Source: a virus. Taken from it: a DNA stretch of 64,000 nt. This document shows positions 1 through 64,000 of this stretch, in pieces. Under the pieces are notes generated by a model that had not been told where the DNA came from, did not search any database, and worked only from the letters and a program-made list of their open reading frames with translations. The stretch's first letter is position 1. Each line of letters begins with the position of its first letter. A program made the translations under genes and the position numbers. The stretch is taken from the IMG/VR virus record IMGVR_UViG_3300030103_002259, positions 1 through 64,000 of that record, one strand, 5' to 3'.

Positions 1-363
1 ACTAGACTTGAAGAAGGTTTTGACCATAAAGGTGGACTAACTAATGATGAGCTAGCAGCTGATGCAGAAATGCAAGAGATGAAAACTGAGGAGATCATTA
101 AAGAAAGAATAGCTGAAGATGAAGCTGCAGTATCTGAAGTATGTGATAAAGTCACAGATGCAGAAGCTGCAGAGCTAATCAAAGGCCAAGAAGCTGTTGA
201 TCAGCAAATGGCTCAAGAACAAGCAGCTGATAATTCAGTGTCACATGAAGATATTGATGTTGTAGAAAAAGATGAGGATTTAGAATTTGATCTAAACCTT
301 ACAGAAAATGATGCAGATAATGGAGATATAACTTCAGAAGATGCAGATTTTGACTTTGCTTAA
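1..363 (+). CDS. Acidic protein, C-terminal part (cut by window edge)
   Basis: The reading frame is open from base 1 to the TAA at 361-363, so the gene begins left of the window. The ATG at 70 is probably internal. The visible 120 residues are strongly acidic, rich in Asp, Glu, Ala and Gln, with helix-forming EAA-type stretches. The protein ends in an Asp/Phe tail (DADFDFA). No enzymatic motif is visible and I do not recognise the family. It is the only plus-strand gene here and converges on the late minus-strand block, so it probably belongs to the oppositely oriented early or replication module usual in crAss-like phages. An intrinsic terminator follows at once. Reality of the gene is likely, function unknown. 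Confidence 0.7.
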   Translation, partial: TRLEEGFDHKGGLTNDELAADAEMQEMKTEEIIKERIAEDEAAVSEVCDKVTDAEAAELIKGQEAVDQQMAQEQAADNSVSHEDIDVVEKDEDLEFDLNLTENDADNGDITSEDADFDFA

Positions 364-385
364 TTAAGCATGTTATCAGAAAGAA

Positions 386-420
386 GGGGGAATGGCTTAG
401 GCTGTTCTCCCTTTTTTTTT
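386..420 (+). terminator. Intrinsic terminator after the plus-strand gene
   Basis: An 11-bp stem (386-396 with 401-411, including G-U pairs) closes a TTAG loop and is followed by nine T residues (412-420). It lies 22 bases after the stop of the plus-strand gene and separates the two convergent transcription units. The opposite strand has only a broken T-rich run after the same hairpin, so termination of leftward transcripts would be weaker. Confidence 0.85.
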
Positions 421-424
421 ACTA

Positions 425-577
425 CTAGTCTCCTATTACATGAAAGGCAATAGTACTTATAAAAAAATATACTTTAAATGTAGTAATATTTTCTTTTTCA
501 TCAGCGCCTATATATTCCCACCCTAATGCAAACCTGTCATGGGGCCAGTGAAGTGCTATGTCTAATTGCCAATTCAT
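425..577 (-). CDS. Small conserved-looking phage protein, 50 aa
   Basis: ATG at 577-575 begins one base after the TAA of the upstream 1980-aa gene, and the frame runs 50 codons to TAG at 427-425. The product starts MNWQLDIALHWPHDRFALGW, continues with an acidic turn, and ends in a hydrophobic segment (about residues 34-47, FKVYFFISTIAFHVI) that could be one short membrane helix or a buried strand. Tryptophan-rich small proteins of this layout occur in Bacteroidota phages as far as I recall, without known function. The very tight coupling to the preceding stop and the otherwise empty space down to the terminator support a real gene. It would be the last gene of the late block. Confidence 0.6.
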   Translation of the reverse strand: MNWQLDIALHWPHDRFALGWEYIGADEKENITTFKVYFFISTIAFHVIGD

Positions 578-578
578 A

Positions 579-3500
579 TTAACTAAATCTTGTTGAACTA
601 CCTTCTAAGTTTTTTAATACTGTTACAGGATCTCCTGTACCACCTGTAAAGCCTATTGCTTTAAACATTTTCTTATATATTTTAGGAGTACCTTTTTGTT
701 GCCACCAATACGGCCCAGTATCTTTTTGATACTCTGGTAAACCATTACCACTAATAAAACTTAAAACATCACCAAATATCTGAGCATATAGTGTAGTAGT
801 GTTATACCAAGCAGAAGAAGTAGAGGTAATCATTTTTGTATAATCATCTAGACCAAAATTTTGACCAGCAACTCTAGGTAGTGGTATAAAAGCAGTAGTT
901 TCTGCTTGCACACCTAGTGTGAGTAACAAAGCATGATTAGCAAGAAAACCATATGTATCATAACCTCCTTGACCATATGCGGCTGATCTTCTTTTTAATT
1001 TTTTCCATCTATCATCATCATCTGGATCAAAACCTAATAACATAGACGATATTAAAGCTAGCATAATTGTAGCTAGACCCTCACTAGCAAACCTTCTAAA
1101 ATCACCCTTCTCTTGATCCGTTAAATATTGATAATCTGCCCCTTTAGATTTTATTACTTTGACTAAAGTTTGAAAAGCAGATATATAATAACCTTTTGTA
1201 TATTTACCTAGCGCCCAATCATATCTATAACCACCATCTGTCAATGTAGCAGTTTTTGGATCAAATCCAAACCTATTTACAAACATAGGTGTAAACCACT
1301 TTCTCATAAAAAAGAATAACCTATAGATAACATACTTATTACCTTCAGGTGCACCCATTCTATCATATACACCAAACAATCTTCTTGATGTACCTTGTAG
1401 TTTATTTTTAAACCCTGCAAATTTCTCAGATTTAGCAATTACTATTTCTTGACCATCTTCTAATTGTATTTCAGATTTAATTCTATTCTTAGCTTTTAAT
1501 TCATCAACTGAGATATAATATTTTTTAGCAATCTCTTCTAATGATTCTCCTTCTACATAGTCATGATATACAGGTACATTATTCCATCCTGGATGCACAC
1601 CTTCTTTTAATTTTATAATACCATCAGCATCTTTTTCCCATGCATCTACATATCTTATAGACTTTTCAGTACCATCACTAAGAATTTGAGTAACTTTTTG
1701 ACCGTGTAAAAAGCTTCCAAATAATTTAACAGCCACATCCATTTCACCAAATTTTCTATGCATAAACACCCACTCCATATTTGTAAGATCTTTTACCATA
1801 GATCGCATAACTTCTCTACCAAATTCATCTGTAGTTTTAAATACAGGATCAAATATTTGAATTAATTGTGTGCTTATTGCCCCTGGACCAATACTATAAA
1901 TACCCTTTCTAGTCCACTCTAACATAGCTTTAGTAGACCACGGAGTAGATAAAGCTAAATCTTTTGATGTAATAAAATCTCCACCTGTTGATTCTATAAT
2001 AGTTTGTACATAACCTGATATCTGGTTCTTTAAATCTGCTGGTATATTCAACGCCAAAGATCCCCAACTAGAAAAACCTTGAATTTTTTGTAATATTTTA
2101 CCCATCATAGGATGATTTTCTTCAAGACCTGCTACTTGTTTACCATAATATTCTCTTTCCAATAAAGATCTAACCTGACCAGCTCTATTATTTGTAGCTC
2201 CTTTTTTAAGAACTTGTTTTAACTTACCCTTTAGTCCTATTTGATTCTTAGAAAACGTATCTAGTTCTTTTAATTGATTCTCAGGATCTTCTAATGTATC
2301 AAGCAAACTCTCTACTAATGGTAAACTTTCTAATAATTTACCTTGTGTCTGAATAGATAAAGCATATCTAAACATAGTTGATATCACATCTGCATCAGTA
2401 ATGTCCAAATCAAGATTATAAATACCTGTAATAGGTATGTAACTTACTTGTTCACCATTTAAATCCGTATTTACTAAGTTATTTTTAGCATCATAATTTT
2501 GATCATTTTCAAAATCTACTTTAGACTTACCAAACTCTTGACTAAAAAAGTTTTTAAGACCAGCCTTTAAATCTCTAAATCTTTCACCGTATTTACCACG
2601 TTGAAGTTTTTGATAAATATCATTAGTCTTTGTTGCATATCTAGGCATATCCATATACAACTTACCATAGTTACTCATACCTTTCTGCATGTCTAAATGA
2701 TATTCAGTCATAGCTTTTAAAAGTTGATATTCAGCAGAGTTTTTATTAGCACTAAGTTGCTTAAACCTTTGACTTATGAATCTATCATCTTTTGCACTAT
2801 ACTCTTGATCTTGACCATGCTCTCTTGGTAGCCAATTTCCTTTATTATCTACATACTTACCTACGTAATCTTCTCTATTCTCACCAAAAGGAATAGTTCT
2901 ATATTCATTTTTAACCTCAAATCTAGAATGTCTTGGTGCAGGTACACCTAATAATACAACCTCTTCATTTGTATTAGTATCAATAATAGTTGTAGTTTCT
3001 ATATGATCTGGGTTAGAAGGTATTTTTACAACGTTTGCACTTGTAGGTAGATATTTTATATCTAGTGACTTAGTTTTTGTATTATAAAAAGTTTTTTCTA
3101 TATGATTTAATTCAAACCAATCTTTAAATGCTTTATCATTATCTAAGATTTCTTGAAACTCATCTGAATTAATAAAAGATTCTACTTCAGATTCACTAAT
3201 TTCTTTAATATTTTGTTTTGATAAAGAAAAATTTAAAGCATCTAAATAATACTCTGTAGGTAAAGTATCAGTCATACTGCCAAGCTCTTTGAATAATTCC
3301 CTTAACCTAACCTGATCTTCTGAAGATAAACCTATATCTTCTTGTAGATCTGATAAATAGATAAATCTATCTGCTTCAGCTGAACCTGGAGAAATTTCAC
3401 CACGATTATTCATAGCAGTTAAATTTCTTAACTCTTCTAATTGCTGTGATGTTAAACCAGTTCTAGATTCTGATTCTTGCTGATAATCTAATATATCTTG

Positions 3501-6500
3501 TTGAAGCTCTTTAATTCTTCTTAACCTTTCATTACCCATTTCTGTTGAGATAGGTTGATTAAATTCATCTTTATAAGCAAACATTAAATTTGAAATCTGT
3601 TTATAAGCTTCTCCAACATCAAATGTTTTATTTTTAATTTTAGCTTGAATACCACTTATTTCATCAAAAAGAGCATTTCTTGATTTCCAGTATTCATCAG
3701 TATATTTAATTTTTAAATTCTGTCTTTTCCACTGTTCTATTTTGCGTACAAAATCACCACTTCCTCTTTCTATACCTTCACCTTCTAATTGATTTAAAAA
3801 TTCATTATATGATAATTGAAGAGAACCAGGTACAGGAATCATTTCACGAAATTGAGTACCCTTTTTATTTTCTTGTAAGAACTCAGCAATACTTTTATCA
3901 TAAATACCTTTTTCAGGATCATCTACTTTGTCAGTACCATCCTCATATTGCAGTGAAGATAGCTGCTGATAATCTCTCCAAGCAGCTTGTATAGCTGGAT
4001 AATTTTCAAGTCTGTCTAGCTCGTTATCAAATTGATTTTGTAGGTTATTAAATATCTGAAGTTTTTCTTGACGAATAGTATAAGCTAACTTACCAATATC
4101 TGAATCTTGAAATCTTGATTGTTGTTCATAATACTCTGGCACATATTCTTGCCACATATAATCATTATTGAACTGTTGTAATTTTTGTCTAGCATCAGCT
4201 AATTTTTGAAGATCCCCTTCTTGTCTTGCTTCTTCTACTGCAAATTCTAAAATATCTTGTTCATATCTCCAACCATTACCAAACTTATTTAGAAAAACAT
4301 AAATTTCCTTAGCAATAGGTTTACCTGATTCCTGGTCAAAAAACATTACAGTATCTTTTTCACCAAGCATTTCTCTCATTTGAAAAACATTCATTTTAGA
4401 GAAATTTACTTTAGGTAATAGATCTGCTAACTTTTTTCTAAAAACCATAGACTTTCTCCAAACTTCATTCTCAACCTCTGTTCTTTGGTTTTGAATATAC
4501 ATAGATAAAGGACCTACTATAACATCATTAGAAGAACTATAGCTTTCTAACCACCTATTAAAAAATGAAACATCATGAGCATTACCAGTTAATGCATTTT
4601 TTATTCTTTCTTCATCAACAACATAATCTTTGTATTCTTTAATAAAAGATTCTAATATATTTTTAGGTACTCCTTTTTTTACTAAAGCATCTACATCTTC
4701 TTGACTAAAACTTTGATCAACTACTTTATCATATGTATCTTTTATTGCATTTTCAAGCTCTTGAGGATTTTTAAAAGCCTTTTGAAAAGCAACGTTAAGA
4801 TTAGATTTAAATCTATCATTAACAAATTCATTCATGTAACCTGTGATTTCCACAAACCACTGTACATTATTATCAAGTAAAATTTTAGCAACTGATGTAT
4901 TAATTCTAGTAATATTATTAGTTATCTCATTTAATGTCTGATAAAATAGATTACTACTATCTGTGTATTGACCATTTTCCATTAAAGTAGTGTCAATATC
5001 TTTTAACATTTCTAACCAAGCTCTTGCTGTATTCTTATAAAGAAACATTAGTGCAACTGTATGTCTATTATTTAAACTAGGATCTGCTTGTATCTTAGCT
5101 AAATCTTGCAACATATTTTTACTCATTGTATTAATAGTATCAAAGCTATTAATTAAAGACTGGGTCTTGTTTTTTATATTAATTGCTCTACGCTCTTCTC
5201 CATCAAGAACCTTTTGAATTTTTTCATCTTCAGTATCTTTTGCAAACTCATCAAAGTTTACATAATCAGAAAGACTCTGTCTTATTCCTGGTAATAGTTT
5301 TGTTGTACCTTTTTGAAATAAAGCTTCCTTAAGCATTTTTTTAGTACGCTTATCACTCTTAAAATTTCTAGCGTTATTTAAAACCTGAATGCTTGTATTC
5401 AAAGCTGTTTCTATAATTTGCTGAAGAGATTCTACGTTAGTATGGTTAGCTAAATCCTGAGCTCTTTCGTTAACCATTCTAGCATACATAACTAAATCTT
5501 GCTCAGTTATATCAGGTGTACCTAGATCAAAATCTTTTTCAAGCATCATTTTTGCTAGCTCATTCAATGTAGTATCTTGATTAAGCTTGCTTACCTTAAT
5601 TTTACTACCAAATACACCACGTAACATTTTTTTAATTGCCGCTAGCAGCTTTTTAATAAACTCTTGAAACCCTATAGTTTCAACCTGATCTAAAACTTGA
5701 TTAAATGATTTCAATTGTAAAGCGTATGCTAGAACCTCTTCTTTAAATAAATCAGAGTCAACATCTAATTCAGGATATAAGCTTAAAACATGTTGTTTTA
5801 TACCTTGACCTTCCTCAGTAGCCATTGCTTGATTGTATAGATTACTAAATAGCTTTTTATTATCTCTGCGTATAGCTCCTAATAGTGGATGCGCAAACTC
5901 ATGAAGCACTGAATTAATACTAATATTATCACCTACGGTATATATAGTTCCTGCAAAGTAAAAACTTGGTTCTCCATTATATGGAACAGATGTATTTTCT
6001 AGTAGTTTAGCTGCTTCTTGAGGTGTAACATTTTCATAATTCATACTCATACTTAAAGCAAGCTTTTCTGAAAGAACCTTAGCTATTTCTTTAGATCTTG
6101 TATCTCCTAATTGATTTAAATTTAAGTCAATTAAAGGGACCCCCTGAATAGTTTCAAAAGGACTTTGAAAAGTAAACTCTTGTAAGTTAGGTTCATTTAC
6201 ATCTGGAGAAGCTTCTATAACTTCTTTACGTTTATAAAGCTCATCTAGTTCTGTAAATAAAGAATCATTAGGAATGGCCTTATATATTTTAACCTGGTTG
6301 TCACGCCAATATTTAGATTCAATAACATCTATTTGCTCAGAAATATTGACATCAAAAAGCATTTGCCCTTGTGTTTTAAGACCATACTTACTTGCTGCTA
6401 AAGCAGTTAACTTTTCATTTAACTGATCAAACTTAGTTCTATCTACAATACCATTAACAGCATTAGTAGCACCTTGTTTTTCTAAAAAGTTAATTGCATT

Positions 6501-6521
6501 ATTCTTTACTTCACATAACAT
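579..6521 (-). CDS. Giant virion cargo protein with zincin-like protease and LysM domain (1980 aa)
   Basis: It follows the RNA polymerase gene with a three-base gap. An HEFAH motif at residues 207-211, with a downstream Glu pair near 261-262 in LFKEEVLAYAL, fits a gluzincin-type zinc metalloprotease. Residues about 1650-1698 form a LysM-like module (the ...EGESLEEIAKKYYISVDELK... pattern), a fold that binds peptidoglycan glycans. Most of the remainder is long helical, charged, coiled-coil-like sequence. A hydrophobic stretch near 1814-1830 precedes a DPDDDD acidic patch. Family knowledge: crAss-like phages carry giant proteins beside the virion polymerase, some with zincin domains, that travel in the capsid. 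The combination suggests an ejected protein that meets the cell wall and membrane on entry. The metal site is visible; activity is inferred. Confidence 0.8.
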   Translation of the reverse strand: MLCEVKNNAINFLEKQGATNAVNGIVDRTKFDQLNEKLTALAASKYGLKTQGQMLFDVNISEQIDVIESKYWRDNQVKIYKAIPNDSLFTELDELYKRKEVIEASPDVNEPNLQEFTFQSPFETIQGVPLIDLNLNQLGDTRSKEIAKVLSEKLALSMSMNYENVTPQEAAKLLENTSVPYNGEPSFYFAGTIYTVGDNISINSVLHEFAHPLLGAIRRDNKKLFSNLYNQAMATEEGQGIKQHVLSLYPELDVDSDLFKEEVLAYALQLKSFNQVLDQVETIGFQEFIKKLLAAIKKMLRGVFGSKIKVSKLNQDTTLNELAKMMLEKDFDLGTPDITEQDLVMYARMVNERAQDLANHTNVESLQQIIETALNTSIQVLNNARNFKSDKRTKKMLKEALFQKGTTKLLPGIRQSLSDYVNFDEFAKDTEDEKIQKVLDGEERRAINIKNKTQSLINSFDTINTMSKNMLQDLAKIQADPSLNNRHTVALMFLYKNTARAWLEMLKDIDTTLMENGQYTDSSNLFYQTLNEITNNITRINTSVAKILLDNNVQWFVEITGYMNEFVNDRFKSNLNVAFQKAFKNPQELENAIKDTYDKVVDQSFSQEDVDALVKKGVPKNILESFIKEYKDYVVDEERIKNALTGNAHDVSFFNRWLESYSSSNDVIVGPLSMYIQNQRTEVENEVWRKSMVFRKKLADLLPKVNFSKMNVFQMREMLGEKDTVMFFDQESGKPIAKEIYVFLNKFGNGWRYEQDILEFAVEEARQEGDLQKLADARQKLQQFNNDYMWQEYVPEYYEQQSRFQDSDIGKLAYTIRQEKLQIFNNLQNQFDNELDRLENYPAIQAAWRDYQQLSSLQYEDGTDKVDDPEKGIYDKSIAEFLQENKKGTQFREMIPVPGSLQLSYNEFLNQLEGEGIERGSGDFVRKIEQWKRQNLKIKYTDEYWKSRNALFDEISGIQAKIKNKTFDVGEAYKQISNLMFAYKDEFNQPISTEMGNERLRRIKELQQDILDYQQESESRTGLTSQQLEELRNLTAMNNRGEISPGSAEADRFIYLSDLQEDIGLSSEDQVRLRELFKELGSMTDTLPTEYYLDALNFSLSKQNIKEISESEVESFINSDEFQEILDNDKAFKDWFELNHIEKTFYNTKTKSLDIKYLPTSANVVKIPSNPDHIETTTIIDTNTNEEVVLLGVPAPRHSRFEVKNEYRTIPFGENREDYVGKYVDNKGNWLPREHGQDQEYSAKDDRFISQRFKQLSANKNSAEYQLLKAMTEYHLDMQKGMSNYGKLYMDMPRYATKTNDIYQKLQRGKYGERFRDLKAGLKNFFSQEFGKSKVDFENDQNYDAKNNLVNTDLNGEQVSYIPITGIYNLDLDITDADVISTMFRYALSIQTQGKLLESLPLVESLLDTLEDPENQLKELDTFSKNQIGLKGKLKQVLKKGATNNRAGQVRSLLEREYYGKQVAGLEENHPMMGKILQKIQGFSSWGSLALNIPADLKNQISGYVQTIIESTGGDFITSKDLALSTPWSTKAMLEWTRKGIYSIGPGAISTQLIQIFDPVFKTTDEFGREVMRSMVKDLTNMEWVFMHRKFGEMDVAVKLFGSFLHGQKVTQILSDGTEKSIRYVDAWEKDADGIIKLKEGVHPGWNNVPVYHDYVEGESLEEIAKKYYISVDELKAKNRIKSEIQLEDGQEIVIAKSEKFAGFKNKLQGTSRRLFGVYDRMGAPEGNKYVIYRLFFFMRKWFTPMFVNRFGFDPKTATLTDGGYRYDWALGKYTKGYYISAFQTLVKVIKSKGADYQYLTDQEKGDFRRFASEGLATIMLALISSMLLGFDPDDDDRWKKLKRRSAAYGQGGYDTYGFLANHALLLTLGVQAETTAFIPLPRVAGQNFGLDDYTKMITSTSSAWYNTTTLYAQIFGDVLSFISGNGLPEYQKDTGPYWWQQKGTPKIYKKMFKAIGFTGGTGDPVTVLKNLEGSSTRFS

Positions 6522-6524
6522 ATC

Positions 6525-9500
6525 TTAACATTTAAACGGATCTTCTTGTAGCTCTAACATAGCAAGTACTTCTTTATCACTTATACCTTGAGTTTGAGCA
6601 ACAAGTTCTTCAACAATATCATATTGTGTAGATCCAGGATTTAAATAACCAAATTCTTCAAACAGCCTTTTACTTAAATATACGAATAATTCTTGAGGTA
6701 AATTTTTACCAAAACCGCTTTCTGGAAAAGCTATTACTACTTGTGATTCGTTTACTTTTTTAATCTCATTTATTCTACGTTCATAGAGCTCTTTGATACT
6801 TTCATATGTATAGGGTGTATTAGCCATGCCATCATTTTGAGCATCTTGACCTGTAGGTATATCTATTGACATGTCATCAGCTAATGCCACAAATCTACTT
6901 TGACCACCAAAGTTTATAGTATAATCCTCTTGTAGCTCTTTAATAGTACTATTATGAATAAAGACTACATCTTGATTAGCATTAACCAAGTTTTCATAAT
7001 AACCTGTTTGAGCGCCATTATCATTATAAGTAAATATATTAGATCTAGCTGTTATAGATAATCCTAGTCTATTAGATGGTACTATATCTTCATTAATATC
7101 TTCTTCAATATCTTCTTGAACCGTCTCTTCTAAATTTCTTTCCTGTGTAGGATTAAGAACATCTTTTATTCTAGCAGGATTTTCATAATCTATATTAGCT
7201 AAGTAATCTTTAAACAACTTTTTATTTGGGTTATACTTACTATTTTGATTTTGAAATAAAGTAAAAAAGTTATCTAAAAACTTATTACCAGCTGTATTCA
7301 AAGTGTTTAAAAGGTCCTTTTCACCTAACTCAAGCAATTGTATAAACGGAGTATAATCTACAACATTAGTAATGCTTACTTTTTCTTTATTTAATCCTGA
7401 TTGCATAAAAGCAAAAAGCTTGAGATCTGTAAAAAACCTACTAATTCTGTAATTTTCTTCTTGATCTATAGATTTAACTACTGAAGGATTAGCAAGATCT
7501 AATAAATTTTTTGTGTATAAATTTGACAAATCATTAGTATAATCCTTTTCAGGAATATATAAATTAAATACTGTTTGATTTGAATTAGAATCTAGCTGTA
7601 GCTTTTGAAGAACCTCATAGTTTGACTTAAGGTTTGGAAACTCATCTAATAAATCTGCATACCTAATACCAAAAGCATAATTAGGATCTATAAACATATG
7701 ATATATATTCATAGTATTAGTAAGCGCTCTATGTGATATCATTTTTTCGTAAGTATACCTTGATTGTTTTGCACTGCTCAAATCAGGTTTCATTTCTTGA
7801 GTTCTAGATAATTCTGTTGCAAACTCTGTAGTTTTTGATAATGTTTGTATAGGTAATACATCTCTTAAAGTTTCCCTCTCAAGTACAAACTTTAAATACT
7901 CATTATAATTTTTACCACCATTGCGCATAAATGTACCAGGGTTCAAAGCAAACATATCTCTTGATTCATAACTAGTATCTGAGTCTGAACCTTCTTCCCA
8001 ATCTCTATTTATAAATTCTTGTTGCAATGTTTTCTCATCTACATATAAAATACCATCCTTAACAAACGCACCTCTAGAAAAATTATCTATAGGTTTTGTA
8101 CGAAAAGATGTTTTAGTTTCAAAAGAATTATAGTAATCTCCTAATTTATATTTTCTTAATTCATTTTGAAATAAAAACGAAACTAAATCGTTTCTAAAAG
8201 TAGTTGCAAATTGTTCTTTGTTACCACCAGGAAACATCATTGGAATTAAATCTCTTGTAATTTGCTCATCTTTAACAATTAAAAAGTCAGATACAGCTTT
8301 ATTAAATCTTAATGTAAACAATGATTTACTTAAGGCAATAGATAAAGGGCCATTAAAGAAAGAGCTAATAACAGAATCATTCATAAAAGACTCTAATAAC
8401 TCTGCATGATCACCTACCTTTTCCATGTCTAGATCAGCTTCTGTTTGTTCAACATCAGATATTGTACTTTTAGTACTTGTATCTGGATTAGAACTAAGCT
8501 TAAGTCTGGTTAAACCAGAAACCTGAGCTTCAAGAGACAAGTAGTGTAAAAACATAGCATGGGATAAATCACTTTGCTTATCATTAGTATCTATGACTTT
8601 ACGCATTTCATCTAAAGTAAAAGTCTTATCTTTTCTATTTGAAAATAAATCTGATATTAAATTTTCACCTGTTTCATTTCTTGCAGAATTTTTAGACTTC
8701 ATATTTAATCCCGCCACATTATTATTACCAATAACATTACTAGCAGCTTGTCGTTTAGCAAACTGCGGAGCATTAGGCTCTGTACCTAACAACTTAGCAA
8801 AAGTAGATTTAGCTAAACGTTGTTGTTCAACATACTCTCTTACAAGGGGGTTTGAAACAAAATAAATAGCTTCTTCAACTGGAACACCAGCTTTTACAAG
8901 ATATAATAACTGAGGTGCTACCTCATAATTACCTTGTATAAAAAAGATCCATGCATCTTTCTCAACGTCAACCCAACCATTCATCATTTGTGATATAACA
9001 TCAGCTATCTTATTTACTCCATCTACATCATATTGATTAGATAAAGAAATTCTATCAGTGTCACCAAATTTATGATGTCTCAGATACATATTGACCTGTC
9101 TTTTCTCAGATTTATTTTTACCAATATTTATAAACTCAGGCATTTTAGCACCTGCCGCATTCATTATTACATTAAATGTATTTTCTACAGCACCTAAACC
9201 TAAAGTTCTTTTACCTACAGCATTTGACTCATGCTTATATAAGTTATATAGAGGCTCAAATATTCTTGTTGGACTAATGCCTTTGATATCTACAAACTTA
9301 CCATCCCTATCCATAACAGCATTAGGATTATAATCCATAACTTTTTTAGAAAGCTTGTCTGCAATGTCTTTTAATATAAATGTACCATTAGGTGTAATCA
9401 AACTTGCGTAGTTATGTGGCATCTCTAATATCTCTCTGATATCATTGATCATTTCATTCTCTAATCCTGCTTTTTGTTTAGCTATCTTTTGAGCTTCTAA

Positions 9501-12500
9501 TCCATTCTTAGCAATATCTGATTTTAGTGCTTTTGTATCTGAGAACTCAGGTTTAATAATCTTACCTACTGCATCTAAATTATTCATAAAGAATGTAAGC
9601 TTATCAATATCAAAGTCACCACCTGATTTAGCTACAATTTCTTCTGGAACTACTACTATATTACTAGCTTGTGGCGCCAAGAACTCATAGACCTCAGCAA
9701 ATTCCATTGAGTTAAGACCTTGTACTGGGATACGTACACCTACCAGTGTAATAGCTTTTCTATTAGCCCCATCATTAGCATCTAACCATGACTCATCTTT
9801 AATCTTTTCATTAAGTCTAGCCAAGCTAGCTTCAATATCTAGTTCACCATTCTCATCAGTTACCTTAATAAACTCTAATGACCCTGCTTTCTCTGAATAT
9901 TTTAGATTAAATAGATTGTAATAATCACCTTGCATAGCAATGGCCACTTTCATAGCAGCTGTTTTATTACCTTTCTTTTTATCTCTAAAATATGTAGGCA
10001 AGTTTATACCATATAGCGCGGATGATTTTTGAACTAAAGGTTCACCTTTAATCTTAGGCTTTATGATCCTCTTGTTTATAATAGATAATAATACCTTCTC
10101 AATTTTGGCAGCATCTGGATGAAACGAGGTATCATGTTGTAGTTCACCACTGTCAAATACATCTATAAATTCAATGAGATTATCACTTAGTAGATCTTCT
10201 CTTTCTAAATTAGTTCTAATTATTTGGACTAATTTAGCGGTACTACCTGGACCCTTGGGTACAAAATTATTTTCACCATCTTCTTTGTATCCTATTTCTT
10301 CTAATAATTCAAACTTAGCGAGCTCCGTATAATCAGCAACATGATCTAAATATCTTTTTACTTTTTTGCTAGTTATTTTAGAATCATCTGTAGTATCAAT
10401 AACCCCTTGAGTATACAAACCTTCTAGTATAAGTTTTCTCATCTGAGTTGAGAATATTGATTTACCCTTGTAAGATTTATTTACTTCTGTCTGATTTTTT
10501 AAATACTCTGCAAATATTACATTTTTAGTAAACTCTAATTCATTATTAAACTCACCATTAACTAATACTTGATCACCTGAACCGATGTGAGATATCTTTG
10601 AGCCTGATTCAAAAGTTACATAATCAATTTCTTGATCCATCATTTTCATATGCATCTGATGAAGTGGAGATGTTTCCTCAACAACCCCTGGGACTAATGG
10701 CGCTAAAGAGAACTTATGAAAAGATGTTACAGGAAGACCCTTATTTTGTATATTACCGAAGTACTGTACCTTATAAGGAGGGAAATACTCTATTAAATCT
10801 TCTATAGCTAAACTTTCACCTAATGCTACTTTTCTATAAAGACGCTCTTGATTATCTGTCCAATTATTCTCAAGCTTTTTAAGCATTCTATAAGACTCAA
10901 ACGTAACATACCCTTGTCCATCACCAACTTTCATACCTAAGTATTCACCCATGGCGGTTTTAGCAAGCTTTTTAGCCTTATCCCGATTTTTAAGTCTTTT
11001 AAAATAAACTGACTCTAGATGCTTTAGATACTCCGAATACATTGAAGAATCATTTTCAATCTCTTTAATAATAGCAGTATTTAAAGTTCCATCATATCTA
11101 CGTTTAGGTTTACCTAATCTATCAGCATAATATCTTTTAAATATAGAATTATCATTAATAAACTTTTGAGCTCTAAGATCACTACGGAAACCTCTTCCTC
11201 CTGCACCTAGACCAGCATTACGTTTATGAAACTCTTCTTTAGCATGATTATATTGAACAGCATCACCATAGGCCAATATAGTTGTTTCAAACTTATGGAT
11301 CCATGAATTATACACATATGCTTTAACAAGTACTTTCTGCAGCTCCTCGGACGTTAAATTGTAACCCCTAATATCTACTTTATCCAACAAAGATTGATCT
11401 ACATAAGAAGCTTTACTTAACTTGTTATTAGTCTGCTCTGTAACACGATCAAAGTAATCTTGGATATCTTGACGAACATTTTCTAATAACTCAGCATCTG
11501 CTAATAGAACAGGTTTAAAATTATAATTTGGATTATTTAATTTTTCAGCATCTTTAACTTTAGCATATATAGCTTTCTGTGTATCATAAGATAATATATC
11601 ATCAAAGGCTGTTAATGCTGATCCAGCATCTACTTCTTGACCCAACTTATTTTTAACTTTTCTATTATAACCTTTAATATTACTATAGTCACCAATATTA
11701 TAGCGAACAATTCTATTAACCTCACCAGCTAAATAATTAGTCATTATATCTGTACCACGGTCTTCTCCAAACCTTCCTGGCATAAAAGCTTGAACATCTA
11801 CATATAATTTAGCACTAGACTTACCATCATAAGTATTTATAGGATTACTAGTTGTAATACCCATTGCTGTATTTTTAGAAGCATGGCGCATAAATTCTTC
11901 TACACCATTTAGCAGCATACTATGAAACTCTTGTAACATCTTACTAGTTGAATCCATAGAAGCAGTATTACGTCCTACAGAGTTTTCATTTTTATCTATT
12001 AATTGAGTACCTGCTACATTTTGTAAAACTAATGCATTCTCTTTTTTCTCACCAAATGTACTTGATCCTTCTTGTAAATCAAAAATAGAACCTAGTAACA
12101 CTGAAAATTGAGTTTGAGTATTATTATCAGGATTCATCCAATACATATGTTTGAATAACTGATTAGGATCCGCATCTCTATAACCTGTAAGCTCTTGCCA
12201 ACTACTAGCATAGTTAATTGATGTAACCATTCTAGTGATAGTATTATCTAAAAAATGTTCCCACACCCTACTTTTTTCTGGGTTAGTAACACTAAAGTTT
12301 GAAAATCTATCTGAAAATTGATTTTGTAATTCAGCTAAAACTCTTAATCTACCTCTGACATCTTCATTACCTTTACCTTCAAATAAATTCTTCAAAGGAT
12401 TCATTGCAAACTCTTCTTTAAAATCTTTATCTGTAGATTTATTTACATTTTCTAAAATTCTATAAATCTGATCAACTCCAAATCTAATTGCAAACCGTGG

Positions 12501-15500
12501 ATCATTAACAATATTTTGAATAGCAACACTAGACATATCCATTTCTACACCAATGGCTCTTAAAAAACTATTAGCTTTTTTATAATTAAACTGACCATTT
12601 GTACCAAAATCTTTAAGAACTTCATCTATTTTTAATACAGGTCTTGTTTTAACTTTACTAACATATGGATTTGTAGTAGAATCACTAACTTTAAAATTAA
12701 CTTCCCAATCTCTTCTAACTTGATATACATCAAAATTAGTTCTAGACATTCTAGCGCCATAAGTATCTCCTTCATCTTTATTAGACTGTAGATTTAGTTG
12801 TACATATGGTATTCTAGGCTTTTTAAAATCTTGCCAAAAACTAGTTTCTAGATCAAACTCAGCACCATCTTTGTACTGTGCTCCAGGATTAGGTAGTAGA
12901 TTTAAAAGCTGAGATAGTTCAGGGTAGTTTTGAGAGTTCTCCATGATCCTGTTGTACATATCTTGCTCATCAAAAGAACCTTGTAAAATTTTAGCTAACC
13001 TATTCCAAGTAATATCTATAGGTTGTATATCAGGTATACCAAAAAAGTCATTAACTATTATAGCCTCGCCAGCATCATTCTTTTCAACTTTATTAATACT
13101 AGCTAAAAGCATTAATGTGTCCATACCAGCAAGTTCTCTTGAAGATATGGTATTACCACCTTCTCTTTTAAATAGCTCACTAGCTTCTAAATTACTTGGG
13201 TCTTCTATTTCAACAAAAGTATCACCTAAAACTTTATAGATTGATTTTTCAATATTATATGAAATAACATTTTCTTGAAGTATATCAGTTTCAAAAACTT
13301 CTACAGGATCACCAAAATTGTCAATAATCTTATCTAGAAGAGTTAGTTTATCTTTTAAATCTTTTTCTAGAACTACATCTGGATTTTCTACTTTGTCATT
13401 GTTTTCAATAACTTGATCATAAATATCTCTATACTGCTCTCTAATACCAAAAACTTTATCAGAGACATCTTGATATAAAGCTATTTTATCATCTGTATTT
13501 CTTAATATCCTAAGTCCAGCTGCAGTAGTTTGATCTTCTAAATTGTATAATCTTATCTCATTTGCAATTAAATTATCTACAAGTTTTGAGGCTTTAATAG
13601 ACTCATCAATAGAAAAGTTTTCATTAATTGTTTTAGACCTATTTAGTTCAGTGAATATAATATTATTCATTGAAGGTGTAAGGTTAGATAAAATTGAAGG
13701 GTTGTCAGAAGCTCTATATAAATTTTCAAACAATTCTTTAACTACAGGTATATCAAGTGGAGTACTAACAACATCTCTTTTACTAACACCTGTAAATAAA
13801 GATTTTAAAAAGTTATATATCTTTCTAAAGATTCTACCTATAACACCTTGACGTTTTTGTTTACCTTTTGATATAGCAAAAGTTCTAAAAGATTCTGCTA
13901 AGTCTTCTTCAATTTCTAAAAATGATTTGTTTTTCCACTTATCATTTTTCATAACCTCATTATACAGTGAGATCTTTTCTTTTCTTGTTAAAAACAACTG
14001 TGAGAAACCATGCCATGCTTCATGATATACATCTACGGATGTACCACCATCTCCTTCATATAAAGTTATACCAAAGTTTTGCCAAGTAGCATAAGCATCT
14101 GAATTTACTATTTCAGTAATTCTAGTTAAACTAATGTGTTTACTTAAAGGTGAATTGCTCCACCAAGTCTCAGCTGCATCACGATCTTTTTTAGATGTAA
14201 AAACTTGCTTTAAATAAGCTTTTTCACGCTTAAGTTTTCTAGAACTATTTAAATTACGACCAGGTGTATTTAAAATATCATCTAATAAATTTACCTTAGT
14301 TGCAGGATTATTTTCTACAGCTTCTTTTTTAGACTCAGCCTTTTTAGCTTTAAACTTTGTCTTTTTCTTTTTAGGAGCTTCCTTATCTTTTTTCTTAGAT
14401 TTAGCTTGTTCATATCTTTTTTCAATATCTGTTTTTGTTCTTGTTTTAGGTCTACCCACCTCATATGCTTCTTCTGAAGCAGGTAAAAGATTGTTAGGGA
14501 TAGAATAGTTCATATATGCATTTAACCCATTAAAGTATGCGTTATCTACATCTTGAAATTCTATTTTCATAAAAGGAGCTATAAAATCAAAATACTTTTG
14601 TTCATTAGTAGTGATTTTACCTTCTGATATATTGTAATCTGTAAAAGACCCATTTTTATATGTACCATTAAAATGCACATTAGCTGGATATGTCTTCACA
14701 CCTTTAAAATCAACAGCCGACATTAAATGCTCTTTTATTAAAGTTCTAGTATCTTCAGTATAAAGATCTTCTTGTTTAATAGTCTCACCTTTTATTTTAA
14801 CTACAAGTTGAGGTACATTATCAATAACTCTCATTTTTGCAGTTATTCTATCTCTATTTGTTCTCTGACCTCTTGGTATAGAGTTATTTATAAACACCTC
14901 AAAATAAGCTTGTCTTTGTTCAGGTGTAAGCTCTCTTCCATTCAGTGTAGCCTTTGTAGTTAATACGTCAGCAATCTTATCTGCAAGTTCAGATGTGATA
15001 TCTCCTCTTTGAAAGTAAATTTGTTGATCAATAGTTACTCCAGGTTTTTTTCTAGATACCATAATCATTTGATACCCCTTCTTAGGACCTGTAGTTATTT
15101 GCTCATATTGCTTCACATCCTCTAAAGTAAGACCAGCTTGTGATAAAGACATTGTTCTTGTCCTATCTGTTTGGATACCAAAACTACCACCTGTAATTGG
15201 TAGTAATACTGCAGCGTCCTCCTCTGATAATAAAAACTCTCTTAATCTATAAAGCTCATTTAATTGTAGCTCTTGCTGCTCTGCAATTTCTTTTACTTTT
15301 TGCTCATAAAATTCTTTAGTAACCTTTTTAGCTTTTGGTTGAGCTTCCATTTGCTTAACTAATCTAGAAGCAATAACTTCTGGTTCAACTAGATTATAAT
15401 GTCTTTTACTCCTATTAGATAGTAATAGTTTATCACCAACTAAATTTACTTGTCTTAAATAACTATATACTATTCTTCCAGCGCCTTCTTCTGTTATCCT

Positions 15501-16274
15501 AGCATTATCATCAAAATATAAAGGTCTACCTTCAGCATTTGATACTATTGTAATAATACCTTCATAGCTAGGATTTTTATCTAGAAAATTACGGTCATCT
15601 GTAGTTAGCATTTCTTTTGGGACCTCAGATGATTTCATTGCAACTAAAGCTACAGGTGTACCGTCATAAAGAATCTCATTAGTATCTGACTCTTTTTGTC
15701 TTGCTAGATATACTATATCTTTTATAACCTCATAAAAAAGTTTTTTTTCTGGATCTAATTGATTTCTTTCAAACTCAGAAACTTCTTCAGGATTAGCAGA
15801 GTAGGCCATTTGTGTAGTAGTTGCCCAAGGAAAAACAATCTTAGCGCCTTCATTCTCATTATAAGACCAAAGAATTTTTTCTTCTTTACCTTCTACTGGT
15901 TTAGATGGTTGACTTTTTCTTTCTCTATTAGCTTCTTTTATTTCCTCTTCAGTTTCTTCTTTAGTTGGTTTTGGATCTGTTACGGCCATCATTACATTCC
16001 AAAGATTATTAAAATCTACACGCATTTTAGCAAGATTGTTAAAATCAAAATCTTGCTCAACTAATTTTTCTATAATAGCTTCATCTTGAGAAACTAAATT
16101 TAAAATATCAGGAACAGCTTGAGCATAAAGTTTTGCTTTAGCTTTATCTGGGACAAGGTCATACAACTCTCTAATAAAAGAATTTATATTAATTGGTTCA
16201 GCACCCTCCATTATATCTTTATATAATAGAGAGTATACTTGAAGTGCTTGTTCGCTATTTAATTTACAGGCCAT
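6525..16274 (-). CDS. Virion RNA polymerase of crAss/YonO type, giant fusion protein (3249 aa)
   Basis: The catalytic loop reads S-G-G-D-F-D-I-D-K-L, with Asp at 2220, 2222 and 2224, matching the DxDxD metal-binding loop of two-barrel RNA polymerases. An RxP element (R2181, P2183) stands 39 residues before it, as in multisubunit beta-prime. Upstream, DYVTFESGSK (about 1885-1895) and a KSIFSTQMRKL element (about 1935-1946) look like the second, lysine-bearing barrel. The N-terminal half also holds an HEAWH zinc motif (751-755) with Glu 790/794 as possible third ligand, and a Lys-rich linker near 615-650. Known: in crAss-like phages such a polymerase is packaged and injected to transcribe early genes. 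It sits between other giant cargo genes with gaps of 2-3 bases. The polymerase call is firm; the fused protease is odd and may act in maturation. Confidence 0.92.
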   Translation of the reverse strand: MACKLNSEQALQVYSLLYKDIMEGAEPININSFIRELYDLVPDKAKAKLYAQAVPDILNLVSQDEAIIEKLVEQDFDFNNLAKMRVDFNNLWNVMMAVTDPKPTKEETEEEIKEANRERKSQPSKPVEGKEEKILWSYNENEGAKIVFPWATTTQMAYSANPEEVSEFERNQLDPEKKLFYEVIKDIVYLARQKESDTNEILYDGTPVALVAMKSSEVPKEMLTTDDRNFLDKNPSYEGIITIVSNAEGRPLYFDDNARITEEGAGRIVYSYLRQVNLVGDKLLLSNRSKRHYNLVEPEVIASRLVKQMEAQPKAKKVTKEFYEQKVKEIAEQQELQLNELYRLREFLLSEEDAAVLLPITGGSFGIQTDRTRTMSLSQAGLTLEDVKQYEQITTGPKKGYQMIMVSRKKPGVTIDQQIYFQRGDITSELADKIADVLTTKATLNGRELTPEQRQAYFEVFINNSIPRGQRTNRDRITAKMRVIDNVPQLVVKIKGETIKQEDLYTEDTRTLIKEHLMSAVDFKGVKTYPANVHFNGTYKNGSFTDYNISEGKITTNEQKYFDFIAPFMKIEFQDVDNAYFNGLNAYMNYSIPNNLLPASEEAYEVGRPKTRTKTDIEKRYEQAKSKKKDKEAPKKKKTKFKAKKAESKKEAVENNPATKVNLLDDILNTPGRNLNSSRKLKREKAYLKQVFTSKKDRDAAETWWSNSPLSKHISLTRITEIVNSDAYATWQNFGITLYEGDGGTSVDVYHEAWHGFSQLFLTRKEKISLYNEVMKNDKWKNKSFLEIEEDLAESFRTFAISKGKQKRQGVIGRIFRKIYNFLKSLFTGVSKRDVVSTPLDIPVVKELFENLYRASDNPSILSNLTPSMNNIIFTELNRSKTINENFSIDESIKASKLVDNLIANEIRLYNLEDQTTAAGLRILRNTDDKIALYQDVSDKVFGIREQYRDIYDQVIENNDKVENPDVVLEKDLKDKLTLLDKIIDNFGDPVEVFETDILQENVISYNIEKSIYKVLGDTFVEIEDPSNLEASELFKREGGNTISSRELAGMDTLMLLASINKVEKNDAGEAIIVNDFFGIPDIQPIDITWNRLAKILQGSFDEQDMYNRIMENSQNYPELSQLLNLLPNPGAQYKDGAEFDLETSFWQDFKKPRIPYVQLNLQSNKDEGDTYGARMSRTNFDVYQVRRDWEVNFKVSDSTTNPYVSKVKTRPVLKIDEVLKDFGTNGQFNYKKANSFLRAIGVEMDMSSVAIQNIVNDPRFAIRFGVDQIYRILENVNKSTDKDFKEEFAMNPLKNLFEGKGNEDVRGRLRVLAELQNQFSDRFSNFSVTNPEKSRVWEHFLDNTITRMVTSINYASSWQELTGYRDADPNQLFKHMYWMNPDNNTQTQFSVLLGSIFDLQEGSSTFGEKKENALVLQNVAGTQLIDKNENSVGRNTASMDSTSKMLQEFHSMLLNGVEEFMRHASKNTAMGITTSNPINTYDGKSSAKLYVDVQAFMPGRFGEDRGTDIMTNYLAGEVNRIVRYNIGDYSNIKGYNRKVKNKLGQEVDAGSALTAFDDILSYDTQKAIYAKVKDAEKLNNPNYNFKPVLLADAELLENVRQDIQDYFDRVTEQTNNKLSKASYVDQSLLDKVDIRGYNLTSEELQKVLVKAYVYNSWIHKFETTILAYGDAVQYNHAKEEFHKRNAGLGAGGRGFRSDLRAQKFINDNSIFKRYYADRLGKPKRRYDGTLNTAIIKEIENDSSMYSEYLKHLESVYFKRLKNRDKAKKLAKTAMGEYLGMKVGDGQGYVTFESYRMLKKLENNWTDNQERLYRKVALGESLAIEDLIEYFPPYKVQYFGNIQNKGLPVTSFHKFSLAPLVPGVVEETSPLHQMHMKMMDQEIDYVTFESGSKISHIGSGDQVLVNGEFNNELEFTKNVIFAEYLKNQTEVNKSYKGKSIFSTQMRKLILEGLYTQGVIDTTDDSKITSKKVKRYLDHVADYTELAKFELLEEIGYKEDGENNFVPKGPGSTAKLVQIIRTNLEREDLLSDNLIEFIDVFDSGELQHDTSFHPDAAKIEKVLLSIINKRIIKPKIKGEPLVQKSSALYGINLPTYFRDKKKGNKTAAMKVAIAMQGDYYNLFNLKYSEKAGSLEFIKVTDENGELDIEASLARLNEKIKDESWLDANDGANRKAITLVGVRIPVQGLNSMEFAEVYEFLAPQASNIVVVPEEIVAKSGGDFDIDKLTFFMNNLDAVGKIIKPEFSDTKALKSDIAKNGLEAQKIAKQKAGLENEMINDIREILEMPHNYASLITPNGTFILKDIADKLSKKVMDYNPNAVMDRDGKFVDIKGISPTRIFEPLYNLYKHESNAVGKRTLGLGAVENTFNVIMNAAGAKMPEFINIGKNKSEKRQVNMYLRHHKFGDTDRISLSNQYDVDGVNKIADVISQMMNGWVDVEKDAWIFFIQGNYEVAPQLLYLVKAGVPVEEAIYFVSNPLVREYVEQQRLAKSTFAKLLGTEPNAPQFAKRQAASNVIGNNNVAGLNMKSKNSARNETGENLISDLFSNRKDKTFTLDEMRKVIDTNDKQSDLSHAMFLHYLSLEAQVSGLTRLKLSSNPDTSTKSTISDVEQTEADLDMEKVGDHAELLESFMNDSVISSFFNGPLSIALSKSLFTLRFNKAVSDFLIVKDEQITRDLIPMMFPGGNKEQFATTFRNDLVSFLFQNELRKYKLGDYYNSFETKTSFRTKPIDNFSRGAFVKDGILYVDEKTLQQEFINRDWEEGSDSDTSYESRDMFALNPGTFMRNGGKNYNEYLKFVLERETLRDVLPIQTLSKTTEFATELSRTQEMKPDLSSAKQSRYTYEKMISHRALTNTMNIYHMFIDPNYAFGIRYADLLDEFPNLKSNYEVLQKLQLDSNSNQTVFNLYIPEKDYTNDLSNLYTKNLLDLANPSVVKSIDQEENYRISRFFTDLKLFAFMQSGLNKEKVSITNVVDYTPFIQLLELGEKDLLNTLNTAGNKFLDNFFTLFQNQNSKYNPNKKLFKDYLANIDYENPARIKDVLNPTQERNLEETVQEDIEEDINEDIVPSNRLGLSITARSNIFTYNDNGAQTGYYENLVNANQDVVFIHNSTIKELQEDYTINFGGQSRFVALADDMSIDIPTGQDAQNDGMANTPYTYESIKELYERRINEIKKVNESQVVIAFPESGFGKNLPQELFVYLSKRLFEEFGYLNPGSTQYDIVEELVAQTQGISDKEVLAMLELQEDPFKC

Positions 16275-16276
16275 TA

Positions 16277-19200
16277 TTAGCAGTTTTCTGAATTATCTTT
16301 TAATTGTCTTAATAGGTCTTCTCTGCTATTTTCAGTGGCATTTGTTTTAGCCTTATCTATAGCTTCTTTATCTTCACCTAATTTTTTAAGATCAGCAATA
16401 TTTTCTGTTGCTATATCATTATCTTCTGGCGTAATTTCTAGTTCCATAGTTTCCTCTTCAGTTATTCTACTAAATGTTGATTTAAGCTCAATCTTCGAAT
16501 AATCTCTTGTATTTTTACTAATTATATTTTGCACAACAACCAACGGTCTAATACTTTCTTTATTCTTTATACTTTTTACTAAATATATAGATCCATCATT
16601 ATTAAGAGACAAATATGTTTCACCAGGAATTAAATTTTCTATATCCATTGACTTATTAATCTCTTGTAACTTAGTACTATAAGCTTCTTTAACAGCGTCA
16701 AGGTTTAATTCTGAACCGTCTTTATTAGCTTCCAAGAATGCTTTTTCATAAGCAGCTTTAATTGTGCTAGCATTAGCCTCATTAATATCTGTAATCAAAG
16801 GATTCTCTTGCTCCTCTCTAGTTTCAAGAATATCTAAACCTCTAGATTTTTTAATATCTGCTTTTAACTCTCTTGTTGTAGACGGTCTAAGAACTCTCTT
16901 TGTCTCTTGTCGTCTAGGCTCTGCATTCTCAGGTACACTAGACCTTTCCTGTATTTTTTCGGGATCAAAGAGGTCTTTGACTTCTCCTTTTTGTCTTTTA
17001 CTGATTTTGCCATCCTTGTTTAATTTAATTAATTCTAAATCTGATAATAGTAAATTTAGTGAATTTATTTGTCTTACTATATCATCTACAATATCACCTC
17101 TGTTTATAAAATCAAATCCTAGCTGTTCAAGCTTTATAATTGAATCTTTAACCCAATCAATAAGTTCTTGACCATTCTGATATGATACACCTTCTAAACC
17201 TTCATCTATTAATGTATCCATAGCAGCAGGATAGTTTTCTGATAGAATAGAATCTATAGCTTCTGATATAGTTTGATTGATAGATAATCTTCCAATTTCT
17301 TTTAGATCTCTAACTTCATCAGAACCAACCCTATTCTTAGTTATTTTTTGAAAACTATTAGGTAATTTATTTAAAGCAAAAATATAACTATTTAGATTAC
17401 CACCTCGTAAATATACAGTTGGATTGTTGTTAGATAACTCTGTTATTTCAGAGTCAATTCTTTTCTTCTCTGACTGAAATCTAGATATTTTTCTAATAAT
17501 ACGATTAGTATCATTTTTAGATTTAGCTTTAGCCTGGTTTTTCCTGAGCTGAAATATTTTAACACTTAAATCAGATGAAGCTTTCTTAAGTCTATTTATT
17601 TTATTTGAATTTTGTTTATAGCTTAATAATGTAATAGCCCCTGAAGCATCGCGCAGTACATCATATTTTACACCATTAATTGTAGCAATTGATTCTTGTG
17701 GGTTATCAAACTTAGCATTTATAACTTGTGCATCAACAACTCTTTGCTGACCCACTTTTTCAATTGTAGCTGTAGGTTGTATACCTATATCCATGATACT
17801 AATATCACCGTCACTAACAGGTTTTAAATTGAATAATATCTCTGTTATTTCTGATCCAGGTTTAGCTTTTTTCTTTTCTAATTTAGAAATTTCAGATTTT
17901 AAATTTGATATAACCTCATCACTCTTAAATTCACTAGCTTGTTCTAAAGACAAATCATTACGAAGTTGTTCCAAAGCAATCTCTGTTGCCATATCTGCAG
18001 GGGCTTCTTGTCTCAATGCGTATCTACCATTAGGTAATTGAACTAAGGTTCCTGTTTCTCCCTGATAGATAATCATATTGCCTATGTTATCACGGAGACT
18101 AAGCTGTGTAGGATCAGAAGATGGTATTGTTGAGTCTACAGAAACCTCACCTTTAGCATTTTCCCCTTCGATTTTTGTTAAATTTGGCTCTATTCTCTCT
18201 ATACCATAGTTAGCAACTTCTGTAAGATACTCTATTTCTATAGTATCATCTTGAATGCCACTCATCATACCTGGCTTTTTAATAGAGTTAATATAACCAT
18301 CAATAGTTACATTTAATTCTAATGGTAATAAACCAATAGACTCTACATTTATACCAGTCATATTATAAAATAAATCACTGTAAATAGTTTGTTGGGCTCT
18401 AAAGTAGGATTCTTTATCATACCTTTCGCCTGTACCAAACCTTGACCATGTACCAGGTTGAGCAGTTTTAATATCTATAATCTTAACATTACCTTCTGTA
18501 TCTACAGCAAGAAGATCAATTTCTCCTGTAATACCGTGTTCTAATAAATTTTTATCAAAAAGTAAAACATTCTCAGAAAGAATTTGCCACTTACCATCTA
18601 TAACACCTTCTCTAAGTTTAGAAATAATACCACTACCTGTTTTGAATAATGCATCAAAAGCCTCTCTTGACATAACATCTGAAATTTTCACAGGAAGACC
18701 TTTCATTTCTACAGTTGAATCATAGTTAAAATCTATAAATCCTGGACCACCTTGTTCAGCTTTAGGAGTTAAAAACATTCTAGTAAGTATATCTACAGTA
18801 TTACCACTCTCTGAGTAATGATTCATTGCAAGTTTTCTAACAACACGATCTAGTGTTTCAAAAGTTGGATTCTTTCTAAACGCATTCTCTAAAATACCAA
18901 GCTTCTTTTCACTACCAAAACTATTTTTATAATTACTATAAGCTAGCTCTCTAAATCTTGAAATAAACTTATCTATTTTTGACTCTAGAGTGGGTAGCTT
19001 ATCACTTTCAAAAATAGTATTATAAAGATTTTCTATTGGACCAGGCTGACCATCTTCTGTTTTTTCAATTGGATCATATCTAAACTGAGGATCTCCTGTT
19101 AAATCTTGCTTAACTTTTTCAGCTACACTAGTTACACGAGTTGGTCTAGGGTCAGTTTCTTCACGGTCTGCAAATCTTCTACCAGTAACATTACCATCCG

Positions 19201-22200
19201 CATCTTCAATCTCAACAACCTCATTACGTCTATTAATAATGTTATTTGTAATATTTAAAATTACTTCTTGCGCTAGAGTTTGAGGTTGAAAAGCTTTAGA
19301 TCGAGCATCTAAATATCCACGTATTGCTTCTAAGTCAGAATTAATATTTGCTATATCTTCAGCAGTGAGTTGAACTTTTTCATTAGGTTTCTGAGCATTT
19401 GGTGCATACTCTCCATCACGTAGTATAGATTCTAATTTATTATATATTTTACTAATTTCCTCTGACTTTGTATTAGCTGTAGCTTTATAAGGTAAAAAGT
19501 TAAGAGTAGGAGGTTTTGCTAACTCTTCTGCTTTTAAACGGTTTACTCTAGCTAACTCTTCATTAAGCTCATCAATTAAATAAACTTGTTGTTTTAACCA
19601 TCTATCCCTTAAAGTTTCATATTTATTAGGATCTACCTCTTTTAAATTTTCACTCTCCTCTAAATCAGTTACTAAAAATTCATCAAACTGAAAAGTTATC
19701 TCTTCCTGAGCATCAACATCAAAATCTTTAAATGGTGTATCTGTAGTGTAAAACGCAGGAGCATTTATTTCTCTATCAGAAGATCTAAACTCATCAGTCA
19801 ACTTTTCTAAAAGAGCATCATACTCCTCATTAATTTGTTTAACAGACTCCTTATAAGATACATTTATTGGATCTAACAGATAAGCATCAGCGTTTTCTCC
19901 AACTATAAGTTTATCAGTTTCAGCATCATTAATTTCTTGTTGAAGCTGATCTTTAACATCAGTCAAATATGCAGACAAAATTAACTTTTGAAATGCAGCA
20001 CCTACCTGAGTATCTCGTAATACAGACTCATCAACATCAGCTTTTATTTTATCAGCAGTCTTATTTAATTTTTGTAAGCTTTCTGGTATAGTAATTAATC
20101 TTTCTACAGATTCTTGAAACTGTTCCTCAGTAATAAACCCTTCTGCAACTGTAGATTGATATGCAGCCTCCAGCAATACATAATCATTACTTTCTAATTG
20201 ATTTAGAATACTATTTAGTAGGTTCATTCTTGCAACTAAATCTATACGTTGTTGCTCAGTATCAACCTCTCTTTTATCAATCTCTTTTAGTAGTTCATCA
20301 AGAGTATTACCAAACTTTTCTTTAAATGCAATATCAAACTCTTCTTTTTCATAATTAAGAGCTTCGGTTCTAGCAGCTTCTATCTCATTTTTTCTAGCCT
20401 CAAAAGTATCTTTATCAGTAACATCCTCTTGATCATCTCTCTGATAGTCTGCCTCAGCAGCCATTTCAAATAATTCTACATACTCCTCATATAAAAGACT
20501 ATCCTTATTTATTATTCTTTTGTTAGTTATATCTATAAAATAATCAGGTAGTTTATCATGATCTTCAACCCAGTCTGCAAACTGTTCTAGATCTACAAAG
20601 ATACCTTTATCTGCAAGCTCATTTATTAAAGCATTTTTTTCTATATTAGATTGATTAGCATCAACTATATCTTTAAAGTATTGCTCTCTATTATTATAGA
20701 GATCTTTCATCCACTTAAAATTAGAATCAACATGCTCAAAGAAATCTTTTGGATTACTTAGTAGATTAATATATGTAGCAAGACCAGCATTTTCATTTTT
20801 AATAATGTGCATATTTAATAATGAATCAAATAAATTATCAAAACTTTCATTATCTAATTGCATCTCAAGCTTTGCTCTTTCTTGTGGATCAGAGACTAAT
20901 GACATTAATAAATTTCTAAATGAATCTTTGTATCTTGAAAATTCAGTAGTTTTACCATCTTCAAAATCTTTCATCATTTCATTTAAGACCTGTATCTCAA
21001 CCTCTTCTGGGGTCAATGATGGATCTTTTTCCATCATTTCAGTCTTAAGATTACTAACAATTTTATTTTTAAAGTATGCATTTATCAGATCATTCTGAGC
21101 AGATTCATACTCTTTAAGAGCTTCTATTTTTGCTTGTCTAAATTCTAGGTCTTGATTGATCTCAGATTGATATTCTAAATTAGGATTAGATCTTAAACCA
21201 TCTAACTCAGTTTCTAACATTGCAATCTCTCTACTTAGCTTTGCAGGATCTACTAAAGAACTTACTTCTGAGAAGTTTAAGTTTTTAATAGCATCTACTT
21301 CACTTAGCATATTATAAAGCTTGCTTTGTGTTTTTAGGTTCTCATCAAAAGAACTTTGAAAAAAGACAAAGTTTTGTAGCGCTAATTGGTACGCTCTATT
21401 ATATATTTGAGCCTTCTGATAATCTTCACTACCTTTTTTAAAGTCATCTAAATTAATTTGATACTTCATTTTATCTCTAGCAGCACGGTACCTCTTAGAA
21501 ACCATCTCTGCAGACTGTATATTTGCATCTAAATCAGCTAGAGCTTTTTGACCCTGACCTGACTCAAGCCCCCAAGCTTCTTCAATATCTTTAGGACTAG
21601 CTTCTTTATAAGACTTTAAATTCTTTAAGAACATATCAAAAGTATTATTCTGTAAAGATGTCATAGCAGCACTCATAAATGCGGCAAATGCAGTATCTTT
21701 AGCCTCTTTCTCAGTTATTTCTTCTGAGTCTATTGTTTTAGCAGCTAGCATCTGATTTGCATAATTACTAAATCTTGGGTCAAAAAAGAATTTAGCATCT
21801 TTATGCATTGTGTTTAAAGCATCTTTCATTTGATTAGCCTGTTCTTCTTGACTATCTAAATACTCTTGCCAATTATTTCTATGCTTATAAAATCTATTGT
21901 AACCCATAGTGGCACCATTAACCAATCTACCTGGTAACTGTAAGATAGTTCCCATGGCAAAACCTGATGCAAATGTTTCAAAACCTTGAGCACTAATTTG
22001 TTGATCTATACCATTACTTAATTGACCCAATACATATTGCATGTTTTTAGCGCTTGGGTCATAAAAAGTTTTCTTATAATATTGTTTAGTAGCTTCATTT
22101 AAAACATCTTGAGCAGTCTCTTGAAATCCTTCCATGACATTACCCTTAAAGTAATTCCATGCAGTATTACCCCATACTTTAGGCTTAGTAAATCCTTTTA

Positions 22201-23614
22201 AAGCATTTTTAAAACCTATTTTTTCTATATTATATGCACCATCTACAACCTTTTTTCCTGGATCATATACAAGCTGGTATTCTCTATTAGCTCTACCTAA
22301 AACAGTAGTGCCCGCAGCCATCTTAGATGTACCTCGTAAGAAACTAGCTTGTGTAATAGAAGGGAATACAATCTTATTTGTATAAAAAACTAATGCTGAA
22401 TTATGTAAAGAGTTTCTCCAACCAGCTGCATCAGCTTGTTGCATAAATTCACTCTGTAGTTCAGCACTTGGAGCAACACCATATTTGGAGTAGTAATCAT
22501 TATATAATTCATCATATGTTTGTTGCTTAGTAAAACCACCCTCAAGTCTACCTTCAGAAATAGCCATATTCATATTCTTGACATCATTCCAAAAAGCGCC
22601 CGCAGTTCTTGAATATCTTGCTAGATTAGTTAAATTTTTAGAAGTTTTAATACCTTCATAAGTATTATCTAATGGGTTTATAAATTTACCAAAGTTTCCA
22701 GCAGCTTGTTTCCAAAGTTGTTTTGATTTTGCAACATTAGAATACGTTTTAATCTGCTTCATCATATTACCCATTGCTTTAGCAGATTGATATAATGATT
22801 TAGGTAGTCTTGCAAAGTTCTTAAACATACCTGTTACACCACCTAAAGCAGCGCCAGGAACAGCTCCAACACCACCTTCTGCTAAACCTACAGCACCACC
22901 AATAAGAGCACCTTCTATAGCACCTTCTAATAATATACCAGCTGAGTAACCAGCACTTAAAACTAAATTATTTGTGAAACCACCTAATCCACCCTTACTA
23001 CTATAAGCAAGTTGATTTAAATAATCATATTCTGAAGCTTCTTCATCACTTGTATCAAAAGGACTTTTACCTTGCATCATATTACCATATGAATGCAAAG
23101 GACTCATAAAACCTAATCCTAGCATTGGTAAAGCAGCAACTTTCAATGTTCTACTTAGATCATCACCAAAGCTTGTATTATCATTATACCAAGACTCATT
23201 ATCAATAAGTGGGTTAAATCCTATTTTATTATACGTCTCTTGACCATAAGCCTTATATCTATCTTTAAATGCACCTTTAGGAGATGAATCAAAAGTATAC
23301 ATAGGAGCATACGCTCTTTTGTTTTGTTGTGAATTTACTGTAGCTGCAGTTTTTCTAGATAAAGCCTCGATCCAATCACCACCTAAATCTGGATTAGTAG
23401 AATTTTCTTTAACATCTTGAGGTGTATAGTATGGTGGTAATCCCCCTGTATTTTTTTGAGTATCAAACGTAGTATTTTCAAAAGCATTAGGTACAGAATT
23501 AGGAAACATAGGTGTTAATTCATTAGACATACCTATTTTTGCAGGATCAAACATGTCTGTCATACCAGCCAACTCATCAACTTGACTATCTGGATTTAAT
23601 TTTTCTTCTGCCAT
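16277..23614 (-). CDS. Giant cargo protein with RecB-type PD-(D/E)XK nuclease and membrane-active segment (2445 aa)
   Basis: Near residue 1700 the sequence GEIDLLAVDTEGNVKIIDIK gives the nuclease signature: Asp 1700, then Asp 1714-Ile-Lys 1716 at the end of the next strand. A QxxxY helix follows (Q1741 to Y1745), typical of the RecB/Cas4 branch. Residues about 223-262 are Gly/Ala-rich and hydrophobic, as in membrane-inserting ejection proteins, and another Gly-rich helix pair lies near 535-570. The central 700-1600 region is charged and coiled-coil-like. The gene is packed between the 1259-aa cargo gene and the polymerase gene with 2-base gaps. Likely role: injected protein that helps cross the envelope and carries a DNA-cutting domain for host or phage DNA. 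The nuclease is well supported by motif; target and timing are unknown. Confidence 0.78.
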   Translation of the reverse strand: MAEEKLNPDSQVDELAGMTDMFDPAKIGMSNELTPMFPNSVPNAFENTTFDTQKNTGGLPPYYTPQDVKENSTNPDLGGDWIEALSRKTAATVNSQQNKRAYAPMYTFDSSPKGAFKDRYKAYGQETYNKIGFNPLIDNESWYNDNTSFGDDLSRTLKVAALPMLGLGFMSPLHSYGNMMQGKSPFDTSDEEASEYDYLNQLAYSSKGGLGGFTNNLVLSAGYSAGILLEGAIEGALIGGAVGLAEGGVGAVPGAALGGVTGMFKNFARLPKSLYQSAKAMGNMMKQIKTYSNVAKSKQLWKQAAGNFGKFINPLDNTYEGIKTSKNLTNLARYSRTAGAFWNDVKNMNMAISEGRLEGGFTKQQTYDELYNDYYSKYGVAPSAELQSEFMQQADAAGWRNSLHNSALVFYTNKIVFPSITQASFLRGTSKMAAGTTVLGRANREYQLVYDPGKKVVDGAYNIEKIGFKNALKGFTKPKVWGNTAWNYFKGNVMEGFQETAQDVLNEATKQYYKKTFYDPSAKNMQYVLGQLSNGIDQQISAQGFETFASGFAMGTILQLPGRLVNGATMGYNRFYKHRNNWQEYLDSQEEQANQMKDALNTMHKDAKFFFDPRFSNYANQMLAAKTIDSEEITEKEAKDTAFAAFMSAAMTSLQNNTFDMFLKNLKSYKEASPKDIEEAWGLESGQGQKALADLDANIQSAEMVSKRYRAARDKMKYQINLDDFKKGSEDYQKAQIYNRAYQLALQNFVFFQSSFDENLKTQSKLYNMLSEVDAIKNLNFSEVSSLVDPAKLSREIAMLETELDGLRSNPNLEYQSEINQDLEFRQAKIEALKEYESAQNDLINAYFKNKIVSNLKTEMMEKDPSLTPEEVEIQVLNEMMKDFEDGKTTEFSRYKDSFRNLLMSLVSDPQERAKLEMQLDNESFDNLFDSLLNMHIIKNENAGLATYINLLSNPKDFFEHVDSNFKWMKDLYNNREQYFKDIVDANQSNIEKNALINELADKGIFVDLEQFADWVEDHDKLPDYFIDITNKRIINKDSLLYEEYVELFEMAAEADYQRDDQEDVTDKDTFEARKNEIEAARTEALNYEKEEFDIAFKEKFGNTLDELLKEIDKREVDTEQQRIDLVARMNLLNSILNQLESNDYVLLEAAYQSTVAEGFITEEQFQESVERLITIPESLQKLNKTADKIKADVDESVLRDTQVGAAFQKLILSAYLTDVKDQLQQEINDAETDKLIVGENADAYLLDPINVSYKESVKQINEEYDALLEKLTDEFRSSDREINAPAFYTTDTPFKDFDVDAQEEITFQFDEFLVTDLEESENLKEVDPNKYETLRDRWLKQQVYLIDELNEELARVNRLKAEELAKPPTLNFLPYKATANTKSEEISKIYNKLESILRDGEYAPNAQKPNEKVQLTAEDIANINSDLEAIRGYLDARSKAFQPQTLAQEVILNITNNIINRRNEVVEIEDADGNVTGRRFADREETDPRPTRVTSVAEKVKQDLTGDPQFRYDPIEKTEDGQPGPIENLYNTIFESDKLPTLESKIDKFISRFRELAYSNYKNSFGSEKKLGILENAFRKNPTFETLDRVVRKLAMNHYSESGNTVDILTRMFLTPKAEQGGPGFIDFNYDSTVEMKGLPVKISDVMSREAFDALFKTGSGIISKLREGVIDGKWQILSENVLLFDKNLLEHGITGEIDLLAVDTEGNVKIIDIKTAQPGTWSRFGTGERYDKESYFRAQQTIYSDLFYNMTGINVESIGLLPLELNVTIDGYINSIKKPGMMSGIQDDTIEIEYLTEVANYGIERIEPNLTKIEGENAKGEVSVDSTIPSSDPTQLSLRDNIGNMIIYQGETGTLVQLPNGRYALRQEAPADMATEIALEQLRNDLSLEQASEFKSDEVISNLKSEISKLEKKKAKPGSEITEILFNLKPVSDGDISIMDIGIQPTATIEKVGQQRVVDAQVINAKFDNPQESIATINGVKYDVLRDASGAITLLSYKQNSNKINRLKKASSDLSVKIFQLRKNQAKAKSKNDTNRIIRKISRFQSEKKRIDSEITELSNNNPTVYLRGGNLNSYIFALNKLPNSFQKITKNRVGSDEVRDLKEIGRLSINQTISEAIDSILSENYPAAMDTLIDEGLEGVSYQNGQELIDWVKDSIIKLEQLGFDFINRGDIVDDIVRQINSLNLLLSDLELIKLNKDGKISKRQKGEVKDLFDPEKIQERSSVPENAEPRRQETKRVLRPSTTRELKADIKKSRGLDILETREEQENPLITDINEANASTIKAAYEKAFLEANKDGSELNLDAVKEAYSTKLQEINKSMDIENLIPGETYLSLNNDGSIYLVKSIKNKESIRPLVVVQNIISKNTRDYSKIELKSTFSRITEEETMELEITPEDNDIATENIADLKKLGEDKEAIDKAKTNATENSREDLLRQLKDNSENC

Positions 23615-23616
23615 AA

Positions 23617-26600
23617 TTAATCATTATAGTTAAACCCAACATTAGATGGGGTCATACCAAATACCTTTTCTGCATTAGCAATAGCTTCTTCATTACCTTC
23701 CTTAACAAACTTTTTATACATCATTTGATTTTGCATAGAAGCTGCATTTATTGCTTCCATCATACTTCTTTGAATATCCTCAAGTGTTGAACCATTTCTA
23801 TTTACACCATAAGATAAAGGTTGAGGTGATGAGGTTTTAATTGTACCATCTGCCATTAACCCCTGCAAAGTAAAAATACCTTGATGTGTTACCCCAGGGA
23901 CACCATCAATTTTTTGTATAATGTAAGAACCTGCATTATAAGGATCTTGATATTCAATTTCACCAAGAGCATTTAAAGCCATTTCTAATGGTGTTTCTTT
24001 ATTTGTAGTTATAAATTCATTAGCCCATTCATTTTTTGGAGCAATAAATGTTATACCATTACTCATAATATTATCAATAGATGCATTGATAGCGCTTTTA
24101 TCATCAGTCTCACCCTCATAATTTTGATATGGTACTGACTTAATATTCTCTTCTAAAAACTTTCTACTTGGAAATATAGTAATTGCATTTGTATTTCTAT
24201 CTTCCATAGCTATACGCGAGTTACTAATTTTAATAGGATCTATTTTAGAACCAGCTTTAATTGCATTTTGAAATAAAGTTTCTACAAGACGCACAGCCTT
24301 ATTTGGTTCCAAATCATGTTTAAATCTACCATCTTCTTGTGACTCAGGTTTTGCTAAACCAACAGTACTAACTCTATAATTACCTACTTGATTAAAAGTA
24401 ATTTTATTTAGATCTTGTATAATACCTTGGAAATCTCTAAAACCTTGGCTTTGTGGATCTTGCATATTTACATATCTATCTTCAAAGTTACTAGCTAATG
24501 AAGCTTTTCCACCAATAGCGCCTGAACTAATACCATTAATCATAGTAATAAGTCCTGTTTCTTTATTTGGATCATAGACAATACCATTATAAGCTTCATC
24601 TAAAACAGATTCTATATCATTAGCAAAAGAGCTTGCTTGTTCAACCTCTCCAGCAGCAGTATTATTTTGTTTTTTCCATTCTGCAGCTAACTCATCTCTA
24701 TAATCTGAAACTGAATCATAACCTGAAGCTCTTGGTATATCCCAATAATCAGCTGTATTAATTAATTCAGGTTCAGATTCTAAACCATACTGTCGTTCTA
24801 ATGATTGCATAGTAGCATCATTATCTATATATCTATTTAGCTCTTCCCATTGCTCACTACTTAAACCTTTTGTTTCATTCCAATCAGTTCCCTTTTTAAT
24901 TTTACCTACAACTTCTCTTTCCTTAATGGCATTTTTTTCAAGTATCTTAGGTAAAATGTTTTCTAAAACATATGATTCTACATCAGGACCAGCATAATCA
25001 GTACCATCAATATTTACTAACTCATCCACATCCTCTAATTCTCTACCATCTTGTATAGCAGTTTCATTTTCTCCTAACTTTCTAACAAGACCAGCTCCAT
25101 CAAAATATTGTTCCTTATAATATTCAGCTAAATCATGTATATCATCTTCATCTAAAACATCAGAATACTTTTTAGTCAAAGCTATTTTTAAACCATCCAT
25201 TACTTTAGATGAATTAATATCATAGATTTTTTCATTAGCCTGTTCCAGTTGAAGATATTGTTCAAACTTCATTCTAGAATCTACTAGTTTAGGTTCAGAT
25301 ACTAACCATCTATCAGATGTAGTAGATCCTGCGTTTTTTATTAACCAATTTTCCCAACCATCATGAGCAAAAGTATTTTGCATCATACTTCTACCTTTAG
25401 TCTTATCTTTAGTCCAAGTTTCATACATTTTTTGAAACTTATCAAAAGCTTTTTCATTTGCATCTTCACTATAAGTTCCTGGCCTTTCAAATAATGTATT
25501 TGGATTTAATTCAGATTGTCCAGTAAACATTTGAGCTGTCATTAACTCACTTATGCCAGGGGCAAACCTATCTGGATTAGGTCTAAGTGTTACCTGACTA
25601 CCATCTTGTAATGTACCAATATATCCATTAGGAGATTTTACAACGTCCTTATATTTACCTGTGGACATATAAAACTCCTTAGTACTCATTTCTTTTATCT
25701 TTCTACCAATGGCACTATTAGGATCTAATCTATCATTACCACCTTTAACTGCCATTTCTCTAGCAAAAGTTCCAACACTAACTAAATTTTTATCAGTTAA
25801 AATTTGATTCAACTCTTTTTTAGTAATTGCATTTGTTTTAACTAAGTTATGCAAAGTTGTATATAGCGCATCATAAAATGGATCTTTGGCAGCACTCTCA
25901 GAGTTCTTTAACATTTCTGCATTCAATGCTGCTAAATCTATAGGATCTTCAGTTGTGCTTCCTGGATCACTACTTTTTCTTTCAAAAGTTTTATCATAGT
26001 CATCATTATTAACTAATGTACCACCAAGTAAAGGGTTTTTAGGATCAATAGCTTTATATTGAAACTTACCATTTTTTATACCCCAGTCTATATATTTTTG
26101 ATGAGCTTTTGCTTTTGCTTTTAATGTATTCTCATACTCAATTTGACTTCTTTTGTATTTATTTTTTATTCTCTCCAACCCAAGTTTACTTAAGTCTTGT
26201 TCATATACAGCATCTATAGTAGAATAACCTTGCGCAGCCAAACCAATATCTGCACGAGCAAACTGAGAGGCCATACCTGCATCTACCTTCATTCTAGCTA
26301 AATCCATATTCTGAAGATTTAAACCCCCAGATTGACCTTGAGTAACTGCAGTTCTATTAGCATCATTGAGTTTAGCGTTTAGTTTACGTGTACTCATCAA
26401 GATTGCTTCTTGTACTGTGGCTCCAGAAGCCAATGCTTCTAAATATTTTTTTTGTTTAGGATTTACATTACCAGCTTCTATAGCATCTTCAACTTCATTA
26501 GACTTTTGTTTAGTAACTTTTAAATCTTCAGCAGCTAATTTATTTTGATCATTTGCTTGGTTAGCTAACCAGTTATATTGTTTTTCTAAATAAGCTTTTT

Positions 26601-27396
26601 CTGCAGCGTTTTTATCAGAACCATATTCACCTAAATGTTGGTTAATCCAGTCCTTTCTTTCCACATATGCTCTTACTCTATATATATCCTGAAGCTTTGG
26701 ATTTTTAGCATACTCTGCAATAAACATTTGATTTAATGTTGGTATCAACTGTTGACCGTTTCTTGCAGTAATAGTTATATCACCATAAGGATCTTTTTGA
26801 CCTTGTTGATTTACATTATATTTAGATTGAGCTTTAATGCCTAGCTTTTTAGCCATGTCCATATAATGCTGCACTGAATTAATATATGGTGTATACTTAA
26901 CATTATTAAAACCCAATGTTTCCTCTAAAGTAGCATCAGCAAAATCTTGCATCTGATAGTTAATAGCTTTAATACCTTGAGGCCACCATTGAGAAGATAA
27001 CTTTTCATCTTGAGAGTTTTGCAAAGAGTTAGCTCTTGCCAATACATTATAAGCATTCTTTGTATATGCCATATCTTTCATCAAGTACTTATCTTCATAG
27101 AATGGTCTAAATACTTGTGTAGCCTGCTGTACATTTTGTTGTAATGATAAATCAAGATTAGTTACCTTCTTTAAGTTATTATCTATATCTCTAAGTAGAA
27201 CATCCTTTTTTTCTTTATTTAGATTGTGAGTCAAAGGAGCATTGATAATATCAGAATAGATATTATTAAGTTCATTATAGTTTTTATCATACTGATTTTG
27301 CTTAGTCTGCAAAACATTAGCATAAAAGTTAAAGTCAGGCTGAAAAGGCTGATAATCTGGTATGTAATCTGTTACTCCCTGTAAATACGTTGCCAT
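23617..27396 (-). CDS. crAss-like structural/cargo protein (1259 aa)
   Basis: The N terminus (ATYLQGVTDYIPDYQPFQPD followed by FNFYANVLQTKQNQYDKNYN) is one I recognise from giant virion proteins of crAss-like phages, where such proteins are packaged with the polymerase. The first 150 residues are helical and repeatedly mention PFYEDKYLMKDMAYTKN-like sequence. The rest is long, charged and mostly helical with no catalytic motif that I can identify. It lacks the L-P-K-x-Q-x-G motif found in its upstream neighbours. It is separated from the upstream 1102-aa gene by 59 AT-rich bases and from the downstream nuclease gene by 2 bases. Role inferred from family and position: internal cargo or ejection protein. 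Confidence 0.75.
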   Translation of the reverse strand: MATYLQGVTDYIPDYQPFQPDFNFYANVLQTKQNQYDKNYNELNNIYSDIINAPLTHNLNKEKKDVLLRDIDNNLKKVTNLDLSLQQNVQQATQVFRPFYEDKYLMKDMAYTKNAYNVLARANSLQNSQDEKLSSQWWPQGIKAINYQMQDFADATLEETLGFNNVKYTPYINSVQHYMDMAKKLGIKAQSKYNVNQQGQKDPYGDITITARNGQQLIPTLNQMFIAEYAKNPKLQDIYRVRAYVERKDWINQHLGEYGSDKNAAEKAYLEKQYNWLANQANDQNKLAAEDLKVTKQKSNEVEDAIEAGNVNPKQKKYLEALASGATVQEAILMSTRKLNAKLNDANRTAVTQGQSGGLNLQNMDLARMKVDAGMASQFARADIGLAAQGYSTIDAVYEQDLSKLGLERIKNKYKRSQIEYENTLKAKAKAHQKYIDWGIKNGKFQYKAIDPKNPLLGGTLVNNDDYDKTFERKSSDPGSTTEDPIDLAALNAEMLKNSESAAKDPFYDALYTTLHNLVKTNAITKKELNQILTDKNLVSVGTFAREMAVKGGNDRLDPNSAIGRKIKEMSTKEFYMSTGKYKDVVKSPNGYIGTLQDGSQVTLRPNPDRFAPGISELMTAQMFTGQSELNPNTLFERPGTYSEDANEKAFDKFQKMYETWTKDKTKGRSMMQNTFAHDGWENWLIKNAGSTTSDRWLVSEPKLVDSRMKFEQYLQLEQANEKIYDINSSKVMDGLKIALTKKYSDVLDEDDIHDLAEYYKEQYFDGAGLVRKLGENETAIQDGRELEDVDELVNIDGTDYAGPDVESYVLENILPKILEKNAIKEREVVGKIKKGTDWNETKGLSSEQWEELNRYIDNDATMQSLERQYGLESEPELINTADYWDIPRASGYDSVSDYRDELAAEWKKQNNTAAGEVEQASSFANDIESVLDEAYNGIVYDPNKETGLITMINGISSGAIGGKASLASNFEDRYVNMQDPQSQGFRDFQGIIQDLNKITFNQVGNYRVSTVGLAKPESQEDGRFKHDLEPNKAVRLVETLFQNAIKAGSKIDPIKISNSRIAMEDRNTNAITIFPSRKFLEENIKSVPYQNYEGETDDKSAINASIDNIMSNGITFIAPKNEWANEFITTNKETPLEMALNALGEIEYQDPYNAGSYIIQKIDGVPGVTHQGIFTLQGLMADGTIKTSSPQPLSYGVNRNGSTLEDIQRSMMEAINAASMQNQMMYKKFVKEGNEEAIANAEKVFGMTPSNVGFNYND

Positions 27397-27455
27397 AATT
27401 TATTGTCTATTTGTAAATCTATTAAAATTTTATAAGTTTAATAAATGTTTAAAGT

Positions 27456-30400
27456 TTATAATATAAATGGATATACATTACTTGCATAAACAAACCCACC
27501 ATCATCATATACATATCCGCCTTTCTGATTTCCTTGTATTGGAAGATTACCAGCATTAACACCACCATATCCTGGAGGTGTCCCAGAATTACTAACAGAT
27601 GTAGCACTAGCTTGCAACTTCTCTTTCATCTCTATACACTGTTTTATTTCTGCTTCACTAGTTGCACCTTCATTCTGACATTCTGTTTTTAATTCACCAT
27701 AGCTCTTACGAACAGTTGAACGTTTACCAGTCATATCTCTACCACCTTTAAATGCTAAACTACCTCCATCAGCTGGATTAATATCATACTGCTCATTCAA
27801 TGCATTAAGATTCTGTTGCTTCTGTCTATTTGTAATAGCATTTGTATACAGATTTCTTAAGTTAGTTCTAGCAGCTAACTTAGCATTATCAAACTGTTGA
27901 TTAGCTACAGTGGTTTGATCATACAAGTTCTGACTTATCTGTTGATTAGTAAGTTGTTCTTGATTTCTGATACCAACCTTTTGTTGCTCATTAGCATTAG
28001 CAGCAGCTATGTTATTTACGTTATACTGATTTAATGTATCTGCAGCTTGTTTAGCAGCTTGACCTTGTATACTAGCAGCTCTTGCAGATTGAGCCTGTGC
28101 TCCAGCAAACTGACTAATTGCTTGCGTTTGTATATTAGCCTGTTCAGCTTGTGCTGCAAGCTCTCTAGTTGGATCAGCATATATAGCATCAGGTTCTTCA
28201 AGATCTACTCTTGGCGCCCAAGGCATATATTTTTTAATACCCATTAAATCACCAAAGGCTCCAGTAGTTTTAATTGTATCTTGTAGCCACCATGGAGCTG
28301 GTTCATCTTCTACAAGTATATTTTCATTCTCTTCACATGGTAAACAATCACCTGTTGCAGGGTCCACACCTACATCTATTATACTACCATCTTTTTTCTC
28401 ACATGGACATTTCTTTTTATCCTCTTTAGGATCACATGGACATTTACCATTCTCATCTTTTTCCATATAGAAATCACCATTAGGATCATCACATTGACAA
28501 CCATAATCTACACTAGTTGATTTTATACCTGTAAGTTCTCCAGCAGTAGTGTTACCATATACACTTGCATATCTATTACTACCACGCCCATTTGGATCTA
28601 ATTCTTCAGGCTGTACTATACCATCACCATCTAAATCTAAACTTTCAAAATCATCTATAGGAGATACATTAGTACCAAGATAACCTCTCATTCCAGTTTC
28701 ATCTGGATCACCCTCTTGTTGTTGACCCATAAAGTTTCTAATAGCAAATTGTGTATCTGCATCATAACTACTTGCATTATTCATCATATTAGCATATGCA
28801 TGAAAACCTGCTTGTTGAGCCGCTCTACTATTTTTACCATCACCTAGTTCACCGCTTCCAGAACCCATTTCTAAAGGTTCACCTATAGCAGTTGCTATTT
28901 GACCTAAAGAAATATTATTAGGATTTACTAAATCACCATTTCTATCACGTCTACCATATTCTTCAGCTATAAACTTTTTAGCTGAATTAAATTCTGTTTG
29001 AGTAGTTATAGGTGTACCTGTTTCAGGATTTACTATATCCATACCAGAATTTATACGAGCCTCTACATCAGGCCAACTTCTAAAACCTTTACCACTATTA
29101 CTAAATAATACAGGATCAATTTGTTTAGCTTTAAACATCAAGTTCCTTTTCTGCATCTTCATGAACTGTTCAATTCTTTCATCTGGGTTAAAAGCTCTTA
29201 ATGATGCTTCATTTGCTGTTTTAGCAGCAGCATTTCTATAACCACGAACATCTGATATTGAATTTTCGTATTCTTTATTAAATTGATCTCTAATCTTAGG
29301 GTCTTTAAAACCTTCTTTTAAAAGATAATATTGAATAGCAGCCGCTTTACCAGAAGGAGTTGTGCCAAAATCAGTACCCATAGTTTCTTCATCATAATCA
29401 GGAGTAACCCCTGTTTGATATTTACCTATACTTTTGGTACCATCAGCATTAACTCTAATAATTTTTTTTCCGTCTTGATTTGCTTGCCAAGCTTTTCTTT
29501 CATAATCAGGATCATTAACATTAATTTCTACACCATTCTGTGCTTTAGGTATAGATCTACCTACAGAAGCTTTAGGTGTATCATAAAATGGCATATCATA
29601 ACCACCCATCATCATACCATACATAGCCATAGGCATACCACCATATTGTTTCTCTGATATTTTTGGCGCATCTATACCATATTGTTCTAATCCTTGATAA
29701 AATAAATCTAAATCATTAGACCACTCAGTATTATGAGGACCTTCTGTTAAACCTTCTTCCATTAACCTCACAATACCTTGTAAGTGATCGGGATTATTAT
29801 AATCTTTTACCAGACAATCTAAGCAAAACTTAAATGTGCCATCAGCATTCATCATATCAGGATCCTGATTCCACATGTCAGGATTATTTATAAAGTAATC
29901 ATACTCTCCTCTAGCATAATCATAAAAACTTTGTGGCTCATCTTGAACTTCAGCTTGTTGTACATCAATGCCATTTTGAGCTCTTAAAATTCTTCCACCA
30001 AAAGACATTGATGGTTGTGCAACAGGAGCTTGATTCATTTCTTCTGCTTCAGCAACATCTTCACTCATCTCACCATCTTCTCCACCACCTTCTTTTTCTT
30101 CAACCTTTTTTGTTAATTGTTGATTTACTGCTTTTAACTGAGGGTTAACAATATCAGCCTCCTCAATATTATAGATTTTTGCAGCGGGCTGTGCAACAGC
30201 AGGTAAACCTTGCGGCATACCTTTCATAGACTCTTGTACTAAAGCTAATTCAGCTAGTTTAAGATTATAATTCTTAATCATTAACTCAGCTGTTTTTCTT
30301 GATAACTGATCTGAATCAGGATCTTCTAAAATTTTTCTATACTTATTAATATCATATTGTTTAGCAATCTTAGCAGGAGTTAAAGATTTTTTTTCATTCT

Positions 30401-30764
30401 TACCAAAACGTTTTAAAAGTTTTGGGTCTTTTACTTTCATTGATCTAGTATCACTATAGATAAAAGTATCATCTGGTAAGCTTAAAGGAACACCACCACT
30501 ACTATGGCGTGGACCTTTTATTATTTTATGTTCTGGAATACCATCACCATTCAAATCACCAAGTACAGTTTCACCACCTTCAGCCTCAACATTAGCCTCA
30601 TCTCTAGGTACACTAGTTATAAACTTACTTAAACTTAATGCAGGCTGTTGCATAGACTGAGTACTTCGCCCACCCATTGCAGCATTATCATTATACAAGC
30701 TATAATCTACTTGTTGTCCGACTTTAGCTTTAGGTAATCTTTTTATTCTTACTCTTCTTTTCAT
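27456..30764 (-). CDS. crAss-like structural/cargo protein with EF-hand loop (1102 aa)
   Basis: The start MKRRVRIKRLPKAKVG carries the N-terminal version of the recurring tag. Residues 84-93 (GPRHSSGGVP) and the C-terminal helical part (ELAAQAEQANIQTQAISQFA and NQQFDNAKLAARTN) match conserved segments I recall from crAss-like virion proteins. Two calcium-binding-type loops are visible: DLNGDGIPE near 70-78 and a canonical EF-hand loop DLDGDGIVQPEE at 710-721. A cysteine-rich segment of CxC/CPC pairs follows at about 745-815. Further tags lie at LRAQNG (260-265) and PKAQNG (406-411). The very C terminus is Gly/Tyr-rich. It sits 1 base after the 1219-aa gene. No catalytic site is seen; a Ca-stabilised cargo or scaffold-like protein is the best guess. 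Confidence 0.72.
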   Translation of the reverse strand: MKRRVRIKRLPKAKVGQQVDYSLYNDNAAMGGRSTQSMQQPALSLSKFITSVPRDEANVEAEGGETVLGDLNGDGIPEHKIIKGPRHSSGGVPLSLPDDTFIYSDTRSMKVKDPKLLKRFGKNEKKSLTPAKIAKQYDINKYRKILEDPDSDQLSRKTAELMIKNYNLKLAELALVQESMKGMPQGLPAVAQPAAKIYNIEEADIVNPQLKAVNQQLTKKVEEKEGGGEDGEMSEDVAEAEEMNQAPVAQPSMSFGGRILRAQNGIDVQQAEVQDEPQSFYDYARGEYDYFINNPDMWNQDPDMMNADGTFKFCLDCLVKDYNNPDHLQGIVRLMEEGLTEGPHNTEWSNDLDLFYQGLEQYGIDAPKISEKQYGGMPMAMYGMMMGGYDMPFYDTPKASVGRSIPKAQNGVEINVNDPDYERKAWQANQDGKKIIRVNADGTKSIGKYQTGVTPDYDEETMGTDFGTTPSGKAAAIQYYLLKEGFKDPKIRDQFNKEYENSISDVRGYRNAAAKTANEASLRAFNPDERIEQFMKMQKRNLMFKAKQIDPVLFSNSGKGFRSWPDVEARINSGMDIVNPETGTPITTQTEFNSAKKFIAEEYGRRDRNGDLVNPNNISLGQIATAIGEPLEMGSGSGELGDGKNSRAAQQAGFHAYANMMNNASSYDADTQFAIRNFMGQQQEGDPDETGMRGYLGTNVSPIDDFESLDLDGDGIVQPEELDPNGRGSNRYASVYGNTTAGELTGIKSTSVDYGCQCDDPNGDFYMEKDENGKCPCDPKEDKKKCPCEKKDGSIIDVGVDPATGDCLPCEENENILVEDEPAPWWLQDTIKTTGAFGDLMGIKKYMPWAPRVDLEEPDAIYADPTRELAAQAEQANIQTQAISQFAGAQAQSARAASIQGQAAKQAADTLNQYNVNNIAAANANEQQKVGIRNQEQLTNQQISQNLYDQTTVANQQFDNAKLAARTNLRNLYTNAITNRQKQQNLNALNEQYDINPADGGSLAFKGGRDMTGKRSTVRKSYGELKTECQNEGATSEAEIKQCIEMKEKLQASATSVSNSGTPPGYGGVNAGNLPIQGNQKGGYVYDDGGFVYASNVYPFIL

Positions 30765-30765
30765 A

Positions 30766-33700
30766 CTATATAAAATCTAATTCTACCCCATTGGCAAGTA
30801 AATATTCTATTAATTCTTCTGATAACTCATATTCACCATTTTCTTCAAACTGGTCCATGTAACCACCCTCTTGCATAAACCTACCATACTTAGCTGTGTT
30901 CATACCAGTACTATCTTCTTGACCCATTTGATCAAAGTTCTGTAAACCAAGTTGCTTACCTCCAATATCAACCTTATCACCTTTATAAGTTTTAACTGTA
31001 TTAGCATATAAGTTTTCTGGTCTAGTCATCTCATCATTATAATCAGCATAATCATTCTTTCTATTAGACCTAGACTTAAGTCCAGCAATACCTCGTATAC
31101 CAGCTATAGACACATTAGCTAATGCTTCACCATCTGTTACTTTAGTTCTTCTTTTTAATTTGTTTTCAAACATAACCTGTTTACCCTTCTTTTTATTTTT
31201 ATCATTATACTGATAATTATAAAAATCATTTTGGATAGGATCTACAGCTTGATTAGGATCTACAGTAATATTATTAGGTTGTGGATCAGGCATATCTGGT
31301 GTATTATTATTCATAAATGCTCCCATACTACCCATCATGCCTTGATTAGGATCTAGGTTAGTAATTTCTGCATCAAGATTAACTTCCATATTAGGTTGAG
31401 GTGCATTGACACCCATGTTACTAGTAAAACCTCCACTTTGCATAGGATTTCTTTTAGCTCTTCTATCAGCTCTGTCTGACTGTCTCTCACCCCTTCTAAT
31501 TTTTCTTCGCACACTTCCTTTTAAGTCACCATACTTATCTTTAAAACTTCTTTCTGGAATATCAAAATTAATTAACTTTTGAGTAGCTTGATTTCTAGAA
31601 TCTATTTGATTTTCTAGCTCACTAGAATCATCAGATCCAGTAGTATAATAATCAATATACTTTTTAGGCATACCCCTTCTATTAGTTTTAAGAACCTCTC
31701 TTCTCAATGGAGTAAGTTCATTCATAGGACCTGTATAATCAGTTTTAGTTTTTATATAAGGCATTCTACCAAACATCCTATTAGCTGGAAATAACATATC
31801 ACGTAAAGCACCTCTTCTACCACTAAATGTACCATAAGGAACCGTTTGTCTATTATAGTTTATAGTAGCTTTTCTAATAGGGTAACCTTCCCAAGGATCA
31901 ACAGCATTTTTTTCAGCTGCTCCAGCATCCATAAATGCCTTTGCTACCTTGTATGCAGCACCACCTCTTTGTGCCATTGGCACATCTTCCATTTCACCAC
32001 CCTCTTGTTTTATTTTACCTAAAGAAAAATGTGGGGCAACCCAGTCATAAGTAGTTTTAGGCTCTTTTAAACCAAGTCCAAAATTAGACTCAAGCATGCC
32101 TGTTCTAGTAATAGAAGGTAAATCCTTTGGTACTTGATCTGCTGACATACTACCTGGTTTATATTCTAATACTGGATAACCAAAGTCTTGACCAGTTAAA
32201 TTCTGCATATTCTCTAAGTTAGTCATATAATAATCTCTTCTTAATTTAGAAGTATCACCAATAATCTTAGCTTCTGCCTTAGCTATTTCTGCATCATTTA
32301 AACCTTGAAACTTTAAATCATAAATAGCATCATACATCTTTTTACCCCAATACCCATCAGTTAAAAAGTCTTCACCTTGAAGTCTATTATAACCAGTAAA
32401 GATGGGACTTTCAAATATACCATAACGTTCAGGATTCTGCAACATTCTAGCAAAATGACCATCTTGCATTAATTTAGAATCAAGGGTAAGATTATCTGAC
32501 CCTGTACCAAGTGATCCTATAGGTAGTTTACTTATATCAGCCATTTGTAGTTTTGAAGCTTCTGCTAAAGCAGCAGGACTTCTATAGTTATGAGCATATA
32601 ATGAAGGCACAACATTTTTACTTGGTATACCTAAAGATTCAAAACCCATCATACCTTGAGAAGACATACCAGTAGGGTTTTCCATCAGCATTTGAAATCT
32701 CTTTACAGCTTGTTCAGGAGTAAGCTCATTGAAAAAAGATAGATTTGAGTCTGCTCCAAAATCTGTACCATATTGAGCATCTGCCATAGCCCTAACATTT
32801 TCTAAGCTGAGAGGAGCATTAGCATAATCTAAATCAGCAGCAGCACTTTGTAACGGCCCACGACCTTGTGATATAGCTCTTAATATACCTTCCTTAGATT
32901 GCATACCAGGATAAATTACTTGAAGATCTTCATCTAATACATGACTAGTTTTTGCAGAATTTAATTTTTTCTTTAATACATTATCATTTGCAGTAGTCAT
33001 AAAATTTTTATCTCTAATCAAACCTCTAATTTGCTGCAATCTTTTTAATTCATCTTTAGGAATTTTATTAAAACTTTTAACAGGTTGTAAATCTTTATAA
33101 ACTTTTAAAGCATTTTTTATAATCTTACCTCTCTGAGCTCTAGGCATTTCAGAATTTTCTTCTTGAACTAAACCATCTGCCATTTCCATAACTTTAGGGT
33201 CACCTAATTTATTAGCATTATTATAAATCCCTTCACCCAATGCTTTTGTAGAAAGATTTTTTAAACTTTTTGTAAAATCAGACTTTCTTTTACTAATCTC
33301 ATTTGTTAAAGTATCCTGTCTATTACCAGTACCTATAGTTTCTGAATCACCACCTTCTTGTTTTTTAAGCAATGACTTGACAAATTTTCCTTTTGTCATA
33401 CCACCATATGACATCATACTTAAATCATCCCAACTAATATTATCTGGACTAATATATTCAGATAATGTTGGAAATCTTATATCCATTATAGGACTTTGCA
33501 TACCATCCATATACTGATCAAAGGACATTTCTGGCTGCGGCTCTTCAGCTTGGCCACCTTCTTGTAATCTATTGTTAAAATAAGTTCTATTACTATATCT
33601 TCTTTTACCTCGACCTTTATTGCCAAATGCATTAGCAAAGAAGTTATTTACCGCACTATTACGAGCACGTTGTCTTTTCATGAGAGGAGCTCTTTGTGAT

Positions 33701-34425
33701 TCTGTAGGTGTAGATTCTGTGGGTGTAGGTATAGATGCAGGTGGTTGTTCAGATATAGGAGGCGACAATGGTGGTGGTGAAATACTTGGACCACTAGTAC
33801 CAGGGCCTATATTTGCACTTGCACCACTTTGATAAGCACCTCTATTACTTAACATACTTTGTCTTAACTTCTGCTGTAACATCTCATTCTCATCACTAGA
33901 TGGTTCAAAAGATAAATTAGGATCAAATTTAATTGAACCAACTCCACCACCTTGTTGCATAGATAACTCAGAAGTTTCATCTTGTGCCATCATTTCTTCT
34001 TGATCACCCTCAGAGTAACCATCTTCTTGATAAGGTTGTTCTGACTGAGTTAAGTCTGTCATTTCTTCTGGTATGCTAGCAGACTGTGGAGCAGTTTGAT
34101 CTTGACTTTGATCTGATACTTTCTTAGCCATCTTTTCAAAGTACTGTGGATCAAATAAACCAGCCTCAATCATTTTACTTATTACCTCTGACATCAAAGC
34201 ACCTGCCATTTTTTTCTCCATACCTGATGTTAAAAGATTTGCATAAACTTCTTCAGGTTTTATATTTGCACGAAGCTGTGCAAATACATTTCTAGCATAA
34301 GTATCTCTTATAGCACGTTCTGTAATACCGCCTCCCATTTGAAATTTAGACAAAAACTTTTTTGTCTTATTTATATAAGCACCTTTATTATCTGGTGACT
34401 TATAAATCTTTACTCTTTTTTTCAT
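30766..34425 (-). CDS. Modular cargo protein with repeated Q-x-G-G tags (1219 aa)
   Basis: It begins MKKRVKIYKSPDNKG, like its neighbours. Tags are spread along it: FQMGGG near 28-33, MQQGGG near 155, MPRAQRG at 427-433 followed by a basic helix (KIIKNALKVYK), PMAQRGG at 816-822 followed by AAYKVAKAFM, and FMQEGG just before the acidic C-terminal module (about 31 residues, ending ANGVELDFI). The block between the two central tags (about 434-812) holds a globular domain that appears related to one in the next upstream giant (shared G-S-L-x-T, P-x-F-x-G-Y and PHF landmarks). Basic RRxxR runs fill the 820-1010 region. No known enzyme motif is recognised. A candidate promoter lies just upstream of its start. 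Confidence 0.68.
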   Translation of the reverse strand: MKKRVKIYKSPDNKGAYINKTKKFLSKFQMGGGITERAIRDTYARNVFAQLRANIKPEEVYANLLTSGMEKKMAGALMSEVISKMIEAGLFDPQYFEKMAKKVSDQSQDQTAPQSASIPEEMTDLTQSEQPYQEDGYSEGDQEEMMAQDETSELSMQQGGGVGSIKFDPNLSFEPSSDENEMLQQKLRQSMLSNRGAYQSGASANIGPGTSGPSISPPPLSPPISEQPPASIPTPTESTPTESQRAPLMKRQRARNSAVNNFFANAFGNKGRGKRRYSNRTYFNNRLQEGGQAEEPQPEMSFDQYMDGMQSPIMDIRFPTLSEYISPDNISWDDLSMMSYGGMTKGKFVKSLLKKQEGGDSETIGTGNRQDTLTNEISKRKSDFTKSLKNLSTKALGEGIYNNANKLGDPKVMEMADGLVQEENSEMPRAQRGKIIKNALKVYKDLQPVKSFNKIPKDELKRLQQIRGLIRDKNFMTTANDNVLKKKLNSAKTSHVLDEDLQVIYPGMQSKEGILRAISQGRGPLQSAAADLDYANAPLSLENVRAMADAQYGTDFGADSNLSFFNELTPEQAVKRFQMLMENPTGMSSQGMMGFESLGIPSKNVVPSLYAHNYRSPAALAEASKLQMADISKLPIGSLGTGSDNLTLDSKLMQDGHFARMLQNPERYGIFESPIFTGYNRLQGEDFLTDGYWGKKMYDAIYDLKFQGLNDAEIAKAEAKIIGDTSKLRRDYYMTNLENMQNLTGQDFGYPVLEYKPGSMSADQVPKDLPSITRTGMLESNFGLGLKEPKTTYDWVAPHFSLGKIKQEGGEMEDVPMAQRGGAAYKVAKAFMDAGAAEKNAVDPWEGYPIRKATINYNRQTVPYGTFSGRRGALRDMLFPANRMFGRMPYIKTKTDYTGPMNELTPLRREVLKTNRRGMPKKYIDYYTTGSDDSSELENQIDSRNQATQKLINFDIPERSFKDKYGDLKGSVRRKIRRGERQSDRADRRAKRNPMQSGGFTSNMGVNAPQPNMEVNLDAEITNLDPNQGMMGSMGAFMNNNTPDMPDPQPNNITVDPNQAVDPIQNDFYNYQYNDKNKKKGKQVMFENKLKRRTKVTDGEALANVSIAGIRGIAGLKSRSNRKNDYADYNDEMTRPENLYANTVKTYKGDKVDIGGKQLGLQNFDQMGQEDSTGMNTAKYGRFMQEGGYMDQFEENGEYELSEELIEYLLANGVELDFI

Positions 34426-34430
34426 AGGTA

Positions 34431-34472
34431 ATAATATATATTAATATACTAAAATTTAAATTAATGTTTAAA
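34431..34472 (-). promoter_or_regulatory. Candidate late promoter upstream of the 1219-aa gene
   Basis: Read on the minus strand, TTTA (34472-34469) is followed after exactly 20 bases by TATATTAA (34448-34441), with a second TATATTAT at 34438-34431. The start codon lies at 34425. The spacing equals that at three other sites in this window, and the layout resembles the Bacteroidota TTTG / TAnnTTTG promoter. AT-rich DNA makes chance matches possible. Confidence 0.3.
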
Positions 34473-34482
34473 CTATAAAAGT

Positions 34483-37400
34483 TTACATATCCTCAACAAT
34501 ATACCCTTGTTTAACTAAGTTATCTATTTCTTTTTGAGTTAATTCTGTTTCTACAGAACCTCCCTTTTGAAACTCAGGTATACCACCATATTCAAGAATA
34601 CCTTTCTTTCTTAAAAATTGTTTAAACCTACCATCCATTTTTTTTCTTTTGCCAAACAAACCTTGACCTTTTCTAATAGAATTATTATATCTTCTTTTAC
34701 CTCCTAAACCTTGACCACTACCAGACAAAGCTCCTTTAGAAAATTGAAGACCTCTTCTTATAGGTTTATACGGGATTCTAGATGGGTTTGGATTTATATC
34801 TGATGGCATTACACTTTCACCTTCTGTATCCCAGATTTCAGTTACTGTAAAGTCTTCAGGATCTATATCTTCTCTTGGCTCTGGTGTATAATCAAATGTT
34901 CCTGGTTTTATTTTATCAAGAGGTACTATTTCAATTTCTGGTTCAGGCTCTGGTTCTGGTTCTGGTTCTGGTTCAGGAATTACCTCTTCAGGTATTTCTT
35001 CTACTATAAGTTCTTCTTCTGGTTCTTCTATAAATTCATCAAAATCATCAAAGAAAAGATTGTGACAACCCCCTTCAGCCTTACACATATACTTTTTATT
35101 TATATCCCATTTACCAGGAACAACTGCAGGACTAAAGTTTCCTTGATAATAAGGGTTAGGTCTATACTTTACACACTCTACACCGTTCCAAACTTCACCT
35201 GGACCACAATCTTTAACATTACCACCTTTACTTAATAATGGCCTCTTCTTACCTTCAGGGAATCTAAAATCTGTTTTCATTACACCAAAGTGAGGTAGTA
35301 TAATTGAATTCTCTCGCATCATAAAGTCATATGGATTAGTAATGTATGATGAAACGGGATCCTGAGAATTCAATGTTTGAACAATAGGTAACCTATCTCT
35401 TTCAGGAATGCCTTGTTTATCATACATGTCATTCAATTGTTTTTGAAGATATTGAGACCTAATATCTAATTGATCACTGCTTCTTATACCTAAAGAGTTA
35501 TCCATTAATAAACTAGCTAAGTCACCCATTGAGTTAGCTGGGTAATAACCTAAAAACATAGGGTAAGGAAGTACATTTGGTAATTTACCTGGTATTGTAG
35601 GATCTGTACCTTTAGTAGCTCTAAATATTCTACCCAGCTGCATAGCATAAGAATCGTCAGATGTATCTAAAGAACCTGTGACAATAGTATTTGGCTTTGC
35701 ACCATAAAAACCTCGATTAAGTCTTTGTTGAAAAGCGTTAAACAATTCTCTATCATTACCGTATCTATTTCTAAATAATGAACCGACTGCTTGTTTTATT
35801 TGAAGATTCCTATGGAAATCTGTCATATCATTAAATCTACTTAATGGTTGTTCACCAGGTAACAGAGTTGAAGAATCTAATGCAGAACTAGGCGTCTGGT
35901 TTAAGCTACCACCATCAAGAGTACCTAATGTTTCCATCTGTCTTATAGCTTCATCACCACCAATAGTCATCGCTGGTACATATTCAGGTTTTGTAAGATT
36001 TCTACTAGTAGTATGTTGTATTGCTTGATCCAAAATGTCTATAAGCTCTTCTTTAGATTTTTCTTGTATTAGCCTTCTTGCTTTATTTATTCTCTCTTGA
36101 CTAGGTTCTAAATAACCCTCACTATTAGGAACCATGAGTCCTTTGTTAAAATGTGAGTTTGTTAATAAACCTGCTACCTCATTTTTAGTAATATTTGAGT
36201 TCATCAAAACCTTCCGTAATTTTTTACGGTTAGCATTCATTTGTATATCTTGAAATCTTTTTATTTCTGGATTTGTAAAAGTTCCTGATACATTAGTTGG
36301 TACACCAGTATAACCATAACCTATCATCAGGTCAGTAAGAGCCTTATACTTATCAAAAGTTCTCTGATCCATCATAGGTGAAACAATAGTATTTGGTAAT
36401 AGTCTAGGAAGTTCTTCTTTAAATTTAGACAATGTTTTTATAATCCTTCCTGCTTGACCTTTAGGTAATGTTTTTATTTTTCCATTATGAGTTCTTGCAT
36501 ATCTATTATTTTCATCTTCCATACCAGGTATTAAAGTTCCTGAATATGATTTACCTTTAAAGTTCCAAGATACATTACCACCCTTTTGAAAATCTTCAGG
36601 CTGCTCTAATTCAGGTTGCATTCTATAATTAGTAGTAAGCTCTTCTCCTGGTTCTAGATCTCTATTAGCAAAAACATATCTTTCATTTCCAATTTTTTTA
36701 CTAAACATTGTTGGGGAATCTTCATTATGATTATGCATCCTACCCAATTTAGATGCGGGTTGGTCATCTCTATGAGCTAAACCAATCATATCACCTTTTT
36801 TAAAACTTCTAGTAGTAAACATACCATCACCAGCACCTTTTATTTTAGATTTAGATTGAGCTATCCCGCCATCTTTTACCATTGGTATTTCAAGCACTCT
36901 ATTACCTGGAAATTCATAGTTCATATCTGGCATCATCATCTTGCTATTACCTAAATTATCTATACCCATAACTGGAAAATCAACATCTTCCATGGTTATA
37001 TTATTTGAGTCAATAATATTAAAAGGATTATTTATATCAGGACTACCTGACTTATAACCTTCTGTAGAATAAATACCACCTTTTTTAAAATTTTTTATTG
37101 TCTGTTTAGCAGTATTCTTAAAATCTTTTATATTTTTTTCAGCGTCATTATAAAGCTCTGCACCTTTAGTAAAAATCCCTTCCATAACTGGCATTGCTAT
37201 ATCATCAAACGATAATGGTAACATAGCTGATTCTAATGCAACACCACCAAAAGCTGGATTATTAAAATTACCACTCATATAATTTTTAGCACCTTCATTT
37301 AAACCCGTAGCTGAGTTGACTGTAAACGGTTTAAATTTAAAATTTCTAAGAGCTTTTGGATTCAGTAATTTATCAGCAGATCTAACACTCTTTTTCAAAC

Positions 37401-38838
37401 CATCTGCTAAAAACTTTTTACCACCAAGCGCTCTACCAAAAGTTAAATTCAGTGCAGGTGCTAAAAAATCTGATGCGCCAATATCTGCATCAGGTGTATT
37501 ATAAGAATAGGCTGCAATATTACCCAAACCTTTAAGACCATCTGCAAACAATTGCGCAGCTCTAATTTGACCCAAGTAGGGTGTAATATAAGAAGCCCCA
37601 TCCAAACCTTGCATCATCATATTACCTTCCCAAATACCAGCGGCAGGATCCTCCTCTTGCATACGGTCAGTATTACCGTATTTAGATAAATGACCAAGTG
37701 CATCAACAGGGTGTAAAAACTTAGTAAGCGTAGAAGCTCTTCTATAAGGATTTTTAATATTCCAAGATGCATTATTTCTAGCTGACTCTTCATCACTTAT
37801 ACCTCTTATATGATGACCTCTATCAAACCACTGACCATCTGGACCCAGAGTCATGCCAGCATCCAGCATTTTTTGAGCCTCAATTAATTCTAAATCTGCA
37901 TCATAACCACCTTCTACATCTTTAAGAATTGCAATCTTTTGAGCTTTAGAGAGACTACTATCATTAGCAATTTTTCTTTGAAAATCAATAAGTTTCATAC
38001 CCCTATCTTTAAGATCACCACTTGAACTTTGTAAGTTAGCAGCTTCTTCTTCAAGATCTAATGTTCTTTCACGATAAGGGGCAAAAGTATCTGATGTAGC
38101 AACATTTCTCTCATAATCAGATAAATTACTATCAAATTCAGACTGAGCTTCCTTAGCTCTTTTATCTTCTTCTTTAGCAGCATCTGTATAAATATCTGTA
38201 ATATCATTAGTCAGACCAGAACCAGTATAATATTTAAGGATTTCATCTTGGGTTTCATCTGTGTAATCACCAAAATATTTTTCTAATGATTTAGCATCCT
38301 TACCCATTCCTTGTTTGAGTAACTTATCAATTATTTCTTCTTTAGTTTTACCTTCCTGTAATTCTTTAAGAATTGTTGTTTTATTTCCTAATTCATAATT
38401 AGCTTTATGTAGATCAAAAATATTTTGAAAAGATTTAGAAAGAAGATTCTTTTTACTAATACCCATATTCTCAAACTCTTTAGCTGTAGCACCTCTATTA
38501 TAAATAGCTTCTGCAATAGAATTTGGATCATATGCCTGGAAACCTGAAACCTGCTCACTACCGTCATCACCTTTAGTATAATTTGGAGAAAGAAAAACAC
38601 CAAGCACAGGAAAGCCATCTTCCCCTGGACGGTTTATATATTCAGAAAAACCATCCATAGTTGGTTGTACATCAGAGTCTAAAGAACTTGAGTATTCATT
38701 ATATAGGCGTTCTATAAATTTATTATCTAAACCTATAGCATCAGTATAAGTTTTACCTTCACCATCTTGATAAGGTTTGACCTCAAACCTACCTCCATTC
38801 TGCATTCTAGGTAATGCTGTTATTCTATACTTTTTCAT
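34483..38838 (-). CDS. Modular cargo protein with SET methyltransferase-like domain (1451 aa)
   Basis: Start MKKYRITALPRMQNGG overlaps the upstream stop by 4 bases and carries the tag at 9-16. Residues about 660-740 look like a SET domain: GAGDGMFTTRSFKKGDMIG, then NHNEDSP (703-708) in the place of the NHS-x-PN motif, then a GEELTTNY end with catalytic-position Tyr 738. It is bounded by a GG site before and FQKGG after. A small strand-rich segment then runs to LPKGQAG (791-797) plus a basic helix. The following block shares landmarks with the 1219-aa protein. Near 1288-1301 is an Glu-Pro repeat. The end is FQKGG plus the acidic module ending GYIVEDM. SET enzymes methylate lysines on proteins; the substrate here is unknown. 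The N-terminal 550 residues are helical and unassigned. Confidence 0.72.
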   Translation of the reverse strand: MKKYRITALPRMQNGGRFEVKPYQDGEGKTYTDAIGLDNKFIERLYNEYSSSLDSDVQPTMDGFSEYINRPGEDGFPVLGVFLSPNYTKGDDGSEQVSGFQAYDPNSIAEAIYNRGATAKEFENMGISKKNLLSKSFQNIFDLHKANYELGNKTTILKELQEGKTKEEIIDKLLKQGMGKDAKSLEKYFGDYTDETQDEILKYYTGSGLTNDITDIYTDAAKEEDKRAKEAQSEFDSNLSDYERNVATSDTFAPYRERTLDLEEEAANLQSSSGDLKDRGMKLIDFQRKIANDSSLSKAQKIAILKDVEGGYDADLELIEAQKMLDAGMTLGPDGQWFDRGHHIRGISDEESARNNASWNIKNPYRRASTLTKFLHPVDALGHLSKYGNTDRMQEEDPAAGIWEGNMMMQGLDGASYITPYLGQIRAAQLFADGLKGLGNIAAYSYNTPDADIGASDFLAPALNLTFGRALGGKKFLADGLKKSVRSADKLLNPKALRNFKFKPFTVNSATGLNEGAKNYMSGNFNNPAFGGVALESAMLPLSFDDIAMPVMEGIFTKGAELYNDAEKNIKDFKNTAKQTIKNFKKGGIYSTEGYKSGSPDINNPFNIIDSNNITMEDVDFPVMGIDNLGNSKMMMPDMNYEFPGNRVLEIPMVKDGGIAQSKSKIKGAGDGMFTTRSFKKGDMIGLAHRDDQPASKLGRMHNHNEDSPTMFSKKIGNERYVFANRDLEPGEELTTNYRMQPELEQPEDFQKGGNVSWNFKGKSYSGTLIPGMEDENNRYARTHNGKIKTLPKGQAGRIIKTLSKFKEELPRLLPNTIVSPMMDQRTFDKYKALTDLMIGYGYTGVPTNVSGTFTNPEIKRFQDIQMNANRKKLRKVLMNSNITKNEVAGLLTNSHFNKGLMVPNSEGYLEPSQERINKARRLIQEKSKEELIDILDQAIQHTTSRNLTKPEYVPAMTIGGDEAIRQMETLGTLDGGSLNQTPSSALDSSTLLPGEQPLSRFNDMTDFHRNLQIKQAVGSLFRNRYGNDRELFNAFQQRLNRGFYGAKPNTIVTGSLDTSDDSYAMQLGRIFRATKGTDPTIPGKLPNVLPYPMFLGYYPANSMGDLASLLMDNSLGIRSSDQLDIRSQYLQKQLNDMYDKQGIPERDRLPIVQTLNSQDPVSSYITNPYDFMMRENSIILPHFGVMKTDFRFPEGKKRPLLSKGGNVKDCGPGEVWNGVECVKYRPNPYYQGNFSPAVVPGKWDINKKYMCKAEGGCHNLFFDDFDEFIEEPEEELIVEEIPEEVIPEPEPEPEPEPEPEIEIVPLDKIKPGTFDYTPEPREDIDPEDFTVTEIWDTEGESVMPSDINPNPSRIPYKPIRRGLQFSKGALSGSGQGLGGKRRYNNSIRKGQGLFGKRKKMDGRFKQFLRKKGILEYGGIPEFQKGGSVETELTQKEIDNLVKQGYIVEDM
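34936..34977 (-). repeat. Glu-Pro codon repeat (hexanucleotide tandem)
   Basis: A near-perfect tandem of a six-base unit encodes alternating Glu-Pro about residues 1288-1301 of the SET-containing giant protein, inside a wider acidic Pro-rich linker. Such EP tracts form stiff extended spacers. The unit repeat could vary in copy number by slippage. Confidence 0.7.
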
Positions 38839-41800
38839 ATTTCCTCTATTGTATAACCTTGTTTTCTTAATTCTTCTACCATATCTTCTGTAACCTCATC
38901 TCCTAATTCTAATACACCACCCTTTTGAAAACCTAAAAGATCACCTCCAGTATTATCTCCATCATTAAATAATTGATCAGCTAAAAAACCCCTAGTTCCC
39001 CATTTAAAAGTATTTTCAAGAAGTGGTTGTAATCCCGCACCTTTTAAACCCGCCTCTAAATTATCTTTGTCTAGCTTTTTATAATTATTACTAAACCATT
39101 TTTTTCTATATACATTAAGATCTTCTAACGGAACTTTATCTAATAGACCACGATCAATTTTATCAAAAGGAGCTACACCATAATTTTCAACACCACCTAC
39201 ATGATGAGACCAATCATATTTAGATTTATTTGGTAGGTCAGTTTCTACAGCAAATATACCTCTGTAATTATTATTAGGCTCATCACCCTTACCAAAAAAA
39301 GGAGTATCTACTGTAACACCACTTTTCATTAATATTGGAGCAGGAGCTTTAGCGCCTTTTTGTTTTATTAAATCTTGTAATCCTTTTTTATTTCCAATTT
39401 TTCTATAGAAATGACTTCCTGGAGTAAGTTCATTTTTAGTAAATGCAGTTAAGGGAGCACTTATTGGATTTTTTATAGCACGACCTATATTCTTTAGTAT
39501 AGACCCACCTCTTTGTAATTTAGGTTTATCATTATCATTCATTAAACCAGGTAATGCAAATGGTATTGCTAAACCAGGTAAATATCTAAGAGCTTGATAT
39601 TTTTTTTCTTTTGGTACTCCTTTTTTAAAAAATGAATTTAACGGAACTCCTGTACCTTCCATTTCAAGCATGCCATCTAAAGTTGAATTTGATGGGTTAC
39701 GTAATTCACCAAGAGCCCACTCACTTATCCTCTTATCTCTTTCAGCTATATCTAAAGTTTTACCTGTATTAGGATCTACTTTAAAAGCTTCTTTTACAGT
39801 TTTATCATTTGTCCACTCATCATATATTCGTTTTCTAACAACCATTAACTCTGAGTGTAATTCATTAGGAGACCCAATCCAATCTTTATCAGGCATTACT
39901 TCTTTAAAGAACCTACCTATATTAGTATTTTCATTTGGATAAAAGTATCCTTTACCAGAATCAAATTCTGCTAACACATTACCAAACCCTCTATTTAGCA
40001 TACCTAATCCTTGAGAAGTATGAGCAGCTTCATGTAAAGCTATATCAGTTATTTCACTACTTGGATATCTATATAAACCTATACCTGGATTTGTAACTGA
40101 TAGATTTAAGCTTGATTTATTAACACCAGCTGTATCATTTTGTAAATAGTTTTTAATTAAAAACTTTTTTTCTGGGTCAGTAAATTTACTTGATAAAATA
40201 TCTGTAATACCTTGTGGACGTAGTATATTACGTGTTTTAACCAAAGGGTTTTCTAAATTTAAACCTGGTGTGTTGCCACTATATATAAGAGTATTATCTA
40301 AAGTAAGTCCATCACCTAAACCTAAACGACCCAATCCTTCAAAGTCACCACTACCATCACCTCTAAATTCTTGAGCAAAATATTTATCTTGTCTATTCTG
40401 AGGTCCAGAGAACTCAAATATATCTAATATTTTATCTGATATATCTTCTCTTAATATTTTACCAAATTTAGGATCTACTTCATAAAACCATTTATCATTA
40501 AAATTAACACCTTCTTGTATTGCTAAAGATGCTTCTAAATCTGCAGCTTTTTTTTGGGAAGGTGTCAAAGGTAAAACCTCACCAAAACTTCTTTCTCCTT
40601 TTGTAATATCTTGAATGGCACGTGTAAGACCTTTCTTAGTGTTATCTATCTTATTACTAATAACCTTGCTTGTTAACTTTTTTATACTAGGCTGCACCTC
40701 TTTTACAAGCTTTGCATTTTTTGAGATTTTGTTAATAGCCTTAGATAAAGACGCACCTCTTTGAGCTTTAGGCAACCCTCCATCTTTTAGTTTTTTCCTT
40801 TTATTTCTTTTATCTTCAAATGCAAAAGGTAACCCTAAAGTTAAAGGCAGTAAAGATTTATATATATTAGAATTAGACATATCAAACATTCCATCATTTC
40901 CTATTGCTGATTTAACTCTATTACCAGGTCTATTGTTTATCATAGTTACATTACCAAAGTCATTATACAAAAGAGGATCTCCATCAAAAACATTATTTAA
41001 CTTAATATTATCAATATCATTTTCTATCATGTACTTCATGATTTTATCAGTTGTTGTTCCTTCTGGAAACTGAGAACGTAAATCTTTTACAACATCATTA
41101 AGTTCTTTAGCAGTAGAATAGTCTTGTTCACCTAAACGAGGATCAATATCACTAAGATTTAATGAGTCCCAAACTTGATAATTTACATCTAAATCTGCAG
41201 ATTTTGATGACATTGGATAGTAAAGTTCATTTACATTTCCCACCAACTTTCCATTTAATGTAGCATATTGTCGTGCTACTTCTCTATCTGTAGATGTAAA
41301 AAGTGGTTGATGAAGATCTTCAAGATTCTTCATAGATCCTCTATATGTAGAACCAGCCCCTTGAGGAAATGCTTTTTTAAAGTTCTTACTCTGCTGTTGT
41401 ACAAATTGCTCAGGAGTACCTTTAAATAGACTACCATCTGCATTTTTCATCCAAGTATCATTTTGTTTTGTATTATATTCAATAGCACGATACTCTTCAA
41501 TTAATGGTTTATTATTAGGTATGTTCTTGTTCCACTTACCCCAATCTATTTGTGATTTAAAATTTTTAACAGGTAGTTTTTTTGCAGCTTTGGCTAATGC
41601 AGCACCAAGTTGAGCTTTAGGTAAATCTTCTACTATGTAACCACCGTCTACATACTTTTGTATTTCTTCATCATCTAATTCAAGTTCTATTGGACCACCC
41701 CTCTGTCTAATTAAATCTAAGTTAGGTTCTGCTGCTTTCCACCATTTTTCTCCAAATGGTATACTAAAAGGTAAGTCAACAAAATGCTCTCTTGCACCCA

Positions 41801-43211
41801 GAGTCCTATTAACACCATCAAAATTTAAAACCCTTCTTGCACCACGTTCATTATCAGGATCAAACACAGAACCTAATTTATCCATTCCACCTGTTAGCCA
41901 ATTATCATCTGGTAAATAAGGTTGAAGTTTATTTGAATCTATAAATTGAGCACCAAATCCATGTTGAAGCAAATTACTTATATTCTCTTGAGTAGTTTTA
42001 TTTTGATGTAAACCAAGCTGTAAAGGGTTTGTATAATCAAAAAGTTTAAAAGGAACATCTGAAACACTAGTAATTACATCAGGGTTAAGTATAACTAGCT
42101 CGTTACCACCTATATCTATTACACCATCTATTCCATATTTAGATCTTAATGTTGCTGCCTTTTGTGGAGTCATCCCCATATGCCCACCAATATGCGGACC
42201 TGTTGAACGTTCAATAAAATGTACACCAACATCTCTAAGTGCATTAAGAACATACGGATTATTACCACCAACCAACCTAGCATTAGGAGAAACTCCTATT
42301 TCTTTTATTCTTCCAAGATCAGCTGGTCTACTAGAAGGATCCCTCAGAAGTTTACTTATAGCAAATTCTGTAGGAAGATCATATTTTAGTGAAGCTTGAG
42401 CACCTTGATTTTTATTAAGACCTCCAAAAAAACCATACTCTGTCAATGAATTACCAGGTTTAGTACCAGTTGATGTCCAATCTTTAAATCCTTTAGGGTC
42501 TATTTTTGAACGATCAAATTCAAGATCTTCTAAAGTAAAACCTGGACTTGTTGAACCAACACCGTGATAAAAACTTCCAAGTGGTTCTGTTAAAAAACCA
42601 TCATCATCAAATACTAAAGAATCACCCCTTTTTGTTTCAATAACATATGGATTTTCTAAATATTTTTCAATATTTGTTTTAAAAACATCTGATGATTGCA
42701 GAATCATATCTTGCATGAGAGCTAGTTTTTCCTCTTCTGACTTTCCTAGTATATTAAAACGCCTATCTCTAGTACCACGACTTACATCATCTGCAGTAAT
42801 TTCTATTCTATTATCAGTTGTAAGATCAACACCTCTCAATGGAACTTCATATTGACCAGGGTCAAGTTGGTTCTTTAGTAGTCTACCTTGACTTTCTTTA
42901 ATTGCAGATACTATACTAGGTAGCCTTAGTCCATACTTTTTGTAATCTGCAGCGGCCCTTGCTAAAACATCAAGTTCTGCTTTAGATAATATCTTTCCAC
43001 GTCTCAATGCATTTATTCCTTTAAAAGCACCACCACCTTGGAAATATTGAGCATTAGGATTATAAATTCTTCTAGGGCTTGGTTTACTAAAAAGAGGATT
43101 AGGTGCAAATACAGAATTAGTAGCAGATAAACTTTTGCTATATCTTTTAGTTCTGTATTGATCTCTTAGATCTCTATCTATTGCACTTAGTACTCTTTTA
43201 TTATAACTCAT
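38835..43211 (-). CDS. Polyprotein-like cargo with two ADP-ribosyltransferase-like domains and a zincin (1458 aa)
   Basis: Four modules are separated by tags. (1) Residues about 213-395: FYHG with His 216, a GFFGG turn and a final IDGVIDIGGNELVILNPD, the layout of ART domains in polyvalent-type phage proteins. (2) After RQRGG (502-506), an acidic segment and LPKAQLG (530-536): YRG with Arg 624, then FTSTD with Ser 640, an R-S-type ART pattern; the final Glu motif is not clear. (3) After LPKAQRG (813-819) and a basic helix: HEAAH at 1060-1064 with Glu 1117 as possible third zinc ligand. (4) After PKLQRGG (1230-1236): an unassigned domain around FYRKIG and TPFFGKG. The C terminus is FQKGG (GG at 1431-1432) plus the acidic module ending GYTIEEI. 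It overlaps both neighbours by 1-4 bases. The most effector-rich protein of the window. Confidence 0.75.
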   Translation of the reverse strand: MSYNKRVLSAIDRDLRDQYRTKRYSKSLSATNSVFAPNPLFSKPSPRRIYNPNAQYFQGGGAFKGINALRRGKILSKAELDVLARAAADYKKYGLRLPSIVSAIKESQGRLLKNQLDPGQYEVPLRGVDLTTDNRIEITADDVSRGTRDRRFNILGKSEEEKLALMQDMILQSSDVFKTNIEKYLENPYVIETKRGDSLVFDDDGFLTEPLGSFYHGVGSTSPGFTLEDLEFDRSKIDPKGFKDWTSTGTKPGNSLTEYGFFGGLNKNQGAQASLKYDLPTEFAISKLLRDPSSRPADLGRIKEIGVSPNARLVGGNNPYVLNALRDVGVHFIERSTGPHIGGHMGMTPQKAATLRSKYGIDGVIDIGGNELVILNPDVITSVSDVPFKLFDYTNPLQLGLHQNKTTQENISNLLQHGFGAQFIDSNKLQPYLPDDNWLTGGMDKLGSVFDPDNERGARRVLNFDGVNRTLGAREHFVDLPFSIPFGEKWWKAAEPNLDLIRQRGGPIELELDDEEIQKYVDGGYIVEDLPKAQLGAALAKAAKKLPVKNFKSQIDWGKWNKNIPNNKPLIEEYRAIEYNTKQNDTWMKNADGSLFKGTPEQFVQQQSKNFKKAFPQGAGSTYRGSMKNLEDLHQPLFTSTDREVARQYATLNGKLVGNVNELYYPMSSKSADLDVNYQVWDSLNLSDIDPRLGEQDYSTAKELNDVVKDLRSQFPEGTTTDKIMKYMIENDIDNIKLNNVFDGDPLLYNDFGNVTMINNRPGNRVKSAIGNDGMFDMSNSNIYKSLLPLTLGLPFAFEDKRNKRKKLKDGGLPKAQRGASLSKAINKISKNAKLVKEVQPSIKKLTSKVISNKIDNTKKGLTRAIQDITKGERSFGEVLPLTPSQKKAADLEASLAIQEGVNFNDKWFYEVDPKFGKILREDISDKILDIFEFSGPQNRQDKYFAQEFRGDGSGDFEGLGRLGLGDGLTLDNTLIYSGNTPGLNLENPLVKTRNILRPQGITDILSSKFTDPEKKFLIKNYLQNDTAGVNKSSLNLSVTNPGIGLYRYPSSEITDIALHEAAHTSQGLGMLNRGFGNVLAEFDSGKGYFYPNENTNIGRFFKEVMPDKDWIGSPNELHSELMVVRKRIYDEWTNDKTVKEAFKVDPNTGKTLDIAERDKRISEWALGELRNPSNSTLDGMLEMEGTGVPLNSFFKKGVPKEKKYQALRYLPGLAIPFALPGLMNDNDKPKLQRGGSILKNIGRAIKNPISAPLTAFTKNELTPGSHFYRKIGNKKGLQDLIKQKGAKAPAPILMKSGVTVDTPFFGKGDEPNNNYRGIFAVETDLPNKSKYDWSHHVGGVENYGVAPFDKIDRGLLDKVPLEDLNVYRKKWFSNNYKKLDKDNLEAGLKGAGLQPLLENTFKWGTRGFLADQLFNDGDNTGGDLLGFQKGGVLELGDEVTEDMVEELRKQGYTIEEI

Positions 43212-46200
43212 TACCTTTGTGATAATTGATTCTTACTATTAACTATTTTCATTATCATATTAATATCATTACACTCTTTTCTTGTCAATGTTATAAAGTT
43301 AGTATAATGTCTGAATTTTTTTCTTTGAAGTTCAGATTTATTATAATCTAAGTTAGATTGATTAAGAACTCTAGTGTAACCATTTTGAGATGTCACCCAA
43401 GTATTTTCAGAAGCATAGTTACCTTGTAGTATTGTAGTACCAGGTATTACTGACCCTGTTGGTGGATAACTAGAACCTATTGGAAACTCCGCTCTATCTT
43501 TAGTAATATCCCAGAATTGATTTATTCTATACTTCTGCTCTTCTTTAGTAAATAAAACATCATATGAAGATAAGTTATCAGCCAACTTAGGATACTTCAT
43601 AGATTCTACAATATTATTTTTAGGATAAAGATTTAAATTTAAATACCCAGAAACTTGTTCTGAATTATAAATAACTGCTTGATCAAAATTATAATCTAAT
43701 ACATGATGTTGATCAATACAATTACTCTCCTTTCTTCTATAACATTCTAATATATAAGTTAAAGATCTTAAGGTAACTACATTTTGTCCCGTAAGCGAAG
43801 GTATCTCAACTTCAAACCCATATTGTTTACCATAGTAATTACAAAAACTATTACACAAGTAGTTATGTCTCCATAAACCATCTTTCTTTGTAGAAATAAA
43901 ATAATCTTTAGTACCAAAATTAAGATCTGGATGCCAATCATGATAGCTAACAAAGAAATTACTTTTTGGATCATAACTAACTGTCCAAGAAGCATCCTCA
44001 AAAATTCTTTCATCTCCTAGTCTATATTGAGTATTTTTATTTTCATCTACAGAAAAATAATCACCTGTACCATCTGAATTTAAAGGTATATATTTAGTTC
44101 TTCCTTTATACTCATCTTTTAAATAGTAGTCAGTTTTACAGAAGTATAACATTGTACTTGTATTACCATAGATTGCTTGACATCCTATACCAGCTACTGG
44201 GTTATCTATATAAGGGTATTCTGGAAAATCTTCAGTTAGCTTATATGGCATAAATAATGTAAACCACCACTTTAATCCTGAGTTAGAAATTTCAGTTAAA
44301 CCTTGACCATAAGAAAATATTTTCCCCTGATCTTGACTCATATAAAATATACCCACTGGAGTAGATATTACAGATAACCTACTTTGACATGAACCGTACT
44401 CATATGGTAAATCTGCTGATGAAACATTTTGTTGTGGCTGACTAAACAAACCACCATCACCTATAGTAATCTTTGTACCTAAATCAGTTTGTAGTGTATC
44501 AACACCTTGATACATTATTGGAGATTCATTTTTAAACGTAATAAAAATACCACTATCGTTTATTGACTTGACACTATTTATTTGACTTTTAAAAGACTTA
44601 TAGTTATTAATTAAATAAATAAACCAACTATCTTTTACAGATTCATCTTGAACAGGTAAAGAATAAATTAACCTATCAGGAAAATATGTAAAACATAAGT
44701 TTGCAACAGAAGGATCATACGTTCTAGCTTGTAAAAATCCTTGTGAGAAATATTGATTATATAATTTAGATATACTCAAGGAATAGTCATATCTATAATC
44801 TGTACTTTGACCGATAACATTGGGGTTAATATTAAACATAGCCCTATAGTCTGTATACCTATACGGATTATAATGTTTTCTACCAACCTCCTCTGCTTGT
44901 GATCTAAAGTCTGTAAGAACATCTGTTTCAACAAAGAAATCTCTTATGCCTGAGTTAGCTAAATAAAAGTAAGCTTGTTTAATTGAAAATACGCCCTTTT
45001 CCTTATCTTGAAAAATACCTAGAATACCTGAAGGTTTTCTTTTATCATCTGTATAACTATAAAATCTATTATTATTAACTCTATAGTCTAAATTAAAAAA
45101 AGCATTAGGTAATGCACCCTCACCTACAACATCATCAGCAAATATATTGAATGATTCTTTTAAATCACCAACATCATATTTCTTACTATTAATTGCAAAC
45201 CTAGCGTCTGGAATTTGATCTCTTAAGAAATAATTAAACTCAAAATCATCTGGTTGATTATATAACCAATCATAGAAAAATAACATATTATTTTTTTCTG
45301 TATATCTAGTTACATAAGTATCACCTCCAAAAAATAAATCAGTACTTGTAATTCGTTTATAATAATATACTATGTTATCAATTGGACAAAAATATTCTAA
45401 ATCTAAAGGCGGTGTTTCTGATAGCTTTTGTTCACAAGGTGAAATAATAACCTGTTTAACAGAATCTAATTGACCATATTGATTTCTAATTCTAGACCTT
45501 AGAGCTCCATATTGACTAGCAATGGGTAAACCAAAAGCATTTCTAGGATTTTCAAAAGTTGGTAATTTTCCATCACTTGGTATTAGAGGACTATTACTAT
45601 TTTGTACTAGTGTGCCCAAAGTGACTAATGATGAATCTTTTTCTCCTAACAACTTTGGTCCAATATTAACACCTTCAGAAAATGCTGGATTAAAAAATGG
45701 CCCTGATTTAGTTCTAAGAGTAACTGTCTCAGGTCTTTTTAAATTATTAATAGTATAGTTTTGATACAACCCTAATTGATTTTGATAAGTAGGAACCTCT
45801 TGAAAATTATTTTTTATGTAAAAACCATCATCTAATTTAAATCTATATAAGTCAGTAAACTCAGGAGGGTTCATATTAGAATAAAAACCATGACTTATCT
45901 GTTGTAAAGCAAACTGTCTTTTGGGTGTAAAAGCATATATTAATTCTAAAGTAGCACTTGCACCTTCTGAAAAATAATATGCTATATGATTTATAGCACC
46001 AAGAGTTTTAGCTAACGGTCCTAAGTATGTCCAAGCAGGTAGCTCTACATTAACTGTAGTGTAAGGCACTGTTGTTGCACCAGTTAATGCAAGGGGAGCC
46101 ATCGCAGCATAAAATGAGGCATCAATAGCTGCCATACCTGGAGCTTCATATGGCGGAAATAAACTTACTAGAGAATCAGCTGCACCTGCGGCACTTGAAT

Positions 46201-48613
46201 GATATGCTTGCAAAAGAATATTTCTAGCTGTTACAGCGGCAATAACACCAGCTTGACCACCTATGTATGTAGCAGATGATACACCAAGAGCATCTCCTGG
46301 TAAAGAGCCTGATGTAAATTCTTGTTTTCTTTCTGTTTTTTTACCCATTAAAGATAAAGTAACTGCAGCAAGACCAGCAACTATTATTGGTATCAAGGCA
46401 GCATTAGTAATCATTCTAAATTCAGGATGATCACTTGGTTCTATAAACTGTTGTGTACTAATACCAGATATGTGACCGTATAGTTTAAACTCAGTTGTAT
46501 TTAATTGAGGATTTCTAAAAGTAGTTTCTGGTGAATGAAATGTAAATATATCAGTAGGTATTTGTTGATTAATTACATCATCTTCATCATTAGTATTTTT
46601 AATATATGGATCATTAAATCTAAAATTATGATCTGAAATATTATTAGAATGTCCTAAAGGAAGTATTGAATTAAAAGGATAATTAGGATATAAACCAGTC
46701 TGGCCCTTTTTAACACTACCCTTAAACTTAAAAGTTCTAAAGTTATTTACCATACCTTTAGCAAGTATAGATTTGTTACCTTCTCTAGAACCTCTCAATA
46801 TTTCATACCCAACTATACCAGGTATATCATTACCATTTTGATCTTTAGGTAAAATAATATTTTCAAAATATACCCCTAACAATCTTATTTTAAAATCATT
46901 ACCATTATTTAATGGATCAGGATTTGGTTTAAAATGAGAAACAACATCAGAACTACTATTTAATATAAAGTCTTCAGGAAATTTATGATGTCTAATGTAT
47001 TTACCACAAAGGTCAAAACTACCATTTTGAGCTGGCCCAGTAGTCCAACAATATTCACTAGGGTTCCATATATCAGGTCTATTTTTAGAATACTTTTCAG
47101 TAGACTCCCAATAGCCCATATCTCCTACTGCAATCACTGTACCTCCATCTTCTGTTGTTGAACCAACTAAAGGTCCTGTAGTAATAGACGCAGTGTTTTT
47201 TACCTCAAATGCTTTATCATCATCAGTTAATGAATTTTGATCAGATATGATTTCATCTTCTAAAACTGTTTGTGTTACCCCATTAGAATCAACATATTGA
47301 ATTTCTCTAGGAGCTCTTCCTGGAATATGATACGAAGAAGATTTATCTCCTGTATCATAGACCCACCTTATATAAAAAGTATAAACCTCGTCTCTTAAGT
47401 AATTACCTTTATTACCACCTTTATCATAATAATTACCTGGATATTCTACTGAAGCCCACTTAGCTTTAATCATATTAGCTAAAGGTTGGTAATTAAAATC
47501 AAATCTTGATCTAGGACCTACTCTAAGTAAATAACCATTTGCATCTGTCATTTGATCTGTTGTCTCAAATACAGGAGTTACAACTGGCAGCTGTTCAAGC
47601 GGAATTGATACTAAACTAGCATTAATTTGATCTACACTAATTCTTTCTACAGTGGTAGAATAAAAACCTAGTTGTACAGCTACAGTACCTTGATTAACAT
47701 TTTGTACTAACACACATACAAACTCATCAAAGTTTTCCGTATCGGCCTTTACATTTATTTGTAAGGATCCTGATAAGTCATTTACATTATAAACAAATTG
47801 ATTATTACTTTGAGAAAAATAATCTGTTACTTTTTGACCTTTTATAGTATATGCTATTAAAGCAAAGTAAGTACCATTAGCTATTGTACCACCAGTATCA
47901 CCTAGCTCAATAGATAAACATGGTGTCTCCATAAGCCTAGCTAATCTTGCTTTATCACAATCTAAAACATTAGTATTTTTACATATTTCACAATCATTAA
48001 CTTCTTCACATTCCTCAACCCATTGAACTCCAGGCCATAAAAACTCTACGTCTGTGCCATTACTATAATAATTATTACCTATATAATTATAAGAAGAATC
48101 AGGCCAAGAAGCATCATCACCAATATTTAAAAATCTGTCTGGATTATTACCATCTGCCCAATATACTTGCCAGCTACAATCTTCTTTTTCTCTAGAAGAA
48201 CCTGATATAAGATAGCGTTTATCAAACTTTAAACATGCATCCTGAACAATTACTCTATATGTACAGCTGTCTGTTTCAAATAAACCTATTTCAGAATCTA
48301 TAGGTCTACCAGATATATCATGACCTGCTGTATAAATAACCCACTTATCACTAAATAAATGTATACCACCTATTATATGTTTTTCTGTAACCTCAGCAGG
48401 CATAGTTCTACCTGTAACACCGCATAAGTAATTAGATGATTCATTTGAAATAGTTCCAAGATCTCCTTCTATAGTACTACTAGTAGCATTTATAGCATGA
48501 GTCCACATACCTTCAGTAACATATGAAGGTTCTGAATCTTTATTAAGACCTTTTACAAATGAATTTGTAACATCTTGAGATACATTTTGTAAACCAGAGT
48601 TCTTCTTAGCCAT
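43211..48613 (-). CDS. Tail nozzle / stabilisation protein (1800 aa)
   Basis: The N terminus (SFVKGLNKDSEPSYVTEGMW and the following A-x-N-A-T...GDLGTISNES) has the pattern of podovirus tail-nozzle proteins (T7 gp12, P22 gp10 and the crAss-like tail stabilisation or muzzle protein): a Gly-Leu-Asn-x-Asp run, then an aligned N with a GxLG turn opening a beta-propeller. Beta-rich sequence follows over most of the chain. Odd points are a CxxC-rich loop at about 194-227 and a Gly/Ala-rich hydrophobic insertion at about 731-867 containing a probable transmembrane stretch (IPIIVAGLAAVTLSLMG). The length exceeds that of T7 and P22 homologues but fits crAss-like versions. It follows the ring-like genes by 1 base and precedes the cargo genes, consistent with the distal tube of a short tail. 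Confidence 0.7.
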   Translation of the reverse strand: MAKKNSGLQNVSQDVTNSFVKGLNKDSEPSYVTEGMWTHAINATSSTIEGDLGTISNESSNYLCGVTGRTMPAEVTEKHIIGGIHLFSDKWVIYTAGHDISGRPIDSEIGLFETDSCTYRVIVQDACLKFDKRYLISGSSREKEDCSWQVYWADGNNPDRFLNIGDDASWPDSSYNYIGNNYYSNGTDVEFLWPGVQWVEECEEVNDCEICKNTNVLDCDKARLARLMETPCLSIELGDTGGTIANGTYFALIAYTIKGQKVTDYFSQSNNQFVYNVNDLSGSLQINVKADTENFDEFVCVLVQNVNQGTVAVQLGFYSTTVERISVDQINASLVSIPLEQLPVVTPVFETTDQMTDANGYLLRVGPRSRFDFNYQPLANMIKAKWASVEYPGNYYDKGGNKGNYLRDEVYTFYIRWVYDTGDKSSSYHIPGRAPREIQYVDSNGVTQTVLEDEIISDQNSLTDDDKAFEVKNTASITTGPLVGSTTEDGGTVIAVGDMGYWESTEKYSKNRPDIWNPSEYCWTTGPAQNGSFDLCGKYIRHHKFPEDFILNSSSDVVSHFKPNPDPLNNGNDFKIRLLGVYFENIILPKDQNGNDIPGIVGYEILRGSREGNKSILAKGMVNNFRTFKFKGSVKKGQTGLYPNYPFNSILPLGHSNNISDHNFRFNDPYIKNTNDEDDVINQQIPTDIFTFHSPETTFRNPQLNTTEFKLYGHISGISTQQFIEPSDHPEFRMITNAALIPIIVAGLAAVTLSLMGKKTERKQEFTSGSLPGDALGVSSATYIGGQAGVIAAVTARNILLQAYHSSAAGAADSLVSLFPPYEAPGMAAIDASFYAAMAPLALTGATTVPYTTVNVELPAWTYLGPLAKTLGAINHIAYYFSEGASATLELIYAFTPKRQFALQQISHGFYSNMNPPEFTDLYRFKLDDGFYIKNNFQEVPTYQNQLGLYQNYTINNLKRPETVTLRTKSGPFFNPAFSEGVNIGPKLLGEKDSSLVTLGTLVQNSNSPLIPSDGKLPTFENPRNAFGLPIASQYGALRSRIRNQYGQLDSVKQVIISPCEQKLSETPPLDLEYFCPIDNIVYYYKRITSTDLFFGGDTYVTRYTEKNNMLFFYDWLYNQPDDFEFNYFLRDQIPDARFAINSKKYDVGDLKESFNIFADDVVGEGALPNAFFNLDYRVNNNRFYSYTDDKRKPSGILGIFQDKEKGVFSIKQAYFYLANSGIRDFFVETDVLTDFRSQAEEVGRKHYNPYRYTDYRAMFNINPNVIGQSTDYRYDYSLSISKLYNQYFSQGFLQARTYDPSVANLCFTYFPDRLIYSLPVQDESVKDSWFIYLINNYKSFKSQINSVKSINDSGIFITFKNESPIMYQGVDTLQTDLGTKITIGDGGLFSQPQQNVSSADLPYEYGSCQSRLSVISTPVGIFYMSQDQGKIFSYGQGLTEISNSGLKWWFTLFMPYKLTEDFPEYPYIDNPVAGIGCQAIYGNTSTMLYFCKTDYYLKDEYKGRTKYIPLNSDGTGDYFSVDENKNTQYRLGDERIFEDASWTVSYDPKSNFFVSYHDWHPDLNFGTKDYFISTKKDGLWRHNYLCNSFCNYYGKQYGFEVEIPSLTGQNVVTLRSLTYILECYRRKESNCIDQHHVLDYNFDQAVIYNSEQVSGYLNLNLYPKNNIVESMKYPKLADNLSSYDVLFTKEEQKYRINQFWDITKDRAEFPIGSSYPPTGSVIPGTTILQGNYASENTWVTSQNGYTRVLNQSNLDYNKSELQRKKFRHYTNFITLTRKECNDINMIMKIVNSKNQLSQR

Positions 48614-48614
48614 A

Positions 48615-49643
48615 TCACACTACATTTGTATTATTACGTCTTCTAAATGAATTAGCTGGTGCATATGATGAAAACATATCATAGTATCTAGCATATTGAG
48701 CTTTTCTATTAGCTTTCCAAATTTGTTTAATTTCTGCAAAGTTTGGTGTATTAACAAAACTTAATGCTTGATTTCTTGCAGCTCTTAAATCACCCATAAT
48801 TAATTGTAATCTTTGAGCAACGTTTTCACCATTCAAAGCTAAATTTTCTAATATTCTTTTCTTAAATGCATACTCATAATATTCATTTAAAAGTTCATGA
48901 TCAGGAACAAGTAAGTTTCCATCATCATCTACCAAATCTCCTTGATAATTTATGTATACAAAACCTTCATCAAAACTTGTATATAAAAAACCATGTTTAA
49001 TATAACCTTCATTAGGAGCATTATAATATACATTAGGTGAATCACAGTCTACATTTTGACTCACCTTCATATGCAAAGGTGTCAATGTAGTATACTTTCT
49101 AATATTACTTTGATTAATGACTTGAATTAGCTCATAAGACTCACCTTTACAGTTCATAAAAACTCTAGGTTTAGTTAATGCATCTCCATAAGGTTGATTA
49201 GGATCATGTGTTAAACATGTACCCAAGTTTCCCTTATCATCACAACACGGAGTAGGTTCAGAAGTATCACAAGGATCTGGTACTTGAGCTGGAAAATCAT
49301 CATATGTTTCAGGAATTCTTCCATCAGTGATTTTTACTTCATGCATATTAGTACCACCAGCAAAGCCATCATAACCTACAACGCTATGATAATCACCACA
49401 AACTAAACCATAGTTAAAAACCTTAAAGTCTTCAGGCAACCTTACCTTACCGTGACAAACTTCTAAAATAGTTTCTCTTTGTTGATTAATTCTAAAACCT
49501 AATTCAAAATTTAGCTTTCGTGCTAATTTAATTAGTGTTTGAGGTTCAATCATATTCTCTAGAGCAAATGTATTCATGTCTATTGATACATCTTCTAATA
49601 GTTGATCAAAAGTTCTATATTTAAGTGTATAATTAAAATCCAT
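48615..49643 (-). CDS. Ring/adaptor-like tail protein (342 aa)
   Basis: The protein opens FNYTLKYRTFDQLLEDVSID and contains a conserved-looking core (LIKLARKLNFELGFRINQQR then GKVRLPEDFKVFNY), which I associate with adaptor or tail-tube-ring proteins in marine and crAss-like phages. A Cys-rich loop (about 123-145) interrupts it, and a basic C-terminal helix with an RRR end closes it. It overlaps the upstream gene by one base (TAATG) and sits directly before the nozzle gene. Such placement suggests a ring between portal and nozzle. The exact equivalent (ring 1, ring 2 or tail tubular protein) cannot be decided from sequence alone. Confidence 0.55.
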   Translation of the reverse strand: MDFNYTLKYRTFDQLLEDVSIDMNTFALENMIEPQTLIKLARKLNFELGFRINQQRETILEVCHGKVRLPEDFKVFNYGLVCGDYHSVVGYDGFAGGTNMHEVKITDGRIPETYDDFPAQVPDPCDTSEPTPCCDDKGNLGTCLTHDPNQPYGDALTKPRVFMNCKGESYELIQVINQSNIRKYTTLTPLHMKVSQNVDCDSPNVYYNAPNEGYIKHGFLYTSFDEGFVYINYQGDLVDDDGNLLVPDHELLNEYYEYAFKKRILENLALNGENVAQRLQLIMGDLRAARNQALSFVNTPNFAEIKQIWKANRKAQYARYYDMFSSYAPANSFRRRNNTNVV

Positions 49644-50314
49644 TATCTAAGTGCGTTTTGACCATCATCTAGGTTATCTTGTGGAACCTGCATGGTTGTT
49701 GTAAATTCTTTGACTACCATTTGTTCAATCTCTGAAAATAAGTATTCAGGAAAAGGTAAAGGTTGATCTTGTCTTACCTTACACTTTAAATCTTCATCAC
49801 ATTGAAATGGGGATATATCATCATCAAATACAGCCTCTACTCTAATAGCATCCCAATCAACATTAGGTAGATATAGATAACCATCTAAGTACCAGAAGTA
49901 AGGCCTTTTGTTATATTTAAATGTTGTTGATTTAGCAATTGATGTCCAAGTACCTGGATCCGTTCTATATACTTCTATAGAGCTATCAATAGAAGATACT
50001 GTACGTATAATTGGACCAAATAAACCATCAAAAATATCTGGTAATTTTTCTTTAGTTCTTTTAAAATAACATCCAGAATATACACCCATGCACCCAGCCT
50101 CTACCTTATCTACATCAATAAGTTCCATCATTGGTAGTACAGTAAATATAGAACTTACTCTCATAAGCCTATATTGATTATCTTCTCTTTTTAAAAGAGT
50201 TTTACCGTACTTAATTATTGAATAATATAAAGTTCTATCAGTTAGAAAAGGATCCTCCTTAACTGCTTTTAGTGTATTTCTTACTCTTGATATTGATTCT
50301 CCTATTGTTGTCAT
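49643..50314 (-). CDS. Ring/adaptor-like tail protein (223 aa)
   Basis: An N-terminal helical part (IGESISRVRNTLKAVKEDPF, then LTDRTLYYSIIKYGKTLLKR) is followed by a beta-rich middle with YFWYLDGYLYLPNVDWDAIRVEAVFDD, and a C-terminal helix (EIEQMVVKEFTTTMQVPQDN). The helix-beta-helix layout and roughly 220-residue size fit head-tail connector or tail tubular (P22 gp4-like) proteins. It overlaps the upstream IHF-like gene by 4 bases and the downstream 342-aa gene by 1 base, so the three are probably translationally coupled. Function is inferred mainly from gene order next to the nozzle gene. Confidence 0.5.
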   Translation of the reverse strand: MTTIGESISRVRNTLKAVKEDPFLTDRTLYYSIIKYGKTLLKREDNQYRLMRVSSIFTVLPMMELIDVDKVEAGCMGVYSGCYFKRTKEKLPDIFDGLFGPIIRTVSSIDSSIEVYRTDPGTWTSIAKSTTFKYNKRPYFWYLDGYLYLPNVDWDAIRVEAVFDDDISPFQCDEDLKCKVRQDQPLPFPEYLFSEIEQMVVKEFTTTMQVPQDNLDDGQNALR

Positions 50315-50892
50315 ATGTTAAATTCATTATAATTTTTTAAATCATCTTGAGTCTTTTTTAAACGTACTTCTTTATACCTCGTTTTTGCATATGACAATTT
50401 TAATTTCTTCAAAGGATCAACTACCAAATACTTATTCCAATTTTCAGGATAAGTTTTAGATACATTTCTTTTAAACTTCCTACATGCAACAAATCCCCAA
50501 AATTCTCTGTTTCTAAATTTATGTTTTGGAGCATGGTTAGAATAAAATATTTTAGCTAGCTTACCGTCAGTTTCCCAATTCTTATTGGTGACTTGTACTC
50601 CATGTTCACGGGATTTACCAAAATCAATATTATCTTTTTTACTTGTTTGGCAAGTTCCTATAAACAACCATCCTAACTGTTGTGGTAACTCTATACCATC
50701 TCTATGATCTATTACTTTATCACTAATCATTTCATTAAATGACTTAATAATAGTTCTTAACTTACTATCGTCTAAGTTTTTATACTTAGGATGTTTAATT
50801 TTAAATTTTTCAAAGAACTCTTTATTTAAAACACTATAAACTTTAGGTCTAAATCTTGGAGCTTTTACGTCTGGTCTGTTAAATTCCTTCAT
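50311..50892 (-). CDS. IHF-like protein of the crAss-like structural block (193 aa)
   Basis: Residues about 30-80 (KIKHPKYKNLDDSKLRTIIK and FNEMISDKVI, then DGIELPQQLGWLFIGT) have the helix-helix-strand pattern with a G-x-E-L-P turn that recalls IHF/HU-fold proteins encoded beside tail genes in crAss-like phages. The C-terminal part is basic (FWGFVACRKFKRNVSKTY and lysine-rich end), compatible with nucleic-acid contact. It is the first gene after a strong intrinsic terminator and starts a new unit leading to the tail and cargo genes. The identification rests on remembered family pattern and position; it could also be an unrelated connector protein. Confidence 0.45.
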   Translation of the reverse strand: MKEFNRPDVKAPRFRPKVYSVLNKEFFEKFKIKHPKYKNLDDSKLRTIIKSFNEMISDKVIDHRDGIELPQQLGWLFIGTCQTSKKDNIDFGKSREHGVQVTNKNWETDGKLAKIFYSNHAPKHKFRNREFWGFVACRKFKRNVSKTYPENWNKYLVVDPLKKLKLSYAKTRYKEVRLKKTQDDLKNYNEFNI

Positions 50893-50893
50893 A

Positions 50894-50925
50894 ATAATAT
50901 AGTAAAAATTATTGGTTTTAACAAA
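50894..50925 (-). promoter_or_regulatory. Candidate promoter between terminator and IHF-like gene
   Basis: On the minus strand TTTG (50925-50922) is followed after 20 bases by TATATTAT (50901-50894). A promoter is expected here because a terminator lies just upstream. However, the box ends only two bases before the start codon, so the transcript would be almost leaderless or would start inside the gene. This weakens the call. Confidence 0.28.
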
Positions 50926-50934
50926 TGTAACTAT

Positions 50935-50965
50935 AAAAACGAAACCCCCACAAGTGTGAGGGTTT
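50935..50965 (-). terminator. Intrinsic terminator after the fibre genes
   Basis: On the minus strand the arms 50965-50956 and 50951-50942 pair over 10 bp (one G-U) around a 4-base loop. They are followed within two bases by a run of five T residues (50939-50935). It closes the 151-aa gene transcript and separates head/fibre genes from the tail/cargo unit. Confidence 0.85.
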
Positions 50966-51007
50966 TGCCATTGTTAGCCACAGAAACCAACAAACTGCGA
51001 CAATATT

Positions 51008-51463
51008 TTAACCTAATACAATTGTTCTTACTGTACCTGTAAATGAACCAGAACTTAATGTATAATTACCTAATGAAGTACATATTACTTCAAACTCTTT
51101 AGTTACATCAGTATTAGTTGCAGTATCAATAATTAATACTTGTACATATTGCTGTTGTAATGTATGAGTACAAGCTACAGTACTAGTTGGAGGACCTGCT
51201 GTAATTGCTTGAGCAGTTACAGAAGTATCATCTCTTCCTGTAGTACTAGTACATATATAAGATACAAGTTTAGTAATTACTGAATCTAAATAATCATTAC
51301 GTGAAATAACAGTGTCTGCCCCACAGACAATATCAGCACCAGTGTAAACAATACACTGTGCATTAAATACCTCAGCACATGCTGGAGGACACGGTGGTAC
51401 AACGGTATAAGCACCTGGTGTACATCCGCATTGGGTAGTTGAGTTACAATTTGAATTAGCCAT
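51008..51463 (-). CDS. Small Cys-rich fibre/decoration protein (151 aa)
   Basis: The N-terminal third is Cys/Pro-rich (TQCGCTPGAY and PPCPPACAEVF), then CIVYTGADIVCGADTVISRN and DYLDSVITKLVSYIC, which parallels the N-terminal module of the next protein (CVIWQGPDIECITLCKGDTV, then a helix ending in C). The C-terminal half is a short beta-rich domain (TNTDVTKEFEV...GTVRTIVLG). I take it for a small paralogue of the 629-aa fibre-like protein that keeps the attachment module but only a minimal distal domain. It ends the transcript before a strong terminator. Virion location is inferred from neighbours. Confidence 0.5.
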   Translation of the reverse strand: MANSNCNSTTQCGCTPGAYTVVPPCPPACAEVFNAQCIVYTGADIVCGADTVISRNDYLDSVITKLVSYICTSTTGRDDTSVTAQAITAGPPTSTVACTHTLQQQYVQVLIIDTATNTDVTKEFEVICTSLGNYTLSSGSFTGTVRTIVLG

Positions 51464-51486
51464 TTTTATTTTTATTTTTTAATTTT

Positions 51487-53376
51487 TTAATCTCCTATTT
51501 TTTGTATAAAGAATTCAAAGTAATCACTAGTAGCTAAGTAACTACTTAAATACTCCCATCTTGGATTAGGTTGACTGGGAGATGAAGGATCTTCATCATT
51601 AATAAACATTCCTAATTTAACTTCTAAAACATCACCATCTTTTAATACAACCCCTAATGCTGTTCCCGATAATGTACATTTTGAAATGGAATTATTTGGA
51701 GCAAATGAATCATTTGCATATAATTCACAAGATCCTGGTGCAGCTACATTCTGTATAGCTGATATTACAGTAATTCTAGGATTCGCTTTAGTTAAAGAAC
51801 TCACTACAACTCTTGCTATATTATTAGAACCCTGAAAAACAGTAGCTCCATTGCTTAAGTCATGTGAGCTAAAAGTTCCTGTATAACTAATCATCTCAGC
51901 TGAAACTATCACACCAGCAGTAGCTGTTATATCAATAAACATAGTACCATTAGGAAAATTGACCTGTACAAGTCCATCTACATAAGTAGAAACACTTGGG
52001 GTACCTCCAACTAGTACATTAACACCAGCTGGGGTGTCATTAGATGATAAGTTATCACCACCGTACCAACCTTTACCTGTTCCAAAAAATGTACCAGAAG
52101 TTGCAGGTTCAGGAGCCGCAGGAGAACCAGAAGAAGATGGTATATTACTTGTGACAGGAGCGCTTAAAACAATATTATAACATAGGTTATATACACCGCC
52201 CATTCCTGCTGGTATTATAAAATTTCCACCAGTTATTATACCACCTGAAAATGTATCATATATATCACTGCCTGCAACACCTGGAAATTTAAAAGGACCA
52301 GGTACACCTTGGCAAAGACTATTAACTGAACCAGAATTAATATACCCATCTTTTATTAAATATAAACCACTAGTAGAGTTAATATTACTAGCGCCTCCTC
52401 CTAGAGTATTAGAACCTGTATTTCTAATTAAAGCTCTAGGTTGATTTATATTTGCAGTAAAGTTATAATTAGGTAAGCCTGTATTTTCAGTAAATGATAT
52501 TGTATCACTATCTGTAAATGTTACAGTAGTAATATTTCTAAGATCACAAACTGCTATCCATAAATTCTGTATAGTTTGAGCTAATGTATTGGGAGCCGAT
52601 ATCCAACCAGTTGGTCCTGGATATGCACTAGACATTGTACCAACAGCTGCGTCATTACCATCTACAATAGAAGCTGAAGCAGCAGTTATACAAGATGGAT
52701 TAAAAACACTTAATAAATCAGATGCGGTTCCAGAAGAACCTAGTATGACATCAATTGTTGCACAATAACCTATTGTAGCATCATTCACTAAATTATCTAA
52801 TACAACATCAATTGGTGCAGTAGGAGAACCTATAATGGTCTCAAAACAACCTGTTGGTATTGGAGGAATAGTAAATGAAGGAGGTGTTGCATTTTCTAAT
52901 GCAGTAACTCTAATATCAATATTAGTTATTTGATCTTGTAAACTAAGAATTTCAGTAACTAAAGAACATACTTTATTTGCAATTGCTTGTACATAATCTA
53001 CAAGCTGCATATTAGTTGTAGTTCCTTCAACAAAACAATCAGCTACTGATACAACACAATCAGGACATCCTGAATCTGTTGTAGGAGTAGATGCAGGCAC
53101 ATCTTCTAATTCACATATTCTAGAAATTAATAATTGAATAAGTGCTTCAAAATTTTCTGGAGGACATGCAGCTGAGATACCTAAACAAGTTAAATCATAA
53201 CTAGATACATTTGTTTGTTTCATCAATGTACATAACTCAACAGCTAATGCATAAACTACATCAGAAACAGTATCTCCTTTACAAAGCGTAATACATTCAA
53301 TATCAGGTCCTTGCCAAATAACACAGTTACTTGATATAGGAGAACAAGGTTTATTATCTAAATTTAACGGTTTCAT
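51487..53376 (-). CDS. Fibre-like virion protein with Cys module and coiled coil (629 aa)
   Basis: An N-terminal module (CVIWQGPDIECITLCKGDTV, then DVVYALAVELCTLM and YDLTCLGI) is one I recall from structural proteins of marine and crAss-like phages. A second, weaker copy follows near 106-142 (CVVSVADCF...ANKVCSLVTEI). A short heptad helix (LSLQDQITNIDIRVTALENA) leads into beta-rich, Gly/Ser/Thr-rich sequence to the C terminus, with a NLWIAVCDLRN element midway. This order of attachment module, coiled coil and beta tip is typical of trimeric phage fibres. It could be a tail fibre or head fibre; no host receptor domain can be named. A candidate promoter lies 15 bases upstream of the start. Confidence 0.55.
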   Translation of the reverse strand: MKPLNLDNKPCSPISSNCVIWQGPDIECITLCKGDTVSDVVYALAVELCTLMKQTNVSSYDLTCLGISAACPPENFEALIQLLISRICELEDVPASTPTTDSGCPDCVVSVADCFVEGTTTNMQLVDYVQAIANKVCSLVTEILSLQDQITNIDIRVTALENATPPSFTIPPIPTGCFETIIGSPTAPIDVVLDNLVNDATIGYCATIDVILGSSGTASDLLSVFNPSCITAASASIVDGNDAAVGTMSSAYPGPTGWISAPNTLAQTIQNLWIAVCDLRNITTVTFTDSDTISFTENTGLPNYNFTANINQPRALIRNTGSNTLGGGASNINSTSGLYLIKDGYINSGSVNSLCQGVPGPFKFPGVAGSDIYDTFSGGIITGGNFIIPAGMGGVYNLCYNIVLSAPVTSNIPSSSGSPAAPEPATSGTFFGTGKGWYGGDNLSSNDTPAGVNVLVGGTPSVSTYVDGLVQVNFPNGTMFIDITATAGVIVSAEMISYTGTFSSHDLSNGATVFQGSNNIARVVVSSLTKANPRITVISAIQNVAAPGSCELYANDSFAPNNSISKCTLSGTALGVVLKDGDVLEVKLGMFINDEDPSSPSQPNPRWEYLSSYLATSDYFEFFIQKIGD

Positions 53377-53390
53377 ATTTATGTCTAATT

Positions 53391-53422
53391 ATAATATACA
53401 AATTAATTTTAACAATTGCAAG
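53391..53422 (-). promoter_or_regulatory. Candidate late promoter upstream of the fibre-like gene
   Basis: On the minus strand CTTG (53422-53419) is followed after 20 bases by TATATTAT (53398-53391). The start codon is 15 bases further on. The spacing and the second box match three other sites in the window. The upstream box overlaps the end of the 886-aa gene. Confidence 0.3.
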
Positions 53423-56069
53423 TTGTGCAAATGCTTGTATTCCCACATGAACAGGAGGATTTAGATGCACAATTAAAACTAGGATCTCTAAGAGCTTGCA
53501 TATCAATTAAAGTCTTTTTTAATATCCAATTTTGTAGCTCATCTGGACAACAATTAGATATACCATATCTTTCTTCTAAAGCTTTTTTATACATTATGTC
53601 AGCAAACTCACATGTTATTTTATCATACTTATCTGCTGAAAGCACTGGTGTATTATAGCCTGGTTTTACTTTTCTATTATTTTTAAATACTGGTTGTGGA
53701 CATTGACCCTCTTGACAATCTCCAAATTTTTCTAAATAAAAAATACCATTATCATATGCTTCCTTTGGTACAACATACTTAACACACATCTTACCAGTAG
53801 TTTCTCCTGGAGGTAGCTTATATGAAAAGAATACATCATCACAATCATAATACTCTACTTGGCCTGTATCATCCTCAGATACATTTGTAATTTTAACACA
53901 TTCACATTTAGCATCTGCTAGAAGACAATCAGGGCAGTCAATATATTCTGAAGCAAATGTAACTGACTCAATCATTCCTGGAGTATCAGTAGCAGCCACT
54001 TGCCAGCATCCAGTACAATTTGATATCTTAATAACCTTACCTTTATAGGCATTTAAATCAGTATCTGTATAAATTATTCTAGATGAATCTTCACAATCTG
54101 TTAATTCAAAATAGTCTGCCTTACATTTTTCACAATCATCAAATGAAGACGTTATTGTAATATCTGTATCTGTAGGTGGATTATATGTAATTAACTCTAC
54201 ATAATAACACCCACAATTATCCAATTCTACAACTTTATCTACATGTGTAGATAAATCATTTGTTGTATATAAGATATCTACCGCATTATCACAAGAGGTT
54301 AGTTTATAAGCAATAGGTCCTATACATTCAGGACAATCATCATATACTTCTAAAACAGTTACATTAGTAGGACAATCTTCACAACCAATATTACATACAG
54401 TAGAAGCAAGGGTGCGAACAGAACTTGTTGCAGTTCCATCAGGCCATCTACCTGAACCTGGCCAAGGATTTAATAATGGACAATCAGGAATACCACTATT
54501 TACTATAGCTAAAGTATCTGAACTAGGAGGCGAAGGATCACCAACTGCTGATAATTTAGTTATATACCAACCGCCTACACCTACAGGATTTGACCATATA
54601 GCATATGTTTCCATGGCACCACCACCTGGTCCAGCTGTAATTTCAAACTCCCAAACCTTTTGATTATTATATACTAATCCATTAAATATTGCTGTAGTTT
54701 GATATACACCGTCTACACGTATATCAACACATAAACAAGAACCATCTATTACTTGCCAGCAACCTTCATACCCATTTAATGTTACTATTTGATTTTGTAA
54801 AAAGTAAGGGTATAATTCAGATTCTGTATATATTACTTCTTGTGTTTCACAATTAACTAATGCAAAACATTCTATAGGGCATTCATCATCTATACAATTT
54901 GAACCCTGATTAATAATAAACGAAGCACCTGGGGAGACAGCACCAATTGAAGGATATATACTAGAACAGAATTTACCAGGCCCCATTTGATTAGTTACTA
55001 GATTACCATTACAATCTACATATGTAACGATACCAACTCCTGATCCTGTACCAATACCAGACTGTCCTTTAAACCCACTAGGTACAATACTTGGACTTAT
55101 AGAACCAACATTTGAAGAACCTGTACTAACAATTTCATAGCATTTACAATCACAGGGAGCAGGTTTTACAGGATCTACTGAAATAGTAGCTACAGCATTA
55201 ACACACGATTCTGATGGACCTACATACCAAGTTCCAGCCATAGGCGTTCCTAAGTCATTATCTATAAGTGTTACAAATTCACCAATATAGTTAGATATAT
55301 CATCTACACCATATTGATTTATATCTGATAAAACTTGAAATGTATTACCATCACAATCATATACAGTATAACAAAACTGTGGACATCCTAGACAAGCATC
55401 AACTACAGCCTGACTATCACAATCTAAACCTGAAGTTGCTGTAGTAACTTGAGTAAAAGTTATACCCTCAGCATAAGCAGGAGCTGCACTTAAGCTATTA
55501 TATTCAGTTTCAGGTATATCTTGTACCACAGTTACTGTATAACAACTACCAAACTCTATATTCTGGATATAAGATGGTGACCCTACTGATATAAGACTTT
55601 GATTTATTTGACCTTGGAGATTGCTTAAACCACCTGTATAAAATATAGGTATAATTATTCCTAAATAATCTTGGTAATTATCCCCGCGAAACTCAAGTGT
55701 ATCATATTGCTCACAACATGGAGTAAAAACAAGTTTATTAAAACCAGGACTACAATCAGAACATGCAGCATCTTGGCAATCTACAACTGGAGTAAATACA
55801 GAATAATCAAGATCAGCAGTAAGACCAAAAAAACCATTTCCAGTAACTGTAAATGTATAGCAATCCCCTGTTATAAACTCTACTATATTACCATTATTAT
55901 CCGTTAATGTTTGGTTTGCACCAGTATATACAAATACCTCAGAACCTGGTAAAGGAGGTGTTAATGAACCAATACCACCTGTTGCAGGATCTACACTAAC
56001 TAATAATGTACCTGTTTCACCACTATTACAACATCTAGTGATTTCTATATATGGTATTGTGTTAGCCAT
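53409..56069 (-). CDS. Cys-rich repeat virion protein (886 aa)
   Basis: Much of the protein is built from related modules of about 60-70 residues with the pattern aromatic-x-L-x-x-C, then I-x-Y-T-x-x-D/E-L, then a turn and GCWQV or GCYYV, ending in a C-x-x-C pair. Two clear tandem copies lie at about 53930-54117 and 54120-54315. Another domain type occurs twice (CxCxxI...G-x-V-x-Y-x-DC...CP). The C terminus (KYDKITCEFADIMYKKALEE, then SNCCPDELQNWILKKTLIDM and a Cys-rich tail) is a separate conserved-looking helical domain. There is no signal peptide. The many paired cysteines suggest a disulphide-stabilised, outward-facing adhesin or decoration protein. It starts directly at the stop of the 45-aa zinc-ribbon gene. 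Function inferred from composition and context. Confidence 0.55.
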   Translation of the reverse strand: MANTIPYIEITRCCNSGETGTLLVSVDPATGGIGSLTPPLPGSEVFVYTGANQTLTDNNGNIVEFITGDCYTFTVTGNGFFGLTADLDYSVFTPVVDCQDAACSDCSPGFNKLVFTPCCEQYDTLEFRGDNYQDYLGIIIPIFYTGGLSNLQGQINQSLISVGSPSYIQNIEFGSCYTVTVVQDIPETEYNSLSAAPAYAEGITFTQVTTATSGLDCDSQAVVDACLGCPQFCYTVYDCDGNTFQVLSDINQYGVDDISNYIGEFVTLIDNDLGTPMAGTWYVGPSESCVNAVATISVDPVKPAPCDCKCYEIVSTGSSNVGSISPSIVPSGFKGQSGIGTGSGVGIVTYVDCNGNLVTNQMGPGKFCSSIYPSIGAVSPGASFIINQGSNCIDDECPIECFALVNCETQEVIYTESELYPYFLQNQIVTLNGYEGCWQVIDGSCLCVDIRVDGVYQTTAIFNGLVYNNQKVWEFEITAGPGGGAMETYAIWSNPVGVGGWYITKLSAVGDPSPPSSDTLAIVNSGIPDCPLLNPWPGSGRWPDGTATSSVRTLASTVCNIGCEDCPTNVTVLEVYDDCPECIGPIAYKLTSCDNAVDILYTTNDLSTHVDKVVELDNCGCYYVELITYNPPTDTDITITSSFDDCEKCKADYFELTDCEDSSRIIYTDTDLNAYKGKVIKISNCTGCWQVAATDTPGMIESVTFASEYIDCPDCLLADAKCECVKITNVSEDDTGQVEYYDCDDVFFSYKLPPGETTGKMCVKYVVPKEAYDNGIFYLEKFGDCQEGQCPQPVFKNNRKVKPGYNTPVLSADKYDKITCEFADIMYKKALEERYGISNCCPDELQNWILKKTLIDMQALRDPSFNCASKSSCSCGNTSICTTCNC
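53930..54315 (-). repeat. Tandem protein repeat in the Cys-rich virion protein
   Basis: Two adjacent copies of a 60-65 residue module read AYKLTSCDNAVDILYTTNDL and YFELTDCEDSSRIIYTDTDL at their starts. Both continue to a Gly-Cys aromatic element and end in D-C-x-x-C. A more diverged copy (CFALVNCETQEVIYTESELY) lies further toward the N terminus. They mark internal duplication of an adhesin-like unit. Confidence 0.65.
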
Positions 56070-56207
56070 TTATCTTTTACTTTTTAATTTTGCTTCATAT
56101 GAGCTTGCACATGTACTGCATACTTGTTTACCATCTGAAGCTGTTCTTTTTTGACATCCACATGATAATCTTTTTCCGCAGTTCATACATCTTACTCCTG
56201 CTGCCAT
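56070..56207 (-). CDS. Small zinc-ribbon-like protein (45 aa)
   Basis: ATG at 56207-56205 opens a 45-codon frame to TAA at 56072-56070, whose last base abuts the ATG of the 886-aa gene. The product begins MAAGVRCMNCGKRLSCGCQK and ends with VCSTCASSYEAKLKSKR. Four of its cysteines form C-x-x-C pairs (C7/C10 and C30/C33) with two more between, as in a mini zinc ribbon. The exact abutment to the next gene and the complete fill of the gap argue for a real gene. Such tiny Cys4 proteins are common between phage structural genes. Function unknown; a metal-bound nucleic-acid or protein adaptor is possible. Confidence 0.72.
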   Translation of the reverse strand: MAAGVRCMNCGKRLSCGCQKRTASDGKQVCSTCASSYEAKLKSKR

Positions 56208-56228
56208 AACTTGTTGGTTTAGTTTAGT

Positions 56229-56771
56229 TTAACAATGTTTACATTCTAACTTTTGTAATAGTTTTAATGCATAATTATATAATGTCATTCCAGCTTGGCT
56301 TTCATGACATGTTTCTACTTTAGCTTTTGCTGCATCTAAGTAACCTTTAATAAGCTGTAAGTATCGCAATCTTTCTTTTACTTTTGGCCGAGGATCACAA
56401 TTAGACGCATCTATATCACATAATAGTTTTTCATATATACTTAATGCATGAGTCATTCTTAAATGATTATAATCAACATATACTGCACAAGATGGATCTA
56501 CTGTATATCTAATAAAGTAAATACCATCTGGTAAGCATGCATGTATTGAATCACAATTTTCAGTTTGAATTCCTAAATCACATGCTGTAATAGAAGGAGT
56601 ATCTCCTGGAGTAAACAACACTTCCGTGCTATCATTAAAACCAGGTACAGTAATTAATAAACGAGGATTGAATATTGATACCAACGGTGAATACACACTT
56701 GTATCAAGTACTTTTAAAACACATGATGTAGTCACACTAGGTACTTCTAAACTTAATACATGATTTGCCAT
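56229..56771 (-). CDS. Virion-associated protein next to the major virion gene (180 aa)
   Basis: The first half is beta-rich (LEVPSVTTSCVLKVLDTS, then a TACDLGIQTENC loop and LPDGIYFIRYTVDPSCAVYV). The second half is helical (YEKLLCDIDASNCDPRPKVK, then LRYLQLIKGYLDAAKAKVET and a NYALKLLQKL helix with a C-x-x-C end). I recall the LPDGIYxIRY plus YLDAAKAKVE combination from structural clusters of marine and crAss-like phages but know of no assigned role. It follows the 494-aa gene across an intrinsic terminator, so it is made at a different level. It may be an auxiliary capsid or connector protein. Confidence 0.5.
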   Translation of the reverse strand: MANHVLSLEVPSVTTSCVLKVLDTSVYSPLVSIFNPRLLITVPGFNDSTEVLFTPGDTPSITACDLGIQTENCDSIHACLPDGIYFIRYTVDPSCAVYVDYNHLRMTHALSIYEKLLCDIDASNCDPRPKVKERLRYLQLIKGYLDAAKAKVETCHESQAGMTLYNYALKLLQKLECKHC

Positions 56772-56782
56772 ATTGATAAAAT

Positions 56783-56820
56783 AAAAAAGGGAGAGGAGAA
56801 AATAAATCTCACTCTCCCTT
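56783..56820 (-). terminator. Intrinsic terminator after the major virion gene
   Basis: On the minus strand a 9-bp perfect stem (56820-56812 with 56795-56787) is extended by GAG/CTC pairing (56808-56810 with 56796-56798) past one unpaired base, closing an A/T-rich loop. A run of six T residues ends the structure (56788-56783). It begins 20 bases after the stop of the 494-aa gene. Confidence 0.88.
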
Positions 56821-56840
56821 ATATGAGTAATTAATTATTG

Positions 56841-58325
56841 TTACTGTTGATCTTCTGCAGCTGGTGGAATTTCTTCAGCTGGTGGAATAGGGGCAACAGC
56901 TGCTGCTACCACAACAACACTTGGGTCATCACATGCAACAATAGCTTCCTGAGTATAATCAATACAATCTTCATTACCAGCAGCAATCAATGTATTTTGG
57001 ACATCAGCTAATAATGCTTGTATATCAGCATTTAAACCAGCAGCTCCACCAGTTGGCGCAGCAATATCTAATAGATACTGATCGTTATCAAATGTACCTG
57101 AAGGATTATTGAATCTTGGAATAGTATGTAAGATAAATGCTCTATCATATAATGCAGTTCTATCAACTTGTCCAGGACCAGTTCCTAACATGTCATTACC
57201 TTGAGTAATCTCACGAATTCTTAAATCAGTTGCAAAAGGAATTTGTCTGTAAGATTCTGATAAGATAAAGTCTCTCAATACACTTTCACCAAGTCCTTGT
57301 GGTTTTTTACCTTCACACTCATTTACAATACAAATTCCAGTAAACTCACATGGATCACCATTTAAGTCAACTTCAGAAGCAAATAATCTTAGAGGCTCAG
57401 TTCCGTAGAAATCTGATGGTTGGAAAGTACAATCTCCAAATCTAGTTTCTTCATAAGCACCTACTAACGTTAGTCCAGCACACTCATCAGTGTAAGCAGC
57501 AGGAGTATAAGCATCAGCAGTAGTTGCAATAACTGTAGCTGGACCAACTAAACCTAAGAAGGCGTTAGTTGCAGCAACAGCAGAAAGAAGTACAGCAGGA
57601 GCAGTTCCAGCAGGATATACTAGAGTTGTTCCATTTCCTACAGCACCGCCAGAACCAGCAGCAGTTACAGTAACTACAGGAATAACAAATGGTTCTGCAT
57701 TAGTACGTCCATTAGGTCCAGAACCTGTAAGAATAACACTCTCTTGAATTCCTCTTTGCCATTCAAGCATTACAATAGCTGGGTTAACAGCTACAGGAGC
57801 AATTGAGTCATCCTCACAACATCCTGTATAAGCAGTAACTTCTTGATATGCTTGACGATTTAACATTCTCAATGCAGGGGATCCTTTTACATCTACTCTT
57901 AAGTGATAGTTTTCACCACATAAGAAAGTTGGACAGCAGTTTGGATCTCCAGCAGTAAATGGTGTAGTACCAATATGTAAAATAGACTGTTGAGCAGGAT
58001 TTGCTCTTTGAGTCCATATTTTACTGATATACTTAGGATTAATTCCTTTTGATTTAATTGATTCTTGGTAACCACCGTGGAAAGGTCCAATTCTGTCACT
58101 TCCATAAGGAGCACCAGATGCAACAACAAATTGACATGTAGTTGCTTCATCACCAGCACCAGCTGCACCAACATTAAGTGGTGTCCACTGTCTTGCATCA
58201 TACAAAGATAATTGTCCTGAAGTTAGTTCACCACTAGTAGCAGTAGTAGCTGGAGGTGCTGCTACAGGAGCAATATACTCAGACATAATGAATGTCTTTC
58301 TAAAAGCATTGTTAAAATAAGCCAT
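56841..58325 (-). CDS. Probable major virion protein, candidate major capsid protein (494 aa)
   Basis: The gene stands alone between a candidate promoter and a strong terminator, as expected for a very abundant protein. Its length (494 aa) fits crAss-like major capsid proteins, which are near 490-500 residues. The sequence begins MAYFNNAFRKTF, has an Ala/Thr/Gly-rich region with few charges, and a recognisable core (RIGPFHGGYQESIKSKGINP and GENYHLRVDVKGSPALRMLN, later LRDFILSESYRQIPFATDLR). It is unusually Cys-rich (NCCPTFLC, TGCCEDD, CIVNEC). I cannot trace an HK97-fold signature with certainty. A tail-tube or other major structural protein remains possible, and the capsid gene could then lie right of the window. 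Confidence 0.5.
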   Translation of the reverse strand: MAYFNNAFRKTFIMSEYIAPVAAPPATTATSGELTSGQLSLYDARQWTPLNVGAAGAGDEATTCQFVVASGAPYGSDRIGPFHGGYQESIKSKGINPKYISKIWTQRANPAQQSILHIGTTPFTAGDPNCCPTFLCGENYHLRVDVKGSPALRMLNRQAYQEVTAYTGCCEDDSIAPVAVNPAIVMLEWQRGIQESVILTGSGPNGRTNAEPFVIPVVTVTAAGSGGAVGNGTTLVYPAGTAPAVLLSAVAATNAFLGLVGPATVIATTADAYTPAAYTDECAGLTLVGAYEETRFGDCTFQPSDFYGTEPLRLFASEVDLNGDPCEFTGICIVNECEGKKPQGLGESVLRDFILSESYRQIPFATDLRIREITQGNDMLGTGPGQVDRTALYDRAFILHTIPRFNNPSGTFDNDQYLLDIAAPTGGAAGLNADIQALLADVQNTLIAAGNEDCIDYTQEAIVACDDPSVVVVAAAVAPIPPAEEIPPAAEDQQ

Positions 58326-58354
58326 TTTTTTTCTTTTTTAAATTTTATAAATAA

Positions 58355-58396
58355 ATAATATACTATAATATACTAAAAGTTTTTTAATTAATCAAA
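58355..58396 (-). promoter_or_regulatory. Candidate late promoter of the major virion gene
   Basis: On the minus strand TTTG (58396-58393) is followed after 20 bases by TATATTAT (58372-58365), with a second TATATTAT ten bases on (58362-58355). A 30-base AT-rich leader runs to the start codon at 58325. The sequence before the second box (CTTTTAG) also resembles that at 34449-34453. It is the best-placed of the four candidate promoters. Confidence 0.38.
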
Positions 58397-58403
58397 CCTA
58401 AGA

Positions 58404-59102
58404 TTAATTATTTCTTTCAGCCTCTTGCTGACCTCTAGAATACTGATTTCCAGATTCTATATCTCCAGCTATTATACTTACAGCTTCGTCAATAATTAAT
58501 TCTACAATGTCATCTTTAAACTCAGAAGTAACATCTGTAGTAGATTCAACTTCAGTATATGGATTTATACAACCTTTAACTTGAATTAATCTAGGCTGTC
58601 TATAGTAAGTAAGTTCTGATTTAGATATTTCAAAGTCTGCGTTAGTATAAATGTTTATACCATCATCAGTTAAAGTAGCAAATGTTTCCGCCCAAGAAAA
58701 ACTAGGTTGTTTAGATTTATCTCTCAAAAGCTGATTAAGATTTTCTTCTTCTGCTAAATAGACAGTCATTCTTCTATTTTCACAACAACCTTTACATGCG
58801 TTAACATCAAGCCTTTTCCACTGTAAATAATCTTTAGGTACAGGACCTCTATAATAAATATCTTCTTCTTGAAGTAAAATTGGATCCTGAACTAATATAA
58901 CCTGAAGATCATCTTTTCTTCTGGTAGATTGCTCATCACCTTCTCTTAATGTATTAATACCATGCAGCTGTCTTCTGCACCACTCTACTTGAGCTTTGTT
59001 AAAAGCCTCAACTATTTGCCAGCACAAAACATTATCATAATCTTGACTATCAAGTTTATTGAGCCTTTCTTTAATTTTTATTGTAAGTGTGCTATTTAAC
59101 AT
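58404..59102 (-). CDS. Adaptor-like head-tail protein (232 aa)
   Basis: The N-terminal helical part (LTIKIKERLNKLDSQDYDNV, then CWQIVEAFNKAQVEWCRRQL) is followed by a beta region with YYRGPVPKDYLQWKRLDVNA, CKGCCENRRMTVYLAEEENL and SFSWAETFATLTDDGINIYT. It ends with a helix (DDIVELIIDEAVSIIAGDIE). This helix-strand-helix plan resembles connector and tail-tubular-type proteins, and the gene lies directly before the major virion gene. Its stop is followed by a hairpin without a T tract. Its start overlaps the stop of the 56-aa basic gene by one base (TAATG). Assignment is by fold pattern and position only. Confidence 0.5.
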   Translation of the reverse strand: MLNSTLTIKIKERLNKLDSQDYDNVLCWQIVEAFNKAQVEWCRRQLHGINTLREGDEQSTRRKDDLQVILVQDPILLQEEDIYYRGPVPKDYLQWKRLDVNACKGCCENRRMTVYLAEEENLNQLLRDKSKQPSFSWAETFATLTDDGINIYTNADFEISKSELTYYRQPRLIQVKGCINPYTEVESTTDVTSEFKDDIVELIIDEAVSIIAGDIESGNQYSRGQQEAERNN

Positions 59103-59272
59103 TACTTCTTTTTCTTTCTTTTAGCGGCAATCTTTTTAAAAGTCTTAGCAAGTGTTTTAGCTTTACCTGTACAAGTCTTCTTTGTAATAGGTGTGCATTT
59201 ACCTTTAGTACCTCTCTTCTTAATAGAAGCACTAACTTTTTGCATCCACTTTTTATCTTTCTTTTTCGCCAT
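59102..59272 (-). CDS. Small basic phage protein (56 aa)
   Basis: ATG at 59272-59270 opens a 56-codon frame ending in a TAA that shares one base with the next ATG. The product starts MAKKKDKKWMQKVSASIKKR, continues GTKGKCTPITKKTCTGKAK and ends in a Lys/Arg tail. Very similar short proteins (K-W-x-Q-K-x ... K-C-T-P-I-T-K ... A-K-T-F-K-K) are, as I recall, frequent in aquatic phages, with no known function. It begins 2 bases after the stop of the upstream basic gene. It belongs to the basic-protein cluster, possibly DNA-associated in the capsid. Confidence 0.75.
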   Translation of the reverse strand: MAKKKDKKWMQKVSASIKKRGTKGKCTPITKKTCTGKAKTLAKTFKKIAAKRKKKK

Positions 59273-59274
59273 AT

Positions 59275-59769
59275 TTAAATTCTTGATCTATAGCGTTTTG
59301 TTTTACCGTCTCTATATATTTTTTCTTTTCTAACCCCTCTTGTTTTACCTCTATTATTAGTTCTAGATCTTGATGACATTTCTGAACTTGAAATTAAATT
59401 ACCAGCTTTATCATACGTCCTAAAGTCATCAGTAATTTTTTCTTTTGATCTTGATCTTGTATTATCTCTTCTATTAGTTCTAGACTTTATATTTCTATAA
59501 TAACTATCATCATTTGTAGTATAACCACCTTTATTTTCACCTGTAAAATTGGTTATTTTAGATTTACCTATACCCGTTCTTGTAAGTTCAGATTTTCTTC
59601 TAGTACCTCTTCTATTAGTATTACCACTTCTATCTTCAACGGTATTCATCTCTCTATTACTTTCAACTTGACCACTCCAGGTACCTCCTTGCTGAAGCAT
59701 AGGTTTTGGCTTTTGTCTAGATTCTCTAAAGAATCTTAAAACTTCTGTAGGGTTAGCTTTATTTTTCAT
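59275..59769 (-). CDS. Basic Arg/Ser-rich protein with Q-x-G-G tag (164 aa)
   Basis: I choose the ATG at 59769 because it gives MKNKANPTEVLRFFRES, a start that parallels MTNPAAVLGYFND inside the 208-aa protein and GEILEFFRKGG in the 69-aa protein, and it leaves room for the micro-ORF upstream. An in-frame ATG at 59808 would add 13 residues. A tag MLQQGG follows at about residues 24-29. The rest is disordered-looking and rich in Arg, Ser, Asn and Thr (RSGNTNRRGTRRKSE, SRSRTNNRGKTRGVRKEK) with an Arg-rich end. No fold is recognised. It looks like a nucleic-acid-binding or capsid-internal protein by composition. Confidence 0.6.
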   Translation of the reverse strand: MKNKANPTEVLRFFRESRQKPKPMLQQGGTWSGQVESNREMNTVEDRSGNTNRRGTRRKSELTRTGIGKSKITNFTGENKGGYTTNDDSYYRNIKSRTNRRDNTRSRSKEKITDDFRTYDKAGNLISSSEMSSRSRTNNRGKTRGVRKEKIYRDGKTKRYRSRI

Positions 59770-59776
59770 AGTTATT

Positions 59777-59842
59777 TTAATAATCCCAGTAAATAAAGAT
59801 TTGATCATTCTCTTCTTCTGGATCTTTAAAAGTTTTGTTCAT
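59777..59842 (-). CDS. Possible 21-aa acidic micro-gene
   Basis: An ATG at 59842 opens a 21-codon frame (begins MNKTFKDPEEEND, ends WDY) that stops at 59779-59777, seven bases before the preferred start of the Arg-rich gene. It fills a gap of about 90 bases in an otherwise gap-free cluster and is acidic among basic neighbours. Chance is a real possibility at this length; it might instead be an upstream leader ORF that couples translation. Confidence 0.25.
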   Translation of the reverse strand: MNKTFKDPEEENDQIFIYWDY

Positions 59843-59859
59843 ATATCAATATACAAAAA

Positions 59860-60147
59860 TTAGCAATTCCATTTACGTAGAGATTTGTTAATTCTTGAAT
59901 TAGGATCATTCTTTTTCTTAGATCCTGTCATCTTCTTTTTCATACCTGACATTCTAGCACAAAAACTTTTTCTTCTCTTAGCAGCTTTACTATTTTTTTT
60001 AAGTTTAGAAGGTTTTGTTGTAACAGCAGTTTTAAGTTTACTTCCAGGGTTAGCCTTTCTGTAAGAAGCAACACCTTTTTTATTTAAGCCACCTGACTTA
60101 CTTTTACCTTCCTTCCTAGTCCAAGCTGGAGTTTTTTTAGTTGCCAT
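59860..60147 (-). CDS. Small basic protein, DUF6321-like (95 aa)
   Basis: The core SGGLNKKGVASYRKANPGSK plus LKTAVTTKPSKLKKNSKAAK, then RRKSFCARMSGMKKKMTG and DPNSRINKSLRKWNC, matches a small basic family widespread in aquatic phages and some giant viruses, which I recall as Pfam DUF6321 (name from memory). The family has no established function. The protein is almost entirely basic, with two Cys. It sits in the middle of the basic-gene cluster. Its composition fits a DNA-associated or capsid-internal role, but this is only inference. Confidence 0.75.
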   Translation of the reverse strand: MATKKTPAWTRKEGKSKSGGLNKKGVASYRKANPGSKLKTAVTTKPSKLKKNSKAAKRRKSFCARMSGMKKKMTGSKKKNDPNSRINKSLRKWNC

Positions 60148-60163
60148 AATTTAAAACATTCTT

Positions 60164-60790
60164 TTAAAATCGTAATTTTCTTTTAACTTTATTTTTAATT
60201 CTTTTTAGTTTAGCTTTAACTTTACCGTTACCGCCAATATTCAAGCCGTTACCACTACGTTTTGGACCAGACATACATTTACCCTTAACTACCTTACCAC
60301 CTCTACAACCACCACCTCTAACTGCAGCACCTCCTAGTTGCATATACTGACCACCTAATTTTTGTTCTTTAATGTCATTAAAATACCCTAGTACTGCTGC
60401 GGGGTTTGTCATATTACCACCCATTTGCATTTTGCTTCTAATTTTTTTAGAATTCTTTTTAAAAGATTCAGTATCAGCCATTTTAGGAGATGGACCTAAA
60501 CCTGACTTTCCATAAACCATTTTTATAGCCTTAGTTTTTATAGGATCCTTTAATGTTTTACGTTTTTTACCCATTGGTCTAGCTATAGACATACCCATCT
60601 GAGCTTTAGGTAATTTAGGTTTAGTGTGACCATAACCCTTCTTTTTCATACGGGTATGATCAGCCATAACTTTTGCTTTATAACCCTTTCCTGTTTTAGG
60701 ATCATACATCATATGAGGTTTAAACTTCTTCTTAGCAGCACTCTTTTTAGCACCACCTTTACTATATAAACTTTTTGGCATTGTATTCAT
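60164..60790 (-). CDS. Basic protein with LPKAQMG tag (208 aa)
   Basis: The protein starts MNTMPKSLYSKGGAKKSAAK (a second ATG at codon 4 is possible) and overlaps the upstream gene by one base. The tag LPKAQMG lies at residues 60-66, followed by a basic stretch (SIARPMGKKRKTL). A second Gln-Gly-Gly element occurs at MQMGGNMTNPAAVLGYFND, which parallels the N terminus of the Arg-rich neighbour. The C-terminal part is Gly/Lys-rich (GGGCRGGKVVKGKC, then KAKLKRIKNKVKRKLRF). No fold is recognised. The two tags divide it into three short basic segments, so it resembles a miniature of the tagged giants. Confidence 0.6.
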   Translation of the reverse strand: MNTMPKSLYSKGGAKKSAAKKKFKPHMMYDPKTGKGYKAKVMADHTRMKKKGYGHTKPKLPKAQMGMSIARPMGKKRKTLKDPIKTKAIKMVYGKSGLGPSPKMADTESFKKNSKKIRSKMQMGGNMTNPAAVLGYFNDIKEQKLGGQYMQLGGAAVRGGGCRGGKVVKGKCMSGPKRSGNGLNIGGNGKVKAKLKRIKNKVKRKLRF

Positions 60791-61059
60791 TATTTTCTTT
60801 TTTTAGTTGTTTTTCTTTTTCTAACTGAACTAGTTCTATTACCCATACCAACTCTTTTCTTTTCAGCAACAACAGAAGCTTTTCTAGAACCTAAACCGCC
60901 CCATGTCACTGGAGTTTTTTTAGAAACTTTTTTGCTAGGTCTACATTTTTTGACGGCTTTATTCTTAGAGGATCCGCACTTATTGCCTTTTTCATCAGTC
61001 CACTTTTCTTTGAACCAACGTTTTAATGCTGCACCTTTAGCTGTCTTTCTAACCGCCAT
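60790..61059 (-). CDS. Small basic protein, DUF5872-like (89 aa)
   Basis: The sequence TAKGAALKRWFKEKWTDEKG followed by a Cys, then KKCRPSKKVSKKTPVTWG, is the pattern of a small basic family that I recall as Pfam DUF5872 (name from memory), found in aquatic phages and large eukaryotic viruses. Two conserved Cys flank a short loop. A Lys/Arg-rich tail ends it. It overlaps both neighbours by one base (stop/start sharing), so it is part of a translationally coupled series. Function is unknown for the family. Confidence 0.75.
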   Translation of the reverse strand: MAVRKTAKGAALKRWFKEKWTDEKGNKCGSSKNKAVKKCRPSKKVSKKTPVTWGGLGSRKASVVAEKKRVGMGNRTSSVRKRKTTKKRK

Positions 61060-61268
61060 TATCTTTTCTTTTTGCTCTTACCAGCTTTTCTTTTTCTACA
61101 CTTAGCAATCATACCACTAGCATAAGCAGAAGGAAATACTTTATGAGCTCTTTTAGCTGCATAGTAACAAGAGTCTTTTTTACTCTTAGTTTTTTTCTTT
61201 TTAGATCCTCCTTTTCTAAAGAATTCTAAAATTTCACCGTCCGTATTTATTCTACTATAATTAGGCAT
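61059..61268 (-). CDS. Small basic protein with PSAYASG core (69 aa)
   Basis: After a short N terminus with GEILEFFRKGG, a Lys-rich linker leads to DSCYYAAKRAHKVFPSAYAS then GMIAKCRKRKAG. The C-Y-x-x-x-K-x-x-x-x-V-F-P-S-A-Y-A-S-G-x-I-x-K-C-R-K pattern is a recurrent small phage motif with two conserved Cys. As far as I know its role is not established. The N-terminal EFFRKGG part is shared in pattern with two other genes of the cluster. It is coupled to the downstream gene by a one-base overlap. Confidence 0.7.
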   Translation of the reverse strand: MPNYSRINTDGEILEFFRKGGSKKKKTKSKKDSCYYAAKRAHKVFPSAYASGMIAKCRKRKAGKSKKKR

Positions 61269-61270
61269 AA

Positions 61271-61459
61271 CTATAAGCTTCTTCTTAATGAGGCACCTCT
61301 GATAACTTTACCTTTGCCACATGAGCCACCATACTTTAATTGTTGTCCTTGAATAGTTCTTGGATTATTACTATATCTAGCCATAGTCTTACCTGGGTAA
61401 GGATTTTGACCTCCATTTTTCATTTTGTGGGCACCGCCACATTTCATACATTTTGGCAT
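61271..61459 (-). CDS. Small Cys/Gly-rich protein with LRRS tail (62 aa)
   Basis: The N terminus MPKCMKCGGAHKMKNGG has a C-x-x-C-G-G knuckle. The middle repeats Gln/Gly/Tyr elements (KYGGSCGKGKV). The end is RGASLRRSL, the first of four adjacent genes ending in a G-x-[SN]-L-R-R-S tail. It is one of the least conserved-looking products here and I do not recognise it as a family. The shared tail with its upstream neighbours shows common ancestry or a common signal. Confidence 0.6.
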   Translation of the reverse strand: MPKCMKCGGAHKMKNGGQNPYPGKTMARYSNNPRTIQGQQLKYGGSCGKGKVIRGASLRRSL

Positions 61460-61469
61460 ATCTTATATT

Positions 61470-61772
61470 TTATTTATTTTTTATACTTCTTCTTAGTGAT
61501 CCACCTTTAATTAATTTTGGTTTAGATTTATTACTTGATTTAGGAGATCGTGATACTTCATATAATACTGTACCATAAGGATCTGTCTCTAAAATCTTAT
61601 ATTGTACGTCTGTGATACCTCTTTTTTTAAGAGCACGTCTTCTTGCATTATAAGCACTTCTACTAGGCGCCACTCTCTTACCCAAAACAGGTGAATAATC
61701 TTTACTTTTCTTAGCCGCTTTCTGAACTGCTTTAGCTATACCACCTTTCTGATATTTTGTAAGGTGTTTCAT
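61470..61772 (-). CDS. Tagged small basic protein with LRRS tail (100 aa)
   Basis: The protein starts MKHLTKYQKGGIAKAVQKAA, an N-terminal tag followed by a basic amphipathic helix. It continues with SRSAYNARRRALKKRGITD and a short strand-like part (VQYKILETDPYGTVLYEVS), and ends KGGSLRRSIKNK. The start follows the pattern of the next upstream gene (MKKYQKGGIAKLAAKAA). No known fold. It is probably one of a family of tandemly arisen small virion-associated peptides. Confidence 0.62.
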   Translation of the reverse strand: MKHLTKYQKGGIAKAVQKAAKKSKDYSPVLGKRVAPSRSAYNARRRALKKRGITDVQYKILETDPYGTVLYEVSRSPKSSNKSKPKLIKGGSLRRSIKNK

Positions 61773-61774
61773 AA

Positions 61775-62155
61775 TTAATGCTTTTTACTTCGTCTTAATG
61801 ACCCACCTTTCATCATCTTCATACCACCATACTGAGCATAGCCCATTTTATTACGAACATCTGTTGGTAATGATCTTAGACCATTAAACTTTTTACCAGC
61901 TGGAACACTTTTCAAAGAACCGCCTGATTTAAATTTAGGTTTTTGAAGTTCAGGATACTTCATGCGATTCATATTGTCACCTTTTTTTACGTCTACCCCA
62001 AACATTCCAGGCTTATATACATTCAGTGATTTACGTTTAAGTTTCAAAGAAGCAGGTGTTTTTCCAGCTCTTTTTACCTTTGCAAGTTTTCCAGTTGTTT
62101 TTTTAGCAGCCTTTGCAGCAAGTTTTGCAATACCACCTTTTTGATACTTTTTCAT
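61775..62155 (-). CDS. Tagged small basic protein with LRRS tail (126 aa)
   Basis: It starts MKKYQKGGIAKLAAKAAKKT and ends MKGGSLRRSKKH, nearly the same two ends as its neighbours, with a divergent middle (ASLKLKRKSLNVYKPGMFGV, MKYPELQKPKFKSGGSLKSV). Two further Gly-Gly elements (KSGGS and YGGMKMMKGGS) lie toward the C terminus. It overlaps nothing and leaves 2 bases to each neighbour. Composition and tandem placement suggest a capsid-internal or DNA-binding peptide; function unknown. Confidence 0.62.
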   Translation of the reverse strand: MKKYQKGGIAKLAAKAAKKTTGKLAKVKRAGKTPASLKLKRKSLNVYKPGMFGVDVKKGDNMNRMKYPELQKPKFKSGGSLKSVPAGKKFNGLRSLPTDVRNKMGYAQYGGMKMMKGGSLRRSKKH

Positions 62156-62157
62156 AG

Positions 62158-62526
62158 TTAATGTTTTCTAGATCTTCTTAAATTTTTACCTCTGATAACC
62201 CCACCTGATCTATATAACTTCATAGTAGGATTATTTTCTAACGCAGCTTTAAACATATCAAGAGCATCTTGATTAGTAATATTAGGATTCTTTAAAAAAC
62301 TCTTTACTTTCTTAGCATCACCAGAACTAATTACACCACGTTTTTGCATAGCCTGCCTCAAACCTTCTTTAGCATATTGGTCTGTATCATACTTTTTTCC
62401 TTTCCTACCTATAGTTGTAGTTCTCTCAGGTAATTTAGGTTTAGGTACTTTAACTTTCTTTTTTGCAGCTTTAGCAGCACTACTTATAATCTTACCCCTT
62501 TGTGCTTTTGGTAAATACTTTTTCAC
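62158..62526 (-). CDS. Tagged small basic protein with LRRS tail, GTG start (122 aa)
   Basis: I choose the GTG at 62526-62524, one base after the upstream stop, because it gives MKKYLPKAQRGKIISSAAKA, in register with the MKKYQKGG starts of the two downstream genes. A longer form from ATG at 62598 would overlap the upstream gene by 71 bases and place 24 unrelated residues before the tag. After the basic helix the middle part is more ordered-looking (YDTDQYAKEGLRQAMQKRGV, then KSFLKNPNITNQDALDMFKA). The end is IRGKNLRRSRKH. Same family layout as the next two genes. Confidence 0.65.
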   Translation of the reverse strand: MKKYLPKAQRGKIISSAAKAAKKKVKVPKPKLPERTTTIGRKGKKYDTDQYAKEGLRQAMQKRGVISSGDAKKVKSFLKNPNITNQDALDMFKAALENNPTMKLYRSGGVIRGKNLRRSRKH

Positions 62527-62527
62527 C

Positions 62528-63424
62528 TTATAAAGATTTTGGAGAGTTATTACCTCTTTTTCTACTTCTGCTAATTTTTCTAACAATTTTTTTAGCACTC
62601 ATAGGTCTTCCACCACCTTGGTTTTTCTTAACAACACCTTTTCTAGTTACTCTCTGAGTTAATCCAGATGGAGAAGTTATAGTTCTACCTCGTTGAGCCT
62701 TTGTAAGTTGAGTTCCAGATCTTTTAGAAGGAAGATTTTTTCCACCTGGTATAGGTCTTGTAACTTTAGCTTTACCTTTCCCAGTAGCTTTTTTTCCTGC
62801 TGCTTTTGTTGCTCTTTTAAGATCTTTTTTAGTTCTAGGCATTCCAGGAGGCATCATACTTGTACTTGATTTTTCCTTTTTAAGTGACTTTCTTAATACT
62901 TTTTTCATTCCTGGTGTAAGCTTTCCAATAGAACCACCTTTTTGCATTTTAGTTGTCTTAGCATATTTTTTTACAGCTTTTTTAGCACTAACAGGTCTTC
63001 CCGCACCTTGATTCTTTTTAGCTACGCCTTTTCTATTTACTTTAGTTTTTAGTCCAGACTTAGAAGTTACAGTTCCGCCTTTTTGCATTCCAAGGGTAGC
63101 AAGTTTTGTAGATGATTTTCTAAGAGGAGATACCTTACCACTAGCTTTAGCTCTACTTTTACCTGAAGCTATTTGTAAAGCTTCATTAAGTTTTGATCTC
63201 ATATTAGCTCCAGTTGATCTTAAACCACCTTTAGTTAAGCTTTTTTTAGCAGCAGCAGTGCTTTCCATCTTTCTCCTAATTGGAGCCTTAGAAGTAGATT
63301 TTCTACCTGGAGTACCTTTACCTTTTCCAGCAGCTTTTACAAGCCTTGTCATTTTTGCTAATCCTTTTTGGCCTTTTGGTAATCTTTTTTTTGCACCACC
63401 ATAACCATACTTTTTCATTGCCAT
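62528..63424 (-). CDS. Lys/Arg-rich protein with internal duplication (298 aa)
   Basis: The protein is extremely basic throughout. Tags occur at LPKGQKG (15-21, followed by the basic helix LAKMTRLVKAAGKGKG), MQKGG (113-117), MQKGG (160-164) and TKAQRG (241-246). A segment of about 45 residues after the second and the fourth tag is duplicated (RKGVAKKNQGAGRPVSAKK versus RKGVVKKNQGGGRPMSAKK), containing an AT-hook-like G-R-P core. Histone- or protamine-like DNA binding is plausible from composition. The cluster of small tagged genes directly downstream may have arisen from pieces of this kind of protein. No family recognised. Confidence 0.65.
   Translation of the reverse strand: MAMKKYGYGGAKKRLPKGQKGLAKMTRLVKAAGKGKGTPGRKSTSKAPIRRKMESTAAAKKSLTKGGLRSTGANMRSKLNEALQIASGKSRAKASGKVSPLRKSSTKLATLGMQKGGTVTSKSGLKTKVNRKGVAKKNQGAGRPVSAKKAVKKYAKTTKMQKGGSIGKLTPGMKKVLRKSLKKEKSSTSMMPPGMPRTKKDLKRATKAAGKKATGKGKAKVTRPIPGGKNLPSKRSGTQLTKAQRGRTITSPSGLTQRVTRKGVVKKNQGGGRPMSAKKIVRKISRSRKRGNNSPKSL
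62561..63088 (-). repeat. Internal protein duplication in the 298-aa basic protein
   Basis: Copy A (63088-62945, residues 113-160) and copy B (62698-62561, residues 243-288) share tag, T-[VI]-T-S-x-S-G-L, R-K-G-V-[AV]-K-K-N-Q-G and G-R-P-[VM]-S-A-K-K elements in the same order and spacing. They are separated by an unrelated Lys/Pro-rich block. Confidence 0.8.
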
Positions 63425-63443
63425 TTTTGTTTATTTTAATTTA

Positions 63444-64000
63444 TTAACTATTCCAATATGCTTCTGAAGTTTTAATTAAACCTTTTAAAATATCTTCATT
63501 TAAAGGATCCTTTAAAAACTCAAGAACATCAGATACATTTCTACCTAACATAACATTTTGCTTTGCATGATAAATATACCCATCTGCTTTTGTGATAATC
63601 TCTTTATAAAAACTAGAGTCTTTAATAATAGATCTAATTTTTAAAGTTTCCATATCACATTTTACTGCATCTAAGAAAGTTTTTACTGCTCTCTCCATGT
63701 TGCTGTCAGATCCTTCTGCATGAATATATTCATCCATATTTTCATACAGGATATCTAATGGTGTTGATTTTTTGTATTGCGTACTATTAACATCTACAAC
63801 TTTTGCTACATAGAAAAGTTTAGTGCTATTTTTATCAAATAATTTTTGCAGTTCTGATAATGCCTTATTTCTAAGTTTTTTGTATTCAGTTCTACTAGAT
63901 ACTGTTTCTTCTTCTTTATCTAAGAAAAATTTAGGCGGCTTTGGTTTTGTTTTTGCATCTTCATAACTTTTTGCAATTAAAGAAAACCCCCCTGCTTCTA
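63444..64000 (-). CDS. Structural-block protein, C-terminal part (cut by right window edge)
   Basis: The frame that ends at TAA 63444 is open without a stop up to the right edge, so the ATG at 63737 is probably internal and only about 184 C-terminal residues are seen. They include EAGGFSLIAKSYEDAKTKPK, then KLFYVAKVVDVNSTQYKKST and a helical C-terminal half (SDVLEFLKDPLNEDILKGLI). I recall similar sequences from structural clusters of crAss-like and marine phages but know no function. No membrane segment or catalytic motif is visible. It lies upstream of the basic-gene cluster in the same orientation, where portal or other head genes would be expected. Confidence 0.65.
   Translation of the reverse strand, partial: EAGGFSLIAKSYEDAKTKPKPPKFFLDKEEETVSSRTEYKKLRNKALSELQKLFDKNSTKLFYVAKVVDVNSTQYKKSTPLDILYENMDEYIHAEGSDSNMERAVKTFLDAVKCDMETLKIRSIIKDSSFYKEIITKADGYIYHAKQNVMLGRNVSDVLEFLKDPLNEDILKGLIKTSEAYWNS

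What the first reader, a model, noticed from the sequence alone, without database searches (positions are those of the whole stretch)
6525..16274. RNA polymerase fused to a zincin-like protease site in one 3249-aa chain
DFDID (2220-2224) with an RxP element identifies a crAss/YonO-type polymerase, but the same polypeptide has HEAWH at 751-755 with a plausible third ligand. A protease fused to the virion polymerase could release the active polymerase from the giant precursor after packaging or entry.
Basis: partly seen in the sequence, partly recalled or inferred. Interest (0 to 1): 0.68.

Follow-up and report, generated by a model that had tools for sequence, protein, structure and literature searches.

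The report
Cysteine-ended phage polymerase chain with zincin

Summary
The minus-strand ORF 6525-16274 (3249 aa) has HEAWH at 751-755 and DFDID at 2220-2224. The zincin residues (HExxH plus EExxAE) are invariant in all 119 aligned relatives. The polymerase is of the crAss vRNAP type (BLASTP E 2e-10 to phi14:2 gp66). The same zincin occurs across Crassvirales, sometimes in the neighbouring chain.

The proposed job, releasing the polymerase from a precursor, is weakened. It was already proposed for N4-type vRNAPs. crAss001 virions contain the giant chains at high molecular weight. phi14:2 gp66/gp67 lack the domain. Relatives with everything in one 5,500-aa chain have lost the zinc ligands (HEAxH to WEAFR).

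Unexpected find: the upstream chain R, the polymerase P and the downstream chain Q are nearly cysteine-free, except at ends that face another chain. In 135 clusters: R C-terminus 92/92, P N-terminus 92/92, P C-terminus 90/92, Q N-terminus 87/92; outer ends 3/70 and 2/67. The cysteines follow the chain breaks: extra splits gain a pair, fusions lose it, and fully fused chains have none.

Best reading: cargo proteins coupled end to end by disulfides for ordered ejection. The rule is shown; the bond is inferred.

The parts
6525..16274 (-). Chain P: crAss-type virion RNA polymerase with N-proximal zincin A, 3249 aa; only two cysteines, C3 and C3249 (last residue)
13665..14207 (-). Zincin domain A (about aa 690-870 of P)
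   Evidence: 63-sequence alignment A3 and model; HMM hits in Crassvirales
14010..14024 (-). HEAWH, aa 751-755 of P
13893..13910 (-). EEDLAE, aa 789-794 of P, third zinc ligand helix
9603..9617 (-). DFDID, aa 2220-2224 of P, polymerase catalytic motif after RIPVQG
16266..16268 (-). Cys3 codon of P (end facing R)
6528..6530 (-). Cys3249 codon of P, last codon (end facing Q)
16277..23614 (-). Chain R, 2445 aa, related to crAss001 gp47 over its PD-(D/E)XK region; single cysteine, C2445 (last residue)
16280..16282 (-). Cys2445 codon of R (end facing P)
579..6521 (-). Chain Q, 1980 aa, related to crAss001 gp49 and phi14:2 gp65; single cysteine, C3
6513..6515 (-). Cys3 codon of Q (end facing P)
5529..6128 (-). 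Zincin domain B of Q (modelled stretch aa 132-331): helix, three strands, HExxH helix, third-ligand helix
5889..5903 (-). HEFAH, aa 207-211 of Q

Best explanation
The 3249-aa protein (P) is the crAss-type virion RNA polymerase, the middle member of a three-chain cargo block R-P-Q. It carries a real zincin domain near its R-facing end, and Q carries a second near its P-facing end. The three chains are almost free of cysteine except at ends that face another chain: R's C-terminus, both termini of P, and Q's N-terminus. Most likely these terminal cysteines form interchain disulfides in the virion, R-S-S-P-S-S-Q, giving one string of about 7,700 residues that leaves the head in order through a narrow tail. 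The reducing host cytoplasm would then uncouple the polymerase without proteolysis. The zincins are probably active metalloproteases used after ejection, on the cargo or on host proteins, and are not generally required to free the polymerase. Shown by sequence: the domains, the invariant active site, and the cysteine rule with its dependence on chain breaks. Inferred: the disulfide bond, the order of ejection, reductive release, and protease activity and target.
For: Over 135 P clusters: R C-terminal Cys 92/92, P N-terminal 92/92, P C-terminal 90/92, Q N-terminal 87/92. Outer ends: R N-terminus 3/70, Q C-terminus 2/67, fused-PQ C-terminus 2/22. In the window's own clade only 14 internal Cys in about 375,000 aa. 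The cysteines follow the breaks. Where R is split in two, both new ends carry Cys (L079, L080, L084). Where Q appears split, the 760-aa piece has Cys at both ends (L231). Where R and P are fused the junction pair is gone (cr55, cr50, cr118, cr4). Where P and Q are fused only the R side has it (crAss002; L147-L157, L208). Where all three are fused there is no Cys at all in 5,220-5,639 aa, with colinear R, P and Q homology shown without using Cys (L216, L217, L219, L234, L238). In crAss001 and cr85_1 the R and P genes lie apart on opposite strands yet the rule holds. The ORF upstream of R has a C-terminal Cys in 2/36, both of them the R1 half of a split R. Structural disulfides exist in the crAss001 virion (PMC10172136). 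N4-like vRNAPs are Cys-free, read as a need of passage (PMC3715699, PMC3915230), so the retained terminal Cys stand out.
Against: No experiment here shows a disulfide. The held paper on crAss001 describes reduced and non-reduced virion samples but reports no cargo disulfides. Counting alone does not exclude P closing on itself by C3-C3249 with R pairing to Q, or homotypic pairs between copies. Some gut members have extra internal cysteines (for example cr131_1). The hosts of gut members are anaerobes, so when oxidation would occur is unclear. The N-terminal test was lenient about start codons (any Met within the first 70 residues of the open frame), although the listed chains nearly all start M-x(1-3)-C.
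Confidence: 0.7

Rival explanations
1. One reading: zincin A cuts the giant chain so that the active polymerase is released after packaging or entry.
For: The active site is invariant in the window's clade. Zincin A lies between the R-like part and the polymerase in fused chains, or at the end of R in crAss001, that is, beside the R/P border. The same function has been proposed for phage and plasmid zincins, and P1 DdrB is processed (PMC5512222).
Against: Zinc ligands are lost in fully fused chains; domain absent from phi14:2 gp66/gp67; near full-size giant proteins in crAss001 virions; N4 vRNAP, which has such a domain, is packaged unprocessed; no cleavage site was sought experimentally.
Confidence: 0.15
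2. The zincins are injected effectors that cleave host proteins (defence, envelope or transcription factors) early in infection; they ride on the polymerase and Q only for delivery.
For: Two different zincins, and extra HExxH sites near the P C-terminus in some relatives, in proteins of which the crAss001 counterparts are virion cargo; effector roles are among those proposed for polyvalent proteins; retained in crAss001 although the polymerase is already a separate chain.
Against: No target known. The domain follows the R/P border over all Crassvirales found rather than moving about as effectors often do; no substrate evidence.
Confidence: 0.4
3. Terminal cysteines do not link chains to each other: they bind a metal between chain ends, tether each chain to another virion part, close P into a ring, or pair like with like between copies.
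For: Single cysteines at chain ends could serve any of these; several copies of each giant protein per virion are considered possible in crAss001 (PMC10172136).
Against: Outer ends (R N-terminus, Q C-terminus) lack Cys; a new break gains a pair and a fusion loses it; natural fusions R-P, P-Q and R-P-Q show the same ends can be joined by a peptide bond.
Confidence: 0.2
4. The terminal cysteines are an artefact of codon use, gene overlap or shared descent of alignable tails.
For: TGT is the prevailing codon (195 of 211), and relatives share descent.
Against: Flanks differ between groups (DPFKC, LKAIC, TCFRA, SSDCQ, KCKLG) and Cys sits anywhere from the last to about the tenth-last residue; both codons are used; the rule holds where the genes are not adjacent (crAss001); chains rearranged by fission or fusion obey it.
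Confidence: 0.02

Closest known systems
crAss-like virion RNA polymerase cargo: phi14:2 gp65/gp66/gp67, crAss001 gp47/gp49/gp50
   Same: Homologous block R-P-Q; DFDID with RxP; BLASTP matches; the same terminal cysteine rule; zincin A in crAss001 gp47 and an HExxH in phi14:2 gp65.
   Different: In the window the chain break lies N-terminal to zincin A, so zincin and polymerase share one chain; P is 3249 aa against 2180 and 2412. Suoliviridae (cr118_1, cr4_1, cr55_1) already have zincin and polymerase in one chain, so the fusion is not unique.
Phage N4 virion RNA polymerase with zincin-like metallopeptidase (MPTase), Iyer et al. 2017, PMC5512222
   Same: Giant virion polymerase fused to a zincin; nearly or fully Cys-free (N4 gp50, gp51 and gp52 have none); zincin B profile matches the N4 MPTase (hhalign probability 89%, E 2.4e-6).
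   Different: N4 polymerase is of the T7 single-subunit type, with the zincin C-terminal; no terminal cysteines. Zincin A matches N4 only weakly (probability 5%, E 0.008), although A and B match each other (81%, E 1e-5).
Polyvalent proteins of phages and conjugative elements (PMC5512222)
   Same: Multidomain injected proteins with HExxH zincins and an amphipathic helix after the domain; processing by the zincin was proposed there.
   Different: That survey's text does not mention crAss phages (search); no end-to-end cysteine rule is reported in the passages read.
P23-45 tape-measure-fused virion RNA polymerase, PMC10770324
   Same: Virion polymerase inside a much larger structural chain.
   Different: No zincin or cysteine coupling mentioned in the passages found.

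Membership tests
crAss-type virion RNA polymerase | DFDxD metal-binding motif with upstream RxP | tested here: met
   DFDID 2220-2224 after RIPVQG, present in all relatives that cover the region
crAss-type virion RNA polymerase | Sequence homology to the proven polymerase phi14:2 gp66 | tested here: met
   BLASTP E 2e-10 (2173-2483) and 7e-6 (1649-1894), colinear; segment HMMs E 6e-17 and 2.5e-17
crAss-type virion RNA polymerase | Two double-psi beta barrels in one chain | not tested
crAss-type virion RNA polymerase | Packaged in the virion | not testable with these tools
   known for crAss001 gp47/49/50 by mass spectrometry (PMC10172136); not for this phage
Zincin-like metallopeptidase, domain A | HExxH and downstream Glu ligand, conserved | tested here: met
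   119 of 119 rows
Zincin-like metallopeptidase, domain A | Zincin fold (N-helix, three strands, two active-site helices) | tested here: inconclusive
   both active-site helices modelled, strands not (residues 59-69 of the model have pLDDT below 50); no PDB match, best viral matches were other crAss giant proteins
Zincin-like metallopeptidase, domain B (chain Q) | Zincin fold topology | tested here: met
   model pLDDT 81.5: helix, strands 30-34, 55-58 and 61-65, HExxH helix 71-89, third-ligand helix 126-145; but Foldseek found no significant PDB match
N4 vRNAP MPTase clade | Profile similarity to the N4 gp50 MPTase | tested here: inconclusive
   domain B 89% probability, domain A 5%
N4-type (T7-like single-subunit) vRNAP | T7-like polymerase domain | tested here: not met
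   no Pfam or PHROG polymerase hit; the chain is a DFDID/crAss-type polymerase
Zincin-like metallopeptidase | Proteolytic activity | not testable with these tools
   needs biochemistry

The most novel reading that the evidence does not exclude
Crassvirales, and the window's clade in particular, couple their giant injected proteins end to end through terminal cysteines, making a disulfide-linked polypeptide train (R-P-Q, with two to four cars depending on lineage) that is threaded through the tail and uncoupled by reduction in the host. Gene fusion replaces the bond by a peptide bond; gene fission adds a new cysteine pair.
Probability: 0.68. Interest if true: 0.93.

Novelty: categorically new. 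Interest (0 to 1): 0.84.

Why it matters
How proteins much wider than the tail bore get through it, in order, is an open question for crAss phages and other tailed phages. The cysteine rule is a strong and simple sequence signature, found in every lineage sampled here including cultured phages, and it makes that question testable with one non-reducing gel and a re-search of existing mass spectra. If right, it is a new way to deliver several large enzymes as one covalent string and release them by the redox change on entry. It also gives a rule for correcting start codons and gene splits in these genomes (crAss002 gp33 is one case). For the zincin, it shows that a protease-type site beside the polymerase is a widespread Crassvirales feature, and that it has been lost exactly in single-chain forms, which argues against the simple release model.

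Tried and rejected
Pfam and PHROGs gave no useful hit for the chain. Phmmer and profile searches of PDB sequences found nothing. Foldseek of both zincin models against the PDB found nothing significant; the viral library gave only other crAss giant proteins as weak top hits. Homology of zincin A to the N4 metallopeptidase: weak, left open. The split polymerase ORF in L013/L052 looked like a beta/beta-prime fission; the DNA suggests a single-base frameshift, the fragments lack Cys at the false break, and the real P end and Q start obey the rule, so it was dropped. Cysteine-switch latency for the zincin (as in matrix metalloproteases): rejected because the same terminal cysteines occur in chains without any zincin (phi14:2 gp66, crAss001 gp50). 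Translational or gene-overlap explanation of the terminal cysteines: rejected because R and P genes are apart and on opposite strands in crAss001 and cr85_1. Association of active zincin with chain breaks (112 of 125 blocks with terminal Cys have an HExxH; of the four complete fully fused clusters only one has) is suggestive but rests on few fused lineages. The held library lacks Yutin 2018 and Drobysheva 2020, so whether either notes the zincin or the cysteines could not be checked.

Full report
WHAT IS THERE. The ORF at 6525-16274 is on the minus strand, 3249 aa. HEAWH is at 751-755 and DFDID at 2220-2224. It is the middle of three adjacent giant minus-strand ORFs: R (16277-23614, 2445 aa), P (6525-16274) and Q (579-6521, 1980 aa). 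By BLASTP, P matches phi14:2 gp66 (E 2e-10) and crAss001 gp50 (9e-17), R matches crAss001 gp47, and Q matches crAss001 gp49 and phi14:2 gp65. The record is an 83,391-base virus contig. It is therefore the crAss-type virion polymerase block. Pfam and PHROGs do not recognise P at all.

THE ZINCIN. A profile search brought in 28 and then 80 relatives. In all 119 aligned rows H751, E752, H755, E789, E790, A793 and E794 are invariant. The second scan used patterns inside the domain, but the first used mostly patterns elsewhere in the chain, and every relative that covers the region had the site. The model places HExxH and EExxAE on two helices; its strand region is poor and it matched no solved fold. 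The profile finds the same domain in named Crassvirales: crAss001 gp47 near its C-terminus, and cr118_1, cr4_1, cr7_1 and cr108_1, where in cr118_1, cr4_1 and cr7_1 it shares a chain with the polymerase. tblastn hits of this domain in the phage collection were crAss-like phages wherever the record is classified. So the fusion is real but not unique to this phage. Q carries a second zincin (HEFAH 207-211), conserved in 48 of 48, whose model has the textbook helix, three strands and two-helix order. A and B resemble each other (hhalign 81%, E 1e-5), and B resembles the metallopeptidase of N4 virion polymerase (89%, E 2.4e-6).

DOES IT RELEASE THE POLYMERASE? Iyer et al. (PMC5512222) described zincins fused to N4-type virion polymerases and proposed autoproteolytic processing, noting that N4 polymerase is packaged unprocessed. 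Four things weaken it here. crAss001 and crAss002 carry the HExxH in R, not in the polymerase chain. phi14:2 gp66 and gp67 lack it. crAss001 virions show gp47, gp49 and gp50 as high-molecular-weight proteins (PMC6235969). And in relatives where R, P and Q form one chain of about 5,500 aa (L216, L217, L219, L234), the domain is still recognisable but both zinc histidines are replaced: YHEAFH in crAss001 corresponds to YWEAFR. A single chain is where a releasing protease would be needed most.

THE CYSTEINE RULE. While looking at chain ends I found that R has one cysteine, its last residue; P has two, residue 3 and its last residue; Q has one, residue 3. Other structural genes of the window range from 0 to 66 per 1000 aa. 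The same holds in phi14:2 (gp67 C1797 of 1797; gp66 C3 and C2179 of 2180; gp65 C3) and in crAss001 (gp47 C2339 of 2341; gp50 C5 and C2404 of 2412, plus C1334; gp49 C5). Over 135 clusters of P relatives gathered from three kinds of scan, ends facing another chain have Cys in 92/92, 92/92, 90/92 and 87/92, while outer ends have it in 3/70, 2/67 and 2/22. Most exceptions are explained: truncated or interrupted ORFs, a likely frameshift (L013), or an extra chain. In the window's clade only 14 internal cysteines occur in about 375,000 residues.

NATURAL EXPERIMENTS. (a) R split in two (L079, L080, L084): R1 ends in Cys, R2 starts and ends with Cys. (b) L231: a 760-aa chain after P has Cys at both ends, and the next chain starts with Cys. 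(c) R and P fused (Suoliviridae: cr55_1, cr50_1, cr118_1, cr4_1, cr113_1): no Cys at the fused N-terminus, Cys at the end of the fused chain and at the start of Q. In cr131_1 the polymerase gene is interrupted by a homing-type insert and only the last exon-like piece ends with Cys. (d) P and Q fused (crAss002 and relatives L147-L157, and L208): R ends with Cys, PQ starts with Cys, and PQ's outer end has none. The annotated start of crAss002 gp33 is probably 32 codons too early, because an internal ATG gives MSC. (e) All fused: 5,220-5,639 aa with no cysteine, with R, P and Q homology in order along the chain, a classification made without using cysteines. Thus the number of cysteine pairs equals the number of chain breaks, from zero to three. 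In crAss001 and cr85_1 the R gene is on the opposite strand from P and Q, so gene adjacency cannot explain it.

MECHANISM. The simplest reading is an interchain disulfide at each break, giving one covalent string for ordered ejection, uncoupled by reduction in the host. Shown: sequence pattern, its tracking of breaks, conserved zincins. Inferred: the bond itself, when it forms, the direction of travel, reductive release and the role of the zincins. Consistent background: crAss001 tail and portal-vertex proteins have structural disulfides, crAss001 tail constrictions are under 50 angstroms so cargo must partly unfold, and N4-like virion polymerases are Cys-free, which others attributed to the need to pass the tail and periplasm. 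Against: no direct evidence of the bond; in-chain closure or homotypic pairs are not excluded by counting alone, though natural fusions make end joining the most economical reading.

NOVELTY. The zincin-polymerase fusion alone is a new variant of a known kind. I found no report of an end-to-end cysteine rule in the held library, but two key crAss papers are not held. The novelty section is set for the cysteine rule and its coupling reading.

LIMITS. Relatives are related by descent, so counts are not independent trials; the weight lies on the fission and fusion cases and on unalignable tails. N-terminal tests allowed any Met in the first 70 residues of the open frame for P and Q, and the first ATG for R. 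Class A zinc geometry was not measured.

Noticed in passing
window 579-6521(-), aa 1657-1695 of Q: LysM domain (Pfam E 1e-4, above the gathering score) in the third cargo chain, suggesting contact with peptidoglycan during entry.
   Followed up: no
window 16277-23614(-), aa 1684-1747 of R: Weak PD-(D/E)XK nuclease match, colinear with crAss001 gp47 1713-1899.
   Followed up: partly
window 38835-43211(-), about aa 1067 of the open frame: Another HExxH (LHEAAH) in a Cys-free 1458-aa protein; 23617-27396 and 30766-34425 are also giant and Cys-free, perhaps further cargo.
   Followed up: no
L056, L086, L102 (LIHEVKH), L093 (LIHEAAH), L099 (LLHEILH), near the C-terminus of P: Extra HExxH sites next to the P|Q border in some relatives.
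   Followed up: no
L141 15243-27980 (crAss002 gp33): Annotated start is probably 32 codons too early; the internal ATG gives MSCTPSN, matching the M-x-C start of this family.
   Followed up: yes
L216, L217, L219, L234: Pseudo-zincin: the domain is retained with both zinc histidines replaced (YWEAFR) in fully fused R-P-Q chains without any cysteine.
   Followed up: partly
N-termini of P and C-termini of R in the window's clade: Beyond the Cys, ends share short motifs: P starts M-A-C-x-L-N-x-x-Q-[IV]-x-D-[LV]-Y, many R end L-x-[DEN]-N-S-K-x-C, many P end DPFKC; possibly docking sequences.
   Followed up: no
L117 (phage N4 gp50, gp51, gp52): All three adjacent N4 virion proteins have no cysteine.
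   Followed up: no
L013 16400-16700: Probable single-base frameshift splits P in this contig.
   Followed up: yes

What the first reader, a model, noticed from the sequence alone, without database searches (positions are those of the whole stretch)
29532..63385. Recurring L-P-K-x-Q-x-G(G) tag across giant cargo proteins and small basic proteins
At least a dozen copies are visible, for example at 63362-63382, 62494-62514, 60593-60613, 41604-41624, 40755-40775, 39504-39524, 38791-38814, 36448-36468, 33127-33147, 31960-31980 and 29532-29549. They lie between recognisable domains or at N termini. The typical form is acidic or neutral sequence, then LPKAQRG, then a basic amphipathic stretch (AALAKAAKK, KIIKNALK, KIISSAAKAAKK). 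Placement at domain borders in otherwise unrelated proteins suggests one common use: cleavage site of a maturation protease, capsid-targeting signal, or both. I know of no published description. Recurrence is seen; function is inference.
Basis: partly seen in the sequence, partly recalled or inferred. Interest (0 to 1): 0.88.

Follow-up and report, generated by a model that had tools for sequence, protein, structure and literature searches.

The report
Shared tag on phage virion-cargo proteins
Across a family of crAss-like viruses of bacteria, proteins apparently packed in the virus particle for delivery to the host carry the same short peptide tag at their ends and between their parts, probably to load or arrange them; the tag is real and seemingly undescribed, but its function is not proven.

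Summary
The motif is real and far above chance. LP[KR]xQxG occurs 8 times in the window's proteins against 0.01 expected. One copy, in the muzzle protein, is unrelated. The window is most of an 83-kb crAss-like phage record. In relatives the LPxAQxG form occurs 92 times in proteins coded after the muzzle gene (0.6 expected), 15 times in small basic proteins coded after the capsid gene (0.07 expected), and never in 313,000 residues of structural, polymerase and non-virion proteins. Inside the giant proteins it follows a conserved ~25-residue unit, [G/D]YIELELTDEEIEEYRKGGYIVEE; together they make a ~40-residue linker between interchangeable enzyme modules. The same unit ends 68 of 172 complete cargo proteins. 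The motif also opens nearly every copy of a third conserved cargo protein. Codon choice shows constraint at protein level, not recent duplication. Best explanation: a docking or loading tag on proteins packed for ejection, kept at module borders as modules are swapped. Cleavage is possible but unsupported: one prohead protease family was tested properly and not found, and the motif is degenerate and disordered. Polymerase-type cargo lacks the tag. No published description was found. Virion mass spectrometry of a cultured relative would decide.

The parts
63362..63382 (-). N-tag LPKGQKG near the N-terminus (aa 15) of small basic protein 62528-63424
62687..62707 (-). Internal copy LTKAQRG in the same small basic protein
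62494..62514 (-). N-tag LPKAQRG + KIISSAAKAAKKK of small basic protein 62158-62598; likely true start GTG at 62526 (MKKYLPKAQRG)
62161..62205 (-). C-terminal tag GGVIRGKNLRRSRKH of the same protein
62132..62155 (-). N-tag MKKYQKGG of small basic protein 61775-62155
61778..61807 (-). C-terminal tag GGSLRRSKKH of small basic protein 61775-62155
61740..61763 (-). N-tag LTKYQKGG of small basic protein 61470-61772
61473..61505 (-). C-terminal tag GGSLRRSIKNK of small basic protein 61470-61772
60593..60613 (-). LPKAQMG in small basic protein 60164-60790
38835..43211 (-). Cargo protein 1 (1458 aa) directly after the muzzle gene; mosaic, contains HEAAH (~aa 1058-1062)
41625..41705 (-). Internal C-tag mini-domain QRGGPIELELDDEEIQKYVDGGYIVED, joined directly to the next N-tag
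41604..41624 (-). N-tag LPKAQLG + AALAKAAKK (second half of the composite linker)
40755..40775 (-). Internal N-tag LPKAQRG + ASLSKAINK
39504..39527 (-). Internal N-tag variant KPKLQRGG + SILKNIGRAIK
38838..38927 (-). C-terminal C-tag of cargo 1, QKGGVLELGDEVTEDMVEELRKQGYTIEEI
34483..38838 (-). Cargo protein 2 (1451 aa), SET domain
38791..38814 (-). N-terminal N-tag LPRMQNGG of cargo 2
36448..36468 (-). Internal N-tag LPKGQAG + RIIKTLSKFK
34486..34569 (-). C-terminal C-tag of cargo 2, QKGGSVETELTQKEIDNLVKQGYIVEDM (54% identical to the internal C-tag of cargo 1, E 4.5e-4)
30766..34425 (-). Cargo protein 3 (1219 aa) with nine QxGG matches
33127..33147 (-). Internal N-tag MPRAQRG + KIIKNALK
31960..31983 (-). 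Internal N-tag variant VPMAQRGG + AAYKVAKAF
30769..30873 (-). C-terminal C-tag of cargo 3, QEGGYMDQFEENGEYELSEELIEYLLANGVELDFI
27456..30764 (-). Conserved last protein of the cargo block (1102 aa), positional counterpart of crassvirus C1/gp45; homologous to a structural protein of Cellulophaga phages
30717..30764 (-). N-terminal tag MKRRVRIKRLPKAKVG of that protein
29532..29552 (-). Internal N-tag IPKAQNG of the same protein

Best explanation
The repeated peptide is a virion-loading or docking tag on proteins stored for ejection. Ejected proteins of this crass-like family are built from interchangeable enzyme modules. Modules are separated by a ~40-residue element: a 25-residue acidic mini-domain (C-tag), then a disordered LPKAQxG(G) stretch (N-tag). 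C-tags also form C-termini and N-tags form N-termini, so the internal element reads as the end of one cargo unit fused to the start of the next. A virion partner (scaffold, capsid wall, portal or tail lumen) would recognise the tags, gathering and stringing out cargo and the small basic proteins during assembly. Shown: the element, its conservation, its restriction to these gene classes and its place at module borders. Inferred: presence in the virion, recognition by a partner, and loading as the function.
For: Enrichment only in these classes: LPxAQxG-type 92 vs 0.6 expected (cargo), 15 vs 0.07 (small basic), 0 observed vs 0.37 expected in 313,000 residues of controls (also 58). Unrelated proteins share only the tags. 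C-tag ends 68 of 172 complete cargo proteins and is internal 54 times; 39 of 49 distinct internal copies are followed within 20 aa by GG or LPxxQxG, vs 16% of random positions. N-terminal KVRIKxLPxAxxG in most of 54 homologues, also when ~415 residues separate it from its domain. Homology breakpoints between cargo proteins fall within 20 aa of the motif about twice as often as random positions (0.204 vs 0.103; 0.245 vs 0.093). Same codons at shared residues 59% vs 53% expected, so constraint is mainly at protein level. Precedents: T4 CTS and the P1 DarB N-terminal packaging signal, sufficient for a reporter (PMC9024508). In crAss001 gp45 the ordered portal-bound segment 425-552 starts at AFGG and the barrel helix 214-245 follows AYGGPLE.
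Against: RNA-polymerase-type proteins, packaged in crAss001 (PMC10172136), lack the tag, so it is not needed for all cargo. No virion proteomics exists for this phage. Concordance of motif variant between cargo and small basic proteins within a genome is weak (z 2.7; non-motif control z 1.9). crAss001 gp45 is not significantly enriched for GG or QxGG over its own composition, so the structural parallel is only suggestive. No binding partner is identified.
Confidence: 0.5

Rival explanations
1. Cleavage site: a phage or host protease cuts at the motif (for example after Q or at G-G), releasing individual effectors from the giant proteins and trimming the small basic proteins.
For: Placement at borders and termini. 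The internal element equals a natural C-terminus (GYIVEEL-end) joined to a natural N-terminal tag. The motif part is predicted disordered. T4, SPN3US and P1 cut packaged head proteins (PMC10052503, PMC9024508). 26 of 60 cargo loci carry HExxH zincin motifs, and an autoprocessing role was proposed for such domains (PMC5512222).
Against: No prohead protease S78 in 26 genomes, with working controls; S77 also silent but its control was silent too. The motif is highly degenerate even within a genome. Conservation extends over 25 residues upstream. HExxH was not seen in more than half of the loci.
Confidence: 0.22
2. Passive linker: flexible, easily unfolded connectors that let big proteins thread through the tail, and shared seams where modules recombine, with no specific partner.
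For: Module shuffling with breakpoints at the motif. Disordered prediction. Threading of partly unfolded cargo is proposed for crAss001 (PMC10172136).
Against: Does not explain tags at extreme N- and C-termini or in unrelated small basic proteins, nor 3-4 bits per position in the mini-domain. DNA-level identity is close to codon-usage expectation, which argues against recent recombination seams.
Confidence: 0.2
3. Signal acting after injection, for example a membrane- or nucleic-acid-binding tag: the basic helix after the motif anchors effectors to the host membrane or phage DNA.
For: Basic amphipathic stretches follow many copies in the window, and the small proteins are very Lys/Arg-rich.
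Against: In relatives the downstream stretch is much less conserved and often not basic, and the C-tag is acidic.
Confidence: 0.08

Closest known systems
Phage P1 DarB N-terminal packaging signal (Dar system)
   Same: Short N-terminal signal on a giant multi-domain packaged protein, sufficient to load a reporter (PMC9024508)
   Different: Single N-terminal signal. Here tags recur internally and at C-termini, in many unrelated proteins, in phages with no S78-type protease found
Phage T4 capsid-targeting sequence of internal proteins and SPN3US/phiKZ propeptides
   Same: Short N-terminal targeting element on packaged proteins (PMC9024508, PMC10052503)
   Different: Those are removed by a prohead protease (AXE for SPN3US gp245). 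Here the motif differs and no such protease was found
Polyvalent proteins (Iyer et al. 2017)
   Same: Giant multi-domain phage proteins mixing peptidases, peptidoglycan hydrolases and other enzymes, likely packaged (PMC5512222)
   Different: No shared inter-module linker or terminal tag turned up in the passages consulted
Crassvirus cargo protein C1 (gp45) of crAss001
   Same: Position after the muzzle; disordered protein with docked segments (PMC10172136)
   Different: No significant sequence match and no PDB fold match to the window's C1-like protein; no LPKAQ motif

Membership tests
Crassvirales-type virion module | Muzzle and ring proteins | tested here: met
   Pfam crAss_MUZ, Ring_1, Ring_2 above cut-off
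Crassvirales-type virion module | Conserved order MCP, small basic genes, muzzle, cargo, giant RNAP-type genes | tested here: met
   Same order in 12 genomes; RNAP identity of the last genes rests on position only
T4/SPN3US/P1 targeting sequence removed by a prohead protease | Encoded prohead protease | tested here: inconclusive
   S78 absent in 26 records with positive controls; S77 search had no positive control; other folds not excluded
T4/SPN3US/P1 targeting sequence removed by a prohead protease | Cleavage motif AXE (SPN3US gp245) | tested here: not met
   Motif is LPxAQxG(G)
T4/SPN3US/P1 targeting sequence removed by a prohead protease | Tag necessary or sufficient for packaging | not testable with these tools
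   Needs a reporter or deletion assay
Polyvalent proteins | Many mixed enzymatic domains in one phage polypeptide | tested here: met
   SET, DUF6782, lysozyme, SLT, VanY, Amidase_2 in cargo 1 of relatives; SET in cargo 2 of the window
Crassvirus C1 (gp45) | Homology of 27456-30764 to gp45 | tested here: inconclusive
   hhalign not significant; no PDB fold hit (the library keeps one chain per sequence and may lack the portal-bound copy); clear fold match to phi4:1 structural protein S0A572, E 1.6e-5, and HMM match to phi17:2

The most novel reading that the evidence does not exclude
A portable two-part loading code in crass-like phages: any protein given the C-tag mini-domain and/or the LPKAQxG N-tag is recruited into the virion by one receptor, and the phages evolve by stringing enzyme modules between copies of the code.
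Probability: 0.35. Interest if true: 0.82.

Novelty: new variant of a known kind. Interest (0 to 1): 0.62.

Why it matters
How crass-like phages select and arrange the megadaltons of protein they pack and inject is unknown. A family-wide tag turns this into a direct test, allows cargo to be predicted from sequence alone, and marks module borders in mosaic injected proteins. If portable, it would be a short address tag for loading chosen proteins into phage particles.

Tried and rejected
Single-protein searches of viral contigs with cargo 1 and muzzle found nothing; alignments did. Recent duplication of a DNA cassette: rejected, codons at shared residues match only slightly more than usage predicts. 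LPKDQNG in the muzzle: part of the muzzle family, not the tag. Zincin in cargo as the general processing protease: only 26 of 60 loci have HExxH. Prohead protease S78 and S77: none found. Within-genome co-variation of motif variants as proof of a trans-acting partner: signal weak, with a compositional component. Homology of 27456-30764 to crAss001 gp45: not shown. AlphaFold of the linker gave one confident helix only, so no fold search was made with it. Spread to cellular genomes: of the exact DNA pattern for KGGYxVEE, 47 of the viral matches lie in tag context on reading (two more look the same but fail the script's strict filter), against none credible in 84,980 species genomes. Resemblance of GGSLRRS to encapsulin cargo peptides: recalled only, not tested.
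Full report
Setting. The window is bases 1-64000 of an 83,391-base virus record. It carries crassvirus muzzle and ring proteins. The rest of the record adds genes read as major capsid protein, scaffold-like protein, portal and terminase from their order and their relatives. Relatives are plentiful: 199 capsid-protein and at least 569 muzzle relatives in IMG/VR. Twelve genomes share one gene order: capsid protein, a cluster of small basic proteins, tail genes, muzzle, two or three 'cargo' giants, a conserved C1-like protein, then giant proteins in the place of the RNA polymerase genes of crAss001.

Observation. All cited motifs are present. LP[KR]xQxG: 8 vs 0.01 expected; QxGG: 28 vs 4.9. One of the eight lies in the muzzle, recurs in muzzle relatives and is set aside. 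The remaining copies lie in unrelated proteins: blastp among the window's cargo and small basic proteins gives no match with E below 0.01 except between C-tags. At residues shared between copies the same codon is used 59% of the time against 53% expected from codon usage, so the similarity is not a recent DNA duplication.

What the element is. In relatives the motif is the second half of a composite. Aligning 49 distinct internal copies gives [G/D]YIELELTDEEIEEYRKGGYIVE[E/D][I/L], with 3-4 bits at the Ile, Tyr, GGY and VE positions. It is followed within 20 residues by GG or LPxxQxG in 39 of 49, against 16% of random positions in the same proteins. Frequent second halves are ELPKAQxG, DISVPxLTKAQKGG and EIDNYQDGG. 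The same mini-domain forms the extreme C-terminus of 68 of 172 distinct complete cargo proteins, with two flavours: GYIVEEL(D) in the first cargo gene and ANGGQVEYL in the second. The motif also forms the N-terminus of the C1-like protein, KVRIKxLPxAxxG, in most of 54 homologues; in two genomes it stays at the N-terminus although about 415 residues separate it from the conserved domain. In the small basic proteins it appears as LPKAQxG or KxQxGG, and GG lies near the C-terminus in 54 of 210 proteins against 20 expected. In two relatives the first cargo gene ends in or close to VKIKSLP, so the same motif can also lie at a gene's end.

Specificity. [LIMV]P[KREQ]A[QKR]xG: cargo 92 vs 0.6 expected, small basic 15 vs 0.07, control proteins 0 vs 0.37 in 312,982 residues. 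In the 12 genomes QxGG is 62 vs 14 in cargo and 18 vs 1.8 in small basic proteins, but 7 vs 20 in structural, 11 vs 11 in polymerase-type and 19 vs 14 in other proteins. Caveats: relatives share ancestry, so counts are not independent events; gene calls are mechanical; many loci are cut. An exact DNA pattern for KGGYxVEE found the element in 47 viral stretches by reading the translations (two more look the same but fail the script's filter) and in no credible case in 84,980 species genomes.

Modules. Cargo 1 of relatives contains SET, DUF6782 metallopeptidase, lysozyme, SLT, VanY and amidase domains. Cargo 1 of the window matched only short stretches even in genomes with about 90% identical capsid protein. 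The same SLT-type module follows the linker at residue 382 in one protein and about 1351 in another. Alignment breakpoints between cargo proteins fall within 20 residues of the motif in 20-25% of cases against 9-10% for random positions, with a peak at the motif. AlphaFold gives one confident helix in the mini-domain and low confidence over LPKAQ. The C1-like domain is confident (pLDDT above 90) but its N-terminal tag is not.

Mechanism. The tag is shared by proteins with nothing else in common. They are encoded in two separate parts of the virion gene region, and their counterparts in crAss001 or Cellulophaga phages are cargo or annotated structural proteins (PMC10172136). This favours recognition by one partner. 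Known parallels are the T4 capsid-targeting sequence and the 9-30-residue packaging signal of P1 DarB, which suffices for a reporter (PMC9024508). I therefore favour loading or docking (0.5). Cleavage (0.22) fits the border placement but has no enzyme: S78 was not found in 26 genomes with working controls, S77 was also not found but without a positive control, and HExxH zincins occur in only 26 of 60 loci. The motif is also loose even within one genome. Passive linkers (0.2) do not explain termini and small proteins. A direct structural hint, weak: in crAss001 gp45 the ordered portal-bound segment begins at AFGG and the barrel-bound helix follows AYGGPLE, but gp45 is not significantly enriched for such motifs and homology to the window's protein was not shown. 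The polymerase-type proteins lack the tag, so other loading routes must exist.

Novelty. 'LPKAQ' occurs in no paper of the library, and searches on crassvirus cargo found no description of a shared tag. The library lacks most subscription papers and all preprints.

Noticed in passing
59860-63424: Cluster of about ten small Lys/Arg-rich genes, including DUF5872 (60790-61059) and DUF6321 (59860-60147); several end in GGSLRRS or a similar tag. Relatives carry similar clusters ending in xGGxxKxKKK.
   Followed up: partly
38835-43211 and relatives: HExxH motifs are strongly enriched in cargo proteins (37 vs 1.7 expected), suggesting frequent injected metallopeptidases.
   Followed up: partly
34483-38838: SET-domain stretch in a phage cargo protein, also found in cargo 1 of several relatives.
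   Followed up: no
579-6521: LysM-like stretch in a giant protein at the polymerase-type end of the gene block.
   Followed up: no
62158-62598: The listed GTG start overlaps the upstream gene; GTG at 62526 gives MKKYLPKAQRG and a start parallel to the neighbouring small genes.
   Followed up: yes
L087, L088 (G001:52601-55975 and 55978-60525): A close relative uses its own repeated junction, LQDGGELPKHNxRGIVK, in place of LPKAQRG.
   Followed up: partly
L003 (Leptolyngbya phage Lbo-JY46) 14868-18358: A cultured cyanobacterial phage carries both the N-tag (MKIRIIGLPKAQIG) and the C-tag (QQGGYNLGEEIDLSPEEVAKLIELGYDFEVV-end), making it a practical test system.
   Followed up: partly
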